From the NCBI RefSeq assembly GCF_001421565.1, contig NZ_LMKQ01000004.1, positions 62,001 to 126,000 of the forward strand: a DNA stretch of 64,000 nt, written 5' to 3'. Source of the stretch: Agromyces sp. Leaf222. GTDB taxonomy: Bacteria > Actinomycetota > Actinomycetes > Actinomycetales > Microbacteriaceae. Shown here piece by piece: positions 1 through 64,000 of this stretch. Position numbers and translations under genes: made by a program. The stretch's first letter is position 1, and each line of letters begins with the position of its first letter. The notes beneath the pieces were generated by a model. That model was not told where the DNA came from. It worked only from the letters and a program-made list of their open reading frames with translations, and ran no database searches.

Positions 1-402
1 GCGCACGAGGCCGGGCTCACCGCCCGCCTGCACGACGGCCTCGCGTCGCTGCCCGGCGTGCGCGTCATCCGCGGATTCGACGACGCGACCGACCGGCTCG
101 CCATCGCGACCGTCGAGCTCGACCGCGGGTCGGTCGGCCTCGTCGCCGCCGCCCTCGGCGCCGAGCACGGCATCTCGGTGCGCGCCGGCCGCTTCTGCGC
201 GCACCCGTTCTTCGACCGCGTCTCGTCGCGCTCGAACGGGCTCCGCGCCAGCCTCGGCGCCGGATCCACCATCGACGACGTCGACCGCTTCATCGCGGCG
301 CTCGGCCTGCTCGTGACCGACGGCCCCGCGCACGAGTACTCGCGCACGCCCGACGGCTGGTGTCCCGTGACCGACGACCGGCCGCGCGCCTCGTTCGACT
401 GA
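1..402 (+). CDS. Class V aminotransferase, SufS/cysteine desulfurase-like, C-terminal part
   Basis: The reading frame is open from the first base, so the gene begins before the window and only its last 133 residues are visible. The segment GISVRAGRFCAHPFF resembles the SufS/CsdA-type class V aminotransferases, in which a cysteine in an R-x-G-x-x-C-A context takes the substrate sulfur as a persulfide and PLP sits on a lysine upstream (not visible here). A few family members act as selenocysteine lyases or isopenicillin-epimerase-like enzymes, so the exact substrate is open. The gene ends with TGA and is followed by a GC-rich spacer holding a direct repeat of GCCTCGTTCGACTGAG. Confidence 0.75.
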   Translation, partial: AHEAGLTARLHDGLASLPGVRVIRGFDDATDRLAIATVELDRGSVGLVAAALGAEHGISVRAGRFCAHPFFDRVSSRSNGLRASLGAGSTIDDVDRFIAALGLLVTDGPAHEYSRTPDGWCPVTDDRPRASFD

Positions 403-483
403 GGCCCCGCGCCGACTGAGGCGCCTCGTTCGACTGAGGCGCCGCGCGCCGACGCGCCCCGCGCCTTCGCAGGCTGCCGTCAA

Positions 484-489
484 TACGAT
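484..489 (+). promoter_or_regulatory. -10 box TACGAT for the PstS-like gene
   Basis: TACGAT lies 7 nt before the ATG at 497. This is the TANNNT-N6-8-start layout seen repeatedly in this window and implies a leaderless transcript. It argues against the ATG at 488, which falls inside the box. Confidence 0.45.
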
Positions 490-496
490 GGGCGGT

Positions 497-1567
497 ATGC
501 GTGCGGCGAAGATCACCGGGGGGCTCGGCGCGTTCATCGCCCTCGCCCTGTTGAGCGGCTGCGCCGTGAACGAGCAGGACCAGCAGCCGAGCGAGCTCTC
601 CGGCACGATCGACGGCGCCGGGTCCTCGGCGCAGGCGGCGGCGCAGGAGGTCTGGATCGCCGGCTTCCAGACCGCGAACGGCAGCGCGACGGTCAACTAC
701 GACCCTGCCGGATCCGGTGCAGGCCGCGACCAGTTCCTCACGGGAGCGGTGGGGTGGGCGGGCAGCGATGCGGCGCTCGATCCCGACCAGACGACCGGCG
801 ACATCGGCCGGTGCGTCGACGGTGCGGGCGCGGTCGACCTGCCGCTCTACGTCTCGCCGATCGCGCTCGCGTTCAACATCGCCGGCGTCGACGAGCTGCG
901 CCTCGACGCGGCATCCGTCGCCCGGATCTTCAGCGGCGAAATCGACCGCTGGAACGACCCCGCGCTCGTCGCCCTGAACCCAGATGCGGCACTGCCCGAC
1001 GCGCGCATCACGGCCGTGCACCGATCCGACGACTCGGGCACGACCGAGAACTTCACCGACTACCTGCACGAGGCCGCGCCCGCCGAGTGGCCGAACGAGC
1101 CGTCGGGCACGTTCCCCTACGAGGGCGAGGCCGCGCAGGGCAGCTCGGGCATCGCCTCGGTGATCCGCGACGGCGTCAACGTCATCGGCTACCTCGACGC
1201 CTCGCGCGCAACGGACATGGGCGTCGCACAGCTCGCGGTGGGCGACGACTTCGTCACGCCGACGCCCGAGGCGGCGGCGGCGATCCTCGACGTCTCGCCC
1301 ATGCAGCCCGGCCGTGCCGACGACGACCTCGTCATCGACATCGACCGGTCGACGGATGCCGCGGGCGCGTATCCGCTCGTGCTCGTGAGCTACGTGATCG
1401 CGTGCCGCGCCTACCTCGACGCCGGCGAGGGCGAGCTCGTCGCCGCCTACCTGGCCTGGGTCGCGAGCGAGGCCGGGCAGGATGCCGCGGCCGACGGAGC
1501 GGGCTCCTCGCCCATCTCCGCATCGCTGCGCACCCGCGTGCAGGAGGTCGTGGCCACGATCGGCTGA
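497..1567 (+). CDS. pstS: PstS-like phosphate-binding lipoprotein
   Basis: This 356-residue protein is the substrate-binding part of a high-affinity phosphate ABC importer. The N-terminus has a lysine-containing n-region, a hydrophobic stretch and the lipobox LLSGCA (cysteine near residue 22), so it should be exported and lipid-anchored. The phosphate-binding loops typical of PstS follow (GAGSSAQ, GSGAGRDQF, GSDAAL, HRSDDSGTTENF), as does the C-terminal region YPLVLVSY. The start at ATG 497 is chosen because the upstream ATG lies inside a -10 box. No pstCAB genes follow within the window, which is unusual for this family; they may lie elsewhere. Confidence 0.85.
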   Translation: MRAAKITGGLGAFIALALLSGCAVNEQDQQPSELSGTIDGAGSSAQAAAQEVWIAGFQTANGSATVNYDPAGSGAGRDQFLTGAVGWAGSDAALDPDQTTGDIGRCVDGAGAVDLPLYVSPIALAFNIAGVDELRLDAASVARIFSGEIDRWNDPALVALNPDAALPDARITAVHRSDDSGTTENFTDYLHEAAPAEWPNEPSGTFPYEGEAAQGSSGIASVIRDGVNVIGYLDASRATDMGVAQLAVGDDFVTPTPEAAAAILDVSPMQPGRADDDLVIDIDRSTDAAGAYPLVLVSYVIACRAYLDAGEGELVAAYLAWVASEAGQDAAADGAGSSPISASLRTRVQEVVATIG

Positions 1568-1606
1568 TCCGCTCCGCTGCACGGGCCCGTTCGCCGTCGG
1601 CCTTCG

Positions 1607-1612
1607 TAGACT
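1607..1612 (+). promoter_or_regulatory. -10 box TAGACT for the first FBP gene
   Basis: TAGACT stands about 40 nt before the ATG at 1654, in the short spacer after the PstS-like gene. A strong Shine-Dalgarno run (GGGGGAG) precedes that ATG, so this gene would have a short leader, unlike the leaderless genes nearby. Confidence 0.35.
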
Positions 1613-1653
1613 GGACGGGTTCGACGAACACGAGACGTTCACGGGGGAGACGG

Positions 1654-2151
1654 ATGCAGGCGCTGACCGAGGCCGAGGTGCGCGGCGCACTGCGCAACGC
1701 CTCCCCGGGGGAGCTCGCACAACTGTCGCTGCCGGTGTCGTTCTTCGTGACCGAGTGGGCGCACCTCGACGCCTTCGCGTGGCGCGACCCCCGCATCAGC
1801 GGGCGCGGCTACCTCGTGACCGAGCTCGACGGCTCGCCGGTCGGCGTCGTGCTGCGCACCCCCTCGCCGGGCGGATCGCACCATCGCGCGGCGATCTGCA
1901 ACCTCTGCCACACCCAGCAGCCGGCCGACCAGGTCGCGATGGTCTCGGCGCGCAAGGCCGGCGCCGCCGGTGAACGCGGCGACAGCGTCGGCGTCTACAT
2001 GTGCACCGACCTCGCGTGCCAGGACACCGTGCGCCTCGGCCGGCCCGCGGCGCCGTCCGAGGTCATGCCGAGCCTGCGCGAGCTCGAGAGCATCGAGGGC
2101 CTCGCCCGTCGCACCCGCGCCTTCGTCGCGAACGTGGTCGCGACCGACTGA
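1654..2151 (+). CDS. FBP-domain (EF-G-binding, FusB-like) zinc-finger protein 1
   Basis: A 165-residue protein whose C-terminal two-thirds match the FBP treble-clef zinc-finger family, related to FusB/FusC, which bind elongation factor G and release it from stalled ribosomes. Visible zinc ligands are CNLC (about residue 88) and CTDLAC (about residue 115). The conserved stretches FAWRDPRISGRGYLV and GVVLRTPS precede them. A GGGGGAG ribosome-binding site 6 nt upstream sets the start. It has a paralogue at 3238-3729 with the same architecture. Known family members protect translation or bind EF-G; whether this one confers fusidic acid tolerance is not shown by the sequence. Confidence 0.8.
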   Translation: MQALTEAEVRGALRNASPGELAQLSLPVSFFVTEWAHLDAFAWRDPRISGRGYLVTELDGSPVGVVLRTPSPGGSHHRAAICNLCHTQQPADQVAMVSARKAGAAGERGDSVGVYMCTDLACQDTVRLGRPAAPSEVMPSLRELESIEGLARRTRAFVANVVATD

Positions 2152-2169
2152 TCGAGCCTGAGGGGAAGG

Positions 2170-2979
2170 ATGACGATGACGTCTTCCGAACGGTCCGAGC
2201 TCGAGGCCAGGGCGGCGGCCCTTCGTCGCATCGTCTACGGCACGCCCGGCGGGCACCTGAGCGCCGCCGCCGCGGAACTCGAGACGGTGGAGGCGCAGCT
2301 GCGCTCCGGTTCGGATCCGACCCCCGGGCCGGGTTCGGATCCGATCTCGGGGTCGGGGCCGATCGCCTCGCCGACCGCCGACCCCCTGCGCGCCGGCGGT
2401 CTCGCCGTGATCGAGCAGGTGGAGCAGATCGGGCAGCACCCGCAGGTCGATCCGGCTGTGCCCGACCCGGCTGTGCCCGACCAGGCTCTGCGCGACCCGG
2501 CCCCGCCCGGCGCCCCGCCCGGCACGCGTCGTCGCGTCCTCGTCATGGTCGCGGTGGCGGCCGCCATCGCCGTGGTCGCCGCGCTCGGTCCGCTGCGAGC
2601 GCTCTCCGAACCGCCGAGGGGCCTGGAGGTCTTCGATCGTGCGCCGGATCCGTCGCAGGCGCTGATGCCGGGCAACGACGACATCCTGACCCCCGCATCG
2701 CTCGCCTCGGTGAGGTACATCGGCACCGAGGTGGGCTACCGCGCCTGGGTGTTCCGCGACCGGGGCGACGTCTGCCTGACGCTGCAGCGCGAGAACTGGA
2801 ACGGATCGGGCACCACCTGCGTCGCGGAGTCGGACTTCGCGCGCTCCGGCATCCGTCAGGTCGTGAGGTACGAGCAGCTGCGCGACCTGGCCAGGCCGGT
2901 GGGGGTCGGGCCGGGCGACGGCGTCGAGTTCGCCTGGACGGCGGACTCGACCGGGCTCGAGTGGTCGATGCGCAGGTAG
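2170..2979 (+). CDS. Hypothetical single-span membrane protein between two FBP genes
   Basis: I do not recognise a family. The 269-residue protein has a charged, alanine-rich N-terminal helix (about residues 1-46), then low-complexity proline/aspartate repeats (GSDP repeated near 47-58, DPAVP repeated near 94-103), one membrane span (about residues 122-140, after TRRR) and an outside domain of about 125 residues with a possible disulfide (CLTLQRENWNGSGTTC). This layout resembles anti-sigma-like or membrane-tethered extracytoplasmic proteins, but no zinc-binding anti-sigma motif is visible. It starts 18 nt after the first FBP gene and is probably co-transcribed. The ATG at 2176 is an alternative start with better ribosome-binding-site spacing. 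Confidence 0.6.
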   Translation: MTMTSSERSELEARAAALRRIVYGTPGGHLSAAAAELETVEAQLRSGSDPTPGPGSDPISGSGPIASPTADPLRAGGLAVIEQVEQIGQHPQVDPAVPDPAVPDQALRDPAPPGAPPGTRRRVLVMVAVAAAIAVVAALGPLRALSEPPRGLEVFDRAPDPSQALMPGNDDILTPASLASVRYIGTEVGYRAWVFRDRGDVCLTLQRENWNGSGTTCVAESDFARSGIRQVVRYEQLRDLARPVGVGPGDGVEFAWTADSTGLEWSMRR

Positions 2980-3007
2980 CTCACGCGTGCCGCTCAGGCC
3001 CGCTGTG

Positions 3008-3013
3008 TACACT
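3008..3013 (+). promoter_or_regulatory. -10 box TACACT for the FBP2 leader
   Basis: TACACT lies 8 nt before the GTG at 3022. It is the same TANNNT box plus short spacer seen before other leaderless starts in this window. It would give FBP2 an mRNA leader of more than 210 nt that begins with the small ORF. Confidence 0.45.
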
Positions 3014-3021
3014 CGGCGCTT

Positions 3022-3114
3022 GTGAGTCAGACCGTTCCGTTCCCCATGCCCGTCGGGCGTCTGGAGGTCGTCGGCGTTCTCGATGCCGACAGGAGAGGGC
3101 CGTCGCGCCCGTGA
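3022..3114 (+). CDS. Possible 30-residue leaderless leader peptide upstream of FBP2
   Basis: An open frame starts with GTG 8 nt after a TACACT box and ends with TGA at 3112-3114. It would encode 30 residues beginning MSQTVPFPMPVGRLEVVGVL. I know no homologue. After it come three potential hairpins (3115-3134, 3141-3166, 3194-3217), the last ending just before the AAGGA ribosome-binding site of the second FBP gene. This is the layout of translational attenuators that control antibiotic-resistance genes such as fusB and erm. The peptide itself is a prediction without protein-level evidence. Confidence 0.35.
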   Translation: MSQTVPFPMPVGRLEVVGVLDADRRGPSRP

Positions 3115-3217
3115 TCGCGCGCGCCTCGGCGCGAGCGGATCCCTGAGCCGCGCTCGCCGCTCGGGGCACCTCCACCCGGAACAGAACCATCACGCCCGGC
3201 CGCGCGAGCGACCGGGC
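3115..3217 (+). promoter_or_regulatory. Structured leader (three hairpins) upstream of FBP2
   Basis: Stem 1 pairs TCGCGC (3115-3120) with GCGCGA (3129-3134). Stem 2 pairs CCCTGAGC (3141-3148) with GCTCGGGG (3159-3166), including one G-U pair. Stem 3 pairs GCCCGG (3194-3199) with CCGGGC (3212-3217). Stem 3 stands about 8 nt before the Shine-Dalgarno AAGGA. The block lies between the leader ORF and FBP2, and nothing in it codes for protein. Confidence 0.35.
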
Positions 3218-3237
3218 ACGACGAAGGACTCGACATC

Positions 3238-3729
3238 ATGCTGCCCATCGACGGCGCGCGCATCCGCGCCTCATTCATCAACGCCTCGCAGCGCGAACGC
3301 GCCGCGGTGACCCTGCCCGCCGACTTCGCGACCCTCCAGTGGGATGCGTTCGACGTCCTCGGCTGGCGCGACCCCAAGCTGCCGAAGGTCGGCTACGTCG
3401 TGATCGAGACCGAGGGCGGCCTCGTCGGCGTCGTGCTGCGCCAGGCCGAGGGCCGCATCCGCACGCGCCCGCAGTGCTCGTGGTGCGAGGACGTGACCCT
3501 GCCGAACGACGTCGTGTTCTACACGGCGAAGCGCTCCGGCGCGGCGGGCCGCAACGGCGACACGGTGGGCATCCTCGCGTGCGCGGGCTTCGAGTGCTCG
3601 CGCAACGTGCGGCGCCTGCCGCCGGTGGCGTACCTCGGGTTCGACGTCGAGGCCGCGAGGCTCCATCGCATCGAGGCGCTGCGCGAGCACGTCGCCGGCT
3701 TCGTGCAGGCGGTGCGCGAGGGCTCCTGA
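3238..3729 (+). CDS. FBP-domain (EF-G-binding, FusB-like) zinc-finger protein 2
   Basis: This 163-residue protein is a diverged paralogue of the product of 1654-2151. Both share a helical N-terminus, a WRDP-L-P-x-x-GY-V core (here GWRDPKLPKVGYVVIE), GVVLR, and two cysteine pairs for zinc (CSWC near residue 82 and CAGFEC near residue 118). The family binds EF-G and can free it from the ribosome. The start follows an AAGGA site 9 nt upstream. The long structured leader before it contrasts with the simple leader of FBP1 and suggests separate, possibly inducible, control. Its stop lies 4 nt from the stop of the convergent SGNH hydrolase gene. Confidence 0.8.
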   Translation: MLPIDGARIRASFINASQRERAAVTLPADFATLQWDAFDVLGWRDPKLPKVGYVVIETEGGLVGVVLRQAEGRIRTRPQCSWCEDVTLPNDVVFYTAKRSGAAGRNGDTVGILACAGFECSRNVRRLPPVAYLGFDVEAARLHRIEALREHVAGFVQAVREGS

Positions 3730-3733
3730 CCGG

Positions 3734-4504
3734 TCAGTGCGCGGCGTCGGGCGTGAGGGGCTCGAGCGTCGCGCGCTTGGCGGTGCGGCCGTCGCCCGAC
3801 GAGCGACCGGTGAGGCGGCGGCCGATCCACGGCAGCACGAACTCGCGGTAGTACGCGGCCGTGTTGCGGCTGCGAGCACCCGCGGGGGCCGCGGCGACCT
3901 CGGCCACGCCCCACTCCTCGGGCACCGGCACGCCGATCGCGGTGAGCACGTTGCTCGCGACGCGCGCGTGCCCGAGCGAGTTCAGGTGCAGCTTGTCGGC
4001 CGACCAGTAGCGGATGTCGCGCAGGCCCCGGTCGTTGAAGTTGTCGACGAACGTGACACCCGGCACGTCGGCGAGGTCGATGAGCGCGGTCGTCAGCCGT
4101 GCGCCGCGGGCGTCGAAGACCTTGCCGAGCGGCAGGTGCTCGGTCGGGTTCGCGCCGCTCAGCATCAGCACGTGGATGCCCTCGTCGCGGATGCGGTGGA
4201 TCGCCTGGCGGAAGCGTTCAGCGGTGACCTGCTCGTCCATGCGGGGGCGCAGCATGTCGTTGCCGCCGCCGTTGAAGCTCAGCAGCTCGGGCTTGAGCGC
4301 GATGGCCGCCTCGAGCTGCTCTTCGATGATCGGTCCGAGCTTGCGGCCGCGGATCGCGAGGTTCGCGTAGCCGATGGGCTCGCGTGCGGCGATGGCGAGG
4401 CCCATGGCGACGAAGTCGGCCCAGCCGCGCACGCTGCCGTCGGGCCGTTCGTCGCCGACGCCCTCGGTGAAGCTGTCGCCGATGGCCGCATAGGAGTGGA
4501 ACAT
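3734..4504 (-). CDS. SGNH/GDSL-family hydrolase
   Basis: A 256-residue cytoplasmic esterase/lipase-like enzyme with no signal peptide. The SGNH blocks are clear: AIGDSFTEG with the nucleophile serine at about residue 11, the oxyanion glycine in LAIRGRK, GGGND (asparagine of block III), and DKLHLNSLGH with the catalytic Asp/His near residue 180. Family members act on esters of sugars or lipids. The tail after about residue 205 is a non-conserved extension. It is divergent from the GH1 beta-glucosidase, and the two starts flank a perfect palindrome, so a shared role in glycoside or acetylated-sugar use is plausible but inferred. Confidence 0.85.
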   Translation of the reverse strand: MFHSYAAIGDSFTEGVGDERPDGSVRGWADFVAMGLAIAAREPIGYANLAIRGRKLGPIIEEQLEAAIALKPELLSFNGGGNDMLRPRMDEQVTAERFRQAIHRIRDEGIHVLMLSGANPTEHLPLGKVFDARGARLTTALIDLADVPGVTFVDNFNDRGLRDIRYWSADKLHLNSLGHARVASNVLTAIGVPVPEEWGVAEVAAAPAGARSRNTAAYYREFVLPWIGRRLTGRSSGDGRTAKRATLEPLTPDAAH

Positions 4505-4548
4505 GGGCTCCACGCTACCTTTCCGTGGCGCACGGGCGGGCGCACCGC

Positions 4549-4554
4549 TAGGGT
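4549..4554 (+). promoter_or_regulatory. Candidate -10 box TAGGGT for the GH1 gene
   Basis: TAGGGT lies 3 bp before the palindrome at 4557-4584. If used, transcription would begin near 4561, inside the palindrome, so a protein bound there would block initiation. No good -35 hexamer is visible. Confidence 0.3.
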
Positions 4555-4556
4555 GG

Positions 4557-4584
4557 CCGAAGTGGGTCAGCTGACCCACTTCGG
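4557..4584. promoter_or_regulatory. 28-bp perfect palindrome, probable operator
   Basis: The half-site CCGAAGTGGGTCAG is followed at once by its exact reverse complement. The palindrome sits between divergent starts (SGNH hydrolase at 4504, beta-glucosidase at 4592), directly after a candidate -10 box. No U-run follows and no gene ends here, so an operator is more likely than a terminator. LacI-type regulators often control GH1 genes through such sites; none is encoded nearby. Confidence 0.55.
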
Positions 4585-4591
4585 ATCTTCG

Positions 4592-5986
4592 ATGGCGAGG
4601 TACCCAGTGGTCGACGAACGCATGCCCCGATTCCCGAGGGGCTTCCGGTGGGGCGCTGCCACGGCCGCGTTCCAGATCGAGGGAGCCACGACGGCCGACG
4701 GGCGCGGGCCGAGCATCTGGGACACGTTCACGGCCGAGCCCGGCCGCGTGATCGACGGCTCGAACGCCGAGGAGGCGGCCGACGGCTACCGCCGCTGGCG
4801 CGACGACATCGCCCTGCTCGGCGAGCTCGGCGCCACCGACTACCGGTTCTCGATCTCGTGGCCGCGCGTGCAGCCCGGCGGCTCGGGGGCGGCCAACGCC
4901 GCAGGGCTCGACCATTACGAGCGGTTCGTCGACGCGCTCGCCGAGGCCGGCATCGCGCCCCTCGCGACGCTCTACCACTGGGACCTTCCGCAGCCGCTCG
5001 AAGACGCCGGCGGGTGGCTCGTGCGCGACACCGCCGAGCGCTACGCCGAGTACGTCGGGCTCGTGCTCGACCGCCTCGGCGACCGCGTCGGACGCTGGAT
5101 CACGCTCAACGAGCCCGCGATGACGACGCTCGAGGGATACGCGCTCGGCACCCAGGCGCCGGGTCGCACGCTCATGCTCGGCGCCCTGCCGACGGTGCAC
5201 CACCAGCTGCTCGGGCACGGGCTCGCGGTCGCCGCGATCCGCGCCGCGTCGGGCGCCGCCGAGGTCGGCATCACGAACAACCACACGCTCGTCGTGCCCG
5301 CCTCCGATGGCCCGGCCGATCTGGTCGCCGCCTTCGCCTTCGACCTCGTCTACAACCGGATCTTCATCGATCCGGTGCTCACCGGGGCGTACCCCGACCT
5401 GTCGGCGTTCGGGCTCGACGCGTTCCCGGGCCTCGAGCCGGGCGACCTCGACACGATCGCGGCGCCGCTCGACTTCTACGGCCTCAACTCGTACAACCCC
5501 ACCTACGTGGCCGCGCCGGCCGAGGGGTCGGAGTTCGCGCTCGCCGGACTGCCGTTCGAGCCGGTCGGGCCGCCGGCGGGCACGCCCGTCACGGGCTTCG
5601 ACTGGCCGGTCGCGCCTGCGGCGTTCACCGAGCTGCTCGTGAGTCTCCGCCGCGACTACGGCGACGCGCTGCCGCCGGTCGTCATCACCGAGAACGGCGC
5701 CTCGTATCCCGATGAGGTCGTTCCGGGCCCCGACGGCGAGCCCGCCGTGCACGATATCGAGCGCATCGACTACCTCGACGGGCACCTGCGCGCGGTGCAC
5801 GCTGCGATCGAGCGCGGGGTCGACGTGCGCGGCTACTTCGTCTGGTCGCTCATCGACAACTTCGAGTGGGCGCAGGGGTACACGCAGCGGTTCGGGCTCG
5901 TGCACGTCGACTTCGAGACCGGCGAACGCACCCGCAAGGACTCCTTCGCCTGGTACCGAGGGGTCGTCGCCGACCAGCTCGGCTGA
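4592..5986 (+). CDS. Family 1 glycoside hydrolase (beta-glucosidase)
   Basis: A 464-residue enzyme of usual GH1 length that hydrolyses beta-linked glucosides or galactosides. The family N-terminus FPRGFRWGAATAAFQIEG is present. The acid/base glutamate is in TLNEPAMT (about residue 174) and the nucleophile glutamate in VITENGAS (about residue 367). The C-terminal YFVWSLIDNFEWAQGY and RFGLVHVDFET are also standard. There is no signal peptide, so it works in the cytoplasm on imported sugar. The ATG at 4622 is a possible later start because no clear ribosome-binding site precedes 4592. Control by the 28-bp palindrome is likely. Confidence 0.92.
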   Translation: MARYPVVDERMPRFPRGFRWGAATAAFQIEGATTADGRGPSIWDTFTAEPGRVIDGSNAEEAADGYRRWRDDIALLGELGATDYRFSISWPRVQPGGSGAANAAGLDHYERFVDALAEAGIAPLATLYHWDLPQPLEDAGGWLVRDTAERYAEYVGLVLDRLGDRVGRWITLNEPAMTTLEGYALGTQAPGRTLMLGALPTVHHQLLGHGLAVAAIRAASGAAEVGITNNHTLVVPASDGPADLVAAFAFDLVYNRIFIDPVLTGAYPDLSAFGLDAFPGLEPGDLDTIAAPLDFYGLNSYNPTYVAAPAEGSEFALAGLPFEPVGPPAGTPVTGFDWPVAPAAFTELLVSLRRDYGDALPPVVITENGASYPDEVVPGPDGEPAVHDIERIDYLDGHLRAVHAAIERGVDVRGYFVWSLIDNFEWAQGYTQRFGLVHVDFETGERTRKDSFAWYRGVVADQLG

Positions 5987-6004
5987 GTCGTGGTGGGCGT
6001 GAGT

Positions 6005-6071
6005 TCAGGCGAACGCGCGCTGCTCAGGACGATCGGCCCCGTTCCGTCCTGAGCCGGGGCCGTTCGCCTGA
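6005..6071. terminator. Nested inverted repeats between convergent genes
   Basis: Outer arms TCAGGCGAACG (6005-6015) and CGTTCGCCTGA (6061-6071) enclose inner arms CTCAGGACG (6023-6031) and CGTCCTGAG (6045-6053). The element lies between the ends of the GH1 gene and the PucR-type gene and could stop transcription from both sides. Confidence 0.6.
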
Positions 6072-6121
6072 TTCGCGGACGTCGGTCCGAGCGGGGGCGA
6101 GCGGATGCCGCGGGCGGCCGC

Positions 6122-7693
6122 CTACTGCACCGCGAGCAGCGCGGCCCAGAGGTCGGCCCGCGCGTGGAAGCCCGAGAGGTCGCGCTCGAGCAGGCGCTCG
6201 GCGAGCGCGATGCGGCTGCGCACCGTGTGCCGGTGCACGCCGAGCTGCTGGGCGGTCGCATCGAATTGCCCGCCGTGCTCGAGCCAGGTGCGCACGGTCT
6301 CGACGAGCGCGGTTCCGGATGCCGCGTCGTGCTGCACGAGCGGTGCGAGCGTCGCGACCGCGACCGCCCTGGCATCCGTTCGGGCGAGGAACGCGAGCAC
6401 GCCCTGCCGGCTGATCTCGTCGAACGCGACGACGCGGGCCGGAGCGTCGCGGGCCCCCGATTCGCGGGCGCGGTCGAGTGCCCGGAGGGCCTGCTCGTGC
6501 GCGGCGGCCAGGCTCTCGATCGGCATCGCGTCGGACACGCCCACCGGCAGGTCGAACTCGGCGCAGAGCTCGTCGGCGATGGCCGAATCCGCGGCCTCGA
6601 GCACGAGCACGACGACCCCGCCGTCGCGGGCGAAGAAGAGGCGCCCGCCGCGCTCGTCGACGCGGAGCTCGAGCAGCTCGGTCATGCGGTCGAGCGCCTG
6701 CGCCGCGGCATCCGTCACCGCGACGCGCACCGGCGCCTCGGGAAGCTGGCCCCACATCTCGGAGGACACCTGTTCGGCCAACGAGGTGTCGCCGGCGAGC
6801 AGGCTGCGGAGCAGGCCCGTGCGCAGGTGCCCCCTGGCGCGATCGAGGTCGCGGTTCTGCTCGAGCGAGAGCCCGGCGAGGGCGATCACGGCGGTGACGA
6901 CCTCGCGGCCGGCCTGGTCGAGCTCGGGCGAGTCGCCGACCGCGAGCACGCCGCGGAGGGCGCCGCCGGAGCCGAGCGTCTGCATGGTGATGCGCTGCGG
7001 GGTATCGGTCGACTCGCCGACGAGCACGGTGCGGCCGGCCCGCTGGCCCCGACGCAGCATCGAGCGCGCCTCGCCGACGACCTCGCCGAGCCCTGGCTGG
7101 CTGAGCGCGCCCTCTGGGGCCTCACGGTCGAGCGCACCGGTAGCGTCGACGAGTCCGACCCACGTTCCGAGCCGCTTCGAGAGCTCGCCGAGGGTCGCCG
7201 TGAGGCCGTCGGGGCGCAGCGCGGCACGGGAGATCGCCCGCTGGGCCGAGAGCGCCCAGGCCTGTCGCGCGTAGGCGTCTTCGGCGAGCAGGTCGGCCAC
7301 GAGCTTGGCGATGGCGATGAACGGCACCCGGTAGGGCACCTCGAACAGCGGCAGTCCGAGCTCGACGCAGGCGTCGACGAGTGCCGCCGGCGTTCCGTCG
7401 CGGATCACCTCGGTGCCGAAGCCCAGTGCGGCGACACCGCGGTCGCGCAGGCGTCGCACGTACTCGTGGGCGAAGCCCGCGGCATCCGCTCGCGCCTCGT
7501 CGAGGTCGAACTGCGTGCCGGTGGTGAGCAGTACCTGGCCGGCGTCGAGGAACGGGGCCGGGTCGGCGAGGTCGGAACTGTGCGCCCAGACCACCGGGGC
7601 GGCGAGCGCGTCGTCGGGCAGAGCGGATGCGGGGGTGAGGAGTCCGAGCGCGAGCTCCGGACGATCGAGCAGGGTCTGCACCGTCGGCTGCAC
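6122..7693 (-). CDS. PucR-family transcriptional regulator
   Basis: A 523-residue regulator. It has an N-terminal PucR domain (about residues 5-125, including LLTTGTQFDL), a GGDEF-like middle region (about 270-400) and a C-terminal helix-turn-helix of the PucR type (QFDATAQQLGVHRHTVRSRI, about 470-490). Members act as ligand-responsive activators of purine, GABA or amino-acid catabolic genes; in Corynebacterium the PucR-type GabR activates gabTDP. The GTG at 7693 is preferred over 7702 because a GGAGG lies 9 nt before it and directly abuts the earlier codon. Its promoter region carries a two-part motif also found upstream of gabT, so it probably regulates itself and the GABA operon rather than the adjacent kynurenine genes. 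Confidence 0.85.
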   Translation of the reverse strand: MQPTVQTLLDRPELALGLLTPASALPDDALAAPVVWAHSSDLADPAPFLDAGQVLLTTGTQFDLDEARADAAGFAHEYVRRLRDRGVAALGFGTEVIRDGTPAALVDACVELGLPLFEVPYRVPFIAIAKLVADLLAEDAYARQAWALSAQRAISRAALRPDGLTATLGELSKRLGTWVGLVDATGALDREAPEGALSQPGLGEVVGEARSMLRRGQRAGRTVLVGESTDTPQRITMQTLGSGGALRGVLAVGDSPELDQAGREVVTAVIALAGLSLEQNRDLDRARGHLRTGLLRSLLAGDTSLAEQVSSEMWGQLPEAPVRVAVTDAAAQALDRMTELLELRVDERGGRLFFARDGGVVVLVLEAADSAIADELCAEFDLPVGVSDAMPIESLAAAHEQALRALDRARESGARDAPARVVAFDEISRQGVLAFLARTDARAVAVATLAPLVQHDAASGTALVETVRTWLEHGGQFDATAQQLGVHRHTVRSRIALAERLLERDLSGFHARADLWAALLAVQ

Positions 7694-7715
7694 CGTGGCC
7701 ACCCTCCGCTCGGCA

Positions 7716-7751
7716 TGTACGCGGTGTCGAACATGCAGGCACGAGTGTACA
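7716..7751. promoter_or_regulatory. Two-part operator, copy A (PucR gene promoter)
   Basis: TGTACGCGGTGTCGA (7716-7730) is followed after 13 nt by AGTGTAC (7744-7750). The identical pair, with 14 nt between, occurs at 25298-25333 upstream of gabT. The outer ends TGTAC and GTACA are inverted. On the minus strand the second half overlaps a TACACT -10 box for the PucR gene, consistent with autorepression. Confidence 0.6.
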
Positions 7752-7811
7752 GGCGGGCCTTGTGCGGTCGGCCGAACGCCGGCACGGCCGAGCGGGGTGC
7801 TGGGCGGCCGA

Positions 7812-7847
7812 CCGGCGGGTCGATCGATGCGCCGACCGACCCGCCGG
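7812..7847 (-). terminator. Hairpin after kynU
   Basis: Arms CCGGCGGGTCG (7812-7822) and CGACCCGCCGG (7837-7847) pair perfectly around a 14-nt loop. It begins 6 nt beyond the kynU stop and probably ends the nine-gene catabolic operon before the PucR gene. There is no clear U-run. Confidence 0.6.
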
Positions 7848-7852
7848 GGCTC

Positions 7853-9136
7853 TCAGGTGACGGTGCCGCGGCGTGCGAAGCGCGGCTCGCGCCAGACCTC
7901 GGTCGCGAGGATGTCCTCGAGTGCGGCCACCGCATCCCACGCGTCGACATGCGAGGTGTAGAGCGGCGTGAAGCCGAAGCGCATCAGGTCGGGCGCGCGG
8001 AAGTCGCCGATGACGCCCCGCTCGATGAGCGCCTGCATGACCGAGTACCCGTCGGCGTCGCCGGCGCGGAGCGCGACCTGGCTGCCGCGCCGCGCCGACT
8101 GCCGGGGCGTGACGACCTCGACGCCCCACTGGGCCAGCCGGGAGTCGACGAGCGAGATGAACAGCTCGGTGAGGCGGAGGCTCTTCTCTCTGAGCAGGTC
8201 GAGGTCGACGCCGCTCCAGATGTCGAGGCTGGCCTCGAGGCCCGCCAGCGCGAGCAGCTGGGGCGTGCCGACGCGGAAGCGGGTGACGCCGGGCGCCGGT
8301 GCGTAGTCGACGTCGAAGTCGAACGGCTTCGCGTGCCCGTGCCAGCCGGTGATCGCCGGCCGCGCTGCGGCCTGGTGCCGCCCGGCGACCCAGAGGAACG
8401 ACGGCGAGCCCGGGCCGCCGTTGAGGTACTTGTACGTGCAGCCGATCGCGAAGTCCGCGCCGGCGCCGTTCAGGTCGACGGGCACGGCCCCGACGCTGTG
8501 GCAGAGGTCCCACACCATGATCGCGCCGGCCTCGTGCACGCGGCGCGTGACCTCGTTCATGTCGTACATGCGGCCCGTGCGGTAGTTCACGTGGGTGAGC
8601 ACGACGACCGCGACGTCCGCGTCGAGCACGTCGTCGAGGGTCGGTCCGTCGTCGGCGATCAGGCGGCGCTCGAGCGGCCGGCCGGGCTCGCCGAGCAGCT
8701 CCTGCACCGACTCGAGCACGTAGAGGTCGGTCGGGAAGTTGCCGCGCTCCGAGACGATCACCCGGCGCTCCGGCCGCAGCCGGGCCGCCGCCACCGCCAC
8801 CTGGAACAGGCTCGACGACGTCGAGTCGCCGAGCACGACCTCGCCCGCCGCCGCGCCGATCAGCGGCGCGATGCGGTCGCCGAGGTCGAGCGGCTTCGTG
8901 AACCAGCCGGCGTCGTTCCAGCTGCGGATCAGCCCGGTGCCCCACTCCTCGGTGATCACGCGCTGCACGTGCGCCGCCGTCGCACGCGGCAGGGCGCCGA
9001 GCGAGTTGCCGTCGAGGTAGACGACCCCGTCGGGCAGGTCGAACAGGTCGCGGAACCCGGCGAGCGGGTCGGCGGCGTCGAGGGCCGTGCAGGTCGCACG
9101 GTCGATCACGTGGGGGATGGAGGGGGCGATGCTCAT
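7853..9136 (-). CDS. kynU: Kynureninase
   Basis: A 427-residue PLP enzyme that cleaves kynurenine or 3-hydroxykynurenine to (3-hydroxy)anthranilate plus alanine. Family landmarks are YLDGNSLG near residue 41, GLIRSWNDAGWF, the phosphate-binding STSSSLFQ, VNYRTGRMYD, WDLCHSVGAVPVDL and the PLP lysine in GCTYKYLNGGPGS (about K236). It is the last gene of the operon, 46 nt after the ACMSD gene. The spacer contains a tandem duplication of GTGGTCAGAGC. The downstream genes for 3-hydroxyanthranilate suggest that 3-hydroxykynurenine is the true substrate. No kynurenine 3-monooxygenase, tryptophan dioxygenase or formamidase gene is in the window. Confidence 0.95.
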   Translation of the reverse strand: MSIAPSIPHVIDRATCTALDAADPLAGFRDLFDLPDGVVYLDGNSLGALPRATAAHVQRVITEEWGTGLIRSWNDAGWFTKPLDLGDRIAPLIGAAAGEVVLGDSTSSSLFQVAVAAARLRPERRVIVSERGNFPTDLYVLESVQELLGEPGRPLERRLIADDGPTLDDVLDADVAVVVLTHVNYRTGRMYDMNEVTRRVHEAGAIMVWDLCHSVGAVPVDLNGAGADFAIGCTYKYLNGGPGSPSFLWVAGRHQAAARPAITGWHGHAKPFDFDVDYAPAPGVTRFRVGTPQLLALAGLEASLDIWSGVDLDLLREKSLRLTELFISLVDSRLAQWGVEVVTPRQSARRGSQVALRAGDADGYSVMQALIERGVIGDFRAPDLMRFGFTPLYTSHVDAWDAVAALEDILATEVWREPRFARRGTVT

Positions 9137-9182
9137 GGCGGAGTCGGTCCTTCGCGGCTCGGGGGAGGTGGTCAGAGCGTGG

Positions 9183-10175
9183 TCAGAGCGCCAGGAAGCG
9201 CCGGGCGTTGCCGTGGCGGATGGCCGCCTTCTGCTCGTCGGTGAGGAAGTCGGCGCGCTCGATCACGGCGCCGACGGGCCGTTCGCCGAGCGGGTAGGGG
9301 TAGTCGCTGCCGAGCATCACCTGCTCGGCGCCGAGGGTGTCCACGAGCAGGCGCAGCGCCGCGGGGTCGAACACGACCGAGTCGACGCTGAAACGGTCGA
9401 GGTAGCCCGACGGCGGCAGCTCGCTGACGCCCACCAGGTCGGGCCGGCGGTGCCACGCGTTCTCGAACCGGCCGAGCCAGAACGCGAACGAACCGCCGCC
9501 GTGGGCGAAGCCGATGCGGAGCGTCGGCGGCACCCGGTCGAAGACGCCGCCGAGGATCATCGCGATGATCGACAGGTGCGTCTCGGCGGGCATGCCGGTG
9601 AGCCAGCGGGCCATCCACCGGTCGAGTCGGGGCGAGCCCGGCATGTCCCACGGGTGCACGAGCACGGGCACCCCGCGATCCGCGCAGTGCTGCAGGAACG
9701 TGACGATGCCCTCGTGATCGAGGTCGCGGTCGCCGACGTGGTTGCCGATCTCGACGCCGCGGTGCCCGGCGGCGATCGCGCGATCGAGCTCGGCGCACGC
9801 GGCATCCGTGTCCTGCAGCGGCACCTGCGCGAACGGCAGCAGTCGGTCGGGTGCGGGGGAGCAGAGCTCGAGCGTGAGGTCGTTGAAGATGCGCGCGACC
9901 TTCGCGGCCTGGTCGCCCGGCTTCTCGTACGAGAAGAACACCGGCGTCGGCGAGACGACCTGGATGTCGACGTCGTCGGCGTCCATCTCGGCGAGGCGCG
10001 TCTCGGCGTCCCAGCAGCTCTCGTCGATGCGGCGGAACTCGCTCGAGCCGAGCATGATCATGGCCTCGCGCTCGGAGTCCACGCGGAGCCACGGCCAGGA
10101 GCCCGGCCCGACCTGCGTCGACAGGTCGGGCCAGCCCTTGGGCACGGCATGCGTGTGGATGTCGATCGTGCCCAC
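9183..10175 (-). CDS. nbaD: 2-Amino-3-carboxymuconate 6-semialdehyde decarboxylase
   Basis: A 330-residue amidohydrolase-fold enzyme that decarboxylates the ring-cleavage product of 3-hydroxyanthranilate before it can close to quinolinate. Zinc ligands are visible in DIHTHAVP near the N-terminus, in LVHPWDMPG (about residue 170), in FAHGGGSFAFWLGRF (about 220) and in GSDYPYP (about 290). These are typical of ACMSD/gamma-resorcylate decarboxylase relatives. The GTG start at 10175 gives the expected N-terminus MGTIDIHTHA and lies 5 nt after the stop of the dioxygenase gene. Its position right after 3-hydroxyanthranilate dioxygenase makes the specific call firm. Confidence 0.93.
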   Translation of the reverse strand: MGTIDIHTHAVPKGWPDLSTQVGPGSWPWLRVDSEREAMIMLGSSEFRRIDESCWDAETRLAEMDADDVDIQVVSPTPVFFSYEKPGDQAAKVARIFNDLTLELCSPAPDRLLPFAQVPLQDTDAACAELDRAIAAGHRGVEIGNHVGDRDLDHEGIVTFLQHCADRGVPVLVHPWDMPGSPRLDRWMARWLTGMPAETHLSIIAMILGGVFDRVPPTLRIGFAHGGGSFAFWLGRFENAWHRRPDLVGVSELPPSGYLDRFSVDSVVFDPAALRLLVDTLGAEQVMLGSDYPYPLGERPVGAVIERADFLTDEQKAAIRHGNARRFLAL

Positions 10176-10180
10176 CCGGT

Positions 10181-10705
10181 TCAGCCCTTGCCGGGGTGGA
10201 CTTCGCCGCAGTTCGGGCAGGTTCGTCCCGCTTCGCTCTCGTAGAAGTCGCGGAACACGGGCGGGAGGTCCTCGACGATGTCGCGGACCTGCAGCTCGAC
10301 CTCGTGCACCTTCGTGTTGCAGTTCGGGCAGAACCAGGCGAACTTCTCGAGCGTGCCCTCCTCGCGGATGCGCTCGATGACGATGCCGATCGAACCGGCC
10401 TCGGGGCGCTGGGGGGAGTGGAACACGTTGCCGGGCAGCAGCCACATCTCGCCCTCGCGGATGTCGATGCGCTGCGGGCCGTCCTCGGTCTGGATGTTCA
10501 CGTGCATGTTGCCGCGGTACTGGTAGAACCACTCCTCGTACGGGTCGAAGTGGAAGTCGGTGCGCTGGTTCGGGCCGCCGACGACCTGCACGATGAAGTC
10601 GCCCATCGGCGCCCAGGCCGCCTTGTTGTTCACCGGAGGCTTCAGCAGGTGCTCGTGCTCGCGGATCCAGGCCGGGAAGTCGATCACGGGTGGGATGGTG
10701 GTCAT
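10181..10705 (-). CDS. nbaC: 3-Hydroxyanthranilate 3,4-dioxygenase
   Basis: A 174-residue cupin that opens the ring of 3-hydroxyanthranilate with O2, using Fe(II). The metal site is in [17 protein letters not shown] (about residues 46-62), and a second cupin strand has the histidine in [13 protein letters not shown]. The bacterial form also carries a rubredoxin-like C-terminal iron site, seen here as [10 protein letters not shown] (about 125) and [10 protein letters not shown] (about 163). A good AGGAGG site precedes the start. The gene overlaps the 2-aminomuconate deaminase stop by 4 nt, which suggests translational coupling. Confidence 0.96.
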
Positions 10706-11181
10706 GATTCCTCCTTGATGGTGGTGGTGCTGGAGTTCGTGATGGCGTTCGGGTCTCGTCGGGCGATCGCCTGGATCTCGATGAGCAGCAGCGGATGCGG
10801 CAGCTGGTGCACGGCGACCGTCGTGCGTGCCGGGCCCGTCTCGTCGAAGTACTCGGCCCAGACCGCGTTGTAGCCGGCGAAGTCGTTCATGTTCACGAGG
10901 TAGGTCGTCGCCTGCACGAGGTCGTCGAGGCTCGCCCCTGCCGCGGCGAGCACGCCCCGGATGTTCTCGAGCACCGCGCGCGTCTGCGCCGCGATGTCGA
11001 GGGTCGTGGCGCCGAACTCGTCGACCTCGGCGCCCTCGAACGTGTTGTCCGCGCGCCGGCTGCTGGTGCCCGAGACGTAGATCAGGTCGCCGGCGACCTT
11101 CACGTGCGGGAACCGGCCGCGCGGGGTCGCCCTGCCCTCGACCGTGATGGCGCCGCTCCCGGCCTGCGTCGCGTCAGTCAT
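10702..11181 (-). CDS. nbaF: 2-Aminomuconate deaminase (RidA family)
   Basis: A 159-residue RidA/YjgF-family protein. In nba-type clusters this member hydrolyses 2-aminomuconate to 4-oxalocrotonate and ammonia. Family features are [13 protein letters not shown], the conserved arginine region in the middle, [20 protein letters not shown] and the C-terminal [12 protein letters not shown]. The specific function is taken from context: the genes for the enzymes before and after it in the pathway surround it. It overlaps the decarboxylase gene by 8 nt. An ordinary RidA enamine deaminase is the alternative, but is less likely here. Confidence 0.85.
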
Positions 11182-11971
11182 GCGCCCCGCCCCCGAATCG
11201 CATCCAGACGCTCCCGAGTCCGGTGACGGATGCCGCGACGTGGGCGCCGTGGGGCAGCGGCACCGCCGCGGTGGCGGCCCCGGCGAGCAGCACCATGCCG
11301 GCGCGGAGCTCGAAGCCGTGGGCTCGCGACATCCGCAGCGCCGTGGCGAGGGCCCGATCGGGGTGGCCGAGGATCGCCGCGGTCGACCCGGTGGCGCAGA
11401 GGCGCCCGTCGACCTCGAGGCGGACGCCCCGGTTGCCGAGGTCGCCTGCCGTGGCGGCATCCGTCCATGGGCCGATCACGTAGGCGGCGGCCGAGGTGTT
11501 GTCGGCGACGACGTCTTCGAGGTCGAACCGGAAGTCGAGGTAGCGGGAATCGATGATCTCGAGGGCGGGCGCGACCCCGACGACGGCCTGGCGGAGCGCG
11601 GCATCGTCGGCGTCCGCCGGCAGGTCGGAGCCGATGAGGTAGGCCAGCTCGGGTTCGATCCGCGGATGGATGAACCCGGCGGCGTCGAGCAGGCCGCCGT
11701 CCTCGACGCGCATCCGCTCGGTCACCGAGCCGATGATGACGTCGTCGACGCCCATCTGGATCGCCTTCGCCCGACTCGTGAAGCCCAGCTTGACCCCCGA
11801 GATGCGGTCGCCGCGGGAGGTGCGGCGCCCGACGAGGAGGTGCTGCACCGCGTAGGCGTCGGCGAGGGTCATCGCCGCGCCCGACTGCGACACGGGTGCG
11901 CCGTGCAGCTGGGCGGCGTCGAGGGTCTCCGCCAGCGCGGTGAGGCCCTCGCGGGGCGCGGTGCCGGTCAT
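11174..11971 (-). CDS. nbaG: 4-Oxalocrotonate decarboxylase
   Basis: A 265-residue member of the fumarylacetoacetate hydrolase/hydratase superfamily. It should convert 4-oxalocrotonate to 2-oxopent-4-enoate with Mg2+. The segment [19 protein letters not shown] and [15 protein letters not shown] (metal-binding glutamates) is typical of the XylI/DmpH group rather than the XylJ/MhpD hydratases. The operon has a second superfamily member at 14042-14923 that looks like the hydratase, so the pair divides the two steps. In meta-cleavage systems the two proteins usually form a complex. It overlaps the aldolase gene by 4 nt. Confidence 0.85.
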
Positions 11972-13110
11972 CGCACGGGCTCCAGCGCGGCGTCGCGGGC
12001 GGCGTCGCGGGCGGCATCGCGGGCGGCGACGAGGTCGAGCGCGACGTCGACGATCATGTCCTCCTGGCCGCCGACCATGCGGCGGCGCCCGAGCTCGATG
12101 AGGATGGCCCTGGCGTCGAGCCCGTAGCGCTCGGCTGCCCGCTCGGCGTGCAGCAGGAAGCTCGAGTAGACGCCCGCGTAGCCGAGGGTGAGGGTTTCGC
12201 GGTCGACGCGCACCGGGCGTCGTTGCAGCGGGCGGATCAGCTCCTCCGCGGCATCCTGCAGGGCGAAGAGGTCGCAGCCGTGCTCCCAGCCGAGCAGGTT
12301 CGCGACGGCGATGAACGCCTCGATCGGGGTGTTGCCGGCGCCCGCGCCCTGCCCGGCGAGCGACGCGTCGACGCGGAGGGCGCCGTGCTCGACGGCGGTG
12401 ATGCTGTTCGCGACGCTCAGCGAGAGGTTCTCGTGGGCGTGGATGCCGATCTGGGTGCCGGGGTCGAGCACCTCGCGATACGCGTCGATGCGTTCGGCGA
12501 CGTCGTGCATCGTCAGGCGTCCGCCCGAGTCGGTGACGTAGACGCAGTTGGCGCCGTACGACTCCATGCGCTTCGCCTGCTCGGCGAGGCCGCGCGGGTC
12601 GTTCAGGTGGCTCATCATGAGGAACCCCGAGACGTCCATGCCGTGATCGCGGGCCCAGCCGATGTGCTGGGCGGCGACGTCGGCCTCGGTGCAGTGCGTC
12701 GCGACGCGCACGCTCTGCACGCCGAGGTCGCGGGCGCGGGCGAGGTGGTCGATCGTGCCGATGCCGGGCAGGATCAGCGTCGTCAGCTTCGACCGCTCGA
12801 GCACCGAGGCCGCGGCCTCGATCCAGCGCTCGTCGGTGCTCGCGCCGTGGCCGTAGGCGACGCTCGACCCGCCGAGCCCGTCGCCGTGGGCGACCTCGAT
12901 GGCGTCGACCCCCGCCGCCTCGAGCGCGGCCGCGATGTCGCGCACCTGCTCGACCGAGTAGCGGTGCGCGACGGCGTGCATGCCGTCGCGCAGGGTGACG
13001 TCCTGCACGTAGACGCGCGGGGCGTTCGCGGCAGTCGCGGCAGTCGCGGCAGTCGGGTCGGTCGGGTCGGTCGGGGTCGACCGGGTCGACGGGGTCGTGG
13101 CGGCGGTCAT
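11968..13110 (-). CDS. mhpE: 4-Hydroxy-2-oxovalerate aldolase
   Basis: A 380-residue HMGL-like TIM-barrel aldolase that splits 4-hydroxy-2-oxovalerate to pyruvate and acetaldehyde. The metal/substrate motif [17 protein letters not shown], then [33 protein letters not shown] and the C-terminal [10 protein letters not shown] match MhpE/DmpG. The first 30 residues are a low-complexity Thr/Ala/Pro tract encoded by repeated ACCGAC and GCGGCAGTC-like units, so the real start may be later. The last residues are also an alanine-arginine repeat (AARD four times). The enzyme normally channels acetaldehyde to the dehydrogenase encoded next to it, and the two genes overlap by 4 nt. Confidence 0.94.
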
Positions 13111-14045
13111 GCGATGGCTCCCGTTCGGCCGGCGACGAGGCGCTCGGCGGTGCGCAGTGCCGCGCTCGTCATGATGTCGAGGTTGCCCGCGTACTCCGGA
13201 AGGTAGTGCCCGGCGCCCGCGACCTCGAGGAGGACGGTGACCTTCGTGCCCCGGAACGGGCGGCCGAGGGCCGGCACGAACGCCTCGTCGACCGCCTCGA
13301 ACTGCACCTGCTGCTTGAGGCGGTAGCCGCCGACGTAGCCCTGCACATCGGAGACCATGGCGTCGACCGACGCGCGCACGGCCTCTCGATCGAGCTCAGC
13401 GGCCCCACGCTCGACGAGGCAGAAGACGGTGTCGCGCATGATGAGCGGCGGGTCGGCGGGGTTCAGCACGATGATCGCCTTGCCGTGGTCGGCGCCGCCG
13501 ATGCGCTCGATCGCGCGCGAGGTGGTCTCGGTGAACTCGTCGATGTTCGCCCTCGTGCCGGGCCCGGCCGACTTCGAGGCGATCGAGGCGACGATCTCGG
13601 CGTAGGCGACGGGCGCGACGCGCGAGACGGCGGCGACCATCGGCACGGTGGCCTGACCACCGCACGTCACCATGTTCACGTTCGTGGCCCCGAGGTGCTC
13701 CTCGAGGTTGACGACGGGCACGACGTAGGGGCCGATCGCGGCGGGCGTGAGGTCGACCATGATGCGGCCGCTGTCGCGCACGAGGGCGTCGTTGCGGGCG
13801 TGGGCGCCGGCGGAGGTCGCGTCGAACACGAGCTCGACGTCGGCGAACTCGGGCATGCGCAGGAGGCCGTCGACCCCCTCGTGGGTCGTCGCGACCCCGA
13901 GGCGGCGCGCACGGGCGAGCCCGTCGGAGTGCTCGTCGATGCCGACCATGGCGACGGCGCGGAGCGTGGTCGAGAGCCGCTTGACCTTGATCAGCAGGTC
14001 GGTGCCGATGTTGCCGGAGCCGATGATGGCGATGCCCGCGCTCAT
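13107..14045 (-). CDS. mhpF: Acetaldehyde dehydrogenase (acylating)
   Basis: A 312-residue enzyme that oxidises acetaldehyde with CoA and NAD+ to acetyl-CoA. The Rossmann fingerprint [11 protein letters not shown] is at the N-terminus, the catalytic cysteine is in [13 protein letters not shown] (about C128), and [16 protein letters not shown] and [13 protein letters not shown] are conserved MhpF/DmpF segments. It pairs with the aldolase encoded downstream as a channelling complex. The start overlaps the hydratase stop by 4 nt. Confidence 0.96.
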
Positions 14046-14923
14046 GCGGCGGCTCCCTCGCTCAGGGCGCCGGTGAAGTCGGCGCGCACCTCGCCCAGGC
14101 CGTCGAGCCGCGCGGTGTACACGCCCGGTCCGGTGACGGCGACCATCGGGCCGAGTGCGCCCGAGAGGATCACCTCTCCGGCGCGCAACGGGCGACCGTG
14201 CCTGGCGACCGCTCTCGCGAGCCAGGCCACCGCGATGACGGGGCTGCCGAGGCAGGCCGCGCCCGATCCGGTCGAGACCGTCTCGCCGTCGTGCTCGAGG
14301 CTCATGCCGACGGCCGTGAGGTCGAGTCCGTCGAGCGAGCGCGGGGTCGTGCCGAGCACGACGGCACCGCTCGAGGCGTTGTCGGCGACGGTGTCGGCGA
14401 TGCGGATGTCCCAGCCGGCGATGCGCGAGTCGACGACCTCGATCGCCGGCAGCACGAAGGCGGTGGCGCGGATCACGTCGGCGACGTGCGTCGTGGGGGA
14501 GTCGAGGTCGCGGCCGAGCACGAAGGCCACCTCGGCCTCGACGCGGGGCTGCAGGAAGCGCGAGAGGTCGAGCGGCTCGCGGTCGCCGAGCACCATGTCG
14601 TCGAGCAGCACGCCGTAGTCGGGCGTGAAGACGCCGAACTGGGCCTGCACCGCCGGCGAGGTGAGGCCGATCTTGCGGCCGACGATGCGCCGGCCGTCGA
14701 CGAGGCGCCGCTCGATGCCGAGCGACTGCACGGCGTACGCGGCGTCGAGGTCGTCGTCGCCGATGAGGTCGCGCACGGGCTCGCACGGGGTTCCGGATGC
14801 CGCGGCGGACCGCAGGCGCTCGGCGGCGGTCCGCACGGCGGGCGGCGTCGTCGATGATGCGGCGGACGCGGCATCCGCCTCGGGCCATTCGCCAGGCCAG
14901 GCCGGTGAGGTCTGGCCGCTCAC
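14042..14923 (-). CDS. mhpD: 2-Oxopent-4-enoate (2-keto-4-pentenoate) hydratase
   Basis: A 293-residue member of the MhpD/XylJ hydratase family that adds water to 2-hydroxypenta-2,4-dienoate to give 4-hydroxy-2-oxovalerate. Typical segments are [37 protein letters not shown] (metal-binding glutamates) and [24 protein letters not shown]. The N-terminus is about 30 residues longer than usual and rich in Ser/Ala/Pro. The GTG start at 14923 overlaps the TGA of the dehydrogenase gene, so coupled translation is likely. Confidence 0.9.
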
Positions 14924-16440
14924 AGCTGCACGCACACGTTCGTCGGCTCGGTGTAGAACCCGAGCGAGTGGTGCCCGCCCTCGCGGCCGATGCCCGAGAG
15001 GCCGACGCCGCCGAAGGGGCTGCGCAGGTCGCGCAGGTACCAGGTGTTGACCCACGACATGCCCACGCGCATGCGCTGGGCGACGCGGTGACCGCGGGTC
15101 AGGTCGCGGGTCCAGGTGACGGCGGCGAGGCCGTAGTCGGTGTCGTTCGCGAGCGCGATCGCCTGCTCCTCGGTGTCGAACGGGATCAGCGTGGCGACGG
15201 GGCCGAAGATCTCCTCGCGCACCGTGCGGTGCGAGTTGTCGAGCCCGGAGAGCAGGGTCGGCTCGATCCAGAATCCGGCGTCGAGTCCGTCGCCGAGGGT
15301 CGGGATGCCGCCGCCGGCGAGCACCGTGGCGCCCTCCTGCCGTGCGAGCTCGTAGTACGAGAGCACCTTCTCGCGATGCTGACGCGAGATGAGCGGACCT
15401 GTGGTCGTCGCGGGGTTCTCGGGCCGGCCGAGGCGCAGGCGCGCGGCTTGCTCGGCGAGGCCGGCGGCCACGTCGTCGAAGATCGCCCGCTCGACGTAGA
15501 TGCGCTCGGTGCAGAGGCACACCTGCCCGGTGTTCAGGTAGGTGGATCGGGCGAGCCCGGCGATCGCCGCGTCGAGGTCGGCGTCGGCGAAGACGACGGC
15601 CGCGTTCTTGCCGCCGAGTTCGAACGAGACCGGGCGCACGCGAGGGGCCACGGCCCGCATGATCGCCGACCCGGTGGAGGACTCGCCCGTGAAGGTGACG
15701 CCGTCGATGCCCGGATGCGTCGTCAGGAACTCGCCTGCGGAGTCCGCGCCGAACCCGTGCACGACGTTGACGACGCCGGCGGGGAGGCCGGCCTCGATGA
15801 GGATCTCGGCGAGGAGGGTCGCCGAGGACGGCGTCTCCTCCGACGGCTTCACGACCACGGCGTTGCCGGAGGCGAGCGCCGGCGCGAGCTTCCACGTGAG
15901 CAGCAGGAGCGGGAGATTCCACGGCACGATCACGGCGACCACGCCGAGCGGCTTGCGCACGGCGTAGTTCAGGGCGCGACGTCCGTCGGGGAACTCGGTC
16001 AGGTAGGAGTCGAGGCCCGCGGCCGAGACGACGTCGGCGAAGGCGCGGAAGTTCGCGGCGGCCCTGGCGACGTCGAGGTCGCGGGCGAGGGCCTCCGGCT
16101 TGCCGGTGTCGCCCACCTCGGCGGCGACGAGGTCGTCGAACCGGCGTTCGATGCCGTCGGCGATGCGTCGCAGGATCGTCGCGCGCTCGCCCACCGTCAT
16201 CCGGCCCCATGGGCCCTCGAGCGCGGCGCGGGCCGAGGCGACGGCGAGGTCGACCTCGCGGCGTCCGGCCTCGTGCACCTCGGCGACGTGCGAGCCGTCG
16301 GTGGGGTCGAGCTTGGCGAACGTGCGCACGCCGTCGACGGGCTCGCCGCCGATGAAGTTGCGCAGTTGGCGGGTCGCGCGGTCGCTCGGCTGGGGGGCTT
16401 GGGCCGTATCAGGCAGCGACGTCGTCGTCCGGGTGGTCAT
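14920..16440 (-). CDS. nbaE: 2-Aminomuconate 6-semialdehyde dehydrogenase
   Basis: A 506-residue aldehyde dehydrogenase, the first gene of the kynurenine operon. Catalytic cysteine is in [14 protein letters not shown] (about C308), the general-base glutamate in [13 protein letters not shown] (about 270), and the cofactor/substrate region is [20 protein letters not shown]. Sequence style matches the 2-hydroxymuconic/2-aminomuconic semialdehyde dehydrogenases (DmpC/NbaE). Context with the ACMSD decarboxylase favours the amino form as substrate. Its ATG lies only 6 nt after a predicted -10 box, implying a leaderless operon mRNA. Confidence 0.92.
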
Positions 16441-16446
16441 GCGATC

Positions 16447-16475
16447 AGGCTAGGAACTCCCGTCGATGCCGACAA
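16447..16475 (-). promoter_or_regulatory. Promoter of the kynurenine operon
   Basis: On the minus strand TTGTCG (16470-16475) is followed after exactly 17 nt by TAGCCT (16447-16452), which ends 6 nt before the ATG at 16440. The mRNA would start at or next to the ATG. Confidence 0.55.
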
Positions 16476-16479
16476 ATAC

Positions 16480-16497
16480 CCACTTGTGGCACTGCCA
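16480..16497. promoter_or_regulatory. Candidate LysR operator in the divergent promoter
   Basis: Two small overlapping dyads, CCAC-TT-GTGG (16480-16489) and TGGCA-C-TGCCA (16487-16497), lie just upstream of the operon's -35 box and between the operon and the divergent LysR gene. That is where LysR-type activators usually bind. The exact site is inferred. Confidence 0.4.
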
Positions 16498-16509
16498 TGC
16501 CCCCACGGC

Positions 16510-16515
16510 TATAGT
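16510..16515 (+). promoter_or_regulatory. -10 box TATAGT of the LysR gene
   Basis: TATAGT lies 8 nt before the GTG start at 16524, again consistent with a leaderless transcript. Confidence 0.5.
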
Positions 16516-16523
16516 TCCGAAGC

Positions 16524-17489
16524 GTGAGCACCGATCGCATCCTCGATGGACGACTGAAGATCCGGCACCTCGTGCTCGTCACGGCGATCGCCGACGAGGG
16601 CACGCTCGTGCGCGCCGCCGAATCCCTGCACATCACGCAGCCCGTCGTCACCCGCGGACTCCGCGAGGTCGAGGACCTGCTCGGCGTGCAGCTCTTCGAG
16701 CGGCTGCCGCGCGGGGTGGTGCCGACCCAGTACGGCCGGCCGTTCATCGAACGCGCCCGCTCGGTGCTCGCCGAGCTCCGCATCGCGGGCGAGGAGGTGC
16801 GGCTGCTGCAGTCCGGCCAGCTCGGCACGGTCACCGTCGGCACGCACCTCGCCGGCTCGAACCTGCTGCTGCCGCGGGCCATCGCCGGGCTCAAGGCCGA
16901 GCATCCGCGGCTCACCGTGGTCGTGCGCGAGGGCACGCCCGACACGCTCCAGCAGCTGCTGCTCTCCGGCGACCTCGACCTCACGGTCGGGCGCCTCTCG
17001 CCGACCGTCCCGGTGCGCCTCGAGCAGGAGCGGCTGCACCAGGAGCCGATCCGGCTCGTGGCCCGCGCCGGGCACCCCGTGCACACCGGGTCGCGCACCT
17101 CGCTCGCCGACCTCATCGCGTACCCGTGGATCTTCCCGGTCGCGCAGACCGCGCTGCGTGCCGAGCTCGAGGCGGTGTTCTTCCACGAAGGACTGCCGCT
17201 GCCGGCCGACCGGGTCGAGTGCACGTCGATGCTGACGCTGCGCAACCTGCTCGTGTCGACCGACGTCATCGCCGCCCTGCCGATGTTCATCGCCGTCGAC
17301 GACGGGGAGCTCCGCATCCTGCCGACGCCGCTGAGTTCGATCCGCCGCTCGGTCGGGGTCACCATGCCGAAGGACCGCGCGCCCTCGGCCGCCGCTGCGG
17401 CCCTGCTCGTGCACCTCCGCGAAGAGGGGGCGCTGCTCGCCGCGCTCGAGCGCGAGTACGCGCAGACGGAGTTCCGACCGCTCGGCTGA
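16524..17489 (+). CDS. LysR-family regulator, divergent from the kynurenine operon
   Basis: A 321-residue LysR-type regulator. The winged helix-turn-helix spans about residues 14-75 (AESLHITQPVVTRGLREVE), followed by a linker helix and a two-lobed ligand-binding domain (GTVTVGTHLAG from about residue 102, GDLDLTVGRL about 152). It resembles the PcaQ/GbpR-like aromatic-pathway group. The gene starts 84 nt from the divergent nbaE start and shares its promoter region, so control of the kynurenine operon by a pathway intermediate is the natural inference. The GTG start follows a TATAGT box with 8-nt spacing. Confidence 0.9.
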   Translation: MSTDRILDGRLKIRHLVLVTAIADEGTLVRAAESLHITQPVVTRGLREVEDLLGVQLFERLPRGVVPTQYGRPFIERARSVLAELRIAGEEVRLLQSGQLGTVTVGTHLAGSNLLLPRAIAGLKAEHPRLTVVVREGTPDTLQQLLLSGDLDLTVGRLSPTVPVRLEQERLHQEPIRLVARAGHPVHTGSRTSLADLIAYPWIFPVAQTALRAELEAVFFHEGLPLPADRVECTSMLTLRNLLVSTDVIAALPMFIAVDDGELRILPTPLSSIRRSVGVTMPKDRAPSAAAAALLVHLREEGALLAALEREYAQTEFRPLG

Positions 17490-17615
17490 TATGCCCGAAC
17501 GGTCATGGCTCCGAGCCGGATAGTCATTGGACAGCATCGGTCGCTCTGGCGACGCTGGGATGAACGACGCCCCCTGCGTCGCGACATCCGCTCGACTGCC
17601 CAACCTGGAGGCGAC

Positions 17616-19232
17616 ATGGCCGGCTCTCCGTACGTACCGAACGCGAAGAAGTACAACCCCGACGACTTCGAGCGCGTCGAAGGCGAGCCGGTCGACCCCG
17701 ACCCCGCCAGCTGGGGCATGCAGCCCGACGGCAGCTTCCTGCCGCCGGCACTGACCCCCTCGGTTCCGCGTGACGTGTTCGTCGACTGGCCCGGACAGCT
17801 CGACTACCGCGACCCCGAGACCTACAGCCTGAACGCGACCGCCGAGGCCTTCTACCCGATCGTCGTGAACACGAGCCACACCTGGCAGTCGATCTACGAC
17901 TTGAACGGCCGACGGTACATGCTCCACTACGGCGGCGGCTACGCCTGGAAGGTCTACGACATCACCGACCCGCGCGCCCTCACCGTCGTCGACGAGGAGA
18001 CCCTGCCGTGGAGCGCGCCCCAGTTCGGCGCCGTCACGATCCAGTGGAACGAGGCGCGCGGGAAGTTCATCGCGATCCAGGCGAGCGAGACGCCCCGCTA
18101 CTTCCTGAACGGGCGCGTCGCGAACAAGTGGATCGACGACACCGTCGAGGGCCAGCTGCTCGAGTGGGAGGGCCTTCGCGGCTTCCGTGTCTTCGAGGTG
18201 AACGGCCCGACCCCGCGCGACTGGACCCTGCTCACCGAGGTCTCGACCGACCCGAACCACGGGCCCGACGAGGTGCAGGAGGGCAACGGCGTGCTCGACC
18301 TGCCCGTCTACTACGGCGACAAGTACCTCTTCGTGGCGACCGCGCCCGACAACACGTTCACCAACCAGCCCTACAAGACCACCCTGTGGGCCGCCGGCCA
18401 CGCCGCCTACGACGTGTCCGACCCGGCGAACCCCGTGCGGCTGTCGGACTGGTGGGTTCCCGGCACCCGCCTCGGCGAGGAGGCCGACTCCGAGTACCTC
18501 GCGGGCAACGACCGGTGGAACAACAAGACCTCGTGGTTCGGCTCGCGCATGGGCGTCTTCATGCCGCGCTCGGTCGAGTCCGGCGGCACGTACGCCTACG
18601 CGGCCCAGGGCGGTCAGGGCTTCTTCGTGCTCGACGTCTCGGATCCGACGAACATCCACCACGTCGGATGGTGCGAGCTGCCGTCGAGCGTCGCCGGCAC
18701 TGAGGGCGACAACGTCGACACCACCCAGGTCGAGGAGACCGGGTACGTCTACGTCTCGGGCTACCCGATGAACACCGACTGCTACGAGCCCGCCAAGGAG
18801 ATCTACCAGATCGACGTGAGCGACCCGACGCAGCCGAAGCTCGTGCGCACCCTGCCCCGCCCGGTGCCGCCGGCAACGGCTGCGTTCACCGACTGGGCGC
18901 AGCGGCGCGGATCGTTCGGGCCGAAGCGCTCCGGCTACTTCACGAACACGGGCACCCCGCACGGCGGTGTCGTGCCCTACGCGTTCTACGCAGCCGGCCT
19001 GCAGGTCTTCGACGTGCGCGACCCGGAGGACCCGAAGGTCGGGGCCTACTTCGTGCCGCCGATGGGCCTCAAGGACGACGACGACATGGCCGCCCCGGTG
19101 CACGGCATCTTCGTCGAGTGGGACCGCAACCTCATCTGGGTGTTCGCCAACCACGGCATCTACGCGGTCTCGACGCCGCTGCTCGGCGAGCCCGTCGTGG
19201 GGTTGCCGTCTGCGCCGTCCGACGCCGACTGA
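17616..19232 (+). CDS. LVIVD-repeat beta-propeller-like protein, function unknown
   Basis: A 538-residue protein without a signal peptide. It carries several LVIVD-type repeats, visible as WKVYDITDPRAL (about residue 112), AAYDVSDPANPVRL (about 267), FFVLDVSDPTNIHHV (about 338), IYQIDVSDPTQPKL (about 397) and LQVFDVRDPEDPKV (about 464). Such repeats build beta-propellers. The protein is long for the family and unusually rich in Trp/Tyr/Asp. A GGAGG site 5 nt before ATG 17616 sets the start. It is probably co-transcribed with the DHA2 transporter 25 nt downstream. I know of no assigned function; a role in handling a compound moved by the transporter is only a guess. Confidence 0.75.
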   Translation: MAGSPYVPNAKKYNPDDFERVEGEPVDPDPASWGMQPDGSFLPPALTPSVPRDVFVDWPGQLDYRDPETYSLNATAEAFYPIVVNTSHTWQSIYDLNGRRYMLHYGGGYAWKVYDITDPRALTVVDEETLPWSAPQFGAVTIQWNEARGKFIAIQASETPRYFLNGRVANKWIDDTVEGQLLEWEGLRGFRVFEVNGPTPRDWTLLTEVSTDPNHGPDEVQEGNGVLDLPVYYGDKYLFVATAPDNTFTNQPYKTTLWAAGHAAYDVSDPANPVRLSDWWVPGTRLGEEADSEYLAGNDRWNNKTSWFGSRMGVFMPRSVESGGTYAYAAQGGQGFFVLDVSDPTNIHHVGWCELPSSVAGTEGDNVDTTQVEETGYVYVSGYPMNTDCYEPAKEIYQIDVSDPTQPKLVRTLPRPVPPATAAFTDWAQRRGSFGPKRSGYFTNTGTPHGGVVPYAFYAAGLQVFDVRDPEDPKVGAYFVPPMGLKDDDDMAAPVHGIFVEWDRNLIWVFANHGIYAVSTPLLGEPVVGLPSAPSDAD

Positions 19233-19257
19233 CCGGCCGAGACTGCGAAAGCCGACC

Positions 19258-20787
19258 ATGAACCAGACCTCCAAGCCGTGGCCCGCCCTCTGGGCGCTCG
19301 TCATCGGGTTCTTCATGATCCTCGTCGACACGACGATCGTGTCGATCGCGAACCCGGCGATCCTCGCCGATCTCGACACCGACCTCACGGCGGTGATCTG
19401 GGTGACGAGCGCCTACCTGCTGGCCTACGCGGTGCCGCTGCTCATCACGGGCCGGCTCGGCGACCGCTTCGGCCCGAAGCGGGTCTACCTGGTCGGGCTC
19501 GTGGTGTTCACGCTCGCGTCGCTCTGGTGCGGGCTGTCGGGCGACATCGAGACGCTGATCGCCGCTCGTGCGGTGCAGGGCCTCGGCGCCGCGCTGATGA
19601 CCCCGCAGACGATGGCCGTGATCGCCCGCATCTTCCCGCCGAACCAGCGGGGCGCGGCGATGGGCCTCTGGGGTTCGGTGGCGGGCGTCGCCACGCTCGT
19701 CGGACCGATCCTCGGCGGCGTGCTCGTGGACTCGCTCGGCTGGGAGTGGGTGTTCTTCGTGAACGTGCCGGTCGGCATCGTCGCGTTCGTCGCGGCGTGG
19801 CGGCTCGTGCCGGACCTCGAGACGCACGGCCACCGCTTCGACTGGCTCGGCGTCGTGCTGAGCGCGGTCGGCATGTTCCTCGTCGTGTTCGGCATCCAGG
19901 AGGGCGCGACCTACGACTGGGGCACGATCACCGGCCCGATCACGGTGTGGGGCGTCATCGTCACGGGACTCGTCGTGCTGGTCGGCTTCGTCGTCTGGCA
20001 GGCGTTCAACAAGGCCGAGCCGCTGCTGCCGCTCGGGCTGTTCCGCGACCGCAACTTCGCGCTCTCGAACGTCGCGATCTCGCTGGTGGGCCTCGCGCTG
20101 ACGGCCATGCCGCTGCCGCTCGCGTACTACTTCCAGGTGGCGCGCGGGTTGACGCCGACCCAGGCGGCCCTCATGTTCGTGCCGATGGCCGTGGTCTCCG
20201 GCGTGCTCTCGCCGCTCGTCGGGCGGTTCAGCGACCGCGTCGATCCGAAGTGGGTCGCGCTCGTCGGGCTGTCGACGGCGGCGCTCGCGCTCGGCGGCTA
20301 CGTCGCGCTCCTCGGGCCGGATGTCCCGTACTGGCTGCTGCTGTTCCCCTCGGCAGTGCTCGGGGTCGGCATCTCGGGCGTCTTCGCCCCGCTCGCGTCG
20401 ACCGCGACCCGCAACCTCCCGCGGGCCCAGGCCGGTGCCGGATCGGGCGTCTACACGATGACCAGGCAGGTCGGATCGGTGCTCGGCTCCGCGGCGGTCG
20501 CCGCGCTGATGAGCTACAGCCTCGCCGCGAACCTGCCCGGCGGGGCCGCCGAACAGGCGCGGCCCGGCGAGGGCGGCGCGCTGCCGCCCGAGCTCGTCGC
20601 CGGGTTCTCGGCCGCGATGGCGCAGTCGTTGTGGCTCGCCGTCGGCGGGTTCGCCCTCTGCGCCGTCGTGGTGGCGTTCTTCGCGAAGCCGAAGGTCACC
20701 GTCGGCTGGGGCGAGGCCCCGGCATCCGCCACCGGGGCGGCAGCGCCCGCCACCGCGGCGTCGTCGACCTCGGCCGGCGAACGCTGA
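19258..20787 (+). CDS. DHA2-type MFS transporter
   Basis: A 509-residue proton-coupled transporter with the 14-helix layout of the EmrB/QacA (DHA2) group. Helix 1 contains VDTTIVSIANPAIL, loop 2-3 the MFS motif GRLGDRFGPKRVYL, and helix 5 the antiporter motif WGSVAGVATLVGPILGGVLVD. A C-terminal tail of about 30 residues is rich in Ala/Ser/Thr. Most DHA2 proteins export drugs or other toxic compounds. Because the LVIVD gene precedes it by 25 nt, and the kynurenine genes lie nearby, it might export an aromatic metabolite, but this is not shown by sequence. Confidence 0.85.
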   Translation: MNQTSKPWPALWALVIGFFMILVDTTIVSIANPAILADLDTDLTAVIWVTSAYLLAYAVPLLITGRLGDRFGPKRVYLVGLVVFTLASLWCGLSGDIETLIAARAVQGLGAALMTPQTMAVIARIFPPNQRGAAMGLWGSVAGVATLVGPILGGVLVDSLGWEWVFFVNVPVGIVAFVAAWRLVPDLETHGHRFDWLGVVLSAVGMFLVVFGIQEGATYDWGTITGPITVWGVIVTGLVVLVGFVVWQAFNKAEPLLPLGLFRDRNFALSNVAISLVGLALTAMPLPLAYYFQVARGLTPTQAALMFVPMAVVSGVLSPLVGRFSDRVDPKWVALVGLSTAALALGGYVALLGPDVPYWLLLFPSAVLGVGISGVFAPLASTATRNLPRAQAGAGSGVYTMTRQVGSVLGSAAVAALMSYSLAANLPGGAAEQARPGEGGALPPELVAGFSAAMAQSLWLAVGGFALCAVVVAFFAKPKVTVGWGEAPASATGAAAPATAASSTSAGER

Positions 20788-20872
20788 TGGACGTCGCAGC
20801 GCCCGCCCGCGGCATCCGTACCGTCTCTCTGGATCCAAAATACAGAACTCGCCACCGAAAGTTGAGCAGCGA

Positions 20873-21997
20873 ATGACGCACGAAAGCGGAGGCGGTCGGC
20901 TCGTCGTCGACGGCCTCGAGAAGCACTACGAGCTCGACGGCGCCGAGGTGCCGGTCGTCAAGGGCGTCACCTTCACCATCGAGCCCGGCACGTTCACGTC
21001 GCTGCTCGGTCCGTCGGGCTGCGGCAAGACGACGACCCTGCGATGCGTCGCCGGCCTCGAGAACAGCAACGGCGGCGAGATCTCGCTCGACGGCAACATG
21101 CTCTCCACCGGCACCCGCCACATCTCGCCCGACAAGCGCGACATCGGCATGGTGTTCCAGAACTACGCGATCTGGCCGCACATGAGCGTGTTCGCGAACG
21201 CGATCTTCCCGCTCCAGGTCGCCGCGGCCAAGCTGCCGAAGAAGGAGGCCAGGAAGCGCGCGATGGAGGCGCTCGAGCTCGTGCAGCTCGACGCCTACGC
21301 GCACCGGCCCGCCACCGCGCTCTCGGGCGGACAGCAGCAGCGCCTCGCCCTCGCCCGTGCGCTCGCGCACCGCCCGAAGCTGCTGCTGCTCGACGAGCCG
21401 CTGAGCAACCTCGACGCGAAGCTCCGCGACACGATGCGCAACGAGCTGCGCTCCCTGCAGCAGCGCCTCGGCATCACGGCGCTCTACGTCACGCACGACC
21501 AGTCCGAGGCGCTGTCGATGTCGGACCGCGTGGCCGTGATGAACCAGGGCCGCATCGTGCAGGAGGCGGCACCGCGCGACCTCTACTACCAGCCGGCCGA
21601 TCGCTTCGTGGCCGACTTCGTGGGCCGGGTCAACATGATCCCGGCCGTCGTGCGCGACCGCGACGCCGACGGCGCTGCGCTCGTCGAGGCGTTCGGAACC
21701 CGACTGGTGACGCCGTGCCCGAGCGGCATCGGAACCGGCAGCGACGTCACCGTGACGTTCCGGCCCGAGAGCGTGCGCTGGCACGAGACCCGCCCCGACC
21801 GCCTGAACGTGCTGCCCGCCAGGGTCGTGCGGGTGGAGTTCCTCGGCGAGATCGTCGAGTACGAGGTCGAGGTGCTGCACGGCGAGACCGTCGTCGGCAC
21901 GCTCGTCGCCCGTGGAGCCCCACTGGACTCGCCCGCCACCGGCAGCACCGTCTTCATCGAACTCGCGCCGCACGCCTGCCGCGTGCTGGCGGCCTAG
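20873..21997 (+). CDS. ABC importer ATP-binding protein (Fe3+/polyamine type)
   Basis: A 374-residue ATPase of the family that drives FbpC/PotA-like importers. Walker A is GPSGCGKTTT (about residue 45), the signature is LSGGQQQRLALARAL (about 145), Walker B LLLLDEPLSNLDAKLRD (about 170) and the H-loop YVTHDQSEAL. A TOBE-type domain follows from about residue 285. It starts a three-gene transporter operon. The AT-rich stretch CCAAAATACAGAAC about 30-45 nt upstream (20834-20847) is a probable promoter. Substrate cannot be read from the ATPase. Confidence 0.9.
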   Translation: MTHESGGGRLVVDGLEKHYELDGAEVPVVKGVTFTIEPGTFTSLLGPSGCGKTTTLRCVAGLENSNGGEISLDGNMLSTGTRHISPDKRDIGMVFQNYAIWPHMSVFANAIFPLQVAAAKLPKKEARKRAMEALELVQLDAYAHRPATALSGGQQQRLALARALAHRPKLLLLDEPLSNLDAKLRDTMRNELRSLQQRLGITALYVTHDQSEALSMSDRVAVMNQGRIVQEAAPRDLYYQPADRFVADFVGRVNMIPAVVRDRDADGAALVEAFGTRLVTPCPSGIGTGSDVTVTFRPESVRWHETRPDRLNVLPARVVRVEFLGEIVEYEVEVLHGETVVGTLVARGAPLDSPATGSTVFIELAPHACRVLAA

Positions 21998-22095
21998 CCG
22001 CACCACCCGCACGTGCACCACCCGCACGCCGCGACATCCGCAAGCCGCACCACCCGCACCACCGGAACGCCGCACCATCCGCACCACCCCAAGGA
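21998..22095. repeat. Imperfect CACCACCCGCAC short repeats
   Basis: Between the ATPase and binding-protein genes, units such as GCACCACCCGCAC recur about six times with small changes (ACC/ATC, CCC/CCG). The region has no credible reading frame and is a low-complexity spacer that may reduce or separate expression of the two genes. Confidence 0.55.
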
Positions 22096-22125
22096 AGAGC
22101 GCCACCGAGAAAGGAAACCCGGATC

Positions 22126-23295
22126 ATGACATCACCCACAGCACGGAACGGAATGGTGGCCCTCGCGGCCGCGGGAATGCTGCTGCTCAGCTCCTGCAGT
22201 TCGGCGGGGTCGGCCGCATCCGGCCCCATCGAGCCGTCGGACGGCCCGGTCGAGCTCGCCGCGTGCGATGCCGTCGAGGTCGGCGCGGTCACGCGCTGCG
22301 AGAACTTCTACGACGACTTCTGGCCCGAGATCTCGAAGCAGATGGACGCCCTCTACGAGACGGCGAAGCAGACCGACGGCGGCCGCCTGGTGATCTGGGA
22401 CTGGTACGAGCTCTCGCCCGACGTCATCGCCCAGTTCAACGAGGTCTACCCCGACCTGAAGATCGAGACGCGCGGCCTCACCTACAACCTGTCGTCGGCC
22501 ATCATCTCGGCCAAGGCCACGGGCTCGCGCAACACCGACGTCATCTCGGGCTCCCTCGTGTCGGCGGCGACCATGACCGACGAGGGCTACTGGGCGGATG
22601 TCGACTGGACCGAGTTCGGCGTCCCGTCGGAGTTCTTCACGATCGGCGCCCCCGAGATGCTGCCGGACAGCGTGAACGGCTCGCTCATGCAGGTCAACAC
22701 CGACAAGGCCGAGGCGCCCGACACCCTCGAGGGCCTCCTCGCCCCCGAGTACGCGGGCAAGGTCTCGGTCGCGAGCTACAACGCGAACGTCTTCGCCGGC
22801 TACGGCATGGACCAGGGCGAAGACGCGATGGTCGACCTGATCGGCGAGCTGAAGTCGTCGGGCAACCTCCAGGTGCTCGAGGACCAGGACTCGCCGCTCT
22901 CGAGCGGCGACGTGCCGATCGCGCTCGGCCAGACGCTCTTCAACCCGAACCCGAGCCTGTCGGTCTCGCCCTATGAGGATGCCGGCGTCTTCGCCCAGTT
23001 CTCTGGCGTCAACGTCGACGCGAAGAACCCGGCCGGCGGCATGCTGTGGTCGCTCTGGAACGCGTACAACCCCGACTGGCTCGAGCTGCGCATGACCGAC
23101 GAGCGCTTCTCGACGACGCAGGTGCCGTACCCGGGCCTGCCCACCTCGCTGTTCGACTCGGCCACCGGGCTCATGCAGACCAACTCCACCGCGCTGCTCG
23201 AGGGCCTGCAGGGCGGGGCGATCACCGAGACCGTCGACACCCGCGATGACTGGATCGCCATGATCAACGCCGCCGACGCGGCACTGAACGGATAA
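22126..23295 (+). CDS. ABC importer substrate-binding lipoprotein (Fe3+/polyamine type)
   Basis: A 389-residue exported lipoprotein. After MTSPTARNGM comes a hydrophobic run and the lipobox LLLSSC (cysteine about residue 23). The mature part is a type II binding protein of the family used by ferric-iron and organic-amine importers: RLVIWDWYELSPDVIAQFNE (about residue 85), TDVISGSLVSAATM, NTDKAEAPDTLEGLLAPEYAG. An AAGGAAA site precedes the ATG. The typical tyrosine pair of FbpA iron proteins is not evident, so an organic substrate is possible. Location just before the GABA/putrescine genes hints at an amine but does not prove it. Confidence 0.85.
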   Translation: MTSPTARNGMVALAAAGMLLLSSCSSAGSAASGPIEPSDGPVELAACDAVEVGAVTRCENFYDDFWPEISKQMDALYETAKQTDGGRLVIWDWYELSPDVIAQFNEVYPDLKIETRGLTYNLSSAIISAKATGSRNTDVISGSLVSAATMTDEGYWADVDWTEFGVPSEFFTIGAPEMLPDSVNGSLMQVNTDKAEAPDTLEGLLAPEYAGKVSVASYNANVFAGYGMDQGEDAMVDLIGELKSSGNLQVLEDQDSPLSSGDVPIALGQTLFNPNPSLSVSPYEDAGVFAQFSGVNVDAKNPAGGMLWSLWNAYNPDWLELRMTDERFSTTQVPYPGLPTSLFDSATGLMQTNSTALLEGLQGGAITETVDTRDDWIAMINAADAALNG

Positions 23296-23298
23296 CTC

Positions 23299-25188
23299 GT
23301 GTCACAGGCAGGACGGACCACGAAGGTCGAGCGCACTCGGCCGACCTCGATGAAGATCGCGACGATCATCGCCGGAGCGGTGATCTTCCTCCTCCTCGCG
23401 ATCCCCTTGGCCGTACAGGTGATCACGGCCTTCCGTGGTCCGTTCCTGCCGTTCGGCGTCTCGACCGCGAAGTGGTCGGTCGAGAACTTCGTCACCCTCT
23501 GGAGCCTGCGCGACGACTTCTGGGCCGTGCTCGGCTCGACCGCCGCCTTCGTGGGCGGGTCGACCGTGCTCTCGCTCCTGATGGCGTTTGGGCTGGCCTG
23601 GGTGACGGTGCGCACCGACGCCCCGCTGCGACGCGTGATCTCCGTGCTCGTCGTGGTGCCGTTCATCATTCCGCCGATCGTCAAGGCGCAGGCGTACCTG
23701 CTCATGCTCTCGCCCGAGTCGGGCGTGCTGAACCAGCTCCTGCGCCTGCTGCCGGGCGACCTCGTGATCGACCCCTACTCGTTCGTCACGATGACGGCGA
23801 TCCAGGCGCTCACGAACGTGACCTTCCCGTACCTGATGATCGTGCCGATCCTCACGAGCATGGACGGCTCCCTCGAGGAGTCCGCGCGCGTCTCGGGTGC
23901 CTCGTGGCCCAAGACGCTGCGTCGCGTCACGCTGCCGATGCTCTGGCCCGGCCTGCTCGGCGTGGCCGTGCTCACGTTCATCCTCGGACTCGGCAGCCTC
24001 GAGGTGCCGCTGCTGTTCGGCCAGGAGTCGGGCACGTCGATCTTCGCGCTGAAGCTCTGGAACCTCATCAGCGCCGGCGCGGGGGAGCTGCCGCAGTACG
24101 GGCTCGCGGCGGCCTGGGGATGCGTGTTCCTCGTGATCACGACGATCGCGTTCGTGATCTACCTCCGCGCGACGCGCAACGCCGAGCGGCGCGCCTCGAT
24201 CTCGGGCAAGGGCTTCCGGCCCACGGTCATGAAGCTCGGGCCGTGGAAGGTCCCGGTGATGCTCGCGATCCTCGTCTTCGTGCTGCTCACCGCGATCCTG
24301 CCGCTGTTCGCCCTGCTCTGGTCGGCGATCACGCCCTACCCGATCGCGTTCTCGTTCGAGGCGCTCGCGACGCAGACCCAGTTCGGCTCGTTCGGGGCGG
24401 TGCTCGCCGACCCCGAGTTCTGGGCCTCCCTCGGGCGAACGCTCGTCATCGCCGGCGGCAGCGCCACCATCGCCTGCGTCGCGGCGACGGTGCTCGCCTA
24501 CGGCATCGCGAGGGCCAGGCGCACCGGCTGGACGAAGGCCGTCGACCTCTTCGCCTCGTCGTCGGTCGCGATCCCGGCGGTCATCGCGGGCTTCGCGATG
24601 TTCCTCACGTTCATGGTGATCAACCCGGTGATCCCGCTGGCCGGCACCATCGTGGCGCTGATCCTCGCGTACTCGTACCGCGTGTCGATCGCCTACCGCG
24701 CCGGGTACAGCGCGACGCTGCAGATCCGGATGGAGCTCGAGGAGGCGGCGCTCGTCAGCGGCGCCAGTCCGCTCGAGGGCTTCCGCCGCATCGTCGCCCC
24801 GCTGCTCATGCCGACGGTGTTCGCCGTATGGATCCAGATGTTCGTGCTCGGCACCAACGAGTTCACGCTGCCGGCGTTCCTCGCGACGCCCGAGTCGCGG
24901 CCGCTGTCGGTGTACATGTACGCGATGATCAGCCCGCGGTCGGCGCAGCTCTACCAGCCCGACCAGGGTGCGGCGATGGCGCTGATCTTCACGCTGCTCG
25001 TCTTCGCGATCGGCTACGGGCTGCAGTGGGCCGTCTCGCTCTTCGCCATCGGGCGGGCGAAGCGCCGCAACCCGATCCCCGGCGTCGGAACGGCCGACGT
25101 GGTTCCGTCGGCGCCGCCCGTGGCTCCGGACACCCGCGCGGTCGCCGCGCAGGACCTCGAGGACCGGAGGCAGCTGGCCAGGCGCTGA
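23299..25188 (+). CDS. ABC importer permease, two fused membrane domains
   Basis: A 629-residue permease with two complete MetI-like transmembrane domains in one chain (about residues 15-300 and 310-610), as in FbpB/AfuB-type importers. Each half carries an EAA-like coupling loop: LEESARVSGASWPKTLRRVTLP (about 195; quoted part over two blocks, key residues E, A, G) and LEEAALVSGASPLEGFRRI (about 480). The GTG start lies 3 nt after the binding-protein stop. It completes the ATPase/binding-protein/permease set. The gene is followed by a REP-like repeat at 25195-25277 that may terminate transcription. Confidence 0.9.
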   Translation: MSQAGRTTKVERTRPTSMKIATIIAGAVIFLLLAIPLAVQVITAFRGPFLPFGVSTAKWSVENFVTLWSLRDDFWAVLGSTAAFVGGSTVLSLLMAFGLAWVTVRTDAPLRRVISVLVVVPFIIPPIVKAQAYLLMLSPESGVLNQLLRLLPGDLVIDPYSFVTMTAIQALTNVTFPYLMIVPILTSMDGSLEESARVSGASWPKTLRRVTLPMLWPGLLGVAVLTFILGLGSLEVPLLFGQESGTSIFALKLWNLISAGAGELPQYGLAAAWGCVFLVITTIAFVIYLRATRNAERRASISGKGFRPTVMKLGPWKVPVMLAILVFVLLTAILPLFALLWSAITPYPIAFSFEALATQTQFGSFGAVLADPEFWASLGRTLVIAGGSATIACVAATVLAYGIARARRTGWTKAVDLFASSSVAIPAVIAGFAMFLTFMVINPVIPLAGTIVALILAYSYRVSIAYRAGYSATLQIRMELEEAALVSGASPLEGFRRIVAPLLMPTVFAVWIQMFVLGTNEFTLPAFLATPESRPLSVYMYAMISPRSAQLYQPDQGAAMALIFTLLVFAIGYGLQWAVSLFAIGRAKRRNPIPGVGTADVVPSAPPVAPDTRAVAAQDLEDRRQLARR

Positions 25189-25194
25189 CCTCGC

Positions 25195-25277
25195 GCCGGT
25201 CGAGTAGCGACGAAGGAGCGTATCGAGGCCAGCCGATGCGGATCTCGATACGGCCCTGGCGGGCCTACTCGATCGGC
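25195..25277. repeat. REP-like repeat, family 1
   Basis: Contains CGGTCGAGTAGCGACGAAGG followed by AGCGTATCGAGG, then a partly inverted second unit ending CTACTCGATCGG. CGAGTAG (25201-25207) pairs with CTACTCG (25265-25271), and internal TATCGAG pairs with CTCGATA, giving a long hairpin. Related units lie at 42160-42322 and 42752-42789. Confidence 0.7.
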
Positions 25278-25297
25278 GTTGCCTGCTCGACGGTGCT

Positions 25298-25333
25298 TGT
25301 ACGCGGTGTCGATGAAACGGGTTCGAAGTGTAC
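25298..25333. promoter_or_regulatory. Two-part operator, copy B (gabT promoter)
   Basis: TGTACGCGGTGTCGA (25298-25312) and AGTGTAC (25327-25333), separated by 14 nt, repeat the pair found in the PucR gene promoter (7716-7751). Relative to a predicted start near 25379 the site is centred around -63, a usual activator position. Confidence 0.6.
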
Positions 25334-25344
25334 GACGGGGCGGT

Positions 25345-25372
25345 GCGACATCCGGATGTCGCGACCTAGCAT
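25345..25372 (+). promoter_or_regulatory. gabT promoter region with 18-bp palindrome and -10 box
   Basis: The perfect palindrome GCGACATCCGGATGTCGC (25345-25362) lies directly before the -10 box TAGCAT (25367-25372). It occupies the place of the -35 element, so it is either a second operator or a pair of the dispersed GCGACATCCG word. Confidence 0.45.
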
Positions 25373-25414
25373 TGGGCGCACCGCCACCGTCGTCACCTTG
25401 AAGAGGAGCCCGTC

Positions 25415-26769
25415 ATGACCATCGTCGACACCACGGTCACCGTCACCGGAGGACCGTCGCTCCCGCAGGAGCGCCGCCTCGTCACCGCCATTCCGGGCCC
25501 GCGCTCGCAGGAGCTCATGGCGCGCAAGGCCGCGGCCGTCGCCTCGGGCGTCGGCACCACCATTCCCGTCGCGATCGTCGCCGGCGGCGGTGGAGTGCTC
25601 GTCGACGCCGACGGCAACTCCATCATCGACCTCGGCTCCGGCATCGCCGTCACGGGCGTCGGCAACGCCAACCCGCGCGTCGTCGAGGCGGTCACCGCGC
25701 AGCTGAACGCCTTCACGCACACCTGCTTCACGGTCGCGCCCTACGACTCCTACGTCGACGTCGCCGAGAAGCTCAACGAGCTCACCCCCGGCGACCACGA
25801 CAAGCGCACCGCCCTGTTCAACTCCGGCGCCGAAGCCGTCGAGAACGCCGTGAAGATTGCCCGCGCCTACACGAAGAAGCAGGCTGTCGTCGCGTTCGAC
25901 CACGCCTACCACGGCCGCACGAACCTCACCATGGGCCTGACCGCGAAGAACATCCCGTACAAGAACGGCTTCGGCCCGTTCGCGCCCGAGGTGTACCGCG
26001 TGCCGCTCAGCTACCCCTTCCGCGACGGCGGGCTCAGCGGCGCCGAGGCGGCCGCGCGCGCCATCCTGCAGATCGAGAAGCAGATCGGCGCCGAGAACCT
26101 CGCCGCGCTGATCATCGAGCCCATCCAGGGCGAGGGCGGCTTCATCGTGCCCGCCGCCGGCTTCCTCCCGGCCCTCGTCGAGTGGTGCCGCGCGAACGAC
26201 GTCGTGTTCATCGCCGACGAGGTGCAGACCGGCTTCGGCCGCACCGGCGCCTGGTTCGCGAGCGACCACGAGGGCATCGTGCCCGACCTCATCACCACCG
26301 CCAAGGGCATCGCGGGCGGGCTGCCGCTCTCCGCGGTCACCGGCCGCGCCGAGATCATGGACGCCGCGGGCGCCGGCGGGCTCGGCGGCACCTACGCGGG
26401 CAACCCGCTCGCCTGCGCCGCCGCCCTCGCCTCGATCGAGACGTACGAGCAGGACGGCCTCATCGAGCGGGCCAAGGAGATCGGCACGGTGCTGATCGGC
26501 CGCCTGAACGCCCTGCGCACGACCGACGCCCGCATCGGCGACGTCCGCGGCCGCGGCGCGCTGGTCGCGATCGAGCTCGTCGACCCCGCGACCGGCGCAC
26601 CGGACGCGGCACTCACCAACAAGGTCGCCGCGTACGCCCACTCGCAGGGCGTGCTCGTGCTCACCTGCGGAACCTACGGCAACGTGATCCGCTTCCTCCC
26701 CCCGCTCACCATCTCGGACGACCTCCTCATCGAGGGCCTGCAGGTCGTCGCGGAAGGACTCAAGACGGC

Positions 26770-26773
<4 letters not shown>
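25415..26773 (+). CDS. gabT: 4-Aminobutyrate aminotransferase
   Basis: A 452-residue class III aminotransferase that moves the amino group of GABA to 2-oxoglutarate and yields succinic semialdehyde. Visible features are [16 protein letters not shown] near residue 70, the PLP-phosphate site [15 protein letters not shown] (about 137), [25 protein letters not shown], the cofactor aspartate in [13 protein letters not shown] (about 268) and the PLP lysine in [11 protein letters not shown] (about K297). GAAGAGGAG precedes the ATG. It heads the gabT-gdh-gabD operon and lies downstream of the site shared with the PucR gene. Confidence 0.95.
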
Positions 26774-28071
<1,298 letters not shown>

Positions 28072-28123
28072 TCCACCTTCATCACACGACGCTCCTCTCG
28101 AAGAGAACCGAACAGGAATCCGC

Positions 28124-29596
28124 ATGACGAACGCAACGCTCGAATCGACCATCCTCGGCGCCGTCGAGGGCCGCCTCTTCATCGGCGGCGAATGGGTCGA
28201 CGCCGAGGGCGGCAAGACCCTGGCCGTGCACGACCCCGCGACGGGCGCCGTGATCAAGGAGATCGCCGACGCCTCGCCCGCCGACGGCATCCGCGCCCTC
28301 GATGCCGCCGTGGCCGTGCAGGAGTCGTGGGCGAAGACCGCGCCCCGCGTGCGCGGCGAGCTGCTGCGCAAGGCGTTCGACCTGCTGCAGGAGCGCAAGG
28401 AGGAGTTCGCGCTCCTCATGACCCTCGAGATGGGCAAGCCCCTCGCCGAGGCGCGCGGCGAGGTCGTCTACGGCGGCGAGTTCCTGCGCTGGTTCAGCGA
28501 GGAGGCCGTGCGCATCTCCGGCCGCTACGGCCTGAACCCCGAGGGCACCGGACGCATGATCGTCTCGCAGCGCCCGGTCGGCCCGTCGTTCTTCATCACG
28601 CCGTGGAACTTCCCGCTCGCGATGGCGACCCGCAAGATCGCACCCGCGCTCGCCGCGGGGTGCACGGTCGTCATCAAGCCCCCGGCACTCACGCCGCTCA
28701 CGACCATCGCGTTCGTGCAGCTGCTCGAGGAGGCCGGCCTGCCGAAGGGCGTCGTCAACGTCATCCCGACGTCGACCTCGTCGGCGGTCTCCGGCCCGAT
28801 CATCGAGGACCCGCGCCTGCGCAAGCTGAGCTTCACGGGCTCGACCCCCGTCGGCCGCGCCCTCATGAAGCAGGCGGCAACCGGCATCCTCCGCACGAGC
28901 ATGGAGCTCGGCGGCAACGCCCCGTTCGTGGTCTTCGGCGACGCCGACCTCGACAAGGCGGTCGAGGGCGCCCTCGTCGCGAAGTTCCGCAACATCGGCC
29001 AGGCGTGCACCGCGGCGAACCGGTTCATCGTGCACGAGTCGGTCGCCGACGAGTTCGCGAGCCGCATCGCCGAGCGCGTCAAGGCCATGAAGGTCGGCCG
29101 CGGCACCGAGGAGGGCGTCAACATCGGCCCCCTCATCGACGGCAAGGCGGTCGAGTCGACCGACGCGCTCGTGCAGGACGCCGTCTCGCGCGGCGCGAGC
29201 GTGCTCACCGGCGGAACCCGCATCGTCGACGGCGACGGCACCTTCTACGCGCCGACCGTGCTCGCGGGCGTCGCGGCGGGCAGCCGCCTGCTCGCCGAGG
29301 AGATCTTCGGCCCGGTGCTCGGCATCACGACCTTCTCCGATGAGGACGAGGCCGTGCGCCTCGCCAACGACACCGAGTACGGCCTCATCTCGTACGTCTT
29401 CACGCAAGACCTGGCGCGCGGCCACCGCATGATCGAGCGCCTCGCCACCGGCATGATGGGGCTCAACACGGGCCTCGTCTCGAACGCCGCCGCACCGTTC
29501 GGCGGCGTGAAGCAGTCGGGCATCGGCCGCGAGGGCGGGCTCGAGGGCATCCACGAGTACCTCGACACGAAGTACACGCTCGTCCCGGTGGACTGA
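28124..29596 (+). CDS. gabD: Succinate-semialdehyde dehydrogenase
   Basis: A 490-residue aldehyde dehydrogenase that oxidises succinic semialdehyde to succinate. Key segments are ITPWNFPLAMATRKIAPAL, the cofactor-site FTGSTPVGRALM, the glutamate in MELGGNAPFVVF (about 262) and the catalytic cysteine in NIGQACTAANRF (about C295). The C-terminal [13 protein letters not shown] is typical for GabD. It could also oxidise 4-aminobutyraldehyde formed by the neighbouring amine oxidase, for which no separate dehydrogenase is present. The gene lies 52 nt after the glutamate dehydrogenase gene. Confidence 0.93.
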   Translation: MTNATLESTILGAVEGRLFIGGEWVDAEGGKTLAVHDPATGAVIKEIADASPADGIRALDAAVAVQESWAKTAPRVRGELLRKAFDLLQERKEEFALLMTLEMGKPLAEARGEVVYGGEFLRWFSEEAVRISGRYGLNPEGTGRMIVSQRPVGPSFFITPWNFPLAMATRKIAPALAAGCTVVIKPPALTPLTTIAFVQLLEEAGLPKGVVNVIPTSTSSAVSGPIIEDPRLRKLSFTGSTPVGRALMKQAATGILRTSMELGGNAPFVVFGDADLDKAVEGALVAKFRNIGQACTAANRFIVHESVADEFASRIAERVKAMKVGRGTEEGVNIGPLIDGKAVESTDALVQDAVSRGASVLTGGTRIVDGDGTFYAPTVLAGVAAGSRLLAEEIFGPVLGITTFSDEDEAVRLANDTEYGLISYVFTQDLARGHRMIERLATGMMGLNTGLVSNAAAPFGGVKQSGIGREGGLEGIHEYLDTKYTLVPVD

Positions 29597-29605
29597 GCCG
29601 GTCGG

Positions 29606-29638
29606 GCGGATGCCGCAGCGCCGCGCCGCGGCATCCGC
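29606..29638 (+). terminator. Inverted pair of the GCGGCATCCG word after gabD
   Basis: GCGGATGCCGC (29606-29616) pairs with GCGGCATCCGC (29628-29638) around an 11-nt loop. The hairpin lies 9 nt after the gabD stop and could partly terminate transcription before the amine oxidase gene. Confidence 0.5.
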
Positions 29639-29702
29639 TCGCCCCCATCTCGAACCCCGCGCGTCACGCGGGAACACGCGAACCGAAAGCGAAAGAAACA
29701 CC

Positions 29703-31082
29703 ATGGAACGCATCGACTGCGACGTCGTCATCGTCGGCGCCGGGGCCTCGGGCCTCACCGCCGCGAACAAGCTGAAGGCGGCCGGCAAGTCCGTCGTCGT
29801 GCTCGAGGCGCGCGACCGCATCGGCGGCCGCCTCTGGACCGACGACATCGAGGGCGCCATGCTCGAGATCGGCGGCCAGTGGGTCTCGCCCGACCAGGAC
29901 GCCCTGATCGAGACGATCGAGGAGCTCGGCCTCGAGACCTACTCGCGCTACCGCGAGGGCGAGAACGTCTACATCAGCGAAGACGGCGAACGCCGCCTCT
30001 TCGAGGGCGAGATCTTCCCGGTGCCCGCGAAGACCGAGGGCGAGATCCTCGGGCTCATCGACAAGCTCGACGCGCTCGTCGCCGAGATCGACCCCGACGC
30101 GCCGTGGGCCCACCCGCGGGCGAAGGAGCTCGACGAGGTCTCGTTCGCCGAGTGGCTCGGCACGCAGACCGACGACGAGGAGGCGAAGCTCAACATCGGC
30201 ATGTTCATCGCCGGTGCCATGCTCACCAAGCCCGCGCATGCGTTCTCGGCCCTGCAGGCGCTGCTCATGGCCGCCTCGGCCGGCTCGTTCTCGCACCTGG
30301 TCGACGCCGACTTCATCCTCGACCAGCGCGTCGTCGGCGGCCTGCAGCAGGTGCCGCTCCTCCTCGCCGAGAAGCTCGGCGGCGCGGTGCGCCTCGGCCA
30401 GCCGGTGCGCAAGCTCCGCTGGGCCGGCGCCGAAGGACAGGCGAAGAACCCCGACGCCGGCGTCACCGCCGTGACCGACGACCTCGAGGTGCACGCGAAG
30501 CGCGTGATCCTCGCCCTCGCGCCCGTGCTCATCAGCCGCATCTCGTACGAGCCGCCGCTGCCCCGCCGCCAGCACCAGCTGCACCAGCACCTCTCGATGG
30601 GCTTCGTGATCAAGGTGCACGCCGTCTACGAGACGCCGTTCTGGCGCACCGACGGGCTCAGCGGCACGGCCTTCAGCCCGTACGAGCTCGTGCACGAGGC
30701 GTACGACAACACGAACCACGACGACCCCCGTGGCACGCTCGTCGGCTTCGTCTCCGACGAGGAGGCCGACGGCGTCTTCACGCTCAGTGCCGCGGAGCGC
30801 AAGGAGCGCATCCTCGAGTCGCTGTCGCATTACTACGGCGAGCAGGCGAAGCACCCGGTCGTCTACTACGAGAGCGACTGGGGCTCCGAGGAATGGACCC
30901 GCGGCGCGTACGCGGCGAGCTTCGACATGGGCGGCCTGGCGCGATACGGCGCCGACCTCCGCAAGCCCGTCGGACCCATCCACTTCTCGTGCAGCGACAT
31001 GGCCGGCAAGGGCTACCAGCACGTCGACGGCGCGATCCGCGTCGGCCGCGACGTCGCGGCCGCGATCCTGGCCGGCGACTGA
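29703..31082 (+). CDS. Flavin amine oxidase, putrescine oxidase-like
   Basis: A 459-residue FAD enzyme of the monoamine oxidase fold, closest in style to actinobacterial putrescine oxidases. The dinucleotide motif VIVGAGASGLTAANKL begins at residue 9, followed by VVVLEARDRIGGRLW and the substrate-domain segment IGGQWVSPDQ. The C-terminal FAD region is CSDMAGKGYQHVDGAIRVG. Putrescine oxidase yields 4-aminobutanal, which feeds GABA formation, so the enzyme fits the gabT-gabD block upstream. Other primary amines (tyramine, histamine) remain possible. It overlaps the universal stress gene by 1 nt. Confidence 0.85.
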   Translation: MERIDCDVVIVGAGASGLTAANKLKAAGKSVVVLEARDRIGGRLWTDDIEGAMLEIGGQWVSPDQDALIETIEELGLETYSRYREGENVYISEDGERRLFEGEIFPVPAKTEGEILGLIDKLDALVAEIDPDAPWAHPRAKELDEVSFAEWLGTQTDDEEAKLNIGMFIAGAMLTKPAHAFSALQALLMAASAGSFSHLVDADFILDQRVVGGLQQVPLLLAEKLGGAVRLGQPVRKLRWAGAEGQAKNPDAGVTAVTDDLEVHAKRVILALAPVLISRISYEPPLPRRQHQLHQHLSMGFVIKVHAVYETPFWRTDGLSGTAFSPYELVHEAYDNTNHDDPRGTLVGFVSDEEADGVFTLSAAERKERILESLSHYYGEQAKHPVVYYESDWGSEEWTRGAYAASFDMGGLARYGADLRKPVGPIHFSCSDMAGKGYQHVDGAIRVGRDVAAAILAGD

Positions 31083-32032
31083 TGAACGCCGGGGCACCGG
31101 CGGATGCCGCGCCGCGCCGCATCGTCGTCGGGTACACGGCCAACGACAGCGGCGCCGACGCGCTCGCCCTCGCGACCAGGCTCGCCACGGCGAGCGAGGC
31201 GCAGCTCGATGTCGTGATGGTGCTGCCGAGCGAGGCTCGCTCGAGCACCGTGCCCTCCGACGTCGGGTACGAGCGCCACCTGAAGGCCCGCTCGCGCTCC
31301 TGGCTGGCCGAGGCCTCCGCCAGCCTCGACCCCGACCTCGTGCAGTCGCTGCACGTGCGGTACGCGGAGTCGTTCGCCGAGGGGCTCATCGAGTCGGCGC
31401 ACGAGTTCGGCGCGTCGCTCATCGTCGTCGGCGCGGCCCGCGGCGGCATCCTCGGGCGTTCGCGCATCGGCTCGGTGGCCAACGAACTGCTGCACTCCTC
31501 CGACGTGCCGGTGGCGCTCGCGCCCGCCGGGTCACGTGAGCTCGCGGCATCCGCCGGCGTCTCCCGCATCACCGCGGCCCTCGGTTCGCGCCCCGGCGCG
31601 GGCGTGCTGCTCGATGCGGCCGTGCGACTGACGAAGTCGCTGCGCGCGCCGCTGCGGCTGCTCTCGCTCGTGCCGATCGACCTGCCCTCGGGCATGGACG
31701 AGGGCCTCGCCGAGCTCACGGGCACGGCCCACGCCGACGAGGTGCTCGCCGCGGCCAAGCGCGAGCTGCCCGCCGGCATCGAGGCCACGGCCGAGGTCGC
31801 CACCGGCGACACCATCGAGGCCGCCGTGCGCAGCCTCTCGTGGCACGAGGGCGAGATCGTGCTCGTCGCGTCGAGCCGCCTGGCCACCCCCAGTCACCTG
31901 TTCCTCGGGTCGACGGCGTCGAAGATGCTCCGGGAGCTCCCGGTGCCGATGATCGTCGTTCCGCGCAGCACCACCGAGCCGCGAGCCAACGGACGAGCCG
32001 CCGGTCGCACCACCGGAAAGGCGTCATCATGA
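31082..32032 (+). CDS. Tandem universal stress protein
   Basis: A 316-residue protein made of two UspA domains (about residues 12-150 and 157-300). The ATP-binding type motif is seen in domain 1 as VVGAARGGILGRSRIGSVANEL (G-x2-G-x9-G-S/T pattern) and weakly in domain 2 as LGSTASKMLRELPVPMIVVP. The TGATG overlap with the amine oxidase and ATGA overlap with the APC permease place it in one transcription unit with both. Usp domains fused or coupled to transporters often modulate transport; that role is inferred here. Confidence 0.88.
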   Translation: MNAGAPADAAPRRIVVGYTANDSGADALALATRLATASEAQLDVVMVLPSEARSSTVPSDVGYERHLKARSRSWLAEASASLDPDLVQSLHVRYAESFAEGLIESAHEFGASLIVVGAARGGILGRSRIGSVANELLHSSDVPVALAPAGSRELAASAGVSRITAALGSRPGAGVLLDAAVRLTKSLRAPLRLLSLVPIDLPSGMDEGLAELTGTAHADEVLAAAKRELPAGIEATAEVATGDTIEAAVRSLSWHEGEIVLVASSRLATPSHLFLGSTASKMLRELPVPMIVVPRSTTEPRANGRAAGRTTGKASS

Positions 32033-33591
32033 CGAACCGACCCGACCCGACGGCGGGTGCTCCGCTGACCTCCGCGAGCGCGGCCGTCGACGCCTCCGAG
32101 CAGGGTGGCATCTCGAAGAAGGGGCTCTCGGCCGGCTCGGTCGGCCTCATCGGCGCGATCGTCATCGGCATCTCGTGCATCGCGCCGGCGTACACGCTGA
32201 CCGCGGCGCTCGGCCCGACGGTCTCCGAGGTCGGCGTGCAGGTGCCGGCGATCATCCTCGTCGGGTTCATCCCGATGCTGCTGGTGGCATTCGGCTATCG
32301 CGAGCTGAACAAGCGGATGCCGGACTCCGGCACGTCGTTCACCTGGGCGACGCGGGCGTTCGGCCCGTGGGTCGGCTGGATGGCCGGCTGGGGACTCGTC
32401 GCGGCGACGATCCTCGTGCTCTCGAACCTCGCGGGCATCGCCGTGGACTTCCTGTTCCTGCTGATCTCGCAGATCGTCGGCAATCCCGAGATCGCCGACC
32501 TCGCGACGAACCCGTTCATCAACGTCGGCGTGTGCCTGCTGTTCGTGCTCGGCGCCACGTGGGTGTCGTATCGCGACATGCAGACGACGCAGAAGCTGCA
32601 GTACTGGCTGGTCGGGTTCCAGGTCGCCGTGCTCGTGCTCTTCGCCGTCGCGGCACTCGTCGAGGTCGCGAACGGCAACGCGTTCGACGCGACGCCCATC
32701 GAGCTGTCGTGGTTCAACCCGTTCGCCGTCGAGTCGTTCTCGGCCTTCGCCGCCGGGCTCTCGCTGTCGATCTTCATCTTCTGGGGGTGGGATGTCACGC
32801 TCACCATGAACGAGGAGACGAGGGGTTCCGAGAAGACCCCCGGGCGCGCGGCCACGATCACGGTCGTCACGATCGTGGTGCTGTACCTGCTCATCGCGGT
32901 CTCGCTCATCGCCTTCGCGGGCGTCGGCGACGGGGAGTACGGACTCGGCAATCCCGACATCCAGGACAACGTGTTCTTCCACCTCGCCGGGCCCATCCTC
33001 GGGCCGCTCGCGGTGCTCGTCTCGCTCGCCGTGCTCACGAGCTCGGCGTCGAGCCTGCAGTCCACGTTCGTGTCGCCCGCGCGCACGCTGCTCGCCATGG
33101 GGCACTACGGCGCCCTGCCCGAGAAGTTCGCGAGCGTCAGCCCGCGCTTCTTCACGCCCGGCTACGCCACGATCGTCTCGGCGATCGTCGCGGCCGCCTT
33201 CTACGCCGTCATGCGCTTCCTCAGCGAGGACGTGCTGTGGGACACGATCACCGCCCTCGGCATGATGATCTGCTTCTACTACGGCATCACGGCGTTCGCG
33301 TGCGTCTGGTTCTTCCGCAAGCTGTGGTGGCGTTCGGTGCGCAACGTCTTCTTCACGCTGCTGTTCCCGCTCATCGGCGGGGTGATCCTCGCCGTGCTCT
33401 TCTTCACGACGCTGATCGACAGCATGAACCCCGACTACGGCAGCGGGTCGAACGTCTTCGGCGTCGGCCTCGTCTTCGTGCTCGGCATGGTGGTGCTGCT
33501 CTCGGGCGTCGCGGTCATGCTCTGGCAGTGGCGCAAGCGGCCGGCGTTCTTCCGCGGCGAGACGCTGTCGCGGGCGGTCGCGAGCGAGTAG
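32029..33591 (+). CDS. APC-family amino acid/amine permease
   Basis: A 520-residue inner-membrane permease with about 12 helices. Helix 1 has the APC motif IVIGISCIAPAYTL (about residue 50), and further on GELxK-like YRELNKRMPDSGTSFTW appears. The protein should import amino acids or amines by cation symport or exchange. Its place after the putrescine oxidase-like gene, with 4-nt overlap to the Usp gene, suggests uptake of putrescine, GABA or a related amine. A strong hairpin follows 18 nt after the stop and ends the unit. Confidence 0.88.
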   Translation: MTNRPDPTAGAPLTSASAAVDASEQGGISKKGLSAGSVGLIGAIVIGISCIAPAYTLTAALGPTVSEVGVQVPAIILVGFIPMLLVAFGYRELNKRMPDSGTSFTWATRAFGPWVGWMAGWGLVAATILVLSNLAGIAVDFLFLLISQIVGNPEIADLATNPFINVGVCLLFVLGATWVSYRDMQTTQKLQYWLVGFQVAVLVLFAVAALVEVANGNAFDATPIELSWFNPFAVESFSAFAAGLSLSIFIFWGWDVTLTMNEETRGSEKTPGRAATITVVTIVVLYLLIAVSLIAFAGVGDGEYGLGNPDIQDNVFFHLAGPILGPLAVLVSLAVLTSSASSLQSTFVSPARTLLAMGHYGALPEKFASVSPRFFTPGYATIVSAIVAAAFYAVMRFLSEDVLWDTITALGMMICFYYGITAFACVWFFRKLWWRSVRNVFFTLLFPLIGGVILAVLFFTTLIDSMNPDYGSGSNVFGVGLVFVLGMVVLLSGVAVMLWQWRKRPAFFRGETLSRAVASE

Positions 33592-33608
33592 TCCCGCGCA
33601 CACCGACA

Positions 33609-33648
33609 GATGAGGCCGCCTCCCGCGACACCGGGAGGCGGCCTCATC
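33609..33648. terminator. Strong 17-bp-stem terminator
   Basis: GATGAGGCCGCCTCCCG (33609-33625) pairs perfectly with its complement at 33632-33648 around a 6-nt loop. It stands between the convergent APC permease and amidohydrolase genes and can serve both. Confidence 0.8.
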
Positions 33649-33719
33649 CTCGTCTTGCTGTCGAGCGCCGGTCGAGCCCGTCGAGTCGGTCGAGCGGATG
33701 CCGCCGGCGGGCCCCCGGG

Positions 33720-35381
33720 CTACGCGGCGCGGCCCTCGTCGGCTGCCGCGGCATCCGCCTCGAAGACCGTCGCGCCGGCGACGACCGTGCGGATCACGCG
33801 CGCCGTGAGCAGCGACGCCTCGCCCGCGGCGAACGGGTCGACGTCGAGCACCGCGAAGTCGGCGGCGAGGCCGGCCACGAGGCGTCCGCGCGCATCGCCG
33901 TCGCCGCACGAGGCGGCCGCATCGCGCGTCGCGTGTCCGATCGCCTCGGCGAGGGGCAGCGCGAACCCGGGCAGCGAGGGCTCGAACGACGGGTCGAGCG
34001 CCGAACGGCGCGTGGCGGCCACGTACATGTTGTGCAGCGCCTCGTGGGGTGCGGTCGGGGCATCCGTCGAGAACGCGAGCAGGGCACCGGCGTCCACGAA
34101 CTCGGGCCAGGCGAACGCCCGATCGACGCGCTCGTCGCCCAGCATGGCGACCCAGTTGTCGAAGATCGCGGGGTCGGCGTGCACGGGCTGCATCGACGCG
34201 GTCACGCCGAGGCGCGACATCCGCTCGGCCGTGCCGGGGGCCGCGTACTCGAGGTGCTCGATGCGGTGGCGGCGCGGCAGGTCGCCGTTGACGGCCACGG
34301 CGTGCTCGATCGCGTCGAGGGCGATCTCGCTGGCGTAGTCGCCGATCGCGTGCTGGGCGACCTGCAGGCCCGCCGCGTCTGCTGCGGCCACGACGGGCTT
34401 CAGCGCGTCGAGCGGCCAGATCGGCTCGGCGTTCGAGCCATCGGCGTACGGATGCCGCATGGCGGCCGTGCACGCGTCGATCACGCCGTCGAGCACGAGC
34501 TTGACGCCCACGATGCGCAGCCACGGCGCGGTCGGCGCGGCGGCCGTCTCGGCGGCGAGGCGGGCGGCGGTCTCGACCTGCGCGAGGTTCGCGGCCTCGT
34601 CGCCCGTGTTGGCGACGAACCAGTGCGCGGCGACGCGGATCGGCAGCGTGCCGCCCCGGCGGTCGATCGCACGCTGGAACGCGGCGAGTCCGAGCTCGTC
34701 GAACGCCATGTCGACGACGCCCGTCACGCCGGTGGCGAGGTAGGCGTCGATCGTGCGCTCGACGGCCGCGTCGCGGTCGGCGTCGGTCGTGAGGCTCGCG
34801 AGGTGCTCCCACACGAACTGCTGGGCGGCGGTCTCGTAGAGCATGCCGTCGGGCTCGCCGTCGGCGTCCCGGCCGATGCGCCCGCCGATGGGGTCCGGCG
34901 TCTCGCGCGTGATGCCGAGGTCGGCGAGCGCGGCGCCGTTGACCCAGCACGAGTGGTAGTCGTTCGCGTCGAGGAACACGGGCACGTCGGCGACGGCGGC
35001 GTCGATCATCGCGGCGGTGGGGGCGCCGGGCACCGAGTCGAACAGCCAGCCGCGGCCGAGCACGCGCGGTGCGGTCGGGTCGGCGGCCCGCGCGGCGCGG
35101 AGCCGCGCCTGGATCTCGTCGAGCGTGCGCGCATCGGTGAGCGGCACGCGGCCGAGCGCGTCGCCCATCATGACGAGGTGCGTGTGGGCGTCGGTGAAGC
35201 CGGGCAGCACGAGGCGTCCGTCGAGGTCGACCGTCGCGGCATCCGCTCCTCCGACGCGCAGCGCGCCGGCCGCATCGCCGACGAAGGCGAGCACGTCGCC
35301 GTCGACGACGAACGCCTCGGCCCACGGAGTCGACGGCTCGGCCGTGAAGACGCGTGCGTTGCGGTAGATCGTGCGGCTCAT
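33720..35381 (-). CDS. Amidohydrolase family protein (YtcJ-like)
   Basis: A 553-residue metal-dependent hydrolase of the YtcJ/AepA-type amidohydrolase_3 family. Metal ligands are visible in PGFTDAHTHL (about residue 62), in QVAQHAIGDYA (about 345) and RHRIEHLEYA (about 372), with the terminal aspartate in AFSTDAPTAP (about 447). Members often act on N-acyl or formyl derivatives of amines. It overlaps the MFS gene by 4 nt, so both are made from one mRNA: the transporter would import the substrate or export a product. Specific substrate unknown. Confidence 0.85.
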   Translation of the reverse strand: MSRTIYRNARVFTAEPSTPWAEAFVVDGDVLAFVGDAAGALRVGGADAATVDLDGRLVLPGFTDAHTHLVMMGDALGRVPLTDARTLDEIQARLRAARAADPTAPRVLGRGWLFDSVPGAPTAAMIDAAVADVPVFLDANDYHSCWVNGAALADLGITRETPDPIGGRIGRDADGEPDGMLYETAAQQFVWEHLASLTTDADRDAAVERTIDAYLATGVTGVVDMAFDELGLAAFQRAIDRRGGTLPIRVAAHWFVANTGDEAANLAQVETAARLAAETAAAPTAPWLRIVGVKLVLDGVIDACTAAMRHPYADGSNAEPIWPLDALKPVVAAADAAGLQVAQHAIGDYASEIALDAIEHAVAVNGDLPRRHRIEHLEYAAPGTAERMSRLGVTASMQPVHADPAIFDNWVAMLGDERVDRAFAWPEFVDAGALLAFSTDAPTAPHEALHNMYVAATRRSALDPSFEPSLPGFALPLAEAIGHATRDAAASCGDGDARGRLVAGLAADFAVLDVDPFAAGEASLLTARVIRTVVAGATVFEADAAAADEGRAA

Positions 35382-36718
35382 GCGAGCACCTCGTCGGCGT
35401 CGGCGCCCGTGGCGGCGGTGGCGGAGGAGGATGCGGCTGCGGCGAGCGCTGCGGCATCCGCCCGTTCGGCCTTCTCGTGCTGTGTCGAGACGTGGGCGGC
35501 GAACGCGGCGGGCACGGCGAGCACGAAGCTCGCGATGCCGAGCACCACCGTGAAGCCCTGGAACCCGAAGACCTCGACGAGCGCCGCGCCGATCACGGGC
35601 GTGAGCGCCGAGCCCACGAGGTAGACGGCGAGCAGCGGGCCCGACCAGCGGCCCTCGACGTCGAGCGCGGCCGACGTCGAGACGAAGTACATGAAGGCGA
35701 TCGCGTAGATCGTGTTCCACGCGATGAAGACGACGATGAACGCGGTCGGGTCGGCGACGAAGCCCTCGACGATCTTCAGCACGCCGCCGAGCACGAGCAG
35801 CACGACGAGCGGCACGGCGCGGCCGAGGCGGTTGCCGACGACCATGAGCAGCACCGAGCCGACGAGTCCGCCGGCGGTGGCGCCGCTGAGCGCGAGGCCC
35901 AGGCCCTCGGGGGTCAGCGCGGCCTGCTCGGCGCCCATGACGCCGGTCATCGCCCAGAGCGAGTCCTCGCTGACGGCCCAGAGCGCGAAGGTCGCGAGCA
36001 GCACGAAGCCGGCGATGGTCGCGAGGCGGGTCGGACGAGCGGATGCCGCGGCGCGGGCCCTGAGCGCCGGGATCGCCGACGTCTCGGGCACCTCGAGGGG
36101 CACGGCCTCGGCGACGGCCGCTCCGGCGTTCGCCGCGGCGACGGGTGCGGCCGGCAGCCAGCCGCTCACGAGCAGCGAGACGAGCGAGAACAGCGCGAGC
36201 GCGCCGAACACGTCGATCGGTGCGAGGCCGATCAGCGGCACCACGGCGAGGATCACGGTGACGATCGCCCGGTTCGCGAGGCCGTTGAAGCCGGCGACGC
36301 GGTCGGGGTTCGTGAACGCGGCGATCGCGGCACCGGAGGCGGCCACCGCCCCGCCGGCGCCGACGCCGCCGAGCAGCAGGCCGGCGACGACGACGCCGGG
36401 TGCGGCGATGAGCGCGGCCGCGCCGAAGCCGAGGATCGCGATCACGAGGCCGACGCGGGCCACGAGCAGGCGGCGGGGGCCGGCGCAGAGCGGGGCGATC
36501 GCGAGGCCGGTGATCGCGGTGGCGAGCAGCGCCCCCGTGACGATCCAGCTGGCGGTGAGCACGTCGCTGCCGAGCGCGCCCTGCAGCGCGGTGATCATGT
36601 ACGGCGACAGGTTGACGCCGAGGTAGCCGGCGATGCCGATGGTGAAGGTGGCGGTGGCGGTGGGCAGTCGCAGCGGCACTCGCGCGCCCTGGTCAATGCC
36701 GAGGTCGAGGTCGGTCAT
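35378..36718 (-). CDS. MFS transporter
   Basis: A 446-residue membrane protein with about 12 helices, glycine- and alanine-rich, of the major facilitator superfamily. Motif-like positions are less clear than in drug exporters, with segments LCAGPRRLLVARVGLVIAI and NRLGRAVPLVVLLVLGG at the inter-helix loops 2-3 and 8-9. The last 40 residues form a charged, alanine-rich cytoplasmic tail. It lies first in an operon with the amidohydrolase and is divergent from a TetR regulator, which probably controls it. Confidence 0.8.
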   Translation of the reverse strand: MTDLDLGIDQGARVPLRLPTATATFTIGIAGYLGVNLSPYMITALQGALGSDVLTASWIVTGALLATAITGLAIAPLCAGPRRLLVARVGLVIAILGFGAAALIAAPGVVVAGLLLGGVGAGGAVAASGAAIAAFTNPDRVAGFNGLANRAIVTVILAVVPLIGLAPIDVFGALALFSLVSLLVSGWLPAAPVAAANAGAAVAEAVPLEVPETSAIPALRARAAASARPTRLATIAGFVLLATFALWAVSEDSLWAMTGVMGAEQAALTPEGLGLALSGATAGGLVGSVLLMVVGNRLGRAVPLVVLLVLGGVLKIVEGFVADPTAFIVVFIAWNTIYAIAFMYFVSTSAALDVEGRWSGPLLAVYLVGSALTPVIGAALVEVFGFQGFTVVLGIASFVLAVPAAFAAHVSTQHEKAERADAAALAAAASSSATAATGADADEVLA

Positions 36719-36799
36719 GTTCGTTCTCCGAGGGGGCTGGGCACTCCGTCGTGCCGGCGGGGGTCCGTGTCGTCGGGGTGTCGCGACGCGGTAAGTGAA

Positions 36800-36820
36800 T
36801 GGTGTTCGTTTATTATGCAC
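36800..36820. promoter_or_regulatory. AT-rich divergent promoter of MFS and TetR genes
   Basis: This is one of the few AT-rich spots of the window. It reads TTATTATG-like on the plus strand (TATTAT at 36811-36816) and CATAAT on the minus strand. The upstream GAATGGTGTTC (36797-36807) is a weak dyad (GAA-N5-TTC). It should hold both promoters and a TetR operator. Confidence 0.4.
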
Positions 36821-36907
36821 ATCAGGGTTCGGTCGCGGAAGGCCGATACCCTGATCCGGGACATTCGGCACGCCGGGCCGGCTCGACGACGAGAGGGGGA
36901 ACCGATC

Positions 36908-37525
36908 ATGGCGAGACCCAAGGTTCCCCTGCTGTCGGTCGATCGCATCGCGGATGCCGCCCTCGAACTCGTCGACTCAGGCCAGCCGTTCGGGGTCAAC
37001 GCCCTCGCCCGCCGCCTCGGCGTGACGCCGTCGTCGCTCTACAACCACGTCGACGGGCGCGACGGCATCATCGAGCTCATGCGCGGACGCTTCTCGCGCG
37101 ACGCCGGTGCCGGAGCCCAGGCGAGCGGCGGCGAATGGCACGAGGTCGTCGCCGAGACGCTGCGCGCGCAGCGACGCATGTACGCGGCGCACCCCAACCT
37201 CGTGCCGCTCATCGTCGGCAAGACCATCACCGACCCCTACGTCATCGCCAGCTACGACCACCTCGCCACGACCCTCGTCGACGCGGGGTTCCCCGACGAC
37301 GAGGTGCTCGGCGTCATCGCCCTCCTCGACGCCTTCGCCATCGGCTTCGGACTCGACCTCGCCTCGCCGCACGACGTCTGGCAGCCCGAGGGGGAGACGC
37401 AGACCCTCGGCCGCCTCATCGCCGACGCGCCGCACGGCGACGAGCGCTCCGACCGCGCCTTCGACCTCGGACTCGAGCTCCTCATCGAGTCGCTGCGCGC
37501 ACGCCTGGCGCGCCTCAACGCCTGA
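36908..37525 (+). CDS. TetR-family regulator
   Basis: A 205-residue repressor. The N-terminal helix-turn-helix is at about residues 28-48 (VNALARRLGVTPSSLYNHVD). The C-terminal half resembles the tetracycline-repressor-type ligand-binding domain (AHPNLVPLIVGKTITDPYVI). It is divergent from the MFS-amidohydrolase operon across 189 nt and probably represses it. A GAGAGGGGGA site precedes the ATG. Confidence 0.88.
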   Translation: MARPKVPLLSVDRIADAALELVDSGQPFGVNALARRLGVTPSSLYNHVDGRDGIIELMRGRFSRDAGAGAQASGGEWHEVVAETLRAQRRMYAAHPNLVPLIVGKTITDPYVIASYDHLATTLVDAGFPDDEVLGVIALLDAFAIGFGLDLASPHDVWQPEGETQTLGRLIADAPHGDERSDRAFDLGLELLIESLRARLARLNA

Positions 37526-37636
37526 GCGGCGCGCGAACGCCGGCCCGCGGCATCCGCTCGCCCCTCGGGTGCCCGCCGGTGTAGCGTCGGCGCAGGGGAT
37601 TCGCGGGGCGGGCGAACGCGGGCGAACGGGGGAGCC

Positions 37637-39094
37637 ATGTCGACGACGCGACCGACGGCCGCGCAACCGGCCACCGTGCGCCTCGGCACCGGCAGCCTCA
37701 CCGCGGTCGTCGTCGGATCGATGGTCGGCGCGGGCGTGTTCTCGCTGCCCGGCCAGTTCGCCGCGAACACGGGCGTCGTCGGCGCCCTCATCGCCTGGAC
37801 GATCGCCGGCACGGGCATGCTCATGCTCGCCTTCACGTTCCAGGCGCTCGCGAACCGCAAGCCGCACCTCGACGCGGGCGTCTACTCGTACGCGAAGACG
37901 GGGTTCGGCGACCTGCTCGGCTTCTTCTCGGCGTTCGGTTACTGGGCGAGCGCGTGCGTCGGCAACGTGACCTACTGGGTGCTCATCATGTCGACGCTCG
38001 GCGCGTGGATCCCCGCGCTCGGCGACGGCGAGACGATCCCCGCGATGATCGGCGCGACCGCGGGCCTCTGGGTCACGTTCCTGCTCGTGCGCCGTGGCGT
38101 GCGCGAGGCGGCCGCCGTCAACCGCATCGTCACGGTCGCCAAGCTCCTGCCGATCGTGGTGTTCATCGTCATCTCGCTCACCGTGCTCGACCCCGAGGTG
38201 TTCGCCGCGAACCTGCTCGGCGGGGTCGACGCTGGCCCGTTGTTCGACCAGGTGCGCGGCACGATGCTCGTCACGGTCTTCGCGTTCCTCGGCGTCGAGG
38301 GCGCGAGCGTCTACTCGCGGCACGCCAAGCGGCGAACGGATGTCGGCAGGGCGACCGTGCTCGGCTTCCTCTCGGTGCTCGCGGTCTTCGCCTCCGTCAC
38401 GATCGTGTCGTACGGCGTGCTGCCCGCCGACGAGATCGCGGCGCTCCACGAACCCTCGATGGCGGGCGTGCTCGAGGCGGCCGTCGGCGAGTGGGGCGCC
38501 GTGCTCGTGAGCATCGCGCTCATCGTGGCGGTGCTCGGCGCCTACCTCGCGTGGACCCTCATGGCCGCCGAGGTCGTGTTCACGGCCGCGCGCGACGGCG
38601 ACTTCCCGCGCATCTTCGCGACCATGAGCTCGCGCGACGTGCCCACCGTCGCCCTGCTCGGCTCGACGGTCTTCGCGCAGCTCGTGCTCGTCGTCGCGTT
38701 CTTCTCGGCCGACGCGTTCGGGTTCGCCCTCGACCTGACCAGCGCGCTCGCGCTCGTGCCGCTCCTGTTCGCGGCCGGCTACCTGCTGAAGATCGCGATC
38801 CGCCGCGACGGCTACGGTCCGGATGCCGCGTCGCGCCGTTCGCGCGCCACCGAACTCGTGATCGGGGCGGTCGCCACGGGCTACGTGATCTTCCTGCTGC
38901 TCGGCGCCGGCCTCGAGCTGCTGCTCATCTCGCTCATCGTGCAGGCGCCGGCGACCCTGCTCTACTTCCTCGCCCGCCGCGAGAACTCCCGCCCCCTCAT
39001 CGCCTCGCGCTGGGACGTCGTCGTGCTCGCGGTCGCCTTCGGGGGTGCCGTCGTCGCGGTCGTCGGCCTCGCGGCGGGCTGGCTCGCGATCTGA
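37637..39094 (+). CDS. Basic amino acid/polyamine antiporter (APA family)
   Basis: A 485-residue membrane protein with about 12-13 helices. The start of helix 1 reads VVVGSMVGAGVFSLPGQFA, and KPHLDAGVYSYAKTGFGDLLGFFSAFGYW is a long conserved ArcD/YdgI-type stretch (residues about 75-103). These exchange arginine/ornithine, lysine/cadaverine or similar pairs. A TAGCGT box (37582-37587) and a GGGGGAG site precede it. No decarboxylase or deiminase partner gene is adjacent, so the exchanged pair is unknown. Confidence 0.87.
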   Translation: MSTTRPTAAQPATVRLGTGSLTAVVVGSMVGAGVFSLPGQFAANTGVVGALIAWTIAGTGMLMLAFTFQALANRKPHLDAGVYSYAKTGFGDLLGFFSAFGYWASACVGNVTYWVLIMSTLGAWIPALGDGETIPAMIGATAGLWVTFLLVRRGVREAAAVNRIVTVAKLLPIVVFIVISLTVLDPEVFAANLLGGVDAGPLFDQVRGTMLVTVFAFLGVEGASVYSRHAKRRTDVGRATVLGFLSVLAVFASVTIVSYGVLPADEIAALHEPSMAGVLEAAVGEWGAVLVSIALIVAVLGAYLAWTLMAAEVVFTAARDGDFPRIFATMSSRDVPTVALLGSTVFAQLVLVVAFFSADAFGFALDLTSALALVPLLFAAGYLLKIAIRRDGYGPDAASRRSRATELVIGAVATGYVIFLLLGAGLELLLISLIVQAPATLLYFLARRENSRPLIASRWDVVVLAVAFGGAVVAVVGLAAGWLAI

Positions 39095-39140
39095 GGAGCG
39101 CGCGGCGTGCCCGGTTGCGGGCGGCGCGCCGTGCTTCGAC

Positions 39141-39293
39141 CGCGAGTGGTCGATTTCGGCTGCTTCGGCGCGCGCATTCCGGCCGGAAATGACCACTCGG
39201 CGACGGGCGGCGGCGTGGCGCCGGCGGCGTGGCCGGCGGGTGGCAGGGACGGCCGCGTGCGGCGGACGCCCGCATGCGGCATCCGCTCGTCGG
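39141..39293 (+). repeat. Direct repeat family 2, copy 1 (about 153 bp)
   Basis: Begins CGCGAGTGGTCGATTTCGGC and ends with GCGGCATCCGCTCG. A near-identical copy in the same orientation lies at 39809-39972. The first 60 bp form an imperfect hairpin (GAGTGGTC / GACCACTC). It lies downstream of the CMD-like gene stop at 39307. No reading frame in it is convincing. Confidence 0.85.
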
Positions 39294-39306
39294 CGCACCT
39301 CCGGGA

Positions 39307-39639
39307 TCAGTCGGCGAACACGCCCTTCGCGACGTTCATCGCGCCCATGCCCTTGGGCCATCCGGCGTAGAAGGCGACGTGGGTGAGGGCCTCGATGAGC
39401 TCCTCGCGGGTCACGCCGTTCTCGACCGCCCGCCCGAGGTGGAACGCGAGCTGGTCGTGGTCGCCGCCGGCGGCGAGCACGGCGACCGTGATGAGGCTGC
39501 GGTCGCGGGGCGAGAGCTCGGGCCTGTTCCAGACGTCCTCGAAGAGCACGTCGTCGGTCAGCGCGGCCAGCTTGGGCGCGAAGTCCCCGAGTGTGCGGCG
39601 GCCTCCGCCGACCTGCTTGGGTGCCTGGCTGTCGGTCAT
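39307..39639 (-). CDS. Carboxymuconolactone decarboxylase (CMD) family protein
   Basis: A compact 110-residue all-alpha CMD/AhpD-fold protein. The core is LSPRDRSLITVAVLAAGG (about 46-63), then the HxxH-like region FHLGRAVENGVTREELIEALTH. The paired cysteines of AhpD peroxidases are absent, so PcaC-like decarboxylase or an unknown relative is more likely than a peroxidase. True PcaC lies in protocatechuate operons, which are not present here. It stands alone between two direct repeats of about 155 bp, so it may have moved as a unit with them. Confidence 0.8.
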   Translation of the reverse strand: MTDSQAPKQVGGGRRTLGDFAPKLAALTDDVLFEDVWNRPELSPRDRSLITVAVLAAGGDHDQLAFHLGRAVENGVTREELIEALTHVAFYAGWPKGMGAMNVAKGVFAD

Positions 39640-39808
39640 CGTCTGTCCCGTCCCGTCCTGTCGATGTCGTGATGCGGTGCGAGACGTGGTCGTGCCGTGT
39701 CGTCTCGCCCTTCGAACGTATGCGCGGGCGAATGCACGTGGCAGTCACTGCGAGTGCCCCCTTCGGGCCCTGCTGCAGCTGGCGCGCCGCGCCGCGCCAC
39801 GCCGCGCC

Positions 39809-39972
39809 CGCGAGTGGTCGATTTCGGCTGCCTCGGCGCGCGCATTCCGGCCAGAAGTGACCGCTCGGCGACGGGCGGCGGCGTGGCGCCGGCGGAGTGG
39901 CCGGCAGGGTGGCCGGCGGGTGGCAGGGACGGCGGCGTGCGGCGGGCGCCCGGCCGCGGCATCCGCTCGCCG
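39809..39972 (+). repeat. Direct repeat family 2, copy 2 (about 164 bp)
   Basis: Same orientation as copy 1 and mostly identical. It differs by scattered substitutions and by about 12 extra bases from a local duplication of GGCAGGGTGGCC-like sequence. The substitution in the hairpin arm (GACCACTC to GACCGCTC) still allows G-U pairing in RNA. It ends 3 nt before the hadA -10 box. Confidence 0.85.
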
Positions 39973-39974
39973 AA

Positions 39975-39980
39975 TAGACT
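39975..39980 (+). promoter_or_regulatory. -10 box TAGACT of the hadA-hadB-murB operon
   Basis: TAGACT is followed after 6 nt by GTG at 39987, the preferred leaderless start of the HadA-like protein. The -35 region lies inside repeat copy 2. Confidence 0.5.
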
Positions 39981-39986
39981 GTGCGG

Positions 39987-40433
39987 GTGCCAGTGAACCC
40001 CGAGCTGCAGGGGCGGGTCTTCCCGCCGGCCGAGCCGTACCTCGTCGGTCGTGAGAAGGTGCGCGAGTTCGCGCGCGCCGTGTTCGCGACGCATCCGATC
40101 AACCATGACACCGAAGCCGCGCAGGCGGCGGGCTACGCCGACGTCGTCGCGCCGCCCACGTTCGCGGTCGTCGTGCAGGAGCACACGCTCGCGCAGCTGC
40201 TCGCCGAGCCCGACGCCGGCATCGACTTCAGCCGCGTCGTGCACGGCGACCAGCGCTTCACGTCGACCCGTCCGATCGTCGCGGGCGACCTGCTCACCGC
40301 GACGCTCACGGTGGCGAGCGTGAAGACGCTCGGCCCGCACTCGATGGTCACCGCAGAGACGAACGTGACGGATGCCGCGGGCGAGCACGTCGTGACCGCG
40401 ACCTCCACGCTCGTGGTGCGAGGTGATGAGTGA
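39987..40433 (+). CDS. MaoC-like (3R)-hydroxyacyl dehydratase subunit, HadA-like
   Basis: A 148-residue hot-dog-fold protein of the FAS1-type MaoC/UPF0336 group. Segments VPVNPELQGRVFPPAEPYLVGREKVREFA and YADVVAPPTFAVVVQEH match the HadA/HadC type subunit, which lacks the full catalytic dyad and works with HadB. GTG 39987 is chosen over 39981 and 39993 because it lies 6 nt after TAGACT. The TGATG overlap with the next gene links the two subunits. Confidence 0.85.
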   Translation: MPVNPELQGRVFPPAEPYLVGREKVREFARAVFATHPINHDTEAAQAAGYADVVAPPTFAVVVQEHTLAQLLAEPDAGIDFSRVVHGDQRFTSTRPIVAGDLLTATLTVASVKTLGPHSMVTAETNVTDAAGEHVVTATSTLVVRGDE

Positions 40434-40870
40434 TGGCCGCCGCGTCCGCAACGCCCTCGTTCGATCGGCTCGCCGTCGGCGACGTCGTGGCCGAGCGCGA
40501 GTTCGCGCTGACCCGCGACTCGCTCGTGCGCTACGCCGGGGCATCCGGCGACTTCAACCCGATCCACTACCGCGACGACGTCGCCGCCTCGGTCGGCCTG
40601 CCCGGCGTGCTCGCGCACGGCATGCTCACCATGGGCTTCGCGGTGCAGCCCGTCGTCGACTGGGCCGGCGACCCCGGCCGGGTGCTCGACTACCAGGTGC
40701 GCTTCACGCGGCCCGTGGTCGTCGACCCCGCCTTCGGCGCGACCGTGAGCGTCAGCGCCAAGGTCGGCCAGCTCGACGCCGACGCGCGCGCAGCCCGCAT
40801 CGACCTCACCGTCACGTTCGACGGCGCGACCGTGCTCGGCAAGGCGCAGGTCCGCGTCGTCCTCGGCTGA
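40433..40870 (+). CDS. MaoC-like (3R)-hydroxyacyl dehydratase subunit, HadB-like
   Basis: A 145-residue hot-dog protein with the catalytic hydratase motif YAGASGDFNPIHYRDDVA (Asp about 41, His about 46) and GVLAHGMLTMGF. HadAB heterodimers dehydrate 3-hydroxyacyl-ACP (FAS II) in mycobacteria. Outside mycolate producers the homologues are conserved but less understood. It is followed 1 nt later by murB, a neighbourhood widely seen in actinobacteria. Confidence 0.88.
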   Translation: MAAASATPSFDRLAVGDVVAEREFALTRDSLVRYAGASGDFNPIHYRDDVAASVGLPGVLAHGMLTMGFAVQPVVDWAGDPGRVLDYQVRFTRPVVVDPAFGATVSVSAKVGQLDADARAARIDLTVTFDGATVLGKAQVRVVLG

Positions 40871-40871
40871 C

Positions 40872-42149
40872 ATGGGCGACTCCGAGATGACGTCACCCGA
40901 GGCCGTGCCGGGCGCGACCGAACCGACCGAACCGACCTTCGCCGAGCTCACGACGCTGCGCGTCGGCGGCCCGATCCGGCGCCTCGTCACCGTGACGACG
41001 CAGCGCGACCTCGTCGACGCCGCCGCCCACGCGTGGAGCGACGTCGAACCGTGGATGGCGCTCGGCGGCGGCTCGAACCTCCTCATCGGCGACGAGGGGT
41101 TCGACGGCACCGTCATCCGCATCGCGACGAAGGGCATCGAGGTGCTGCGCGGGTCCGAAGCCGACGGCGAGCCCGGCGCGGAGCCCGGCGCGGAGCCCGA
41201 CACCTCGACCGTGCACCTGCGCGTGCAGGCCGGCGAGGTCTGGGACGACCTCGTCGCCTGGACCGTCGACAAGGGGTACTCGGGCATCGAGGCGCTGTCG
41301 GGAATTCCGGGCAGCGTCGGCGCCGCGCCCGTGCAGAACATCGGCGCCTACGGCCAGGAGCTCGAGTCGACGCTCGTCGCGATCGAGTTCCTCGACGAGG
41401 GCGCCGACCGTCCCCGCCGCATGACCGCCGCCGAGCTCGAGCTCGGCTACCGCACCTCGGTGCTGAAGCAGGGGCTGAGCGGCATCGTCGTCTCGATCGA
41501 GCTCGCGCTGCACGACACGGCCGCCGAGCGCGCCGTGCTCGGCGAGGCGCTCGGCCAGGCCGTCGCCTACGCGCAGCTCGCCGGGGCGCTGCACGTCGAC
41601 CTCGGCGACCGCGTGCCGATCGCCCGCGTGCGCGAGAGCGTGCTCGCCCTGCGCGCCTCGAAGGGCATGGTGCTCGACCCCGACGACCGCGACTCGGTGA
41701 GCGCCGGATCCTTCTTCACCAACCCCATCGTCGGCGAGCATGCGGCCAGGTCGCTGCCGGGCGATGCACCGCGCTGGTACGTCGAGCCCGAGGTCGCCGA
41801 CGAGGTCGTGCCCCTCGCGAACGCCCTCGAGGAGTCGCCGCTCGAGCAGTTCCTCGCGCACCAGGCGTCGCTCGAGACATCCGAATCGGTGACGGATGCC
41901 GCGGCGACCGAACCGAGCGTGAAGCTGTCGGCCGCGTGGCTCATCGAGCGCTCGGGCATCGGCCGCGGGTTCGCCCTGCCCGGATCGCGCGCCGCGATCT
42001 CGTCGAAGCACACGCTCGCCCTCACGAACCGCGGGGGAGCGACGGCCGAGGAGATCGCCGAGCTGGCGCGCTACGTGCGCAACCGCGTGCAGGCCGAGTT
42101 CGGCATCCTGCTGCATCCCGAGCCGGTGGTCGTCGGGCTCGAGCTGTAG
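40872..42149 (+). CDS. murB: UDP-N-acetylenolpyruvoylglucosamine reductase
   Basis: A 425-residue FAD enzyme that reduces UDP-GlcNAc-enolpyruvate to UDP-MurNAc with NADPH for peptidoglycan synthesis. The FAD domain shows LALGGGSNLLI-like MALGGGSNLLIGDEGFDG (about 56-73) and GIEALSGIPGSVGAAPVQNIGAYGQE (about 136-160, over two quoted halves). The substrate domain has the catalytic serine in SAGSFFTNPIV (about 280). It is a type I/long MurB. Insertions at about 95-111 (EPGAEPGAEP, a DNA repeat) and near 330-350 are low-complexity. It is the last gene of the hadA-hadB-murB unit. Confidence 0.95.
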   Translation: MGDSEMTSPEAVPGATEPTEPTFAELTTLRVGGPIRRLVTVTTQRDLVDAAAHAWSDVEPWMALGGGSNLLIGDEGFDGTVIRIATKGIEVLRGSEADGEPGAEPGAEPDTSTVHLRVQAGEVWDDLVAWTVDKGYSGIEALSGIPGSVGAAPVQNIGAYGQELESTLVAIEFLDEGADRPRRMTAAELELGYRTSVLKQGLSGIVVSIELALHDTAAERAVLGEALGQAVAYAQLAGALHVDLGDRVPIARVRESVLALRASKGMVLDPDDRDSVSAGSFFTNPIVGEHAARSLPGDAPRWYVEPEVADEVVPLANALEESPLEQFLAHQASLETSESVTDAAATEPSVKLSAAWLIERSGIGRGFALPGSRAAISSKHTLALTNRGGATAEEIAELARYVRNRVQAEFGILLHPEPVVVGLEL

Positions 42150-42159
42150 GGCGGCCGAA

Positions 42160-42322
42160 CCGGTCGAGGAGGCGCGCAAGCGCCGAGCTCCGCCGGTCGA
42201 GTAGGCGCGCAAGCGCCGTATCGAGACCAGCGGCAACCGGCGCGCGGGCCTCGAGACGCTTCGCTCCTCGACCGGCGGGTGACCCGACTGAGGCCTCGAT
42301 ACGCTTCGCTACTCGACCGGCC
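42160..42322. repeat. Cluster of four REP-like units, family 1
   Basis: Units near 42160-42188 and 42192-42230 (GGTCGAGTAGGCGCGCAAGC type) face two inverted units near 42248-42277 and 42292-42322 (GCCTCGATACGCTTCGCTAC type). The cluster lies between murB and the convergent small membrane protein gene and may act as a bidirectional terminator. The last unit supplies the stop codon and last residues of that gene. Confidence 0.75.
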
Positions 42323-42845
42323 GGGCGCGCTCGCCGCGCCGGATGAGGCCGACGACGCCGAAGAGGGCGACGATCACGCCGACCGCGATGAGCGCGTAGA
42401 GCCAGGCGGCGAGCGGGTTGAGCCCGGCGATCCAGGCGTCGGCGGCGAGGCGCCTGGCCGGATCCACGAGGATCCACAGCGTCAGCGCGGCCGTGCCGCC
42501 GAAGATCAGCGCCCACACGAGGGCGCCCCAGCGCACTGTCGGTCGGCCCGGGGGCGTCGTCGATGCCGGGGCACGCGACGCGGAGGCGTACACCGAGTCG
42601 GGCCGGTCGGCGGATGCCGCGGGGTCGGCCGGCGTCGTGAAGAAGGCGGGCTCTGCGGCGGCCGGCGGCGACAGCGGCACCGTGGTGAAGGCGTCGGCCG
42701 CGGCATCCGTCTCGATGACGGCCGTGGGGCCGGTGCTCGCGGCGGCGTGGAGGTCTCGAGACGCTCCTTCGTCGCTGCTCGACCGGCGGTCGGCGTCGGC
42801 GTCGTCGGCGGGGCGTGAGGTGTTCTCGGTCATGTTCTCGCTCAT
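42309..42845 (-). CDS. Hypothetical two-span membrane protein
   Basis: I do not recognise a family. The 178-residue protein has a disordered Ser/Ala/Pro-rich N-terminal half and two membrane spans (about residues 108-128 and 146-167), then a short charged tail. Residues about 20-31 (RRSSSDEGASRD) are encoded by a REP-family-1 unit in the gene, and the last residues RPVE plus the TAG stop come from another unit. It overlaps the PspC-domain gene by 4 nt and is probably translated together with it. Its function may be linked to the membrane stress response suggested by that neighbour. Confidence 0.6.
   Translation of the reverse strand: MSENMTENTSRPADDADADRRSSSDEGASRDLHAAASTGPTAVIETDAAADAFTTVPLSPPAAAEPAFFTTPADPAASADRPDSVYASASRAPASTTPPGRPTVRWGALVWALIFGGTAALTLWILVDPARRLAADAWIAGLNPLAAWLYALIAVGVIVALFGVVGLIRRGERARPVE
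42752..42789. repeat. REP-like unit inside a coding sequence
   Basis: GGTCTCGAGACGCTCCTTCG followed by TCGCTGCTCGACCGGCGG matches the family seen at 25195-25277 and 42160-42322. Here it lies in frame inside the gene at 42309-42845. Confidence 0.7.
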
Positions 42846-44650
42846 TCCATGATCTGGATGTGGACGGTGCCCGTGCGCTGCGACAGCTCGAGCACGGCGT
42901 CGACCTGTTCGCCGGACTTCAGGGCCCTGGCGCCGGCCTCGCCGCCGAGCACGAGCGCGGCGCGATCGAGGTCGCCGATCTGCGGGACGCGCATCGCGCC
43001 CTCGTCGTCGTAGACCGTGATGTCGACGGGGCCGGCGTCCGACGCGTCGAGCAGCACCACGGCGCCGTCGTCGAGTCCGAGCCAGGTGTCGCCGATGCCC
43101 TGCGTGAGTTCTACGACCGCGGGGGAGCCTGCGACCGGCAGCGCTCGCATGTAGGCGTTGCCGATCGGCTGCACGAGGCGCTGCGAGGTGGTGAGGTCGA
43201 TGCTCTCGTCGGGGCCGATCAGCCGGCCCTGCGAGGAGAACGTCGCCGCGCCGAGCCCGACGAACATGGCGAGAACGGCGGTGAGCGTCAGGAACGCGAG
43301 CGCCCCGCTCCGACGTCGCCGGAGGGCCGCGATGATCATGCCGAGCGCGAGCACGAGGGTGCCTGCGGCCAGCGCCACGGGCACGGCGAAGGCTGCGACC
43401 CCCGCGTCGCCGAGGGCCAGCAGTGCGACGATCGCGCCGCCGATGAGGCTCGCGCCGAGCATCGTGAACACGAACGCGGCGCTCGCCCTAGGGCGGCTCG
43501 CACGACGTGCGGCCCTGGCCGCATCCGCGCTCGCGGCGAGTGCGCGGGCCTTCTCCCGGTTCTCGGCGGCGGCGCGGGCGCGGGCGGCCCGTTCGGCCTG
43601 CTCCTGCCCGGTCTTCCACTCGGTGTGCGCGACGCGCCATGCCTCGTGCTGCTCACGCCACTCGGCGATCGCCGCGGGGTCGGCGCCCATCGCGGGCACC
43701 GGGGGCTCGGTCGACGTCGTCGGGCCTGCTGCGGCCGCGATGGTCGCCGCACCGGCGCTGGGATCGGCCGGAGTCGCGGACGCGGCATCCGTCACCTGAG
43801 CGGATGCCGCATCCGCACCCGTCGAACGGGTGTCGCCGTTCGTCGGGGGAACCGGGGCTGCGGACGTCGCGGCGGCCGCGCTCGCGGCAGCCCCAGGCGT
43901 GGACCCCGACCGGGCGGCGTCGGCAGCGGAAGCCGTTCGCGCGCCGGCGCCGCCGGCCGGGGGGTTCTGGGAGGCTCGCCGGGCGAGCCAGATGACGAGG
44001 GCGACGATGCCGCCCACGATGAGGAGGGTCCAGATGATGCGCAGCGGCACCGTGAGGTTGAAGCCGAAGATCGGGTCGGCGATGTAGGGCCACTCGTCCC
44101 ACCACTGCCAGCCGAGCCAGCCGCCCTGCACGAACGGGATCAGGCCGAGCACGCCCATGACCGCGATGCCGACGACGGCCGGGTCGACGATGCCGCGGGT
44201 GAGGCGTTCGAGGTGGATCTCGCCGTCGGCGTCGGGCAGCAGCAGCCAGGCGATCGCATAGAGCAGCACGAACGGGGCGCCGAGCACGGCGACCACGACG
44301 ACGATGCCGCGCACGATGATCGGGTCGATGCCGAGGCGGGCGCCGATGCCGGCGCAGACGCCGCCGAGCCATCCGGCGCGGCGCGGCAGTCCGAGGCGCC
44401 GCAGCCAGGCGTAGAAGCCGGGGCCCGTCGCGTCGGGTGCGGCCGGCCTGCCACCGGCATCCGTCGCGCCCGAGCCGTTCGGAGTGCCCGAGCCGCCTGA
44501 ACCGCCCGCGCCGCCCGAGCCGCCTGCACCCTCTGCACCTGATGAAGCCGAACCGACCGCCCCGTCGACCGACGGTCCGACCTGCGCGGAGTCCCCCTGC
44601 ACGCCTTCCGGCACTGGGTCGGTCTGCGGGGCGGTCTGGTTCGTCTCCAT
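42842..44650 (-). CDS. PspC-domain membrane protein
   Basis: A 602-residue membrane protein. After a Gly/Ser-rich disordered start (about 1-78) comes a PspC domain (GWLGGVCAGIGARLGIDPIIVRGIVVVVAVLGAP, about 92-125, shown as key residues only). Several more membrane spans follow, then an Ala/Thr/Pro-rich linker of about 100 residues (215-315), a charged coiled stretch rich in Ala/Arg/Glu (about 330-395), a second group of spans (about 400-490) and an outside domain of about 110 residues at the C-terminus (DITVYDDEGAMRVPQIGDLD) resembling the LiaF-like/DUF4097-type beta domain. It is divergent from a PspC-domain histidine kinase, so the pair is probably a cell-envelope stress system. Confidence 0.82.
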   Translation of the reverse strand: METNQTAPQTDPVPEGVQGDSAQVGPSVDGAVGSASSGAEGAGGSGGAGGSGGSGTPNGSGATDAGGRPAAPDATGPGFYAWLRRLGLPRRAGWLGGVCAGIGARLGIDPIIVRGIVVVVAVLGAPFVLLYAIAWLLLPDADGEIHLERLTRGIVDPAVVGIAVMGVLGLIPFVQGGWLGWQWWDEWPYIADPIFGFNLTVPLRIIWTLLIVGGIVALVIWLARRASQNPPAGGAGARTASAADAARSGSTPGAAASAAAATSAAPVPPTNGDTRSTGADAASAQVTDAASATPADPSAGAATIAAAAGPTTSTEPPVPAMGADPAAIAEWREQHEAWRVAHTEWKTGQEQAERAARARAAAENREKARALAASADAARAARRASRPRASAAFVFTMLGASLIGGAIVALLALGDAGVAAFAVPVALAAGTLVLALGMIIAALRRRRSGALAFLTLTAVLAMFVGLGAATFSSQGRLIGPDESIDLTTSQRLVQPIGNAYMRALPVAGSPAVVELTQGIGDTWLGLDDGAVVLLDASDAGPVDITVYDDEGAMRVPQIGDLDRAALVLGGEAGARALKSGEQVDAVLELSQRTGTVHIQIME

Positions 44651-44688
44651 GCCTCGATGCTGGCAGCGGCGCTGGGCGACCCGCTATG

Positions 44689-44710
44689 GGGTGAGTCCCT
44701 GATTCGACCC
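44689..44710. promoter_or_regulatory. Candidate response-regulator site between the PspC genes
   Basis: GGGTGAGTCCCTGATTCGACCC is an imperfect dyad (GGGT...ACCC) midway between the PspC membrane gene and the kinase gene. It is the natural place for the LuxR-type regulator encoded next door to bind. Low certainty. Confidence 0.35.
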
Positions 44711-44756
44711 TGACGGTGACCCGGGGGCCGGGGCAGGTGGCGCCGGGCGTGCTTGG

Positions 44757-45974
44757 ATGGCAGACATGGAGCCCCGGATGTCGCGACCGCGCGCCTGCGT
44801 CGCCACGGGCGTCGCGGCGGGGCTGGCCGCGCACCTCGGCTGGCCGGTGCTCGTCGTGCGCGCCGCGTTCGTCGTGACCAGCGTCGCGGCGGGTGCGGGC
44901 GTGCTGCTCTACGCCTGGCTCTGGGCGTTGACGCCGTGGGAGCCGGGCGAGCGGCGTCCGAGCCGGCGGGCCCCGGTCGCGTGGCTGCTCGTGTCAGCAT
45001 CGGCGGCAGTGCTCGCGGTCGCGTGGCTCACGGCCGGGCGGGCGATCGGCGCCGACGCGGCCGACCTGCGGTGGTGGTTCGGCGGCGTGATCGCCGGGGT
45101 CGGGCTCGCCGTGGCATCCGGAGCCTGGGCGACCTTCATCGACCGTCCCGAGCCCGAGCGGGGGCCGAGGCACGAGCTCACGATCCGGCTCGTCGCGACG
45201 GCGCTGCTGCTGGTCACGGCCGTCGGCCTCGTGTTCGGCGAGAGCGCGCGCTGGCATCCGGTGCCGACGTTCGCGGCCGCGCTCGCCGCGGTGCTCGGCA
45301 TCGGGCTGGTCTACGCGCCGACGCTCGTGACCGCGTGGCGCGAGCTCACCGAGGAGCGCACGAAGCGCATCCGCGAGGAGCAGCGCAGCGAGATCGCCGC
45401 GCACCTGCACGACTCGGTGCTGCAGACGCTCGCGCTCATCCAGAATCGGGCCGGCGCCACGACCGAGGTGGCCCGCATCGCCCGGGCGCAGGAGCGGGAG
45501 CTGCGCGACTGGCTCTTCGACGGCGAGGCGCCCGCCGACAGCGACCTCGGAACCGACCTGCGCGACTTCGCCGCGGCCCTCGAGATCGACTACCCGGTGA
45601 CGATCGACGTCGTGGCGGTCGGCTCGTCGAGCGAGCGGGCGAGCGGCGAGGTGGCGGCCGCTGCGCGCGAGGCCATGCTGAACGCCGCACGCCACGCCGG
45701 CGGCGAGGTCTCGGTCTACGTCGAGGCGACGCCCGACTCGGTCGAGGTGTTCGTGCGCGACCGCGGCGACGGGTTCGACCTCGGCGAGGTGCCGAGCGAC
45801 CGGCTCGGCGTGCGGCAGTCCATCATCGGGCGCATGCGCCGGGCCGGCGGCTCGGGCGAGGTGCGCCCGGGCGCGGGCGGCGTCGGCACCGAGGTGCGAC
45901 TGCGGTTCCCGGCCGAGCGCATCGGCAGCATGGGGAGCGCCGGAAACTCCGGCACGGAGGGTGCACGTGGCTGA
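44757..45974 (+). CDS. PspC-domain histidine kinase (NarL/DesK type)
   Basis: A 405-residue sensor kinase. Residues about 8-70 form a PspC domain with the first membrane helix, followed by three or four more helices (about 75-200). The dimerisation/phosphoacceptor helix is EEQRSEIAAHLHDSVLQTLAL with the histidine at about residue 218. The ATPase domain has REAMLNAARHA (N box, about 305) and VRDRGDGFDLG (G1 box, about 340). ATG 44766 is a possible alternative start. The response-regulator gene overlaps its end by 8 nt. Related systems sense envelope damage. Confidence 0.9.
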   Translation: MADMEPRMSRPRACVATGVAAGLAAHLGWPVLVVRAAFVVTSVAAGAGVLLYAWLWALTPWEPGERRPSRRAPVAWLLVSASAAVLAVAWLTAGRAIGADAADLRWWFGGVIAGVGLAVASGAWATFIDRPEPERGPRHELTIRLVATALLLVTAVGLVFGESARWHPVPTFAAALAAVLGIGLVYAPTLVTAWRELTEERTKRIREEQRSEIAAHLHDSVLQTLALIQNRAGATTEVARIARAQERELRDWLFDGEAPADSDLGTDLRDFAAALEIDYPVTIDVVAVGSSSERASGEVAAAAREAMLNAARHAGGEVSVYVEATPDSVEVFVRDRGDGFDLGEVPSDRLGVRQSIIGRMRRAGGSGEVRPGAGGVGTEVRLRFPAERIGSMGSAGNSGTEGARG

Positions 45975-46665
45975 CCTGAACCCTGCCGAGACGGCGGGCG
46001 CGGCATCCGTTCGCGTCGTGATCGTCGACGACCACTCGATCTTCCGCTCGGGGCTGAAGGCCGACCTCGACGCCTCGATCGAGGTCGTGGGCGAGGCGCA
46101 CGACGTCGAGTCCGCCGTGCTCGCGGTGACGGATGCCGCACCCGACGTCGTGCTGCTCGACGTGCACCTGCCAGGGGTCGGCGTGCCGGCCGGCACGAGC
46201 GGCGGGGCCGAGGTCATGCGCCGCGCCGCGGCATCCGTGCCGGGAACGAGGTTTCTCGCGTTGAGCGTGTCGGACAAGGCCGAAGACGTGGTCGGCGTGA
46301 TCCGCGCCGGCGCTCGCGGATACATCACGAAGGGGTCGTCCGGAGCCGACGTCAGCCGCGCGGTGCACGCCGTCGCGAGCGGCGACGCCGTCTTCTCGCC
46401 GAAGCTCGCCGGATTCGTGCTCGACGCCTTCGGGGCCGCCGTCGGCGAGACCGCGGCCGCGAGCGACGAGCTCGACCGCCTCTCGGCGCGCGAGCAGGAG
46501 GTCATGCGCCTCATCGCGCGCGGCTACGCCTACAAGGAGGTCGCGGCCGAGCTCTACATCTCGACGAAGACGGTCGAGTCGCACGTCTCGGCCGTGCTGC
46601 GCAAGCTGCAGCTCTCGAGCCGGCACGAACTCACGGCCTGGGCGAACGCGCGCCGCCTGCTCTGA
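45967..46665 (+). CDS. LuxR/NarL-family response regulator
   Basis: A 232-residue regulator with a receiver domain (VVIVDDHSIFRSGL, phosphoacceptor aspartate in VVLLDVHLPG at about D65, and the conserved lysine in ARGYITKGSSG) and a C-terminal LuxR helix-turn-helix (LSAREQEVMRLIARGYAYKEVAAELYIS, key residues only, about 165-225). The GTG at 45967 is chosen because GGAGG lies 6 nt before it; GTG 45961 is an alternative. It is partner of the kinase just upstream. Its 3' end overlaps the convergent lipid-kinase gene by 35 nt. Confidence 0.92.
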   Translation: MADLNPAETAGAASVRVVIVDDHSIFRSGLKADLDASIEVVGEAHDVESAVLAVTDAAPDVVLLDVHLPGVGVPAGTSGGAEVMRRAAASVPGTRFLALSVSDKAEDVVGVIRAGARGYITKGSSGADVSRAVHAVASGDAVFSPKLAGFVLDAFGAAVGETAAASDELDRLSAREQEVMRLIARGYAYKEVAAELYISTKTVESHVSAVLRKLQLSSRHELTAWANARRLL

Positions 46666-48262
46666 CGTCGCGGTCGCGGGGGCCGGCGGCCGGGCGGTAG
46701 ACGTCGAGTGCGGCCGGAAGCACGCGCACGGTCGTGCGATATCCGGGCCCGGGGGTGCGGGCGGATGCCTCGGCCGGCGCCTCGATCGACACCTCGCCGT
46801 CGTGCGCGAATCCGGGCGGCTGCCCCTTGCGCGGGCGCACGAGCACGTCGATCGACTCGGTGGTGAACGACTCGAGCCGCTCCGGCAGGAGCCGCAGCCG
46901 GCGGAGCACGGCGCTCGTGCGCCGTCCGAACGCGAGCGCGCCGACGGCTCGCACCCGGGTGCCGGCATGCAGCACGCGCACGTCGAGCTCGCCGCCGTCG
47001 AGCCTTCGACGCTGCATCGGCGCTGCGATGCCGGGGTCGTTGCCGCCGACGCCCACGTACAGGGTCCAGACGCGGGCGCGGCGTCCGCCGACGACGACGG
47101 TCACCGGATCTGAATGCCGCAGCACCCGCACGGCAGCAGCGACGGCGGCGGGCCACTTGCCCCACCGGCCCTGGAGGCGCTCGCGCTCCGCGACGAAATC
47201 CGGGTAGATGCCGACCGAGGCGGTGTTCAGCACCGTGATCGGCGAACCACCGGCGAACCGGAGCTCGGCGACATCCGCTCGCACGCCCTCGCCCCGTTGC
47301 AGCGCATCGACGGCGAGGTCGACGGATGCGGCGCCCGCCGTGCGTGCGAAGTGGTTGAACGTGCCACCGGGCACGACGAGCAGCGGCACGCCGGCGGTCC
47401 TGGCCTCGTGCGCCACGGCGGCGACCGACCCGTCGCCGCCGCAGACGCCGACGATGGTCGGCGGCACGTCGCGGGCGAGCGCGGCGCGCACGACGTCCTG
47501 CGGGTCCTCGCCGTCGGCGAGGAGGTGCAGCTCGGCGAGCGGCAGCCGTCGTTCGAGCACCCGCACCGGATCGGCGCGAACCACGCTCGTGCCGGATGAG
47601 CGGTTCACGACGATGAACGCGCCCTCCCCGTCTGGCGAGGCGGGCAGCCGGCGGTCGGTGCCGGTCGGAGCGGACCCATCGCGCTCGGAGGGCCGGTGCG
47701 GGGGCGCGATGGCGGCGCCGAGCGCGGCCACCCCCGTGCCGAGCGCGAGCCCGCCCACGACGTCCGACAACCAGTGCGCCCCCGTGTGCAGGCGGGAGTA
47801 CGCCACGCCGAGGGCTGCCGGAGCCAGGACCAGGCCGAGGCGCGGCGATTCGATCGCGACGCCGGTCGCGAAGGCCGCCGCGCTCGCCGAATGGCCCGAC
47901 GGGAACGATGCACTGACGGGCTGCTTCGGCAGGCGCCGAGCGATCGGCACGTCGGAGAGCAGCGGCCGCTCGCCGCCGAAGAGCCGCTTGGCGATCAGGT
48001 TGGCGAGGGCGCTCGCGGCGAGCAGCGAACCGAGTCCGCGCGCGGCCGTGCGGGGGCGGCCGGTCGCGGCGAGCACGCCGGCGATCGACCACCAGAGCAC
48101 GCCGCGGTCGGCGAACCCCGAGACCTGCGACCAGAACCGATCGGCCACGGGATGGCTGGGTCCGGCGTTCACGGCGCGTGCCGTCGCGGCATCCGCTCGC
48201 CGAGCCCACACGGGCAGGATTCTCGTGCGCTGCACGGCGGCGCGTGCGTTCTGGAGGACCAC
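46631..48262 (-). CDS. PAP2 phosphatase-diacylglycerol kinase fusion
   Basis: A 543-residue two-domain protein. The N-terminal half is a PAP2 phosphatase with three motifs: KRLFGGERP (about 95), PSGHSA (about 122) and SRLHTGAHWLSD (about 158). The C-terminal half is a lipid-kinase catalytic domain with VGVCGGDGSVAAVAHEA (about 272) and PGGTFNHFAR (about 298). Both act on membrane lipids, so the fusion may cycle phosphatidate and diacylglycerol or act on polyprenyl lipids. GTG 48262 is chosen because it lies 6 nt after a TACGAT box. Its final codons overlap the response-regulator gene. Confidence 0.88.
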   Translation of the reverse strand: MVLQNARAAVQRTRILPVWARRADAATARAVNAGPSHPVADRFWSQVSGFADRGVLWWSIAGVLAATGRPRTAARGLGSLLAASALANLIAKRLFGGERPLLSDVPIARRLPKQPVSASFPSGHSASAAAFATGVAIESPRLGLVLAPAALGVAYSRLHTGAHWLSDVVGGLALGTGVAALGAAIAPPHRPSERDGSAPTGTDRRLPASPDGEGAFIVVNRSSGTSVVRADPVRVLERRLPLAELHLLADGEDPQDVVRAALARDVPPTIVGVCGGDGSVAAVAHEARTAGVPLLVVPGGTFNHFARTAGAASVDLAVDALQRGEGVRADVAELRFAGGSPITVLNTASVGIYPDFVAERERLQGRWGKWPAAVAAAVRVLRHSDPVTVVVGGRRARVWTLYVGVGGNDPGIAAPMQRRRLDGGELDVRVLHAGTRVRAVGALAFGRRTSAVLRRLRLLPERLESFTTESIDVLVRPRKGQPPGFAHDGEVSIEAPAEASARTPGPGYRTTVRVLPAALDVYRPAAGPRDRDVRAGGARSPRP

Positions 48263-48268
48263 CACGTC

Positions 48269-48274
48269 ATCGTA
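48269..48274 (-). promoter_or_regulatory. -10 box TACGAT of the PAP2-DAGK gene
   Basis: On the minus strand TACGAT is followed by GACGTG and then GTG 48262, the leaderless spacing seen elsewhere in the window. GTG 48265 is only 3 nt from the box. Confidence 0.4.
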
Positions 48275-48318
48275 TGCGGCGCGGAGGCCCCGGCCGACGG
48301 CCCGGCCGGCGTGGGGCG

Positions 48319-50025
48319 TCAGCCCTGCGACATCCGATCGAGCAGCTCGTCGCGCACCTCGCGGCGCAGCACCTTGCCGATGAGCGAGCGGGGCAGCTCG
48401 TCGAACAGCTCGACGTGCTTCGGCACCTTGTAGGGCGTGAGGCTCGTGCGGCAGAAGTCGCGGAGTGCGGATGCCTCGAACACCGCGCCCTCGCGCAGCT
48501 CGACGCCCGCGGCGACGGCCTCGCCGCCGTCGGCGCGCGGCAGCCCGACGACCGCGGCGCCGCGCACGTCGGGGTGCGCGAGCAGGGCCGACTCGACCTC
48601 GGACGGCGAGACGTTGAACCCGCCCGTGATGATGAGCTCCTTGACGCGGTCGACGATCGTGACGAATCCCTCGTCGGACACGTGCACGATGTCGCCCGTG
48701 CGAAGCCAGCCGCCGGGCAGCAGGGTCTCCGCGGTCTCGGCCGGGCGGCGCCAGTAGCCCTGGAAGATCTGCGGCCCGCGCACGAGCAGCTCGCCGGCCT
48801 CGCCCGCCGGCCGGTCCTCGGCCGGGTCGGACGGGTCGACCACGCGGATCTCGGTGCTCGGGAACGGCACGCCGACGGTGCCCGGGCGACGTGTCGGTCC
48901 CATCGGATTGCCGACGGTGATCGGCGAGCTCTCGGTCATGCCGTAGCCCTCGACGAGGAGCCCGCCGGTGGCGCTCTCCCAGCGGTCGACGGTCGCGATC
49001 GGCAGGCTCATGGCCCCCGAGATGGCGAAGCGGATGCTCGCGAGGGCCTGCGGCCGACGCTCGGCGGCGCGCACGAGCCGGTCGTAGATCGGCGGCACCG
49101 CGGGCAGGAAGGTCGGCGGCGAGTGACGCGCCGCATCGAGCACGAGCTTCGGGTCGAACGTCGGGAAGAGCACGAGTCGTGCGCCGATGCTCATCGCGGT
49201 GGTGAGGCACAGGGTCAGGCCGTAGGCGTGGAAGAGCGGCAGCACCCCGTAGAACGTCTCGCCGCCGAGGTCGAGCCCCGGCACCCACGCGCGGCTCTGC
49301 ATCGCGTTCGCGCGCAGGTTGCGGTGGCTGAGCACGGCGCCCTTCGGGGCGCCCGTGGTGCCGCTCGTGTACTGCAGCACGGCGGTGTCGTCGAGCGAGG
49401 GGCGCGGATGCCGCTTGGCGAGCGCCCGCCGCGAGGTGAGGTGCTCCCAGGCCACGAGTCCGCGGGCCTTCGGCGTCGTCGCGAGGGCGGCGCGGGAGCG
49501 CCTGGCCTGCGGGATCGGGAGGCGCAGCGCCATCCGCTTGCCGAATGGCAGGGCCTTCGACACGTCGACCGCGACGATGTGGTCGGGCCGGATGTCGCTC
49601 GGGAACTCCGCGACGGTGTCGGCGACGTTGCTCCAGGCGATCGCGACGCGGGCGCCGTGATCCTCGAACTGGTGCCGCAGCTCGGGCGGCGTGTAGAGCG
49701 GGTTGTGCTCGACGACGATCGCGCCGAGCCGCAGCGCCGCGTAGAACGCGACGACGTGCTGCGGGCAGTTCGGCAGGATGATCGCGACGCGATCGCCGGC
49801 CGTCACCCCGAGCCGGCGCAGCCCCTCGGCGGCGGAGGCGATCTGCTCGCCGAGCTCGCGATAGCTCGTCTCGGCGCCGAAGAACTCCAGCGCGGTGCCC
49901 TTGCGGTACCGGCCGACGGCCGCGTCGATCATGTCGACGAGGGTCTCGGTCGGTTCATCGATCTCGGGCGGCACCCCCTCGGCGTAGTGCGCGAGCCATG
50001 GGCGGTGATCGTACGGGGATGTCAT
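48319..50025 (-). CDS. Long-chain fatty acyl-CoA ligase (FadD-like)
   Basis: A 568-residue adenylate-forming enzyme that activates fatty acids as acyl-CoA. The AMP/P-loop motif is LQYTSGTTGAPKGAVLSHRN (about 213-232), followed by YGMTESSP (about 350), GWLRTGDIVHV (about 433), DRVKELIITGGFNVSP (about 455) and the catalytic lysine in SLIGKVLRRE (about 555). The promoter side has a TACGCT box about 80 nt upstream, so this gene has a leader. It lies 57 nt upstream of the PAP2-DAGK gene on the same strand. Confidence 0.92.
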   Translation of the reverse strand: MTSPYDHRPWLAHYAEGVPPEIDEPTETLVDMIDAAVGRYRKGTALEFFGAETSYRELGEQIASAAEGLRRLGVTAGDRVAIILPNCPQHVVAFYAALRLGAIVVEHNPLYTPPELRHQFEDHGARVAIAWSNVADTVAEFPSDIRPDHIVAVDVSKALPFGKRMALRLPIPQARRSRAALATTPKARGLVAWEHLTSRRALAKRHPRPSLDDTAVLQYTSGTTGAPKGAVLSHRNLRANAMQSRAWVPGLDLGGETFYGVLPLFHAYGLTLCLTTAMSIGARLVLFPTFDPKLVLDAARHSPPTFLPAVPPIYDRLVRAAERRPQALASIRFAISGAMSLPIATVDRWESATGGLLVEGYGMTESSPITVGNPMGPTRRPGTVGVPFPSTEIRVVDPSDPAEDRPAGEAGELLVRGPQIFQGYWRRPAETAETLLPGGWLRTGDIVHVSDEGFVTIVDRVKELIITGGFNVSPSEVESALLAHPDVRGAAVVGLPRADGGEAVAAGVELREGAVFEASALRDFCRTSLTPYKVPKHVELFDELPRSLIGKVLRREVRDELLDRMSQG

Positions 50026-50235
50026 GCGAGCCTCTCGAGGCCACCCTGCATGCGTCGACCACGGCGCTGCCCGTCGTTGCCACGGCGCATGCGGATGCCA
50101 CGTTCAAGCGTAGGCGCATCCGCATGCCGCGTGCCGAATCCGTCGTCTGGGACTGCTCGTGCAGGAGATCAGGCCCCATCCCCGCTCCACGCGGAGGAAG
50201 GTGCCCGAGCTCCTGCAGACGGAGGACGGGGAGGA

Positions 50236-50265
50236 CCGGGCGCGCCCGTGTCGAGGCGCGCCCGG
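50236..50265 (-). terminator. Terminator after the MFS efflux gene
   Basis: CCGGGCGCGCC (50236-50246) pairs perfectly with GGCGCGCCCGG (50255-50265) around an 8-nt loop. It starts 5 nt beyond the stop of the efflux gene. Confidence 0.7.
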
Positions 50266-50270
50266 AGTCG

Positions 50271-52651
<2,381 letters not shown>

Positions 52652-52666
<15 letters not shown>

Positions 52667-52701
52667 GGAGTGCAATTCTGCACTATTCTGCGAAGAGTGC
52701 A
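52652..52701. promoter_or_regulatory. Four-half-site TetR operator
   Basis: TGCACT (52652-52657), AGTGCA (52669-52674), TGCACT (52679-52684) and AGTGCA (52696-52701) alternate with spacers of 11, 4 and 11 nt. The layout is symmetric around 52676.5. It covers the TetR start codon at 52666 and candidate promoter boxes upstream (TTGCAC, then CAGAAT). Autorepression by the TetR protein is the clear inference. Confidence 0.65.
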
Positions 52702-52756
52702 AATCCGAGTGGCGTTCGGTCATCGCCGAGGTGTGTCGGCGTGCGTCAGGCGCGTG

Positions 52757-52797
52757 AGGTGCGTCGGGTGCGTCGGGTGCGTCGGGTGCGCCGGGCG
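52757..52797. repeat. 10-bp tandem repeat (GTGCGTCGGG)
   Basis: About four copies of a GTGCGTCGGG unit stand between the divergent-ended TetR promoter region and the end of the ABC-2 permease gene. No gene lies in it. Confidence 0.7.
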
Positions 52798-52798
52798 T

Positions 52799-53608
52799 TC
52801 AGGCGTCGCGGCGGATCCAGCGGAAGGTGAGGCGGCTGAGCACGAGCCCCAAGACGAGCCACACGAGCAGCGCAATGGCGACGCCCGGCAGGTTCCACGA
52901 CTCGTTCTGCTCGAGGGCCTCCCAGCCATCGGGGAGGAACACCGACCGCATGCCCTGCGCGATCCACTTGAGCGGGAAGAGGCTCGCGATGTTCTGCAGC
53001 CAGTCGGGCAGCATGTCCCACTGCAGGTAGACGCCCGAGATGAACTGCAGGATCAGCCCGATCGGGATGACGACCGCGGCGGCGCTCTTGCCCGACCTGG
53101 GCAGCGCCGACAGGGCGATGCCGATCAGTGCGCAGGTCGTCAGGCCCAGCACGAACACCCAGGCGAACGTCAGCCACTTCTCTGGTTCCGTCGGCAGGGC
53201 GATGCCGAGCACGAGCCATCCGGCGAGGATCAGCAGCGTCGCCTGCAGGGTGCCGGTCACGAACACCTGGCCGATCTTGCCGAGGAAGTACGCCACCGGC
53301 GAGAGCGGGGTGCCGCCGAGACGCTTCAGGGTGCCGTTCGACTTCTCGAGCGCGATGTCGATCGCGAGGTTCTGCACGCCCGAGAGGAAGATGCCCGAGG
53401 CGAGCATCGCGGGCAGGTAGAGCGCCGCCACCGTGATCTCCGCGCCGGGCGGGCCTGCCTCGCCCGCGGCGCTGAACGCGGCCGAGAAGATCGCGAGCAT
53501 CACGAACGGGAACAGGAACGTGAAGAACAGCGTGTCGGGCGCACGGAAGTACATGCGCGTCTCGACGCCGATGCGCGAGGTGCCCTGGGTCATCACGTTG
53601 GTGCTCAT
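52799..53608 (-). CDS. ABC-2 type exporter permease
   Basis: A 269-residue membrane protein with six predicted helices, of the ABC-2/DrrB type. Segment KSNGTLKRLGGTPLSPVAYF (about 88-107) is the conserved coupling loop, and LPDWLQNIASLFPLKWIAQGMR (about 205-226, key part SLFPLKWIAQGMR) is the family's C-terminal signature. It overlaps the ATPase gene by 4 nt. Together they form an exporter for a drug, lipid or peptide; the substrate cannot be read. Confidence 0.9.
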   Translation of the reverse strand: MSTNVMTQGTSRIGVETRMYFRAPDTLFFTFLFPFVMLAIFSAAFSAAGEAGPPGAEITVAALYLPAMLASGIFLSGVQNLAIDIALEKSNGTLKRLGGTPLSPVAYFLGKIGQVFVTGTLQATLLILAGWLVLGIALPTEPEKWLTFAWVFVLGLTTCALIGIALSALPRSGKSAAAVVIPIGLILQFISGVYLQWDMLPDWLQNIASLFPLKWIAQGMRSVFLPDGWEALEQNESWNLPGVAIALLVWLVLGLVLSRLTFRWIRRDA

Positions 53609-54564
53609 GCGGCCGGCTCCTCGGCGTCGGCGACCGGCGCGGCCGCGGGGCTGGTGGGGGAGGCGTCGCGTGGTTCGCCGGGCTCGGCGGGTTCGCCCGC
53701 CTCGCGCTCGGCGCTGCGCACGAGCCCGAGGTAGACGTCCTCGAGCGTCGGGCGGATCACCTCGAGCGCCCGCGGCTCGCCGCCCAGCGCGCCGACGATG
53801 GATGCCACGACCCGACCCGGTTCGTGGGTGCGCACCTCGTGCGGCCGGCCCTCCGCGTCGTTCCAGCGCACGACCGGCACCCGGGCCTCTGCACCGCCGA
53901 TCTCGGTGATGCCCCCCACGTCGAGCAGGCGCCCGGCGGCGATGACGCCTGCGCGGTCGGCGAGTTGCGCGGCCTCGTCGAGGTAGTGCGTGGTGAGCAG
54001 GATGGTCGTGCCCTCGGCCTTCAGCGATCGGATGAGCTCCCAGAACTGCTGGCGCGCTTCGGGGTCGAAGCCCGTGGTCGGCTCGTCGAGGAACAGGAGC
54101 TCGGGCCGCCCGACGATGCCGAGGGCGACATCGACCCGGCGCTGCTGCCCGCCCGAGAGCTTCGCGACCCGCGTGCTCGCCTTCGCCTCGAGGCCGACGG
54201 CCGCGATCACCTCGTCGATCGGGCGCGGATCCGGGTAGAGCCCGGCGAAGTGGTGCAGCACCTCGCGCACGGTCAGGAGGCCGGTGTCGCCGCCCGTCTG
54301 CAGCACGATGCCGATGCGCGACTTCCAGGCGAGGCTGCCATGGGCCGGATCGACCCCGAGCACGTCGACCTCTCCGGCCGTGCGTGAGCGGTAGCCCTCG
54401 AGGATCTCGACCGTCGTGGACTTGCCGGCGCCGTTGGGGCCGAGCAGCGCGAACGTCTCGCCGTGGTGGATGTCCAGGTCGATGCCGTCGACCGCGGCGA
54501 CCCCGCCGTAGACCTTGCGGAGGCCGCGGATGCGGACCGCGTCGTCGGTGCGTGAGGAGTGCAT
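53605..54564 (-). CDS. ABC-2 exporter ATP-binding protein
   Basis: A 319-residue ATPase of the DrrA/CcmA type. Walker A is GPNGAGKSTT (about residue 42), Q-loop VLQTGG, signature LSGGQQRRVDVALGI (about 135), Walker B LLFLDEPTTGFDPEAR (about 158) and H-loop LLTTHYLDEA. The C-terminal 100 residues form the regulatory domain common to DrrA-type proteins, with an acidic, alanine-rich tail. Upstream TTGTCG and CAGGCT 18 nt apart end 6 nt before the ATG, again a leaderless layout. Confidence 0.92.
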   Translation of the reverse strand: MHSSRTDDAVRIRGLRKVYGGVAAVDGIDLDIHHGETFALLGPNGAGKSTTVEILEGYRSRTAGEVDVLGVDPAHGSLAWKSRIGIVLQTGGDTGLLTVREVLHHFAGLYPDPRPIDEVIAAVGLEAKASTRVAKLSGGQQRRVDVALGIVGRPELLFLDEPTTGFDPEARQQFWELIRSLKAEGTTILLTTHYLDEAAQLADRAGVIAAGRLLDVGGITEIGGAEARVPVVRWNDAEGRPHEVRTHEPGRVVASIVGALGGEPRALEVIRPTLEDVYLGLVRSAEREAGEPAEPGEPRDASPTSPAAAPVADAEEPAA

Positions 54565-54664
54565 GCGTCGAGCCTGTCTGGTGACGGCGCCGAGCGACAA
54601 CCCCCTGACGAGGGATTCACGGAAACAGCGTGTTACAGGATTTCGGGGTGCCGGGCGCCGGCAG

Positions 54665-54670
54665 TAGTTT
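54665..54670 (+). promoter_or_regulatory. -10 box TAGTTT of ppc
   Basis: TAGTTT is followed after 6 nt by the ppc ATG at 54677, so ppc mRNA is probably leaderless. Confidence 0.45.
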
Positions 54671-54676
54671 CGAGGA

Positions 54677-57403
<2,727 letters not shown>

Positions 57404-57409
<6 letters not shown>

Positions 57410-57417
57410 ATTCAGCC
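57404..57417. other. 14-bp palindrome spanning two convergent stop codons
   Basis: GGCTGAATTCAGCC contains the TGA of ppc (57407-57409) and, on the other strand, the TGA of the sigma-factor gene (57412-57414). Only 2 bp separate the genes. It is too short to be a strong terminator on its own. Confidence 0.5.
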
Positions 57418-58779
57418 GGCGTCGGCACCGGATTCGGCACCGGCGGCGCCCGGACTGCCGGCGAGCTCGGTGAGCCTGCGCTCGAGGAAGCGCCGCTCGG
57501 GCTCGGTCGGCGCCAGGGCGATGGCCTGACGGATCCGTTCGGCCGCGGCATCCGTTCGCCCGATGCGGCGCAGCAGGTCGCCCTGCGCTGCGGGAAGCAG
57601 GTGGTACCGGTCGAGGGCTCCGGATGCCGCGAGCCGGTCGAGTTCGTCGAGCCCCGCCCGCGGGTGGCCGGCGAGGCCCACCGCCACGGCGCGGTTGAGC
57701 TCGATGACGGGCGACGGCGTGAGCTCGAGCAGCGCGTCGTACCGCCGCACGATCGCGGCCCAGTCGGTGTCATCGGGGTGCGCGGCCCGTGCGTGCTCGC
57801 GCTGGATCTCGGCCTGCAGGCGGTACGGCCCGGCCGCGGCCCTCGACGCCGACGCCGCCGCCGACGAAGCCTCGGCCGTGTCGAGCCGCGCGAGCACGCC
57901 CAGCCCCTCGGCGATCTCGGCGTCGTTCCACGTCGTGCGGTCCTGCTCGTCGAGCGGCACGAGGTCGCCCGCCGCATCGATGCGCGCTGCCGAGCGCGCG
58001 TGCTGCAGCAACAGGAGCGCGAGCAGCCCGGCGGCCTCCGGCTCGTCGGGCATGAGGGCCGCGACGAGTCGCGAGAGCCGGATCGCCTCCTCCTGCAGGT
58101 CGAGCCGCAGCAGCCGGTCGCCCGAGCTCGCGAGGTAGCCCTCGTTGTGCACGAGCATGAGCACCGCGAGCACGCCGCTCAGGCGCCGCCGCAGCTCGTC
58201 GCCCTCCGGCACCCGGTACGGGATGCCCGCGTTGCGGATCTTGCGCTTCGCCCGCACGAGCCGCTGCGCCATCGTCGCCTCCGGCACGAGGAACGCGCGC
58301 GCGATCTCGGGCGTCTCGAGCCCGCCGACGGTGCGCAGGGTCAGCGCGACCCTCGCTTCGAGCGGCAGTGCCGGGTGCGCGCACGTGAAGATCAGCCGCA
58401 GCCGGTCGTCGATCTCGCTCGCCGCCGAGAGCGTCGTCGCAGCGAGGTCGGCCGGATCCGTCGGCGCGTTCGGCCCTCGCATCTCGTCCATCACCATCCA
58501 CTCCCTGACCTTGTCGATCTCGACGCCGCGGCGGCGCAGCACGTCGAGGGCCCGGTTGCGGGCCACGGTCGTGAGCCAGGCGCCCGGGTTGTCGGGCACG
58601 CCCTCGACGGGCCAGCGCTCGGCCGCCCGAACGAAGGCGTCGGCCGCGGCGTCCTCGGCGAGGTCCCAGTCGCGGGTCGAGCGGATCAACGTCGCGACGA
58701 TCCGCGTCCACTCCTCGCGGTAGGCGCGCTCGACGACGGCATCCGGCGACCCCGGCGAATCGGGCTCGGTCCGCGTCAT
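57412..58779 (-). CDS. ECF sigma factor with C-terminal extension (ECF42-like)
   Basis: A 455-residue sigma-70 family protein. Region 2 spans about residues 15-85 (DWDLAEDAAADAFVRAAERW, NPGAWLTTVARNRALDVLRR) and region 4 about 125-180 (LALTLRTVGGLETPEIARAFLVPEATMAQRL as key part GLETPEIARAFLVPEATMAQ). A helical extension of some 230 residues follows, with TPR-like repeats (AVAVGLAGHPRAGLDELDRL). ECF42 sigma factors have this extension and are linked to DGPF/YCII proteins, exactly as here. The gene lies 7 nt after a DGPF gene on the same strand and is probably autoregulated from the promoter at 59168-59194. Confidence 0.9.
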   Translation of the reverse strand: MTRTEPDSPGSPDAVVERAYREEWTRIVATLIRSTRDWDLAEDAAADAFVRAAERWPVEGVPDNPGAWLTTVARNRALDVLRRRGVEIDKVREWMVMDEMRGPNAPTDPADLAATTLSAASEIDDRLRLIFTCAHPALPLEARVALTLRTVGGLETPEIARAFLVPEATMAQRLVRAKRKIRNAGIPYRVPEGDELRRRLSGVLAVLMLVHNEGYLASSGDRLLRLDLQEEAIRLSRLVAALMPDEPEAAGLLALLLLQHARSAARIDAAGDLVPLDEQDRTTWNDAEIAEGLGVLARLDTAEASSAAASASRAAAGPYRLQAEIQREHARAAHPDDTDWAAIVRRYDALLELTPSPVIELNRAVAVGLAGHPRAGLDELDRLAASGALDRYHLLPAAQGDLLRRIGRTDAAAERIRQAIALAPTEPERRFLERRLTELAGSPGAAGAESGADAG

Positions 58780-58786
58780 CCGCCGA

Positions 58787-59128
58787 TCACTCGTCCTCCA
58801 GGCCGTTCCAGTAGGGCCGGAGCTCGATGCGCCCGAGCCTGGACATCGGATGCCGCGACGCGACCTCGATCGCCTCGTCGAGGTCGCGGCAGTCGAGGAT
58901 GTCGTACCCCGCAATCCACTCCTTCGACTCGGTGAACGGGCCGTCGGTCACGATGGTCTCGCCGTTGCGCACGCGCACGAGCGTGGCGTCGCGCACGGGC
59001 TGCAACCGCTCGCCCCCGACCCGCGTTCCGCGCTCATCATTCTCGGCGACCCACTGCTCGATGGGGATGCCCTCGTCGCCGGAACGGTCGGGGTCGGTGT
59101 CGGTCGCGACGAACATGAAGTACAGCAT
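58787..59128 (-). CDS. DGPF/YCII-related protein, cotranscribed with the sigma gene
   Basis: A 113-residue ferredoxin-like-fold protein with the family signature VTDGPFTESKEWIAGYDILD (about 60-79) and C-terminal GRIELRPYW. DGPF proteins are the regular partners of ECF42 sigma factors; their chemistry is unknown. A GAGGAGAGC ribosome-binding site precedes the ATG. The first gene of a two-gene unit with the sigma factor. Confidence 0.9.
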   Translation of the reverse strand: MLYFMFVATDTDPDRSGDEGIPIEQWVAENDERGTRVGGERLQPVRDATLVRVRNGETIVTDGPFTESKEWIAGYDILDCRDLDEAIEVASRHPMSRLGRIELRPYWNGLEDE

Positions 59129-59167
59129 GTGCTCTCCTCGGTTTTCGGTTTCACGGTATGCCCAGGC

Positions 59168-59194
59168 GACGAACGAGGACAGGATGAATCGACA
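59168..59194 (-). promoter_or_regulatory. ECF42-type promoter of the DGPF-sigma unit
   Basis: On the minus strand TGTCGA (59189-59194) is followed after exactly 17 nt by CGTC (59168-59171). This matches the known ECF42 promoter type (TGTCGA at -35, CG[A/T]C at -10) and is mirrored at 59259-59285. Confidence 0.7.
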
Positions 59195-59198
59195 CGCT

Positions 59199-59244
59199 CG
59201 CGACATCCGGCCGAAAAAAGTTGGACGCAGGCCCGGATGTCGCG
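59199..59244. promoter_or_regulatory. Inverted repeat between the two ECF promoters
   Basis: CGCGACATCCGG (59199-59210) and CCGGATGTCGCG (59233-59244) form 12-bp arms with 22 nt between, including an AAAAAAG run. The arms contain the dispersed GCGACATCCG word. They may be an operator for another regulator or just a copy pair of the word. Confidence 0.5.
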
Positions 59245-59258
59245 AATTCCCCGGTGGA

Positions 59259-59285
59259 TGTCGATTCCGCCGCACCCCGTTCGTC
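59259..59285 (+). promoter_or_regulatory. ECF42-type promoter of the two-gene DGPF unit
   Basis: TGTCGA (59259-59264) is followed after 17 nt by CGTC (59282-59285), the mirror image of the promoter on the other strand. The ATG at 59324 lies about 40 nt downstream behind an AAAGGAG site. Confidence 0.7.
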
Positions 59286-59323
59286 GCAGGGGAAAGAGCG
59301 TGACGAGAAAGGAGCGCAGCGTG

Positions 59324-59665
59324 ATGGAGATCATGATGTTCGTGGTCGCGGACCCCGACGTGGATGCCGGGGAGGTCGATCAGGAGGCCGTCGCCGAATG
59401 GGATCGCACCATGGCCGAGCAGGGCGTGGTGAAGCGGGCCATGCGGTTGCGGCCCGCCGACGAGGCCGTGACCGTTCGGGTCAGGGGCGGCGAGACGATC
59501 GTGACCGACGGCCCGTTCACCGAGTCGAAGGAGTGGATCGCGGGCTACGACGTGCTCGAGGTGCCCGACCTCGAGACGGCCGTCGAGATCGCGAAGGGCG
59601 ACCTGCTCGCCCGCCACGGCGCCCTCGAGCTGCGGCCCTTCTGGACCCTGCACGGGGAGGAGTGA
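59324..59665 (+). CDS. DGPF/YCII-related protein
   Basis: A 113-residue paralogue of the product of 58787-59128. The signature VTDGPFTESKEWIAGYDVLE lies at about 60-79, and the start MEIMMFVVADPD is the usual beta strand of the fold. An AAAGGAG site precedes it; GTG 59321 is a possible start one codon earlier. It is followed 3 nt later by a third family member, so the two are co-transcribed under the ECF-type promoter. Confidence 0.9.
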   Translation: MEIMMFVVADPDVDAGEVDQEAVAEWDRTMAEQGVVKRAMRLRPADEAVTVRVRGGETIVTDGPFTESKEWIAGYDVLEVPDLETAVEIAKGDLLARHGALELRPFWTLHGEE

Positions 59666-59668
59666 GTC

Positions 59669-60016
59669 ATGGAGTACATGATGTTCGTCGTGCACGACCC
59701 CGAGGCCGAGCCGTACGTGGCCGAGGAGGACGACCTGGCCGAGTGGGACGCCGAGATGGTGCGCCGCGGCGTCTCGATCGCAGGCGACCGCCTGCGGCCG
59801 CCCGAGTTCGCGAAGACCGTGCGAGTGCGCGGTGACGAGGCGATCGTCACCGACGGCCCGTTCACCGAGTCGAAGGAGTGGGTCGCGGGGTTCGACGTCA
59901 TCGAGGTGCGCGACCTCGACGAGGCGATCGAGGTGGCCGCGAAGCATCCGATGGCCAGGTTCGGCCGCATCGAGCTCCGGCGGGCGTGGCCGCTCAGCGA
60001 GGGCTTCGAGCTGTAG
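59669..60016 (+). CDS. DGPF/YCII-related protein
   Basis: A 115-residue third family member: MEYMMFVVHDPE at the start, VTDGPFTESKEWVAGFDVIE at about 62-81 and GRIELRRAW near the end. GAGGAG just before the previous stop serves as its ribosome-binding site. The three paralogues differ in the N-terminal half, suggesting that they may form mixed assemblies or handle different ligands. Confidence 0.9.
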   Translation: MEYMMFVVHDPEAEPYVAEEDDLAEWDAEMVRRGVSIAGDRLRPPEFAKTVRVRGDEAIVTDGPFTESKEWVAGFDVIEVRDLDEAIEVAAKHPMARFGRIELRRAWPLSEGFEL

Positions 60017-60025
60017 GGCGCGGTG

Positions 60026-60805
60026 TCAGTGCGGCAGCACGAGCATCACGCCGAGCGCGATCATGACGACGGCGATGATCCCGTCGAGCACGCGCCACGC
60101 GCGCGGGCTCGCGAGCACGCCGCCGAGCAGCCGGGAGCCGTAGGCCAGGCCGAAGAACCAGATCAGGCTCGCGAGGCCGGCGCCCGCGGCGAACGCCCAG
60201 CGCGCGTCGCCGTGCGTGTTCGCGATCGAACCGAGCAGGAACACCGTGTCGAGGTACACATGCGGGTTCAGCCAGGTCAGCGCGAGGCAGGTGAGCACGG
60301 CCGCGGTCAGGGTCGTGCGGCCGACGGTCGGCGCGGTGCGCGGGGCCGTCGGGTTGATCCGAGCGATCGTCGGGGTCGCGGATGCCGCGGCCGGGCCGGG
60401 AACGGAGGCCGAGGTGTCCCGACCCGAGCCGTCCGCACCCGGGCCGCCCGCGGCATCCGCCCCACCGCTCGTGCCGCCGGCCTCGCCGGAACGCTCGCCG
60501 GCGACGAGGGCCTCGCCGCTCGGCCGGATCGCGCGCTTGGCGGCGAGCAGCCCGTAGACGACGAGGAACGCCGCACCCGCCCAGCGCACCGCCTCGACGA
60601 GCCACGGCACGGCCTGCAGCACCGCGCCGACGCCGGAGACGCCGAGCATGATGAGCGCGAGGTCGCTCAGGGCGCAGATCGCCGCGACGGCGAAGACGTG
60701 CTCGCGGCGGATGCCCTGGCGCAGCACGAACAGGTTCTGCGCGCCGATCGCGATGATGAGCGAGAGGCCGAGGCCGAGGCCGGCGAGCATGGCGGAGAAG
60801 GGCAC
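60026..60805 (-). CDS. LysE/ArgO-type amino acid exporter
   Basis: A 259-residue membrane protein of the LysE family, which exports lysine and arginine. The helix 1 segment GLSLIIAIGAQNLFVLRQGIRREH (about 14-37, key AIGAQNLFVLRQG) and the later TWLNPHVYLDTVFLLG (about 180-195) are diagnostic. The cytoplasmic loop between helices 3 and 4 (about residues 98-160) is expanded by a Gly/Ala/Ser/Pro-rich insert of about 50 residues. It is divergent from the ArgP/LysG-like activator, the standard arrangement. Confidence 0.92.
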   Translation of the reverse strand: MPFSAMLAGLGLGLSLIIAIGAQNLFVLRQGIRREHVFAVAAICALSDLALIMLGVSGVGAVLQAVPWLVEAVRWAGAAFLVVYGLLAAKRAIRPSGEALVAGERSGEAGGTSGGADAAGGPGADGSGRDTSASVPGPAAASATPTIARINPTAPRTAPTVGRTTLTAAVLTCLALTWLNPHVYLDTVFLLGSIANTHGDARWAFAAGAGLASLIWFFGLAYGSRLLGGVLASPRAWRVLDGIIAVVMIALGVMLVLPH

Positions 60806-60862
60806 GCTTCGACGGTAGGCGCGAATCTCGCATCAATCCAGCTCAGGTTCCTTCAGAAGCAT

Positions 60863-60868
60863 TAGCGT
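60863..60868 (+). promoter_or_regulatory. -10 box TAGCGT of the ArgP/LysG-like gene
   Basis: TAGCGT is followed after 8 nt by the ATG at 60877. It argues for this start rather than the TTG at 60868, which overlaps the box. Confidence 0.4.
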
Positions 60869-60876
60869 TGCTTCAG

Positions 60877-61800
60877 ATGGAGATCCCGACCGACCTCGCC
60901 CGCACGCTTGCCGTCGTCATCGACGAGGGCACGTTCGACGCGGCCGCCCGGCGCCTGCGCATCACGCCGTCGGCGGTGTCGCAGCGCATCAAGGCGCTCG
61001 AGCAGCAGCTCGGCCGGGTGCTCGTCGTGCGCAGCAAGCCCGCGCGGGCGACCGAGGCCGGCGCCGCCGTCGTGCGGCTCGCGCGTCAGCTCGCGCTGCT
61101 CGAGCACGACACGCTCGCGGCGTTCGGGCTCGACGCCGGCGACGACGATCGCGGCGGCGGCGGCGGCGGCGGCGGCCCGGCGCGGCCCGTGACCCTCCCG
61201 CTCGCCGTGAACGCCGACTCGCTCGCCACGTGGTTCCTGCCGGCGCTCGCGCGCGTCGCCGAGCGGCATCCGGTGGTCTTCGACCTGCACCGCGACGACC
61301 AGGACTTCACGGCCGGCCTGCTCGAGTCGGGCACCGTCATGGGCGCCGTCACCTCGCAGGCCGATCCGGTCGCCGGATGCCTCGTGCGCTCGCTCGGAAC
61401 CATGCGCTACGAGGCGGTGGCCACCCCGGCGTTCGCCGCACGCTGGACGCTGCCCGAGCGCGCGGATGCCTTCGCGACCGCGCCCGTCGTCGAGTTCGAC
61501 CGTCGCGACGACCTGCAGCGCCACTACCTCGCCGCCCGCGGCGTCGATCCCGACGCCCCGCCCCGCCACTTCGTGCCGGCCTCGGCCGACTTCGCGACGG
61601 CGATCAAGCTCGGCCTCGGCTGGGGACTCCTGCCAGGGTTCCAGTCGACCGACGAGCTCGCGGCCGGCACGCTGGTACCCCTCGGCGGGCCGCCCGTCGA
61701 CGTGCCCCTGTACTGGCAGCAGTGGAACCTGCGCTCGCCCCTGCTCGACGCCGTCGCCGATGCGCTCGCCGCCGAGGCCGCGACCGCGCTCGCGCTGTGA
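60877..61800 (+). CDS. ArgP/LysG-family LysR regulator
   Basis: A 307-residue LysR-type activator. The helix-turn-helix is at about residues 18-40 (FDAAARRLRITPSAVSQRIKALEQQLG, key RRLRITPSAVSQRIKALEQ). Strong ArgP features are ARATEAGAAVVRLARQLALLE and WFLPALARVAER. The linker between DNA-binding and effector domains contains eight consecutive glycines (about residues 92-99) coded by a GGC/GGCG microsatellite at about 61150-61175, an oddity for this family. It should sense lysine/arginine and activate the divergent exporter. Confidence 0.9.
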   Translation: MEIPTDLARTLAVVIDEGTFDAAARRLRITPSAVSQRIKALEQQLGRVLVVRSKPARATEAGAAVVRLARQLALLEHDTLAAFGLDAGDDDRGGGGGGGGPARPVTLPLAVNADSLATWFLPALARVAERHPVVFDLHRDDQDFTAGLLESGTVMGAVTSQADPVAGCLVRSLGTMRYEAVATPAFAARWTLPERADAFATAPVVEFDRRDDLQRHYLAARGVDPDAPPRHFVPASADFATAIKLGLGWGLLPGFQSTDELAAGTLVPLGGPPVDVPLYWQQWNLRSPLLDAVADALAAEAATALAL

Positions 61801-61853
61801 TGTCGCGCGAATCGTCGTGAACGCCGGTGATTGCGAGCGATTCGCGCGACATC
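61799..61853 (+). terminator. 16-bp-stem hairpin after the ArgP/LysG-like gene
   Basis: GATGTCGCGCGAATCG (61799-61814) pairs perfectly with CGATTCGCGCGACATC (61838-61853) across a 23-nt loop. The first arm overlaps the stop codon. The arms include the GCGACATC word. Confidence 0.65.
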
Positions 61854-62014
61854 GGCGGTCGCCGCGCGCGGGCCTCGCGAGGGGGCGGGCACGGGCCGCG
61901 CCGAGGGCGTTAGGCGATTCCACCTGTGAACTCAACCCCTTGTCGCCCTTGCGCGCGACGCGTTGACTTGGTCCCACAGCACGGCAGACCGCCGCAGCTG
62001 GAAGGGAGTCCATC

Positions 62015-62188
62015 ATGGGAACCGATGACCGCATCAAGAACACCGCCGAAGACCTCGGGGGCAAGGCCAAAGAGGCCCAGGGCAAGCTGACCGGTGACGA
62101 CTCGAAGGTCGCCGAGGGCAAGGCGGATCAGGCCAAGGCCGATCTGAAGAACGCCGCCGAAGACGTCAAGGACGCCTTCAAGCACTGA
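62015..62188 (+). CDS. CsbD-family small stress protein
   Basis: A 57-residue, highly charged helical protein rich in Lys, Asp, Glu and Ala: MGTDDRIKNTAEDLGGKAKE, then a middle part ending LKNAAEDVKDAFKH. CsbD proteins are induced by general stress (sigma-B type in Bacillus); their function is unknown. A GAAGGGAG ribosome-binding site lies 7 nt upstream, and TTGACT (61964-61969) may be a -35 box. A strong terminator follows. Confidence 0.85.
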   Translation: MGTDDRIKNTAEDLGGKAKEAQGKLTGDDSKVAEGKADQAKADLKNAAEDVKDAFKH

Positions 62189-62234
62189 CCCCCACCGCTC
62201 CCTCGGCGGCGTCGACGCGGCCGAGGACTTGAGA

Positions 62235-62274
62235 ACGAGAACGCCCGCACACCGGGGAGTGCGGGCGTTCTCGT
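62235..62274. terminator. Strong terminator after the CsbD gene
   Basis: ACGAGAACGCCCGCAC (62235-62250) pairs perfectly with GTGCGGGCGTTCTCGT (62259-62274) around an 8-nt loop. It lies between the CsbD gene and the convergent aspartate aminotransferase gene. Confidence 0.85.
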
Positions 62275-62444
62275 GCGTCCGGGCCTGCTCGACATCGCCG
62301 AGCCGCAGGATGAGACGTGCGACTCGCCGGTGCGGCACCGCGTGTCGGCGTCGATCGTCCGACGACTCGGCGCGGCGAAGCACCGACGGCGAGCGGATGT
62401 CGCGTGCCGGGCGCCCGCGATGACGCGACCGGCGGCGCCCGCGA

Positions 62445-63671
62445 CTACGCGAACAGCCGCTGCAGGCGCTGCACGCCCTCGAGGAGCGGCGCGTCGCCCA
62501 GCGCGTAGCTGAAGCGCAGGAATCCGCTGGGGCCGAACGCCTCGCCGGGAACGGCGGCGACCTCGGCCTGGTCGAGGATCAGGTCGGCGAGCTCGAGCGA
62601 GTTCGTCGGCGTGACGCCGCCCCATTCGCGACCGAGCAGTCCCGTGACATCGGGATAGACGTAGAACGCGCCCTCTGGCACCGGAACCGTGAGCCCGTCG
62701 ATCTTCGACAGCTCCGACACGATGAGGCGGCGACGGCGGTCGAACGCGCGGCGCATCTCCTCGACGGCGTCTTGGGGGCCGTTCAGTGCGGCGATCGCGG
62801 CGCGCTGCGACACGTTCGACACGTTCGACGTGAGGTGCGATTGCAGGTTCGCGGCGCCCTTGATGACGTCGGCGGGGCCGACCATCCAGCCGAGGCGCCA
62901 GCCGGTCATGGCGTAGGTCTTCGCGACGCCGTTGACGAGGATCGTCTGGTTCGCGAGGCCGGGCACGGCCTCGACGATCGACAGCGCGCGCGGGGCGGCG
63001 GCATCGGCCGGGCCGTCGATGGGCGCGTAGGTGAGGTTCTGGTAGATCTCGTCGGAGACCACCCAGATGCCGTGCTCGAGCGCCCACTCGCCGATGGCGC
63101 GCGTCTGCTCGGGGGAGTACACGGCGCCGGTCGGGTTCGACGGCGAGACGAAGAGCAGCACCTTGGTGCGCTCGGTGCGCGCGGCCTCGAGCTGCTCGAC
63201 GGTCACGAGGTAGCCCTGCTCGGAGCCGGCGAAGACGTCGACCTGCACGCCGCCGGCGAGCTTGATCGCCTCGGGGTAGGTGGTCCAGTAGGGCGTCGGC
63301 ACGAGCACCTCGTCGCCCGCGTCCAGCAGCACCTGGAACGCCTGGTAGACGGCCTGCTTGCCGCCGTTCGTGACGACGACCTGGCCGGGCGAGACCTCGA
63401 GGCCGGAGTCGCGCAGCGTCTTCGCGGCGATCGCCTCGCGCAGCTCCGGCAGGCCGGGCGCGGGCGTGTAGCGGTAGTTCTTGGGGTCGTGCACGGCTGC
63501 GAGCGCCGCCTCGACGATGTGATCGGGCGTCGCGAAGTCGGGCTCGCCCGCGGCATACGAGATGACGGGGCGGCCCTCGGCCTGCAGGGCTTTCGCCTTC
63601 GCGTCGACCTTGAGGGTCGCGGACTCGGCGATGGCGGCGATTCGGGTGGACAGGCGGGTGCGTTCGGTCAC
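62445..63671 (-). CDS. Aspartate aminotransferase (class I/II)
   Basis: A 408-residue PLP enzyme that transfers the amino group between aspartate and 2-oxoglutarate. Visible features are [16 protein letters not shown] (about 37-52), [12 protein letters not shown] (about 100), the aromatic PWYYW-like [23 protein letters not shown] (about 173), the PLP lysine in [16 protein letters not shown] (about K251) and the C-terminal arginine in FLRFSYALG (about 386). In many relatives this gene lies near murB and upstream of tRNA-Trp-secE-nusG. Here about 20 kb separates it from murB. Confidence 0.92.
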
Positions 63672-63710
63672 GACGACCAGCCTACGGCGCGCGGGGCGCG
63701 CATGACAGGG

Positions 63711-63747
63711 CGACGGATGCCACCGGCGTGCGCCGCGGCATCCGTCG
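63711..63747 (-). terminator. Inverted word pair before the aminotransferase gene
   Basis: CGACGGATGCC (63711-63721) pairs with GGCATCCGTCG (63737-63747). The hairpin lies right after the stop of the DUF7144-type gene and probably terminates it. Its arms are two copies of the dispersed GGCATCCG word. Confidence 0.55.
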
Positions 63748-63758
63748 CCGTCGTCGGG

Positions 63759-64000
63759 TCAGCGGCGGATCTTGAGCTCGCGGCCGTGCACCGTCAGCGC
63801 GTAGATCACGAGGATGTCGATCGCGAGCACGATGAGCGACCACCACGGCTGCACGGGCAGCAGGAACAACTGCCCGATCGCGTTGAGGATCACGAGGATC
63901 ACCGCGACGACCCGTGCCCACGTCGCTCCGGAGAAGAGCGCTGCGCCGATCAGCACGAGCAGTACGCCGCTGATCACGTGCCACCAGCCCCACCCCTGCA
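63759..64000 (-). CDS. DUF7144-family membrane protein, partial
   Basis: The frame is open to the window edge, so the N-terminus is missing; at least 79 residues are visible. Three hydrophobic stretches are seen: the start WGWWHVISGVLLVLIGAALF, then ARVVAVILVILNAIGQLFLL, then WWSLIVLAIDILVIYALTVHG. The end VHGRELKIRR and the motif GATWARV are typical of the small DUF7144 membrane proteins of actinobacteria, whose function is unknown. GTG 63977 could be an internal start, but the upstream codons QGWGWWH fit the family and suggest that the true start is outside. Confidence 0.75.
   Translation of the reverse strand, partial: QGWGWWHVISGVLLVLIGAALFSGATWARVVAVILVILNAIGQLFLLPVQPWWSLIVLAIDILVIYALTVHGRELKIRR

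Follow-up and report, generated by a model that had tools for sequence, protein, structure and literature searches.

In the window, a stretch of 64,000 nucleotides of Agromyces sp. Leaf222, a two-part site stands before a regulator gene of the pucR type and again before gabT. We suggest, with a probability of about 0.8, that the two sites are descendants of one bidirectional operator-promoter, and that the PucR protein, as an equivalent of GabR, binds both, activates gabT and autoregulates its own gene. Judged from the sequence, PucR very probably controls the GABA-degradation genes. What is new here is the operator and a recurrent split with a division of labour between its copies.

Two-part site and surrounding genes

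The features of the region are as follows.

6122..7693, minus strand: pucR, gabR-like regulator gene; N-terminal PucR domain, a GGDEF-like domain and a C-terminal PucR HTH
7716..7751: operator copy on the pucR side (L), with half-site A at 7716-7730 and half-site B at 7743-7751; 30 bp between the GTAC centres
7744..7749, minus strand: putative pucR -10 box TACACT, inside half-site B
7853..25188: intervening block of about 17 kb, kynurenine and transporter genes (Pfam and NCBIfam), comprising the next thirteen genes
7853-9136, minus strand: kynU
9183-10532, minus strand: amidohydrolase, predicted ACMSD role
10181-10705, minus strand: 3-hydroxyanthranilate dioxygenase
10702-11460, minus strand: RidA-like
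11174-11971, minus strand: hydratase/decarboxylase-like
11968-13110, minus strand: 4-hydroxy-2-oxovalerate aldolase
13107-14060, minus strand: acetaldehyde dehydrogenase
14920-16440, minus strand: 2-hydroxymuconic-semialdehyde-type dehydrogenase
16524-17489, plus strand: LysR
17505-19232, plus strand: LVIVD protein
about 19267-20787, plus strand: MFS
20873-21997, plus strand: ABC ATPase
23299-25188, plus strand: ABC permease
25298..25333: operator copy on the gabT side (R), with half-site A at 25298-25312 and the GTAC of half-site B at 25330-25333; 31 bp between the centres
25367..25372, plus strand: putative gabT -10 box TAGCAT, 37 bp past the second GTAC
25415..26773, plus strand: gabT, GABA transaminase (NF004714 8.8e-231, TIGR00700 1.2e-187, both above cut-off)
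26182..28071, plus strand: Glu/Leu-type dehydrogenase 'gdh' (PF00208 1.7e-72, PF02812 3.6e-55)
27974..29596, plus strand: gabD-type aldehyde dehydrogenase (PF00171 6.3e-161; TIGR01780 562.6 bits, under the 646.35 cut-off)
29610..31082, plus strand: flavin amine oxidase (PF01593 5.6e-75)

The regulator belongs to the PucR family by PF07905 (4.4e-19; 69.4 bits, cut-off 33.5) and PF13556 (3.4e-17; 62.4 bits, cut-off 27), and its GGDEF-like domain matched PF17853 (3e-6; 27.9 bits, cut-off 24.5). The names among the best 120 of its 1363 matches were mostly 'PucR family regulator' or 'purine catabolism regulator'. The pucR ORF opens at 7702, and the start was placed at the orthologue-conserved GTG at 7693 because the orthologous proteins begin with xQPTVQTLL or xKPTVQTLL. 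On the other side, the domains bear out the order gabT-gdh-gabD of the earlier note. The true start of gdh lies well inside its ORF, since the domains begin at about 26923. The flavin amine oxidase gene also adjoins gabT in many relatives, and its product may catalyse an earlier step that starts from an amine such as putrescine. A sigma-70 consensus scan found neither the TACACT nor the TAGCAT box, and the promoter and terminator scans found nothing; both -10 boxes are putative assignments from conservation.

The earlier note had reported the two-part site at 7716-7750 and 25298-25333, and TGTACGCGGTGTCGA followed by GTGTAC was indeed found at these coordinates and on this strand, the two parts being separated by 13 and 14 nt. 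The strict pattern TGTACGCGGTGTCGA-N10..18-GTGTAC matched only twice in the genome of 4,428,049 bases, at the pucR side and the gabT side, and its backwards control gave 0 matches in the same genome; this is the genome-wide search that the note had proposed, over the 4.43 Mb. The looser TGTACRC-N..-GTGTAC was restricted to the same two places in the whole genome, and the still looser GTACRYSRNGKC-N16..20-GTAC gave four genome matches, two of them the pucR and gabT sites, against one in the control. When a relaxed pattern was searched in 27 of the 37 genomes of the genus, 80 matches were obtained, 32 at pucR or gabT (in 25 of the 27 genomes) and 48 elsewhere, compared with 22 for the backwards control; it had no match at the pucR and gabT genes of G011 and G013. 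This pattern is noisy, and no additional regulon members are claimed from it.

The argument of the note that such a pair of words is very unlikely by chance did not hold on the letters alone. The window is GC-rich and repeated 15-mers are frequent in it. Thirty Markov-3 simulations of the window produced 55 repeated 15-mers accompanied by a common 7-mer close by, a mean of about 1.8 each, and 87 such pairs exist in the real window, so that the coincidence by itself carries less weight than the note gave it. The non-chance origin follows instead from the place of the sites before pucR and gabT and from their conservation in relatives. Chance likeness between two GC-rich intergenic stretches, for which those simulations speak, is hardly credible and was rejected on the conservation across genera and in both copies of the split genomes described below.

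Conservation and gene order in relatives

Of the 80 named loci, 69 have gabT and the pucR orthologue side by side and divergent, and 10, all of them Agromyces, have KynU upstream of pucR in place of gabT. In one further locus (L114) the GabT match was unlisted, yet the upstream letters read as a GabT N-terminus. Within the genus set, the divergent arrangement was present in 21 of 37 genomes. Phylogenetic footprinting, another check that the note had proposed, revealed pairs of TRTAC half-sites with a spacing of 30-31 bp in the spacer of 48 of the 52 non-Agromyces loci, compared with none of 624 control pieces, which were 240 bp long, came from coding DNA of those loci and were counted on both strands. 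The 30/31 pair was missing in the other four of the 52 (L110, L114, L128, L130). One PucR relative, about 57% identical, is not beside gabT (G017), and the stretch fetched around it held no 30/31 GTAC pair; this is one case.

Counting this genome, 15 of the Agromyces examined have kynU upstream of pucR, and gabT is 17-18 kb off when on the same contig. The gene order of the block is repeated in G003 and G029, and in G015 it is spread over two contigs. The block-type KynU is missing from the genomes where pucR and gabT are adjacent, except G002. There the block sits elsewhere, the stretch fetched covering its KynU end and not its ABC-transporter end, and two GTAC pairs with 30 bp spacing lie about 1.4-1.6 kb past KynU, with no match to half-site A. 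The block has its own LysR gene. We considered whether the operators are part of the block, and this was ruled out, as the divergent genomes without the block carry operators.

Spacing and half-sites were compared between the split and undivided copies. From the 26 undivided rows we left out G025 (two operators), G001, G005, G006 and the duplicate ISL-38, which equals G007; the per-column information analysis also omitted G016 and G024, leaving 24. G001, G005 and G006 were omitted from the 26-row count for want of a gabT locus, and all three showed a 31-bp GTAC pair. A search for the source of the G025 spacer gave, among the 20 matches listed and besides G025 itself, only matches of at most 17 bases. 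One genome (G027) that seemed to have gabT and no pucR was dropped: the N-terminal 56 residues are missing from its GabT match, the upstream letters seem unrelated, and its assembly has about 810 contigs.

The spacing was 31 bp in 15/15 gabT-side and 26/26 undivided copies, and 30 bp in 13/15 pucR-side copies. The GTAC core of the second half-site was present in all 15 pucR-side, all 15 gabT-side and 25 of 26 undivided copies. On the pucR side, half-site A agreed with the consensus at 12 or more of 14 positions in every one of the 15 copies examined, and half-site B kept GAGTGTAC in all 15. Three gabT-side copies, those of G011, G035 and luteolus, had a weak first half-site (10-11/14).

Divergence of the two copies

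The TACACT box was found in 15/15 pucR-side and 22/26 undivided copies and in 4/15 gabT-side copies (Fisher p = 5e-5 between the two sides, overstated by the relatedness of the species). Conversely, the gabT -10, TA[GC][CA]AT at 37-38 bp, was found in 15/15 gabT-side, 24/26 undivided and 0/15 pucR-side copies (Fisher p = 1.3e-8, overstated in the same way). The information per column agreed with these counts, GAGT having 2.00 bits on the pucR side and 0.65 on the gabT side, and the gabT -10 zone 0.60 and 1.30 bits, respectively. Read from the PucR tree, TACACT was lost on the gabT side in about five lineages. The group to which the window belongs (G000, G008, G026 and allii) retains AGTGTA in the gabT-side copy.

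The best reading of this complementary decay is that the copies diverged like a split bidirectional promoter, each having apparently lost the promoter half that it did not need. For Agromyces, we lean towards duplication, degeneration and complementation of a bidirectional operator-promoter, in which the kynurenine block would have moved repeatedly in or out between pucR and gabT, both sides keeping a full operator and each shedding the promoter half of the departed partner. A single clean gain of the block was not borne out, since the PucR tree needs at least six changes of block state across 46 rows, while the 30-bp spacing is common to 13/15 pucR-side copies. The KynU tree (17 rows) groups largely like the PucR tree, with poor deep support. 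These data do not separate gain, loss and locus exchange.

Proposed mechanism and alternatives

We propose an ancestor in which pucR and gabT stood back to back with one common operator-promoter. PucR would bind two half-sites, each centred on GTAC, with three helical turns between them. Relative to gabT these would fall at about -80 and -49, as suits an activator; relative to pucR, the second half-site would hold the -10 and the first would lie just past the start point, a position of autorepression. The catabolic block of about 17 kb would then have come between the genes, an operator copy being retained on each side. From the positions relative to the putative -10 boxes, PucR is predicted to activate gabT and probably represses its own gene, with GABA or a close metabolite as the likely inducer. 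It is very probable, as the earlier note claimed, that this PucR is a functional equivalent of GabR with one operator at the pucR promoter and one at gabT, given the gabT adjacency in most named loci. The note also held that the site links two blocks that look unrelated by position; the reason, which it missed, is that they were ancestral neighbours and now have a block between them.

A possible though less favoured alternative is that the operator is common to both genes with other signs, PucR activating its own gene too or repressing gabT until GABA is present. In C. glutamicum, gabR mRNA increases 4-fold with GABA, unlike a simply repressed gene, and the site lies downstream of the gabR -10 (PMC7652997). 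However, -80/-49 at gabT is usual for activation, a site over and downstream of the pucR -10 is usual for repression, and the invariant 31 bp of the gabT side, against the 30 bp of most pucR-side copies, agrees with a tighter geometry at gabT, of the activator type.

It is improbable that another regulator, such as the block LysR or a global regulator, binds the operator and that PucR is a mere neighbour. PucR specificity is not readable from the sequence, PucR is the presumed binder, and a LysR gene does lie within the block. Nevertheless, the operator occurs without the block, both in the non-Agromyces loci and in divergent Agromyces, a global regulator would hardly have its strict site only at pucR and gabT, and the PucR relative away from gabT has no such pair in its fetched stretch.

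We also consider it quite unlikely that the pucR-side copy is a fossil of duplication, retained for the pucR -10 and having no regulatory role. The putative -10 inside half-site B would alone conserve B, and there is fair conservation (1.17 bits) in the six columns inward of half-site A as well. Half-site A, however, is not core promoter, because it lies downstream of the putative -10, and besides its retention in all 15 copies it reaches 1.57 bits per column where the outer flank has 0.55, the pucR-side values being inflated by the relatedness of the species.

Returning to the proposed descent of both sites from one operator-promoter, a PucR family found across Microbacteriaceae now has a likely operator and targets. 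The split genomes offer a natural experiment that sets the needs of the target (31-bp spacing and the gabT -10) against those of the own gene (GAGTGTAC and the -10, with 30 bp tolerated). A regulon may look scattered merely through a block landing inside a common promoter. If the proposal is true, these would be natural separation-of-function alleles of a single operator across many species.

Comparison with known systems

PmfR of Arthrobacter nicotinovorans is a PucR-family activator of methylaminobutyrate genes. The C-terminal HTH region of the window PucR resembles it (NF045769, 48.5 bits), and an equivalog or orthologue assignment was rejected, the score being far under the 800-bit cut-off. 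GabR of Bacillus subtilis, of the MocR/GntR type, likewise activates GABA-use genes and belongs to an unrelated protein family, with a winged HTH and an aminotransferase-like domain.

GabR of C. glutamicum, a PucR-type regulator, is encoded divergently to gabT (PMC7652997), as in most relatives of the window, whereas in the window itself a 17.6-kb block separates them and each gene has an operator. The C. glutamicum protein is described as an octamer that is required for GABA-dependent gabT expression and needed for expression of gabTDP, with two sites near its own promoter and a binding region from -87 to -23, directly upstream of the gabT -35 (PMC7652997). The conserved half-sites here lie at about -80/-49, counted from a start predicted from the putative -10. 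By that description the C. glutamicum sites are two 21-bp inverted repeats, while those of the window are two GTAC half-sites 30-31 bp apart. C. glutamicum GabR has no GGDEF-like domain, unlike the window PucR with PF17853, and for this reason we regard the latter as a functional equivalent and not as a member of the C. glutamicum GabR type.

Two-part site in the genome

The two-part site was found exactly as the earlier note had described it at 7716-7750, beside pucR, and at 25298-25333, beside gabT, and the genome-wide search located it only at these two positions in the 4.43-Mb genome; a looser form of the site was likewise restricted to them. The repeat had been called very unlikely by chance, but a repeated 15-mer with a nearby shared 7-mer arose 55 times in 30 simulated windows of third-order composition, and the letters alone are thus a weaker argument than was claimed. 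The later results on the operator are independent of it.

Gene content of the locus

6122-7693, minus strand: pucR, regulator with PucR, GGDEF-like and PucR-HTH domains
Between pucR and gabT, first strand: kynureninase (kynU), 3-hydroxyanthranilate dioxygenase, 4-hydroxy-2-oxovalerate aldolase, acetaldehyde dehydrogenase and 2-hydroxymuconic-semialdehyde-type dehydrogenase (all NCBIfam matches above cut-off)
Same strand as kynU: amidohydrolase, RidA-like and decarboxylase-like proteins (by domain only or below cut-off)
Opposite strand: LysR gene, LVIVD protein, MFS transporter and ABC transporter genes
25415-26773: gabT
3' of gabT: Glu/Leu-type dehydrogenase, then aldehyde dehydrogenase, then amine oxidase

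We read the intervening genes as a kynurenine/3-hydroxyanthranilate meta-cleavage block, in which the amidohydrolase would take the ACMSD role. A PDB sequence search with the PucR protein returned one weak relative, Rv2242, of its C-terminal part. The same genome has another PucR-family gene outside the window (C4:156079-156444), and its PucR domain scores higher.

The block is separated from each operator by a stable hairpin (z -2.9 and -3.5), and these hairpins may insulate pucR and gabT from block transcription; neither resembles a T-run intrinsic terminator. A long hairpin element, GGTCGAGTAGCGACGAAGGAGCGTATCGAG... GATCTCGATACGGCCCTGGCGGGCCTACTCGATCGGC, occupies 25193-25279; it also occurs upstream of pucR in two relatives' loci (L081, in tandem, and L076), recurs intergenically in several Agromyces and looks like a dispersed repeat.

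Gene arrangement and block history

Among the best 80 of 249 named relatives, the closest were Agromyces, then Cryobacterium, Microbacterium and other Microbacteriaceae. The pucR orthologue had a divergent, adjoining gabT in 69 of these 80 loci and kynU upstream instead in 10, all Agromyces; one (L114) had no GabT match in the table, yet its upstream letters resemble the GabT N-terminus. By coordinates, gabT adjoins pucR in 21 of the 37 Agromyces genus-set genomes and kynU lies beside it in 13 (G014 judged from a fragment), the PucR relative of G017 does not adjoin gabT, and a pucR orthologue was not found in G022 and G027. The G017 relative (L195, G017:C1:2208000-2211500) is ~57% identical and divergent to an aldehyde dehydrogenase-like gene.

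In split genomes, where the block separates the two genes, the pucR-gabT distance was 17.0-18.3 kb (11 genomes with both on one contig); we checked how the genes of the block are ordered in the window, in G003, G029 and G015 and, for the part near pucR, in the named split loci. All 4 outgroup rows of the PucR tree carry divergent pucR/gabT, and its 46 PucR proteins require six or more changes of block state. Block-type KynU (at least 76% identical) was present in 12 split genomes, G014 and G002, other matches being ~40% identical. In G002 it lies ~0.79 Mb from pucR; the kynurenine block is distant (L202, G002:C1:55000-74500), and pucR and gabT adjoin. Agromyces mediolanus RA 14A.10 (G025; L153 ~4926-5062) lacks the block; between its pucR and gabT stand two operators in tandem, at a distance of 102 bp. 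In its close relatives G003 and G031 the block lies between the two operators.

Operator conservation

The 60% consensus of 24 undivided rows, in gabT orientation, has TGTACGnGnnGTCCA first, then GAGTGTAC, whose GTAC starts 31 bp past the first GTAC, followed by AnGCGGGCGCTGnGGCATCC and CCTAnCATT. TRTAC pairs 30 or 31 bp apart occurred in 48/52 non-Agromyces loci vs 0/624 coding-DNA control pieces taken from those loci, and strict GTAC pairs at these spacings in 36/52. Two GTAC words 9 bp apart were also present in 23/52, nearly all Microbacterium. Upstream of pucR, many Microbacterium loci (L111-L142) have GTAC three times, at 0, 9 and 30 bp; the operator of this gene pair is laid out differently there.

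Operator copies of split genomes compared with undivided operators
Feature: pucR-side; gabT-side; undivided
First half-site, at least 11/14 match: 15/15; 14/15; 26/26
Second half-site GTAC kept: 15/15; 15/15; 25/26
Half-site spacing: 30 bp in 13/15; 31 bp in 15/15; 31 bp in 26/26
TACACT, pucR strand (putative pucR -10): 15/15; 4/15; 22/26
Putative gabT -10: 0/15; 15/15; 24/26

These counts indicated that each copy retains the operator and mainly the promoter that it still serves. Comparison of pucR-side with gabT-side copies gave Fisher p = 5e-5 for TACACT and 1.3e-8 for the gabT -10, values that are overstated because the species are related. Mapped on the PucR tree, the loss of TACACT on the gabT side falls in about five lineages. 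Four pucR-side copies (G013, G029, G033, G019) still contain a word resembling GGCATCC from the gabT promoter; as this word seems common in these sequences, it is weak evidence of how far the duplication reached.

Comparison with C. glutamicum GabR

The positions of the half-sites, about -80 and -49 relative to the putative gabT start, suggest that PucR would act as an activator there and would cover the putative -10 and early transcribed region of pucR itself. This operator, or split bidirectional operators of this kind, were not found among the literature matches listed. According to PMC7652997, C. glutamicum GabR binds the region -87 to -23, its co-activator is not identified, and gabR rises 4-fold on GABA; because of this rise, we only infer autorepression of pucR. 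GabR shares the divergent arrangement of pucR and gabT in the relatives, but its domain make-up differs from that of the PucR studied here, and its site appears to differ too.
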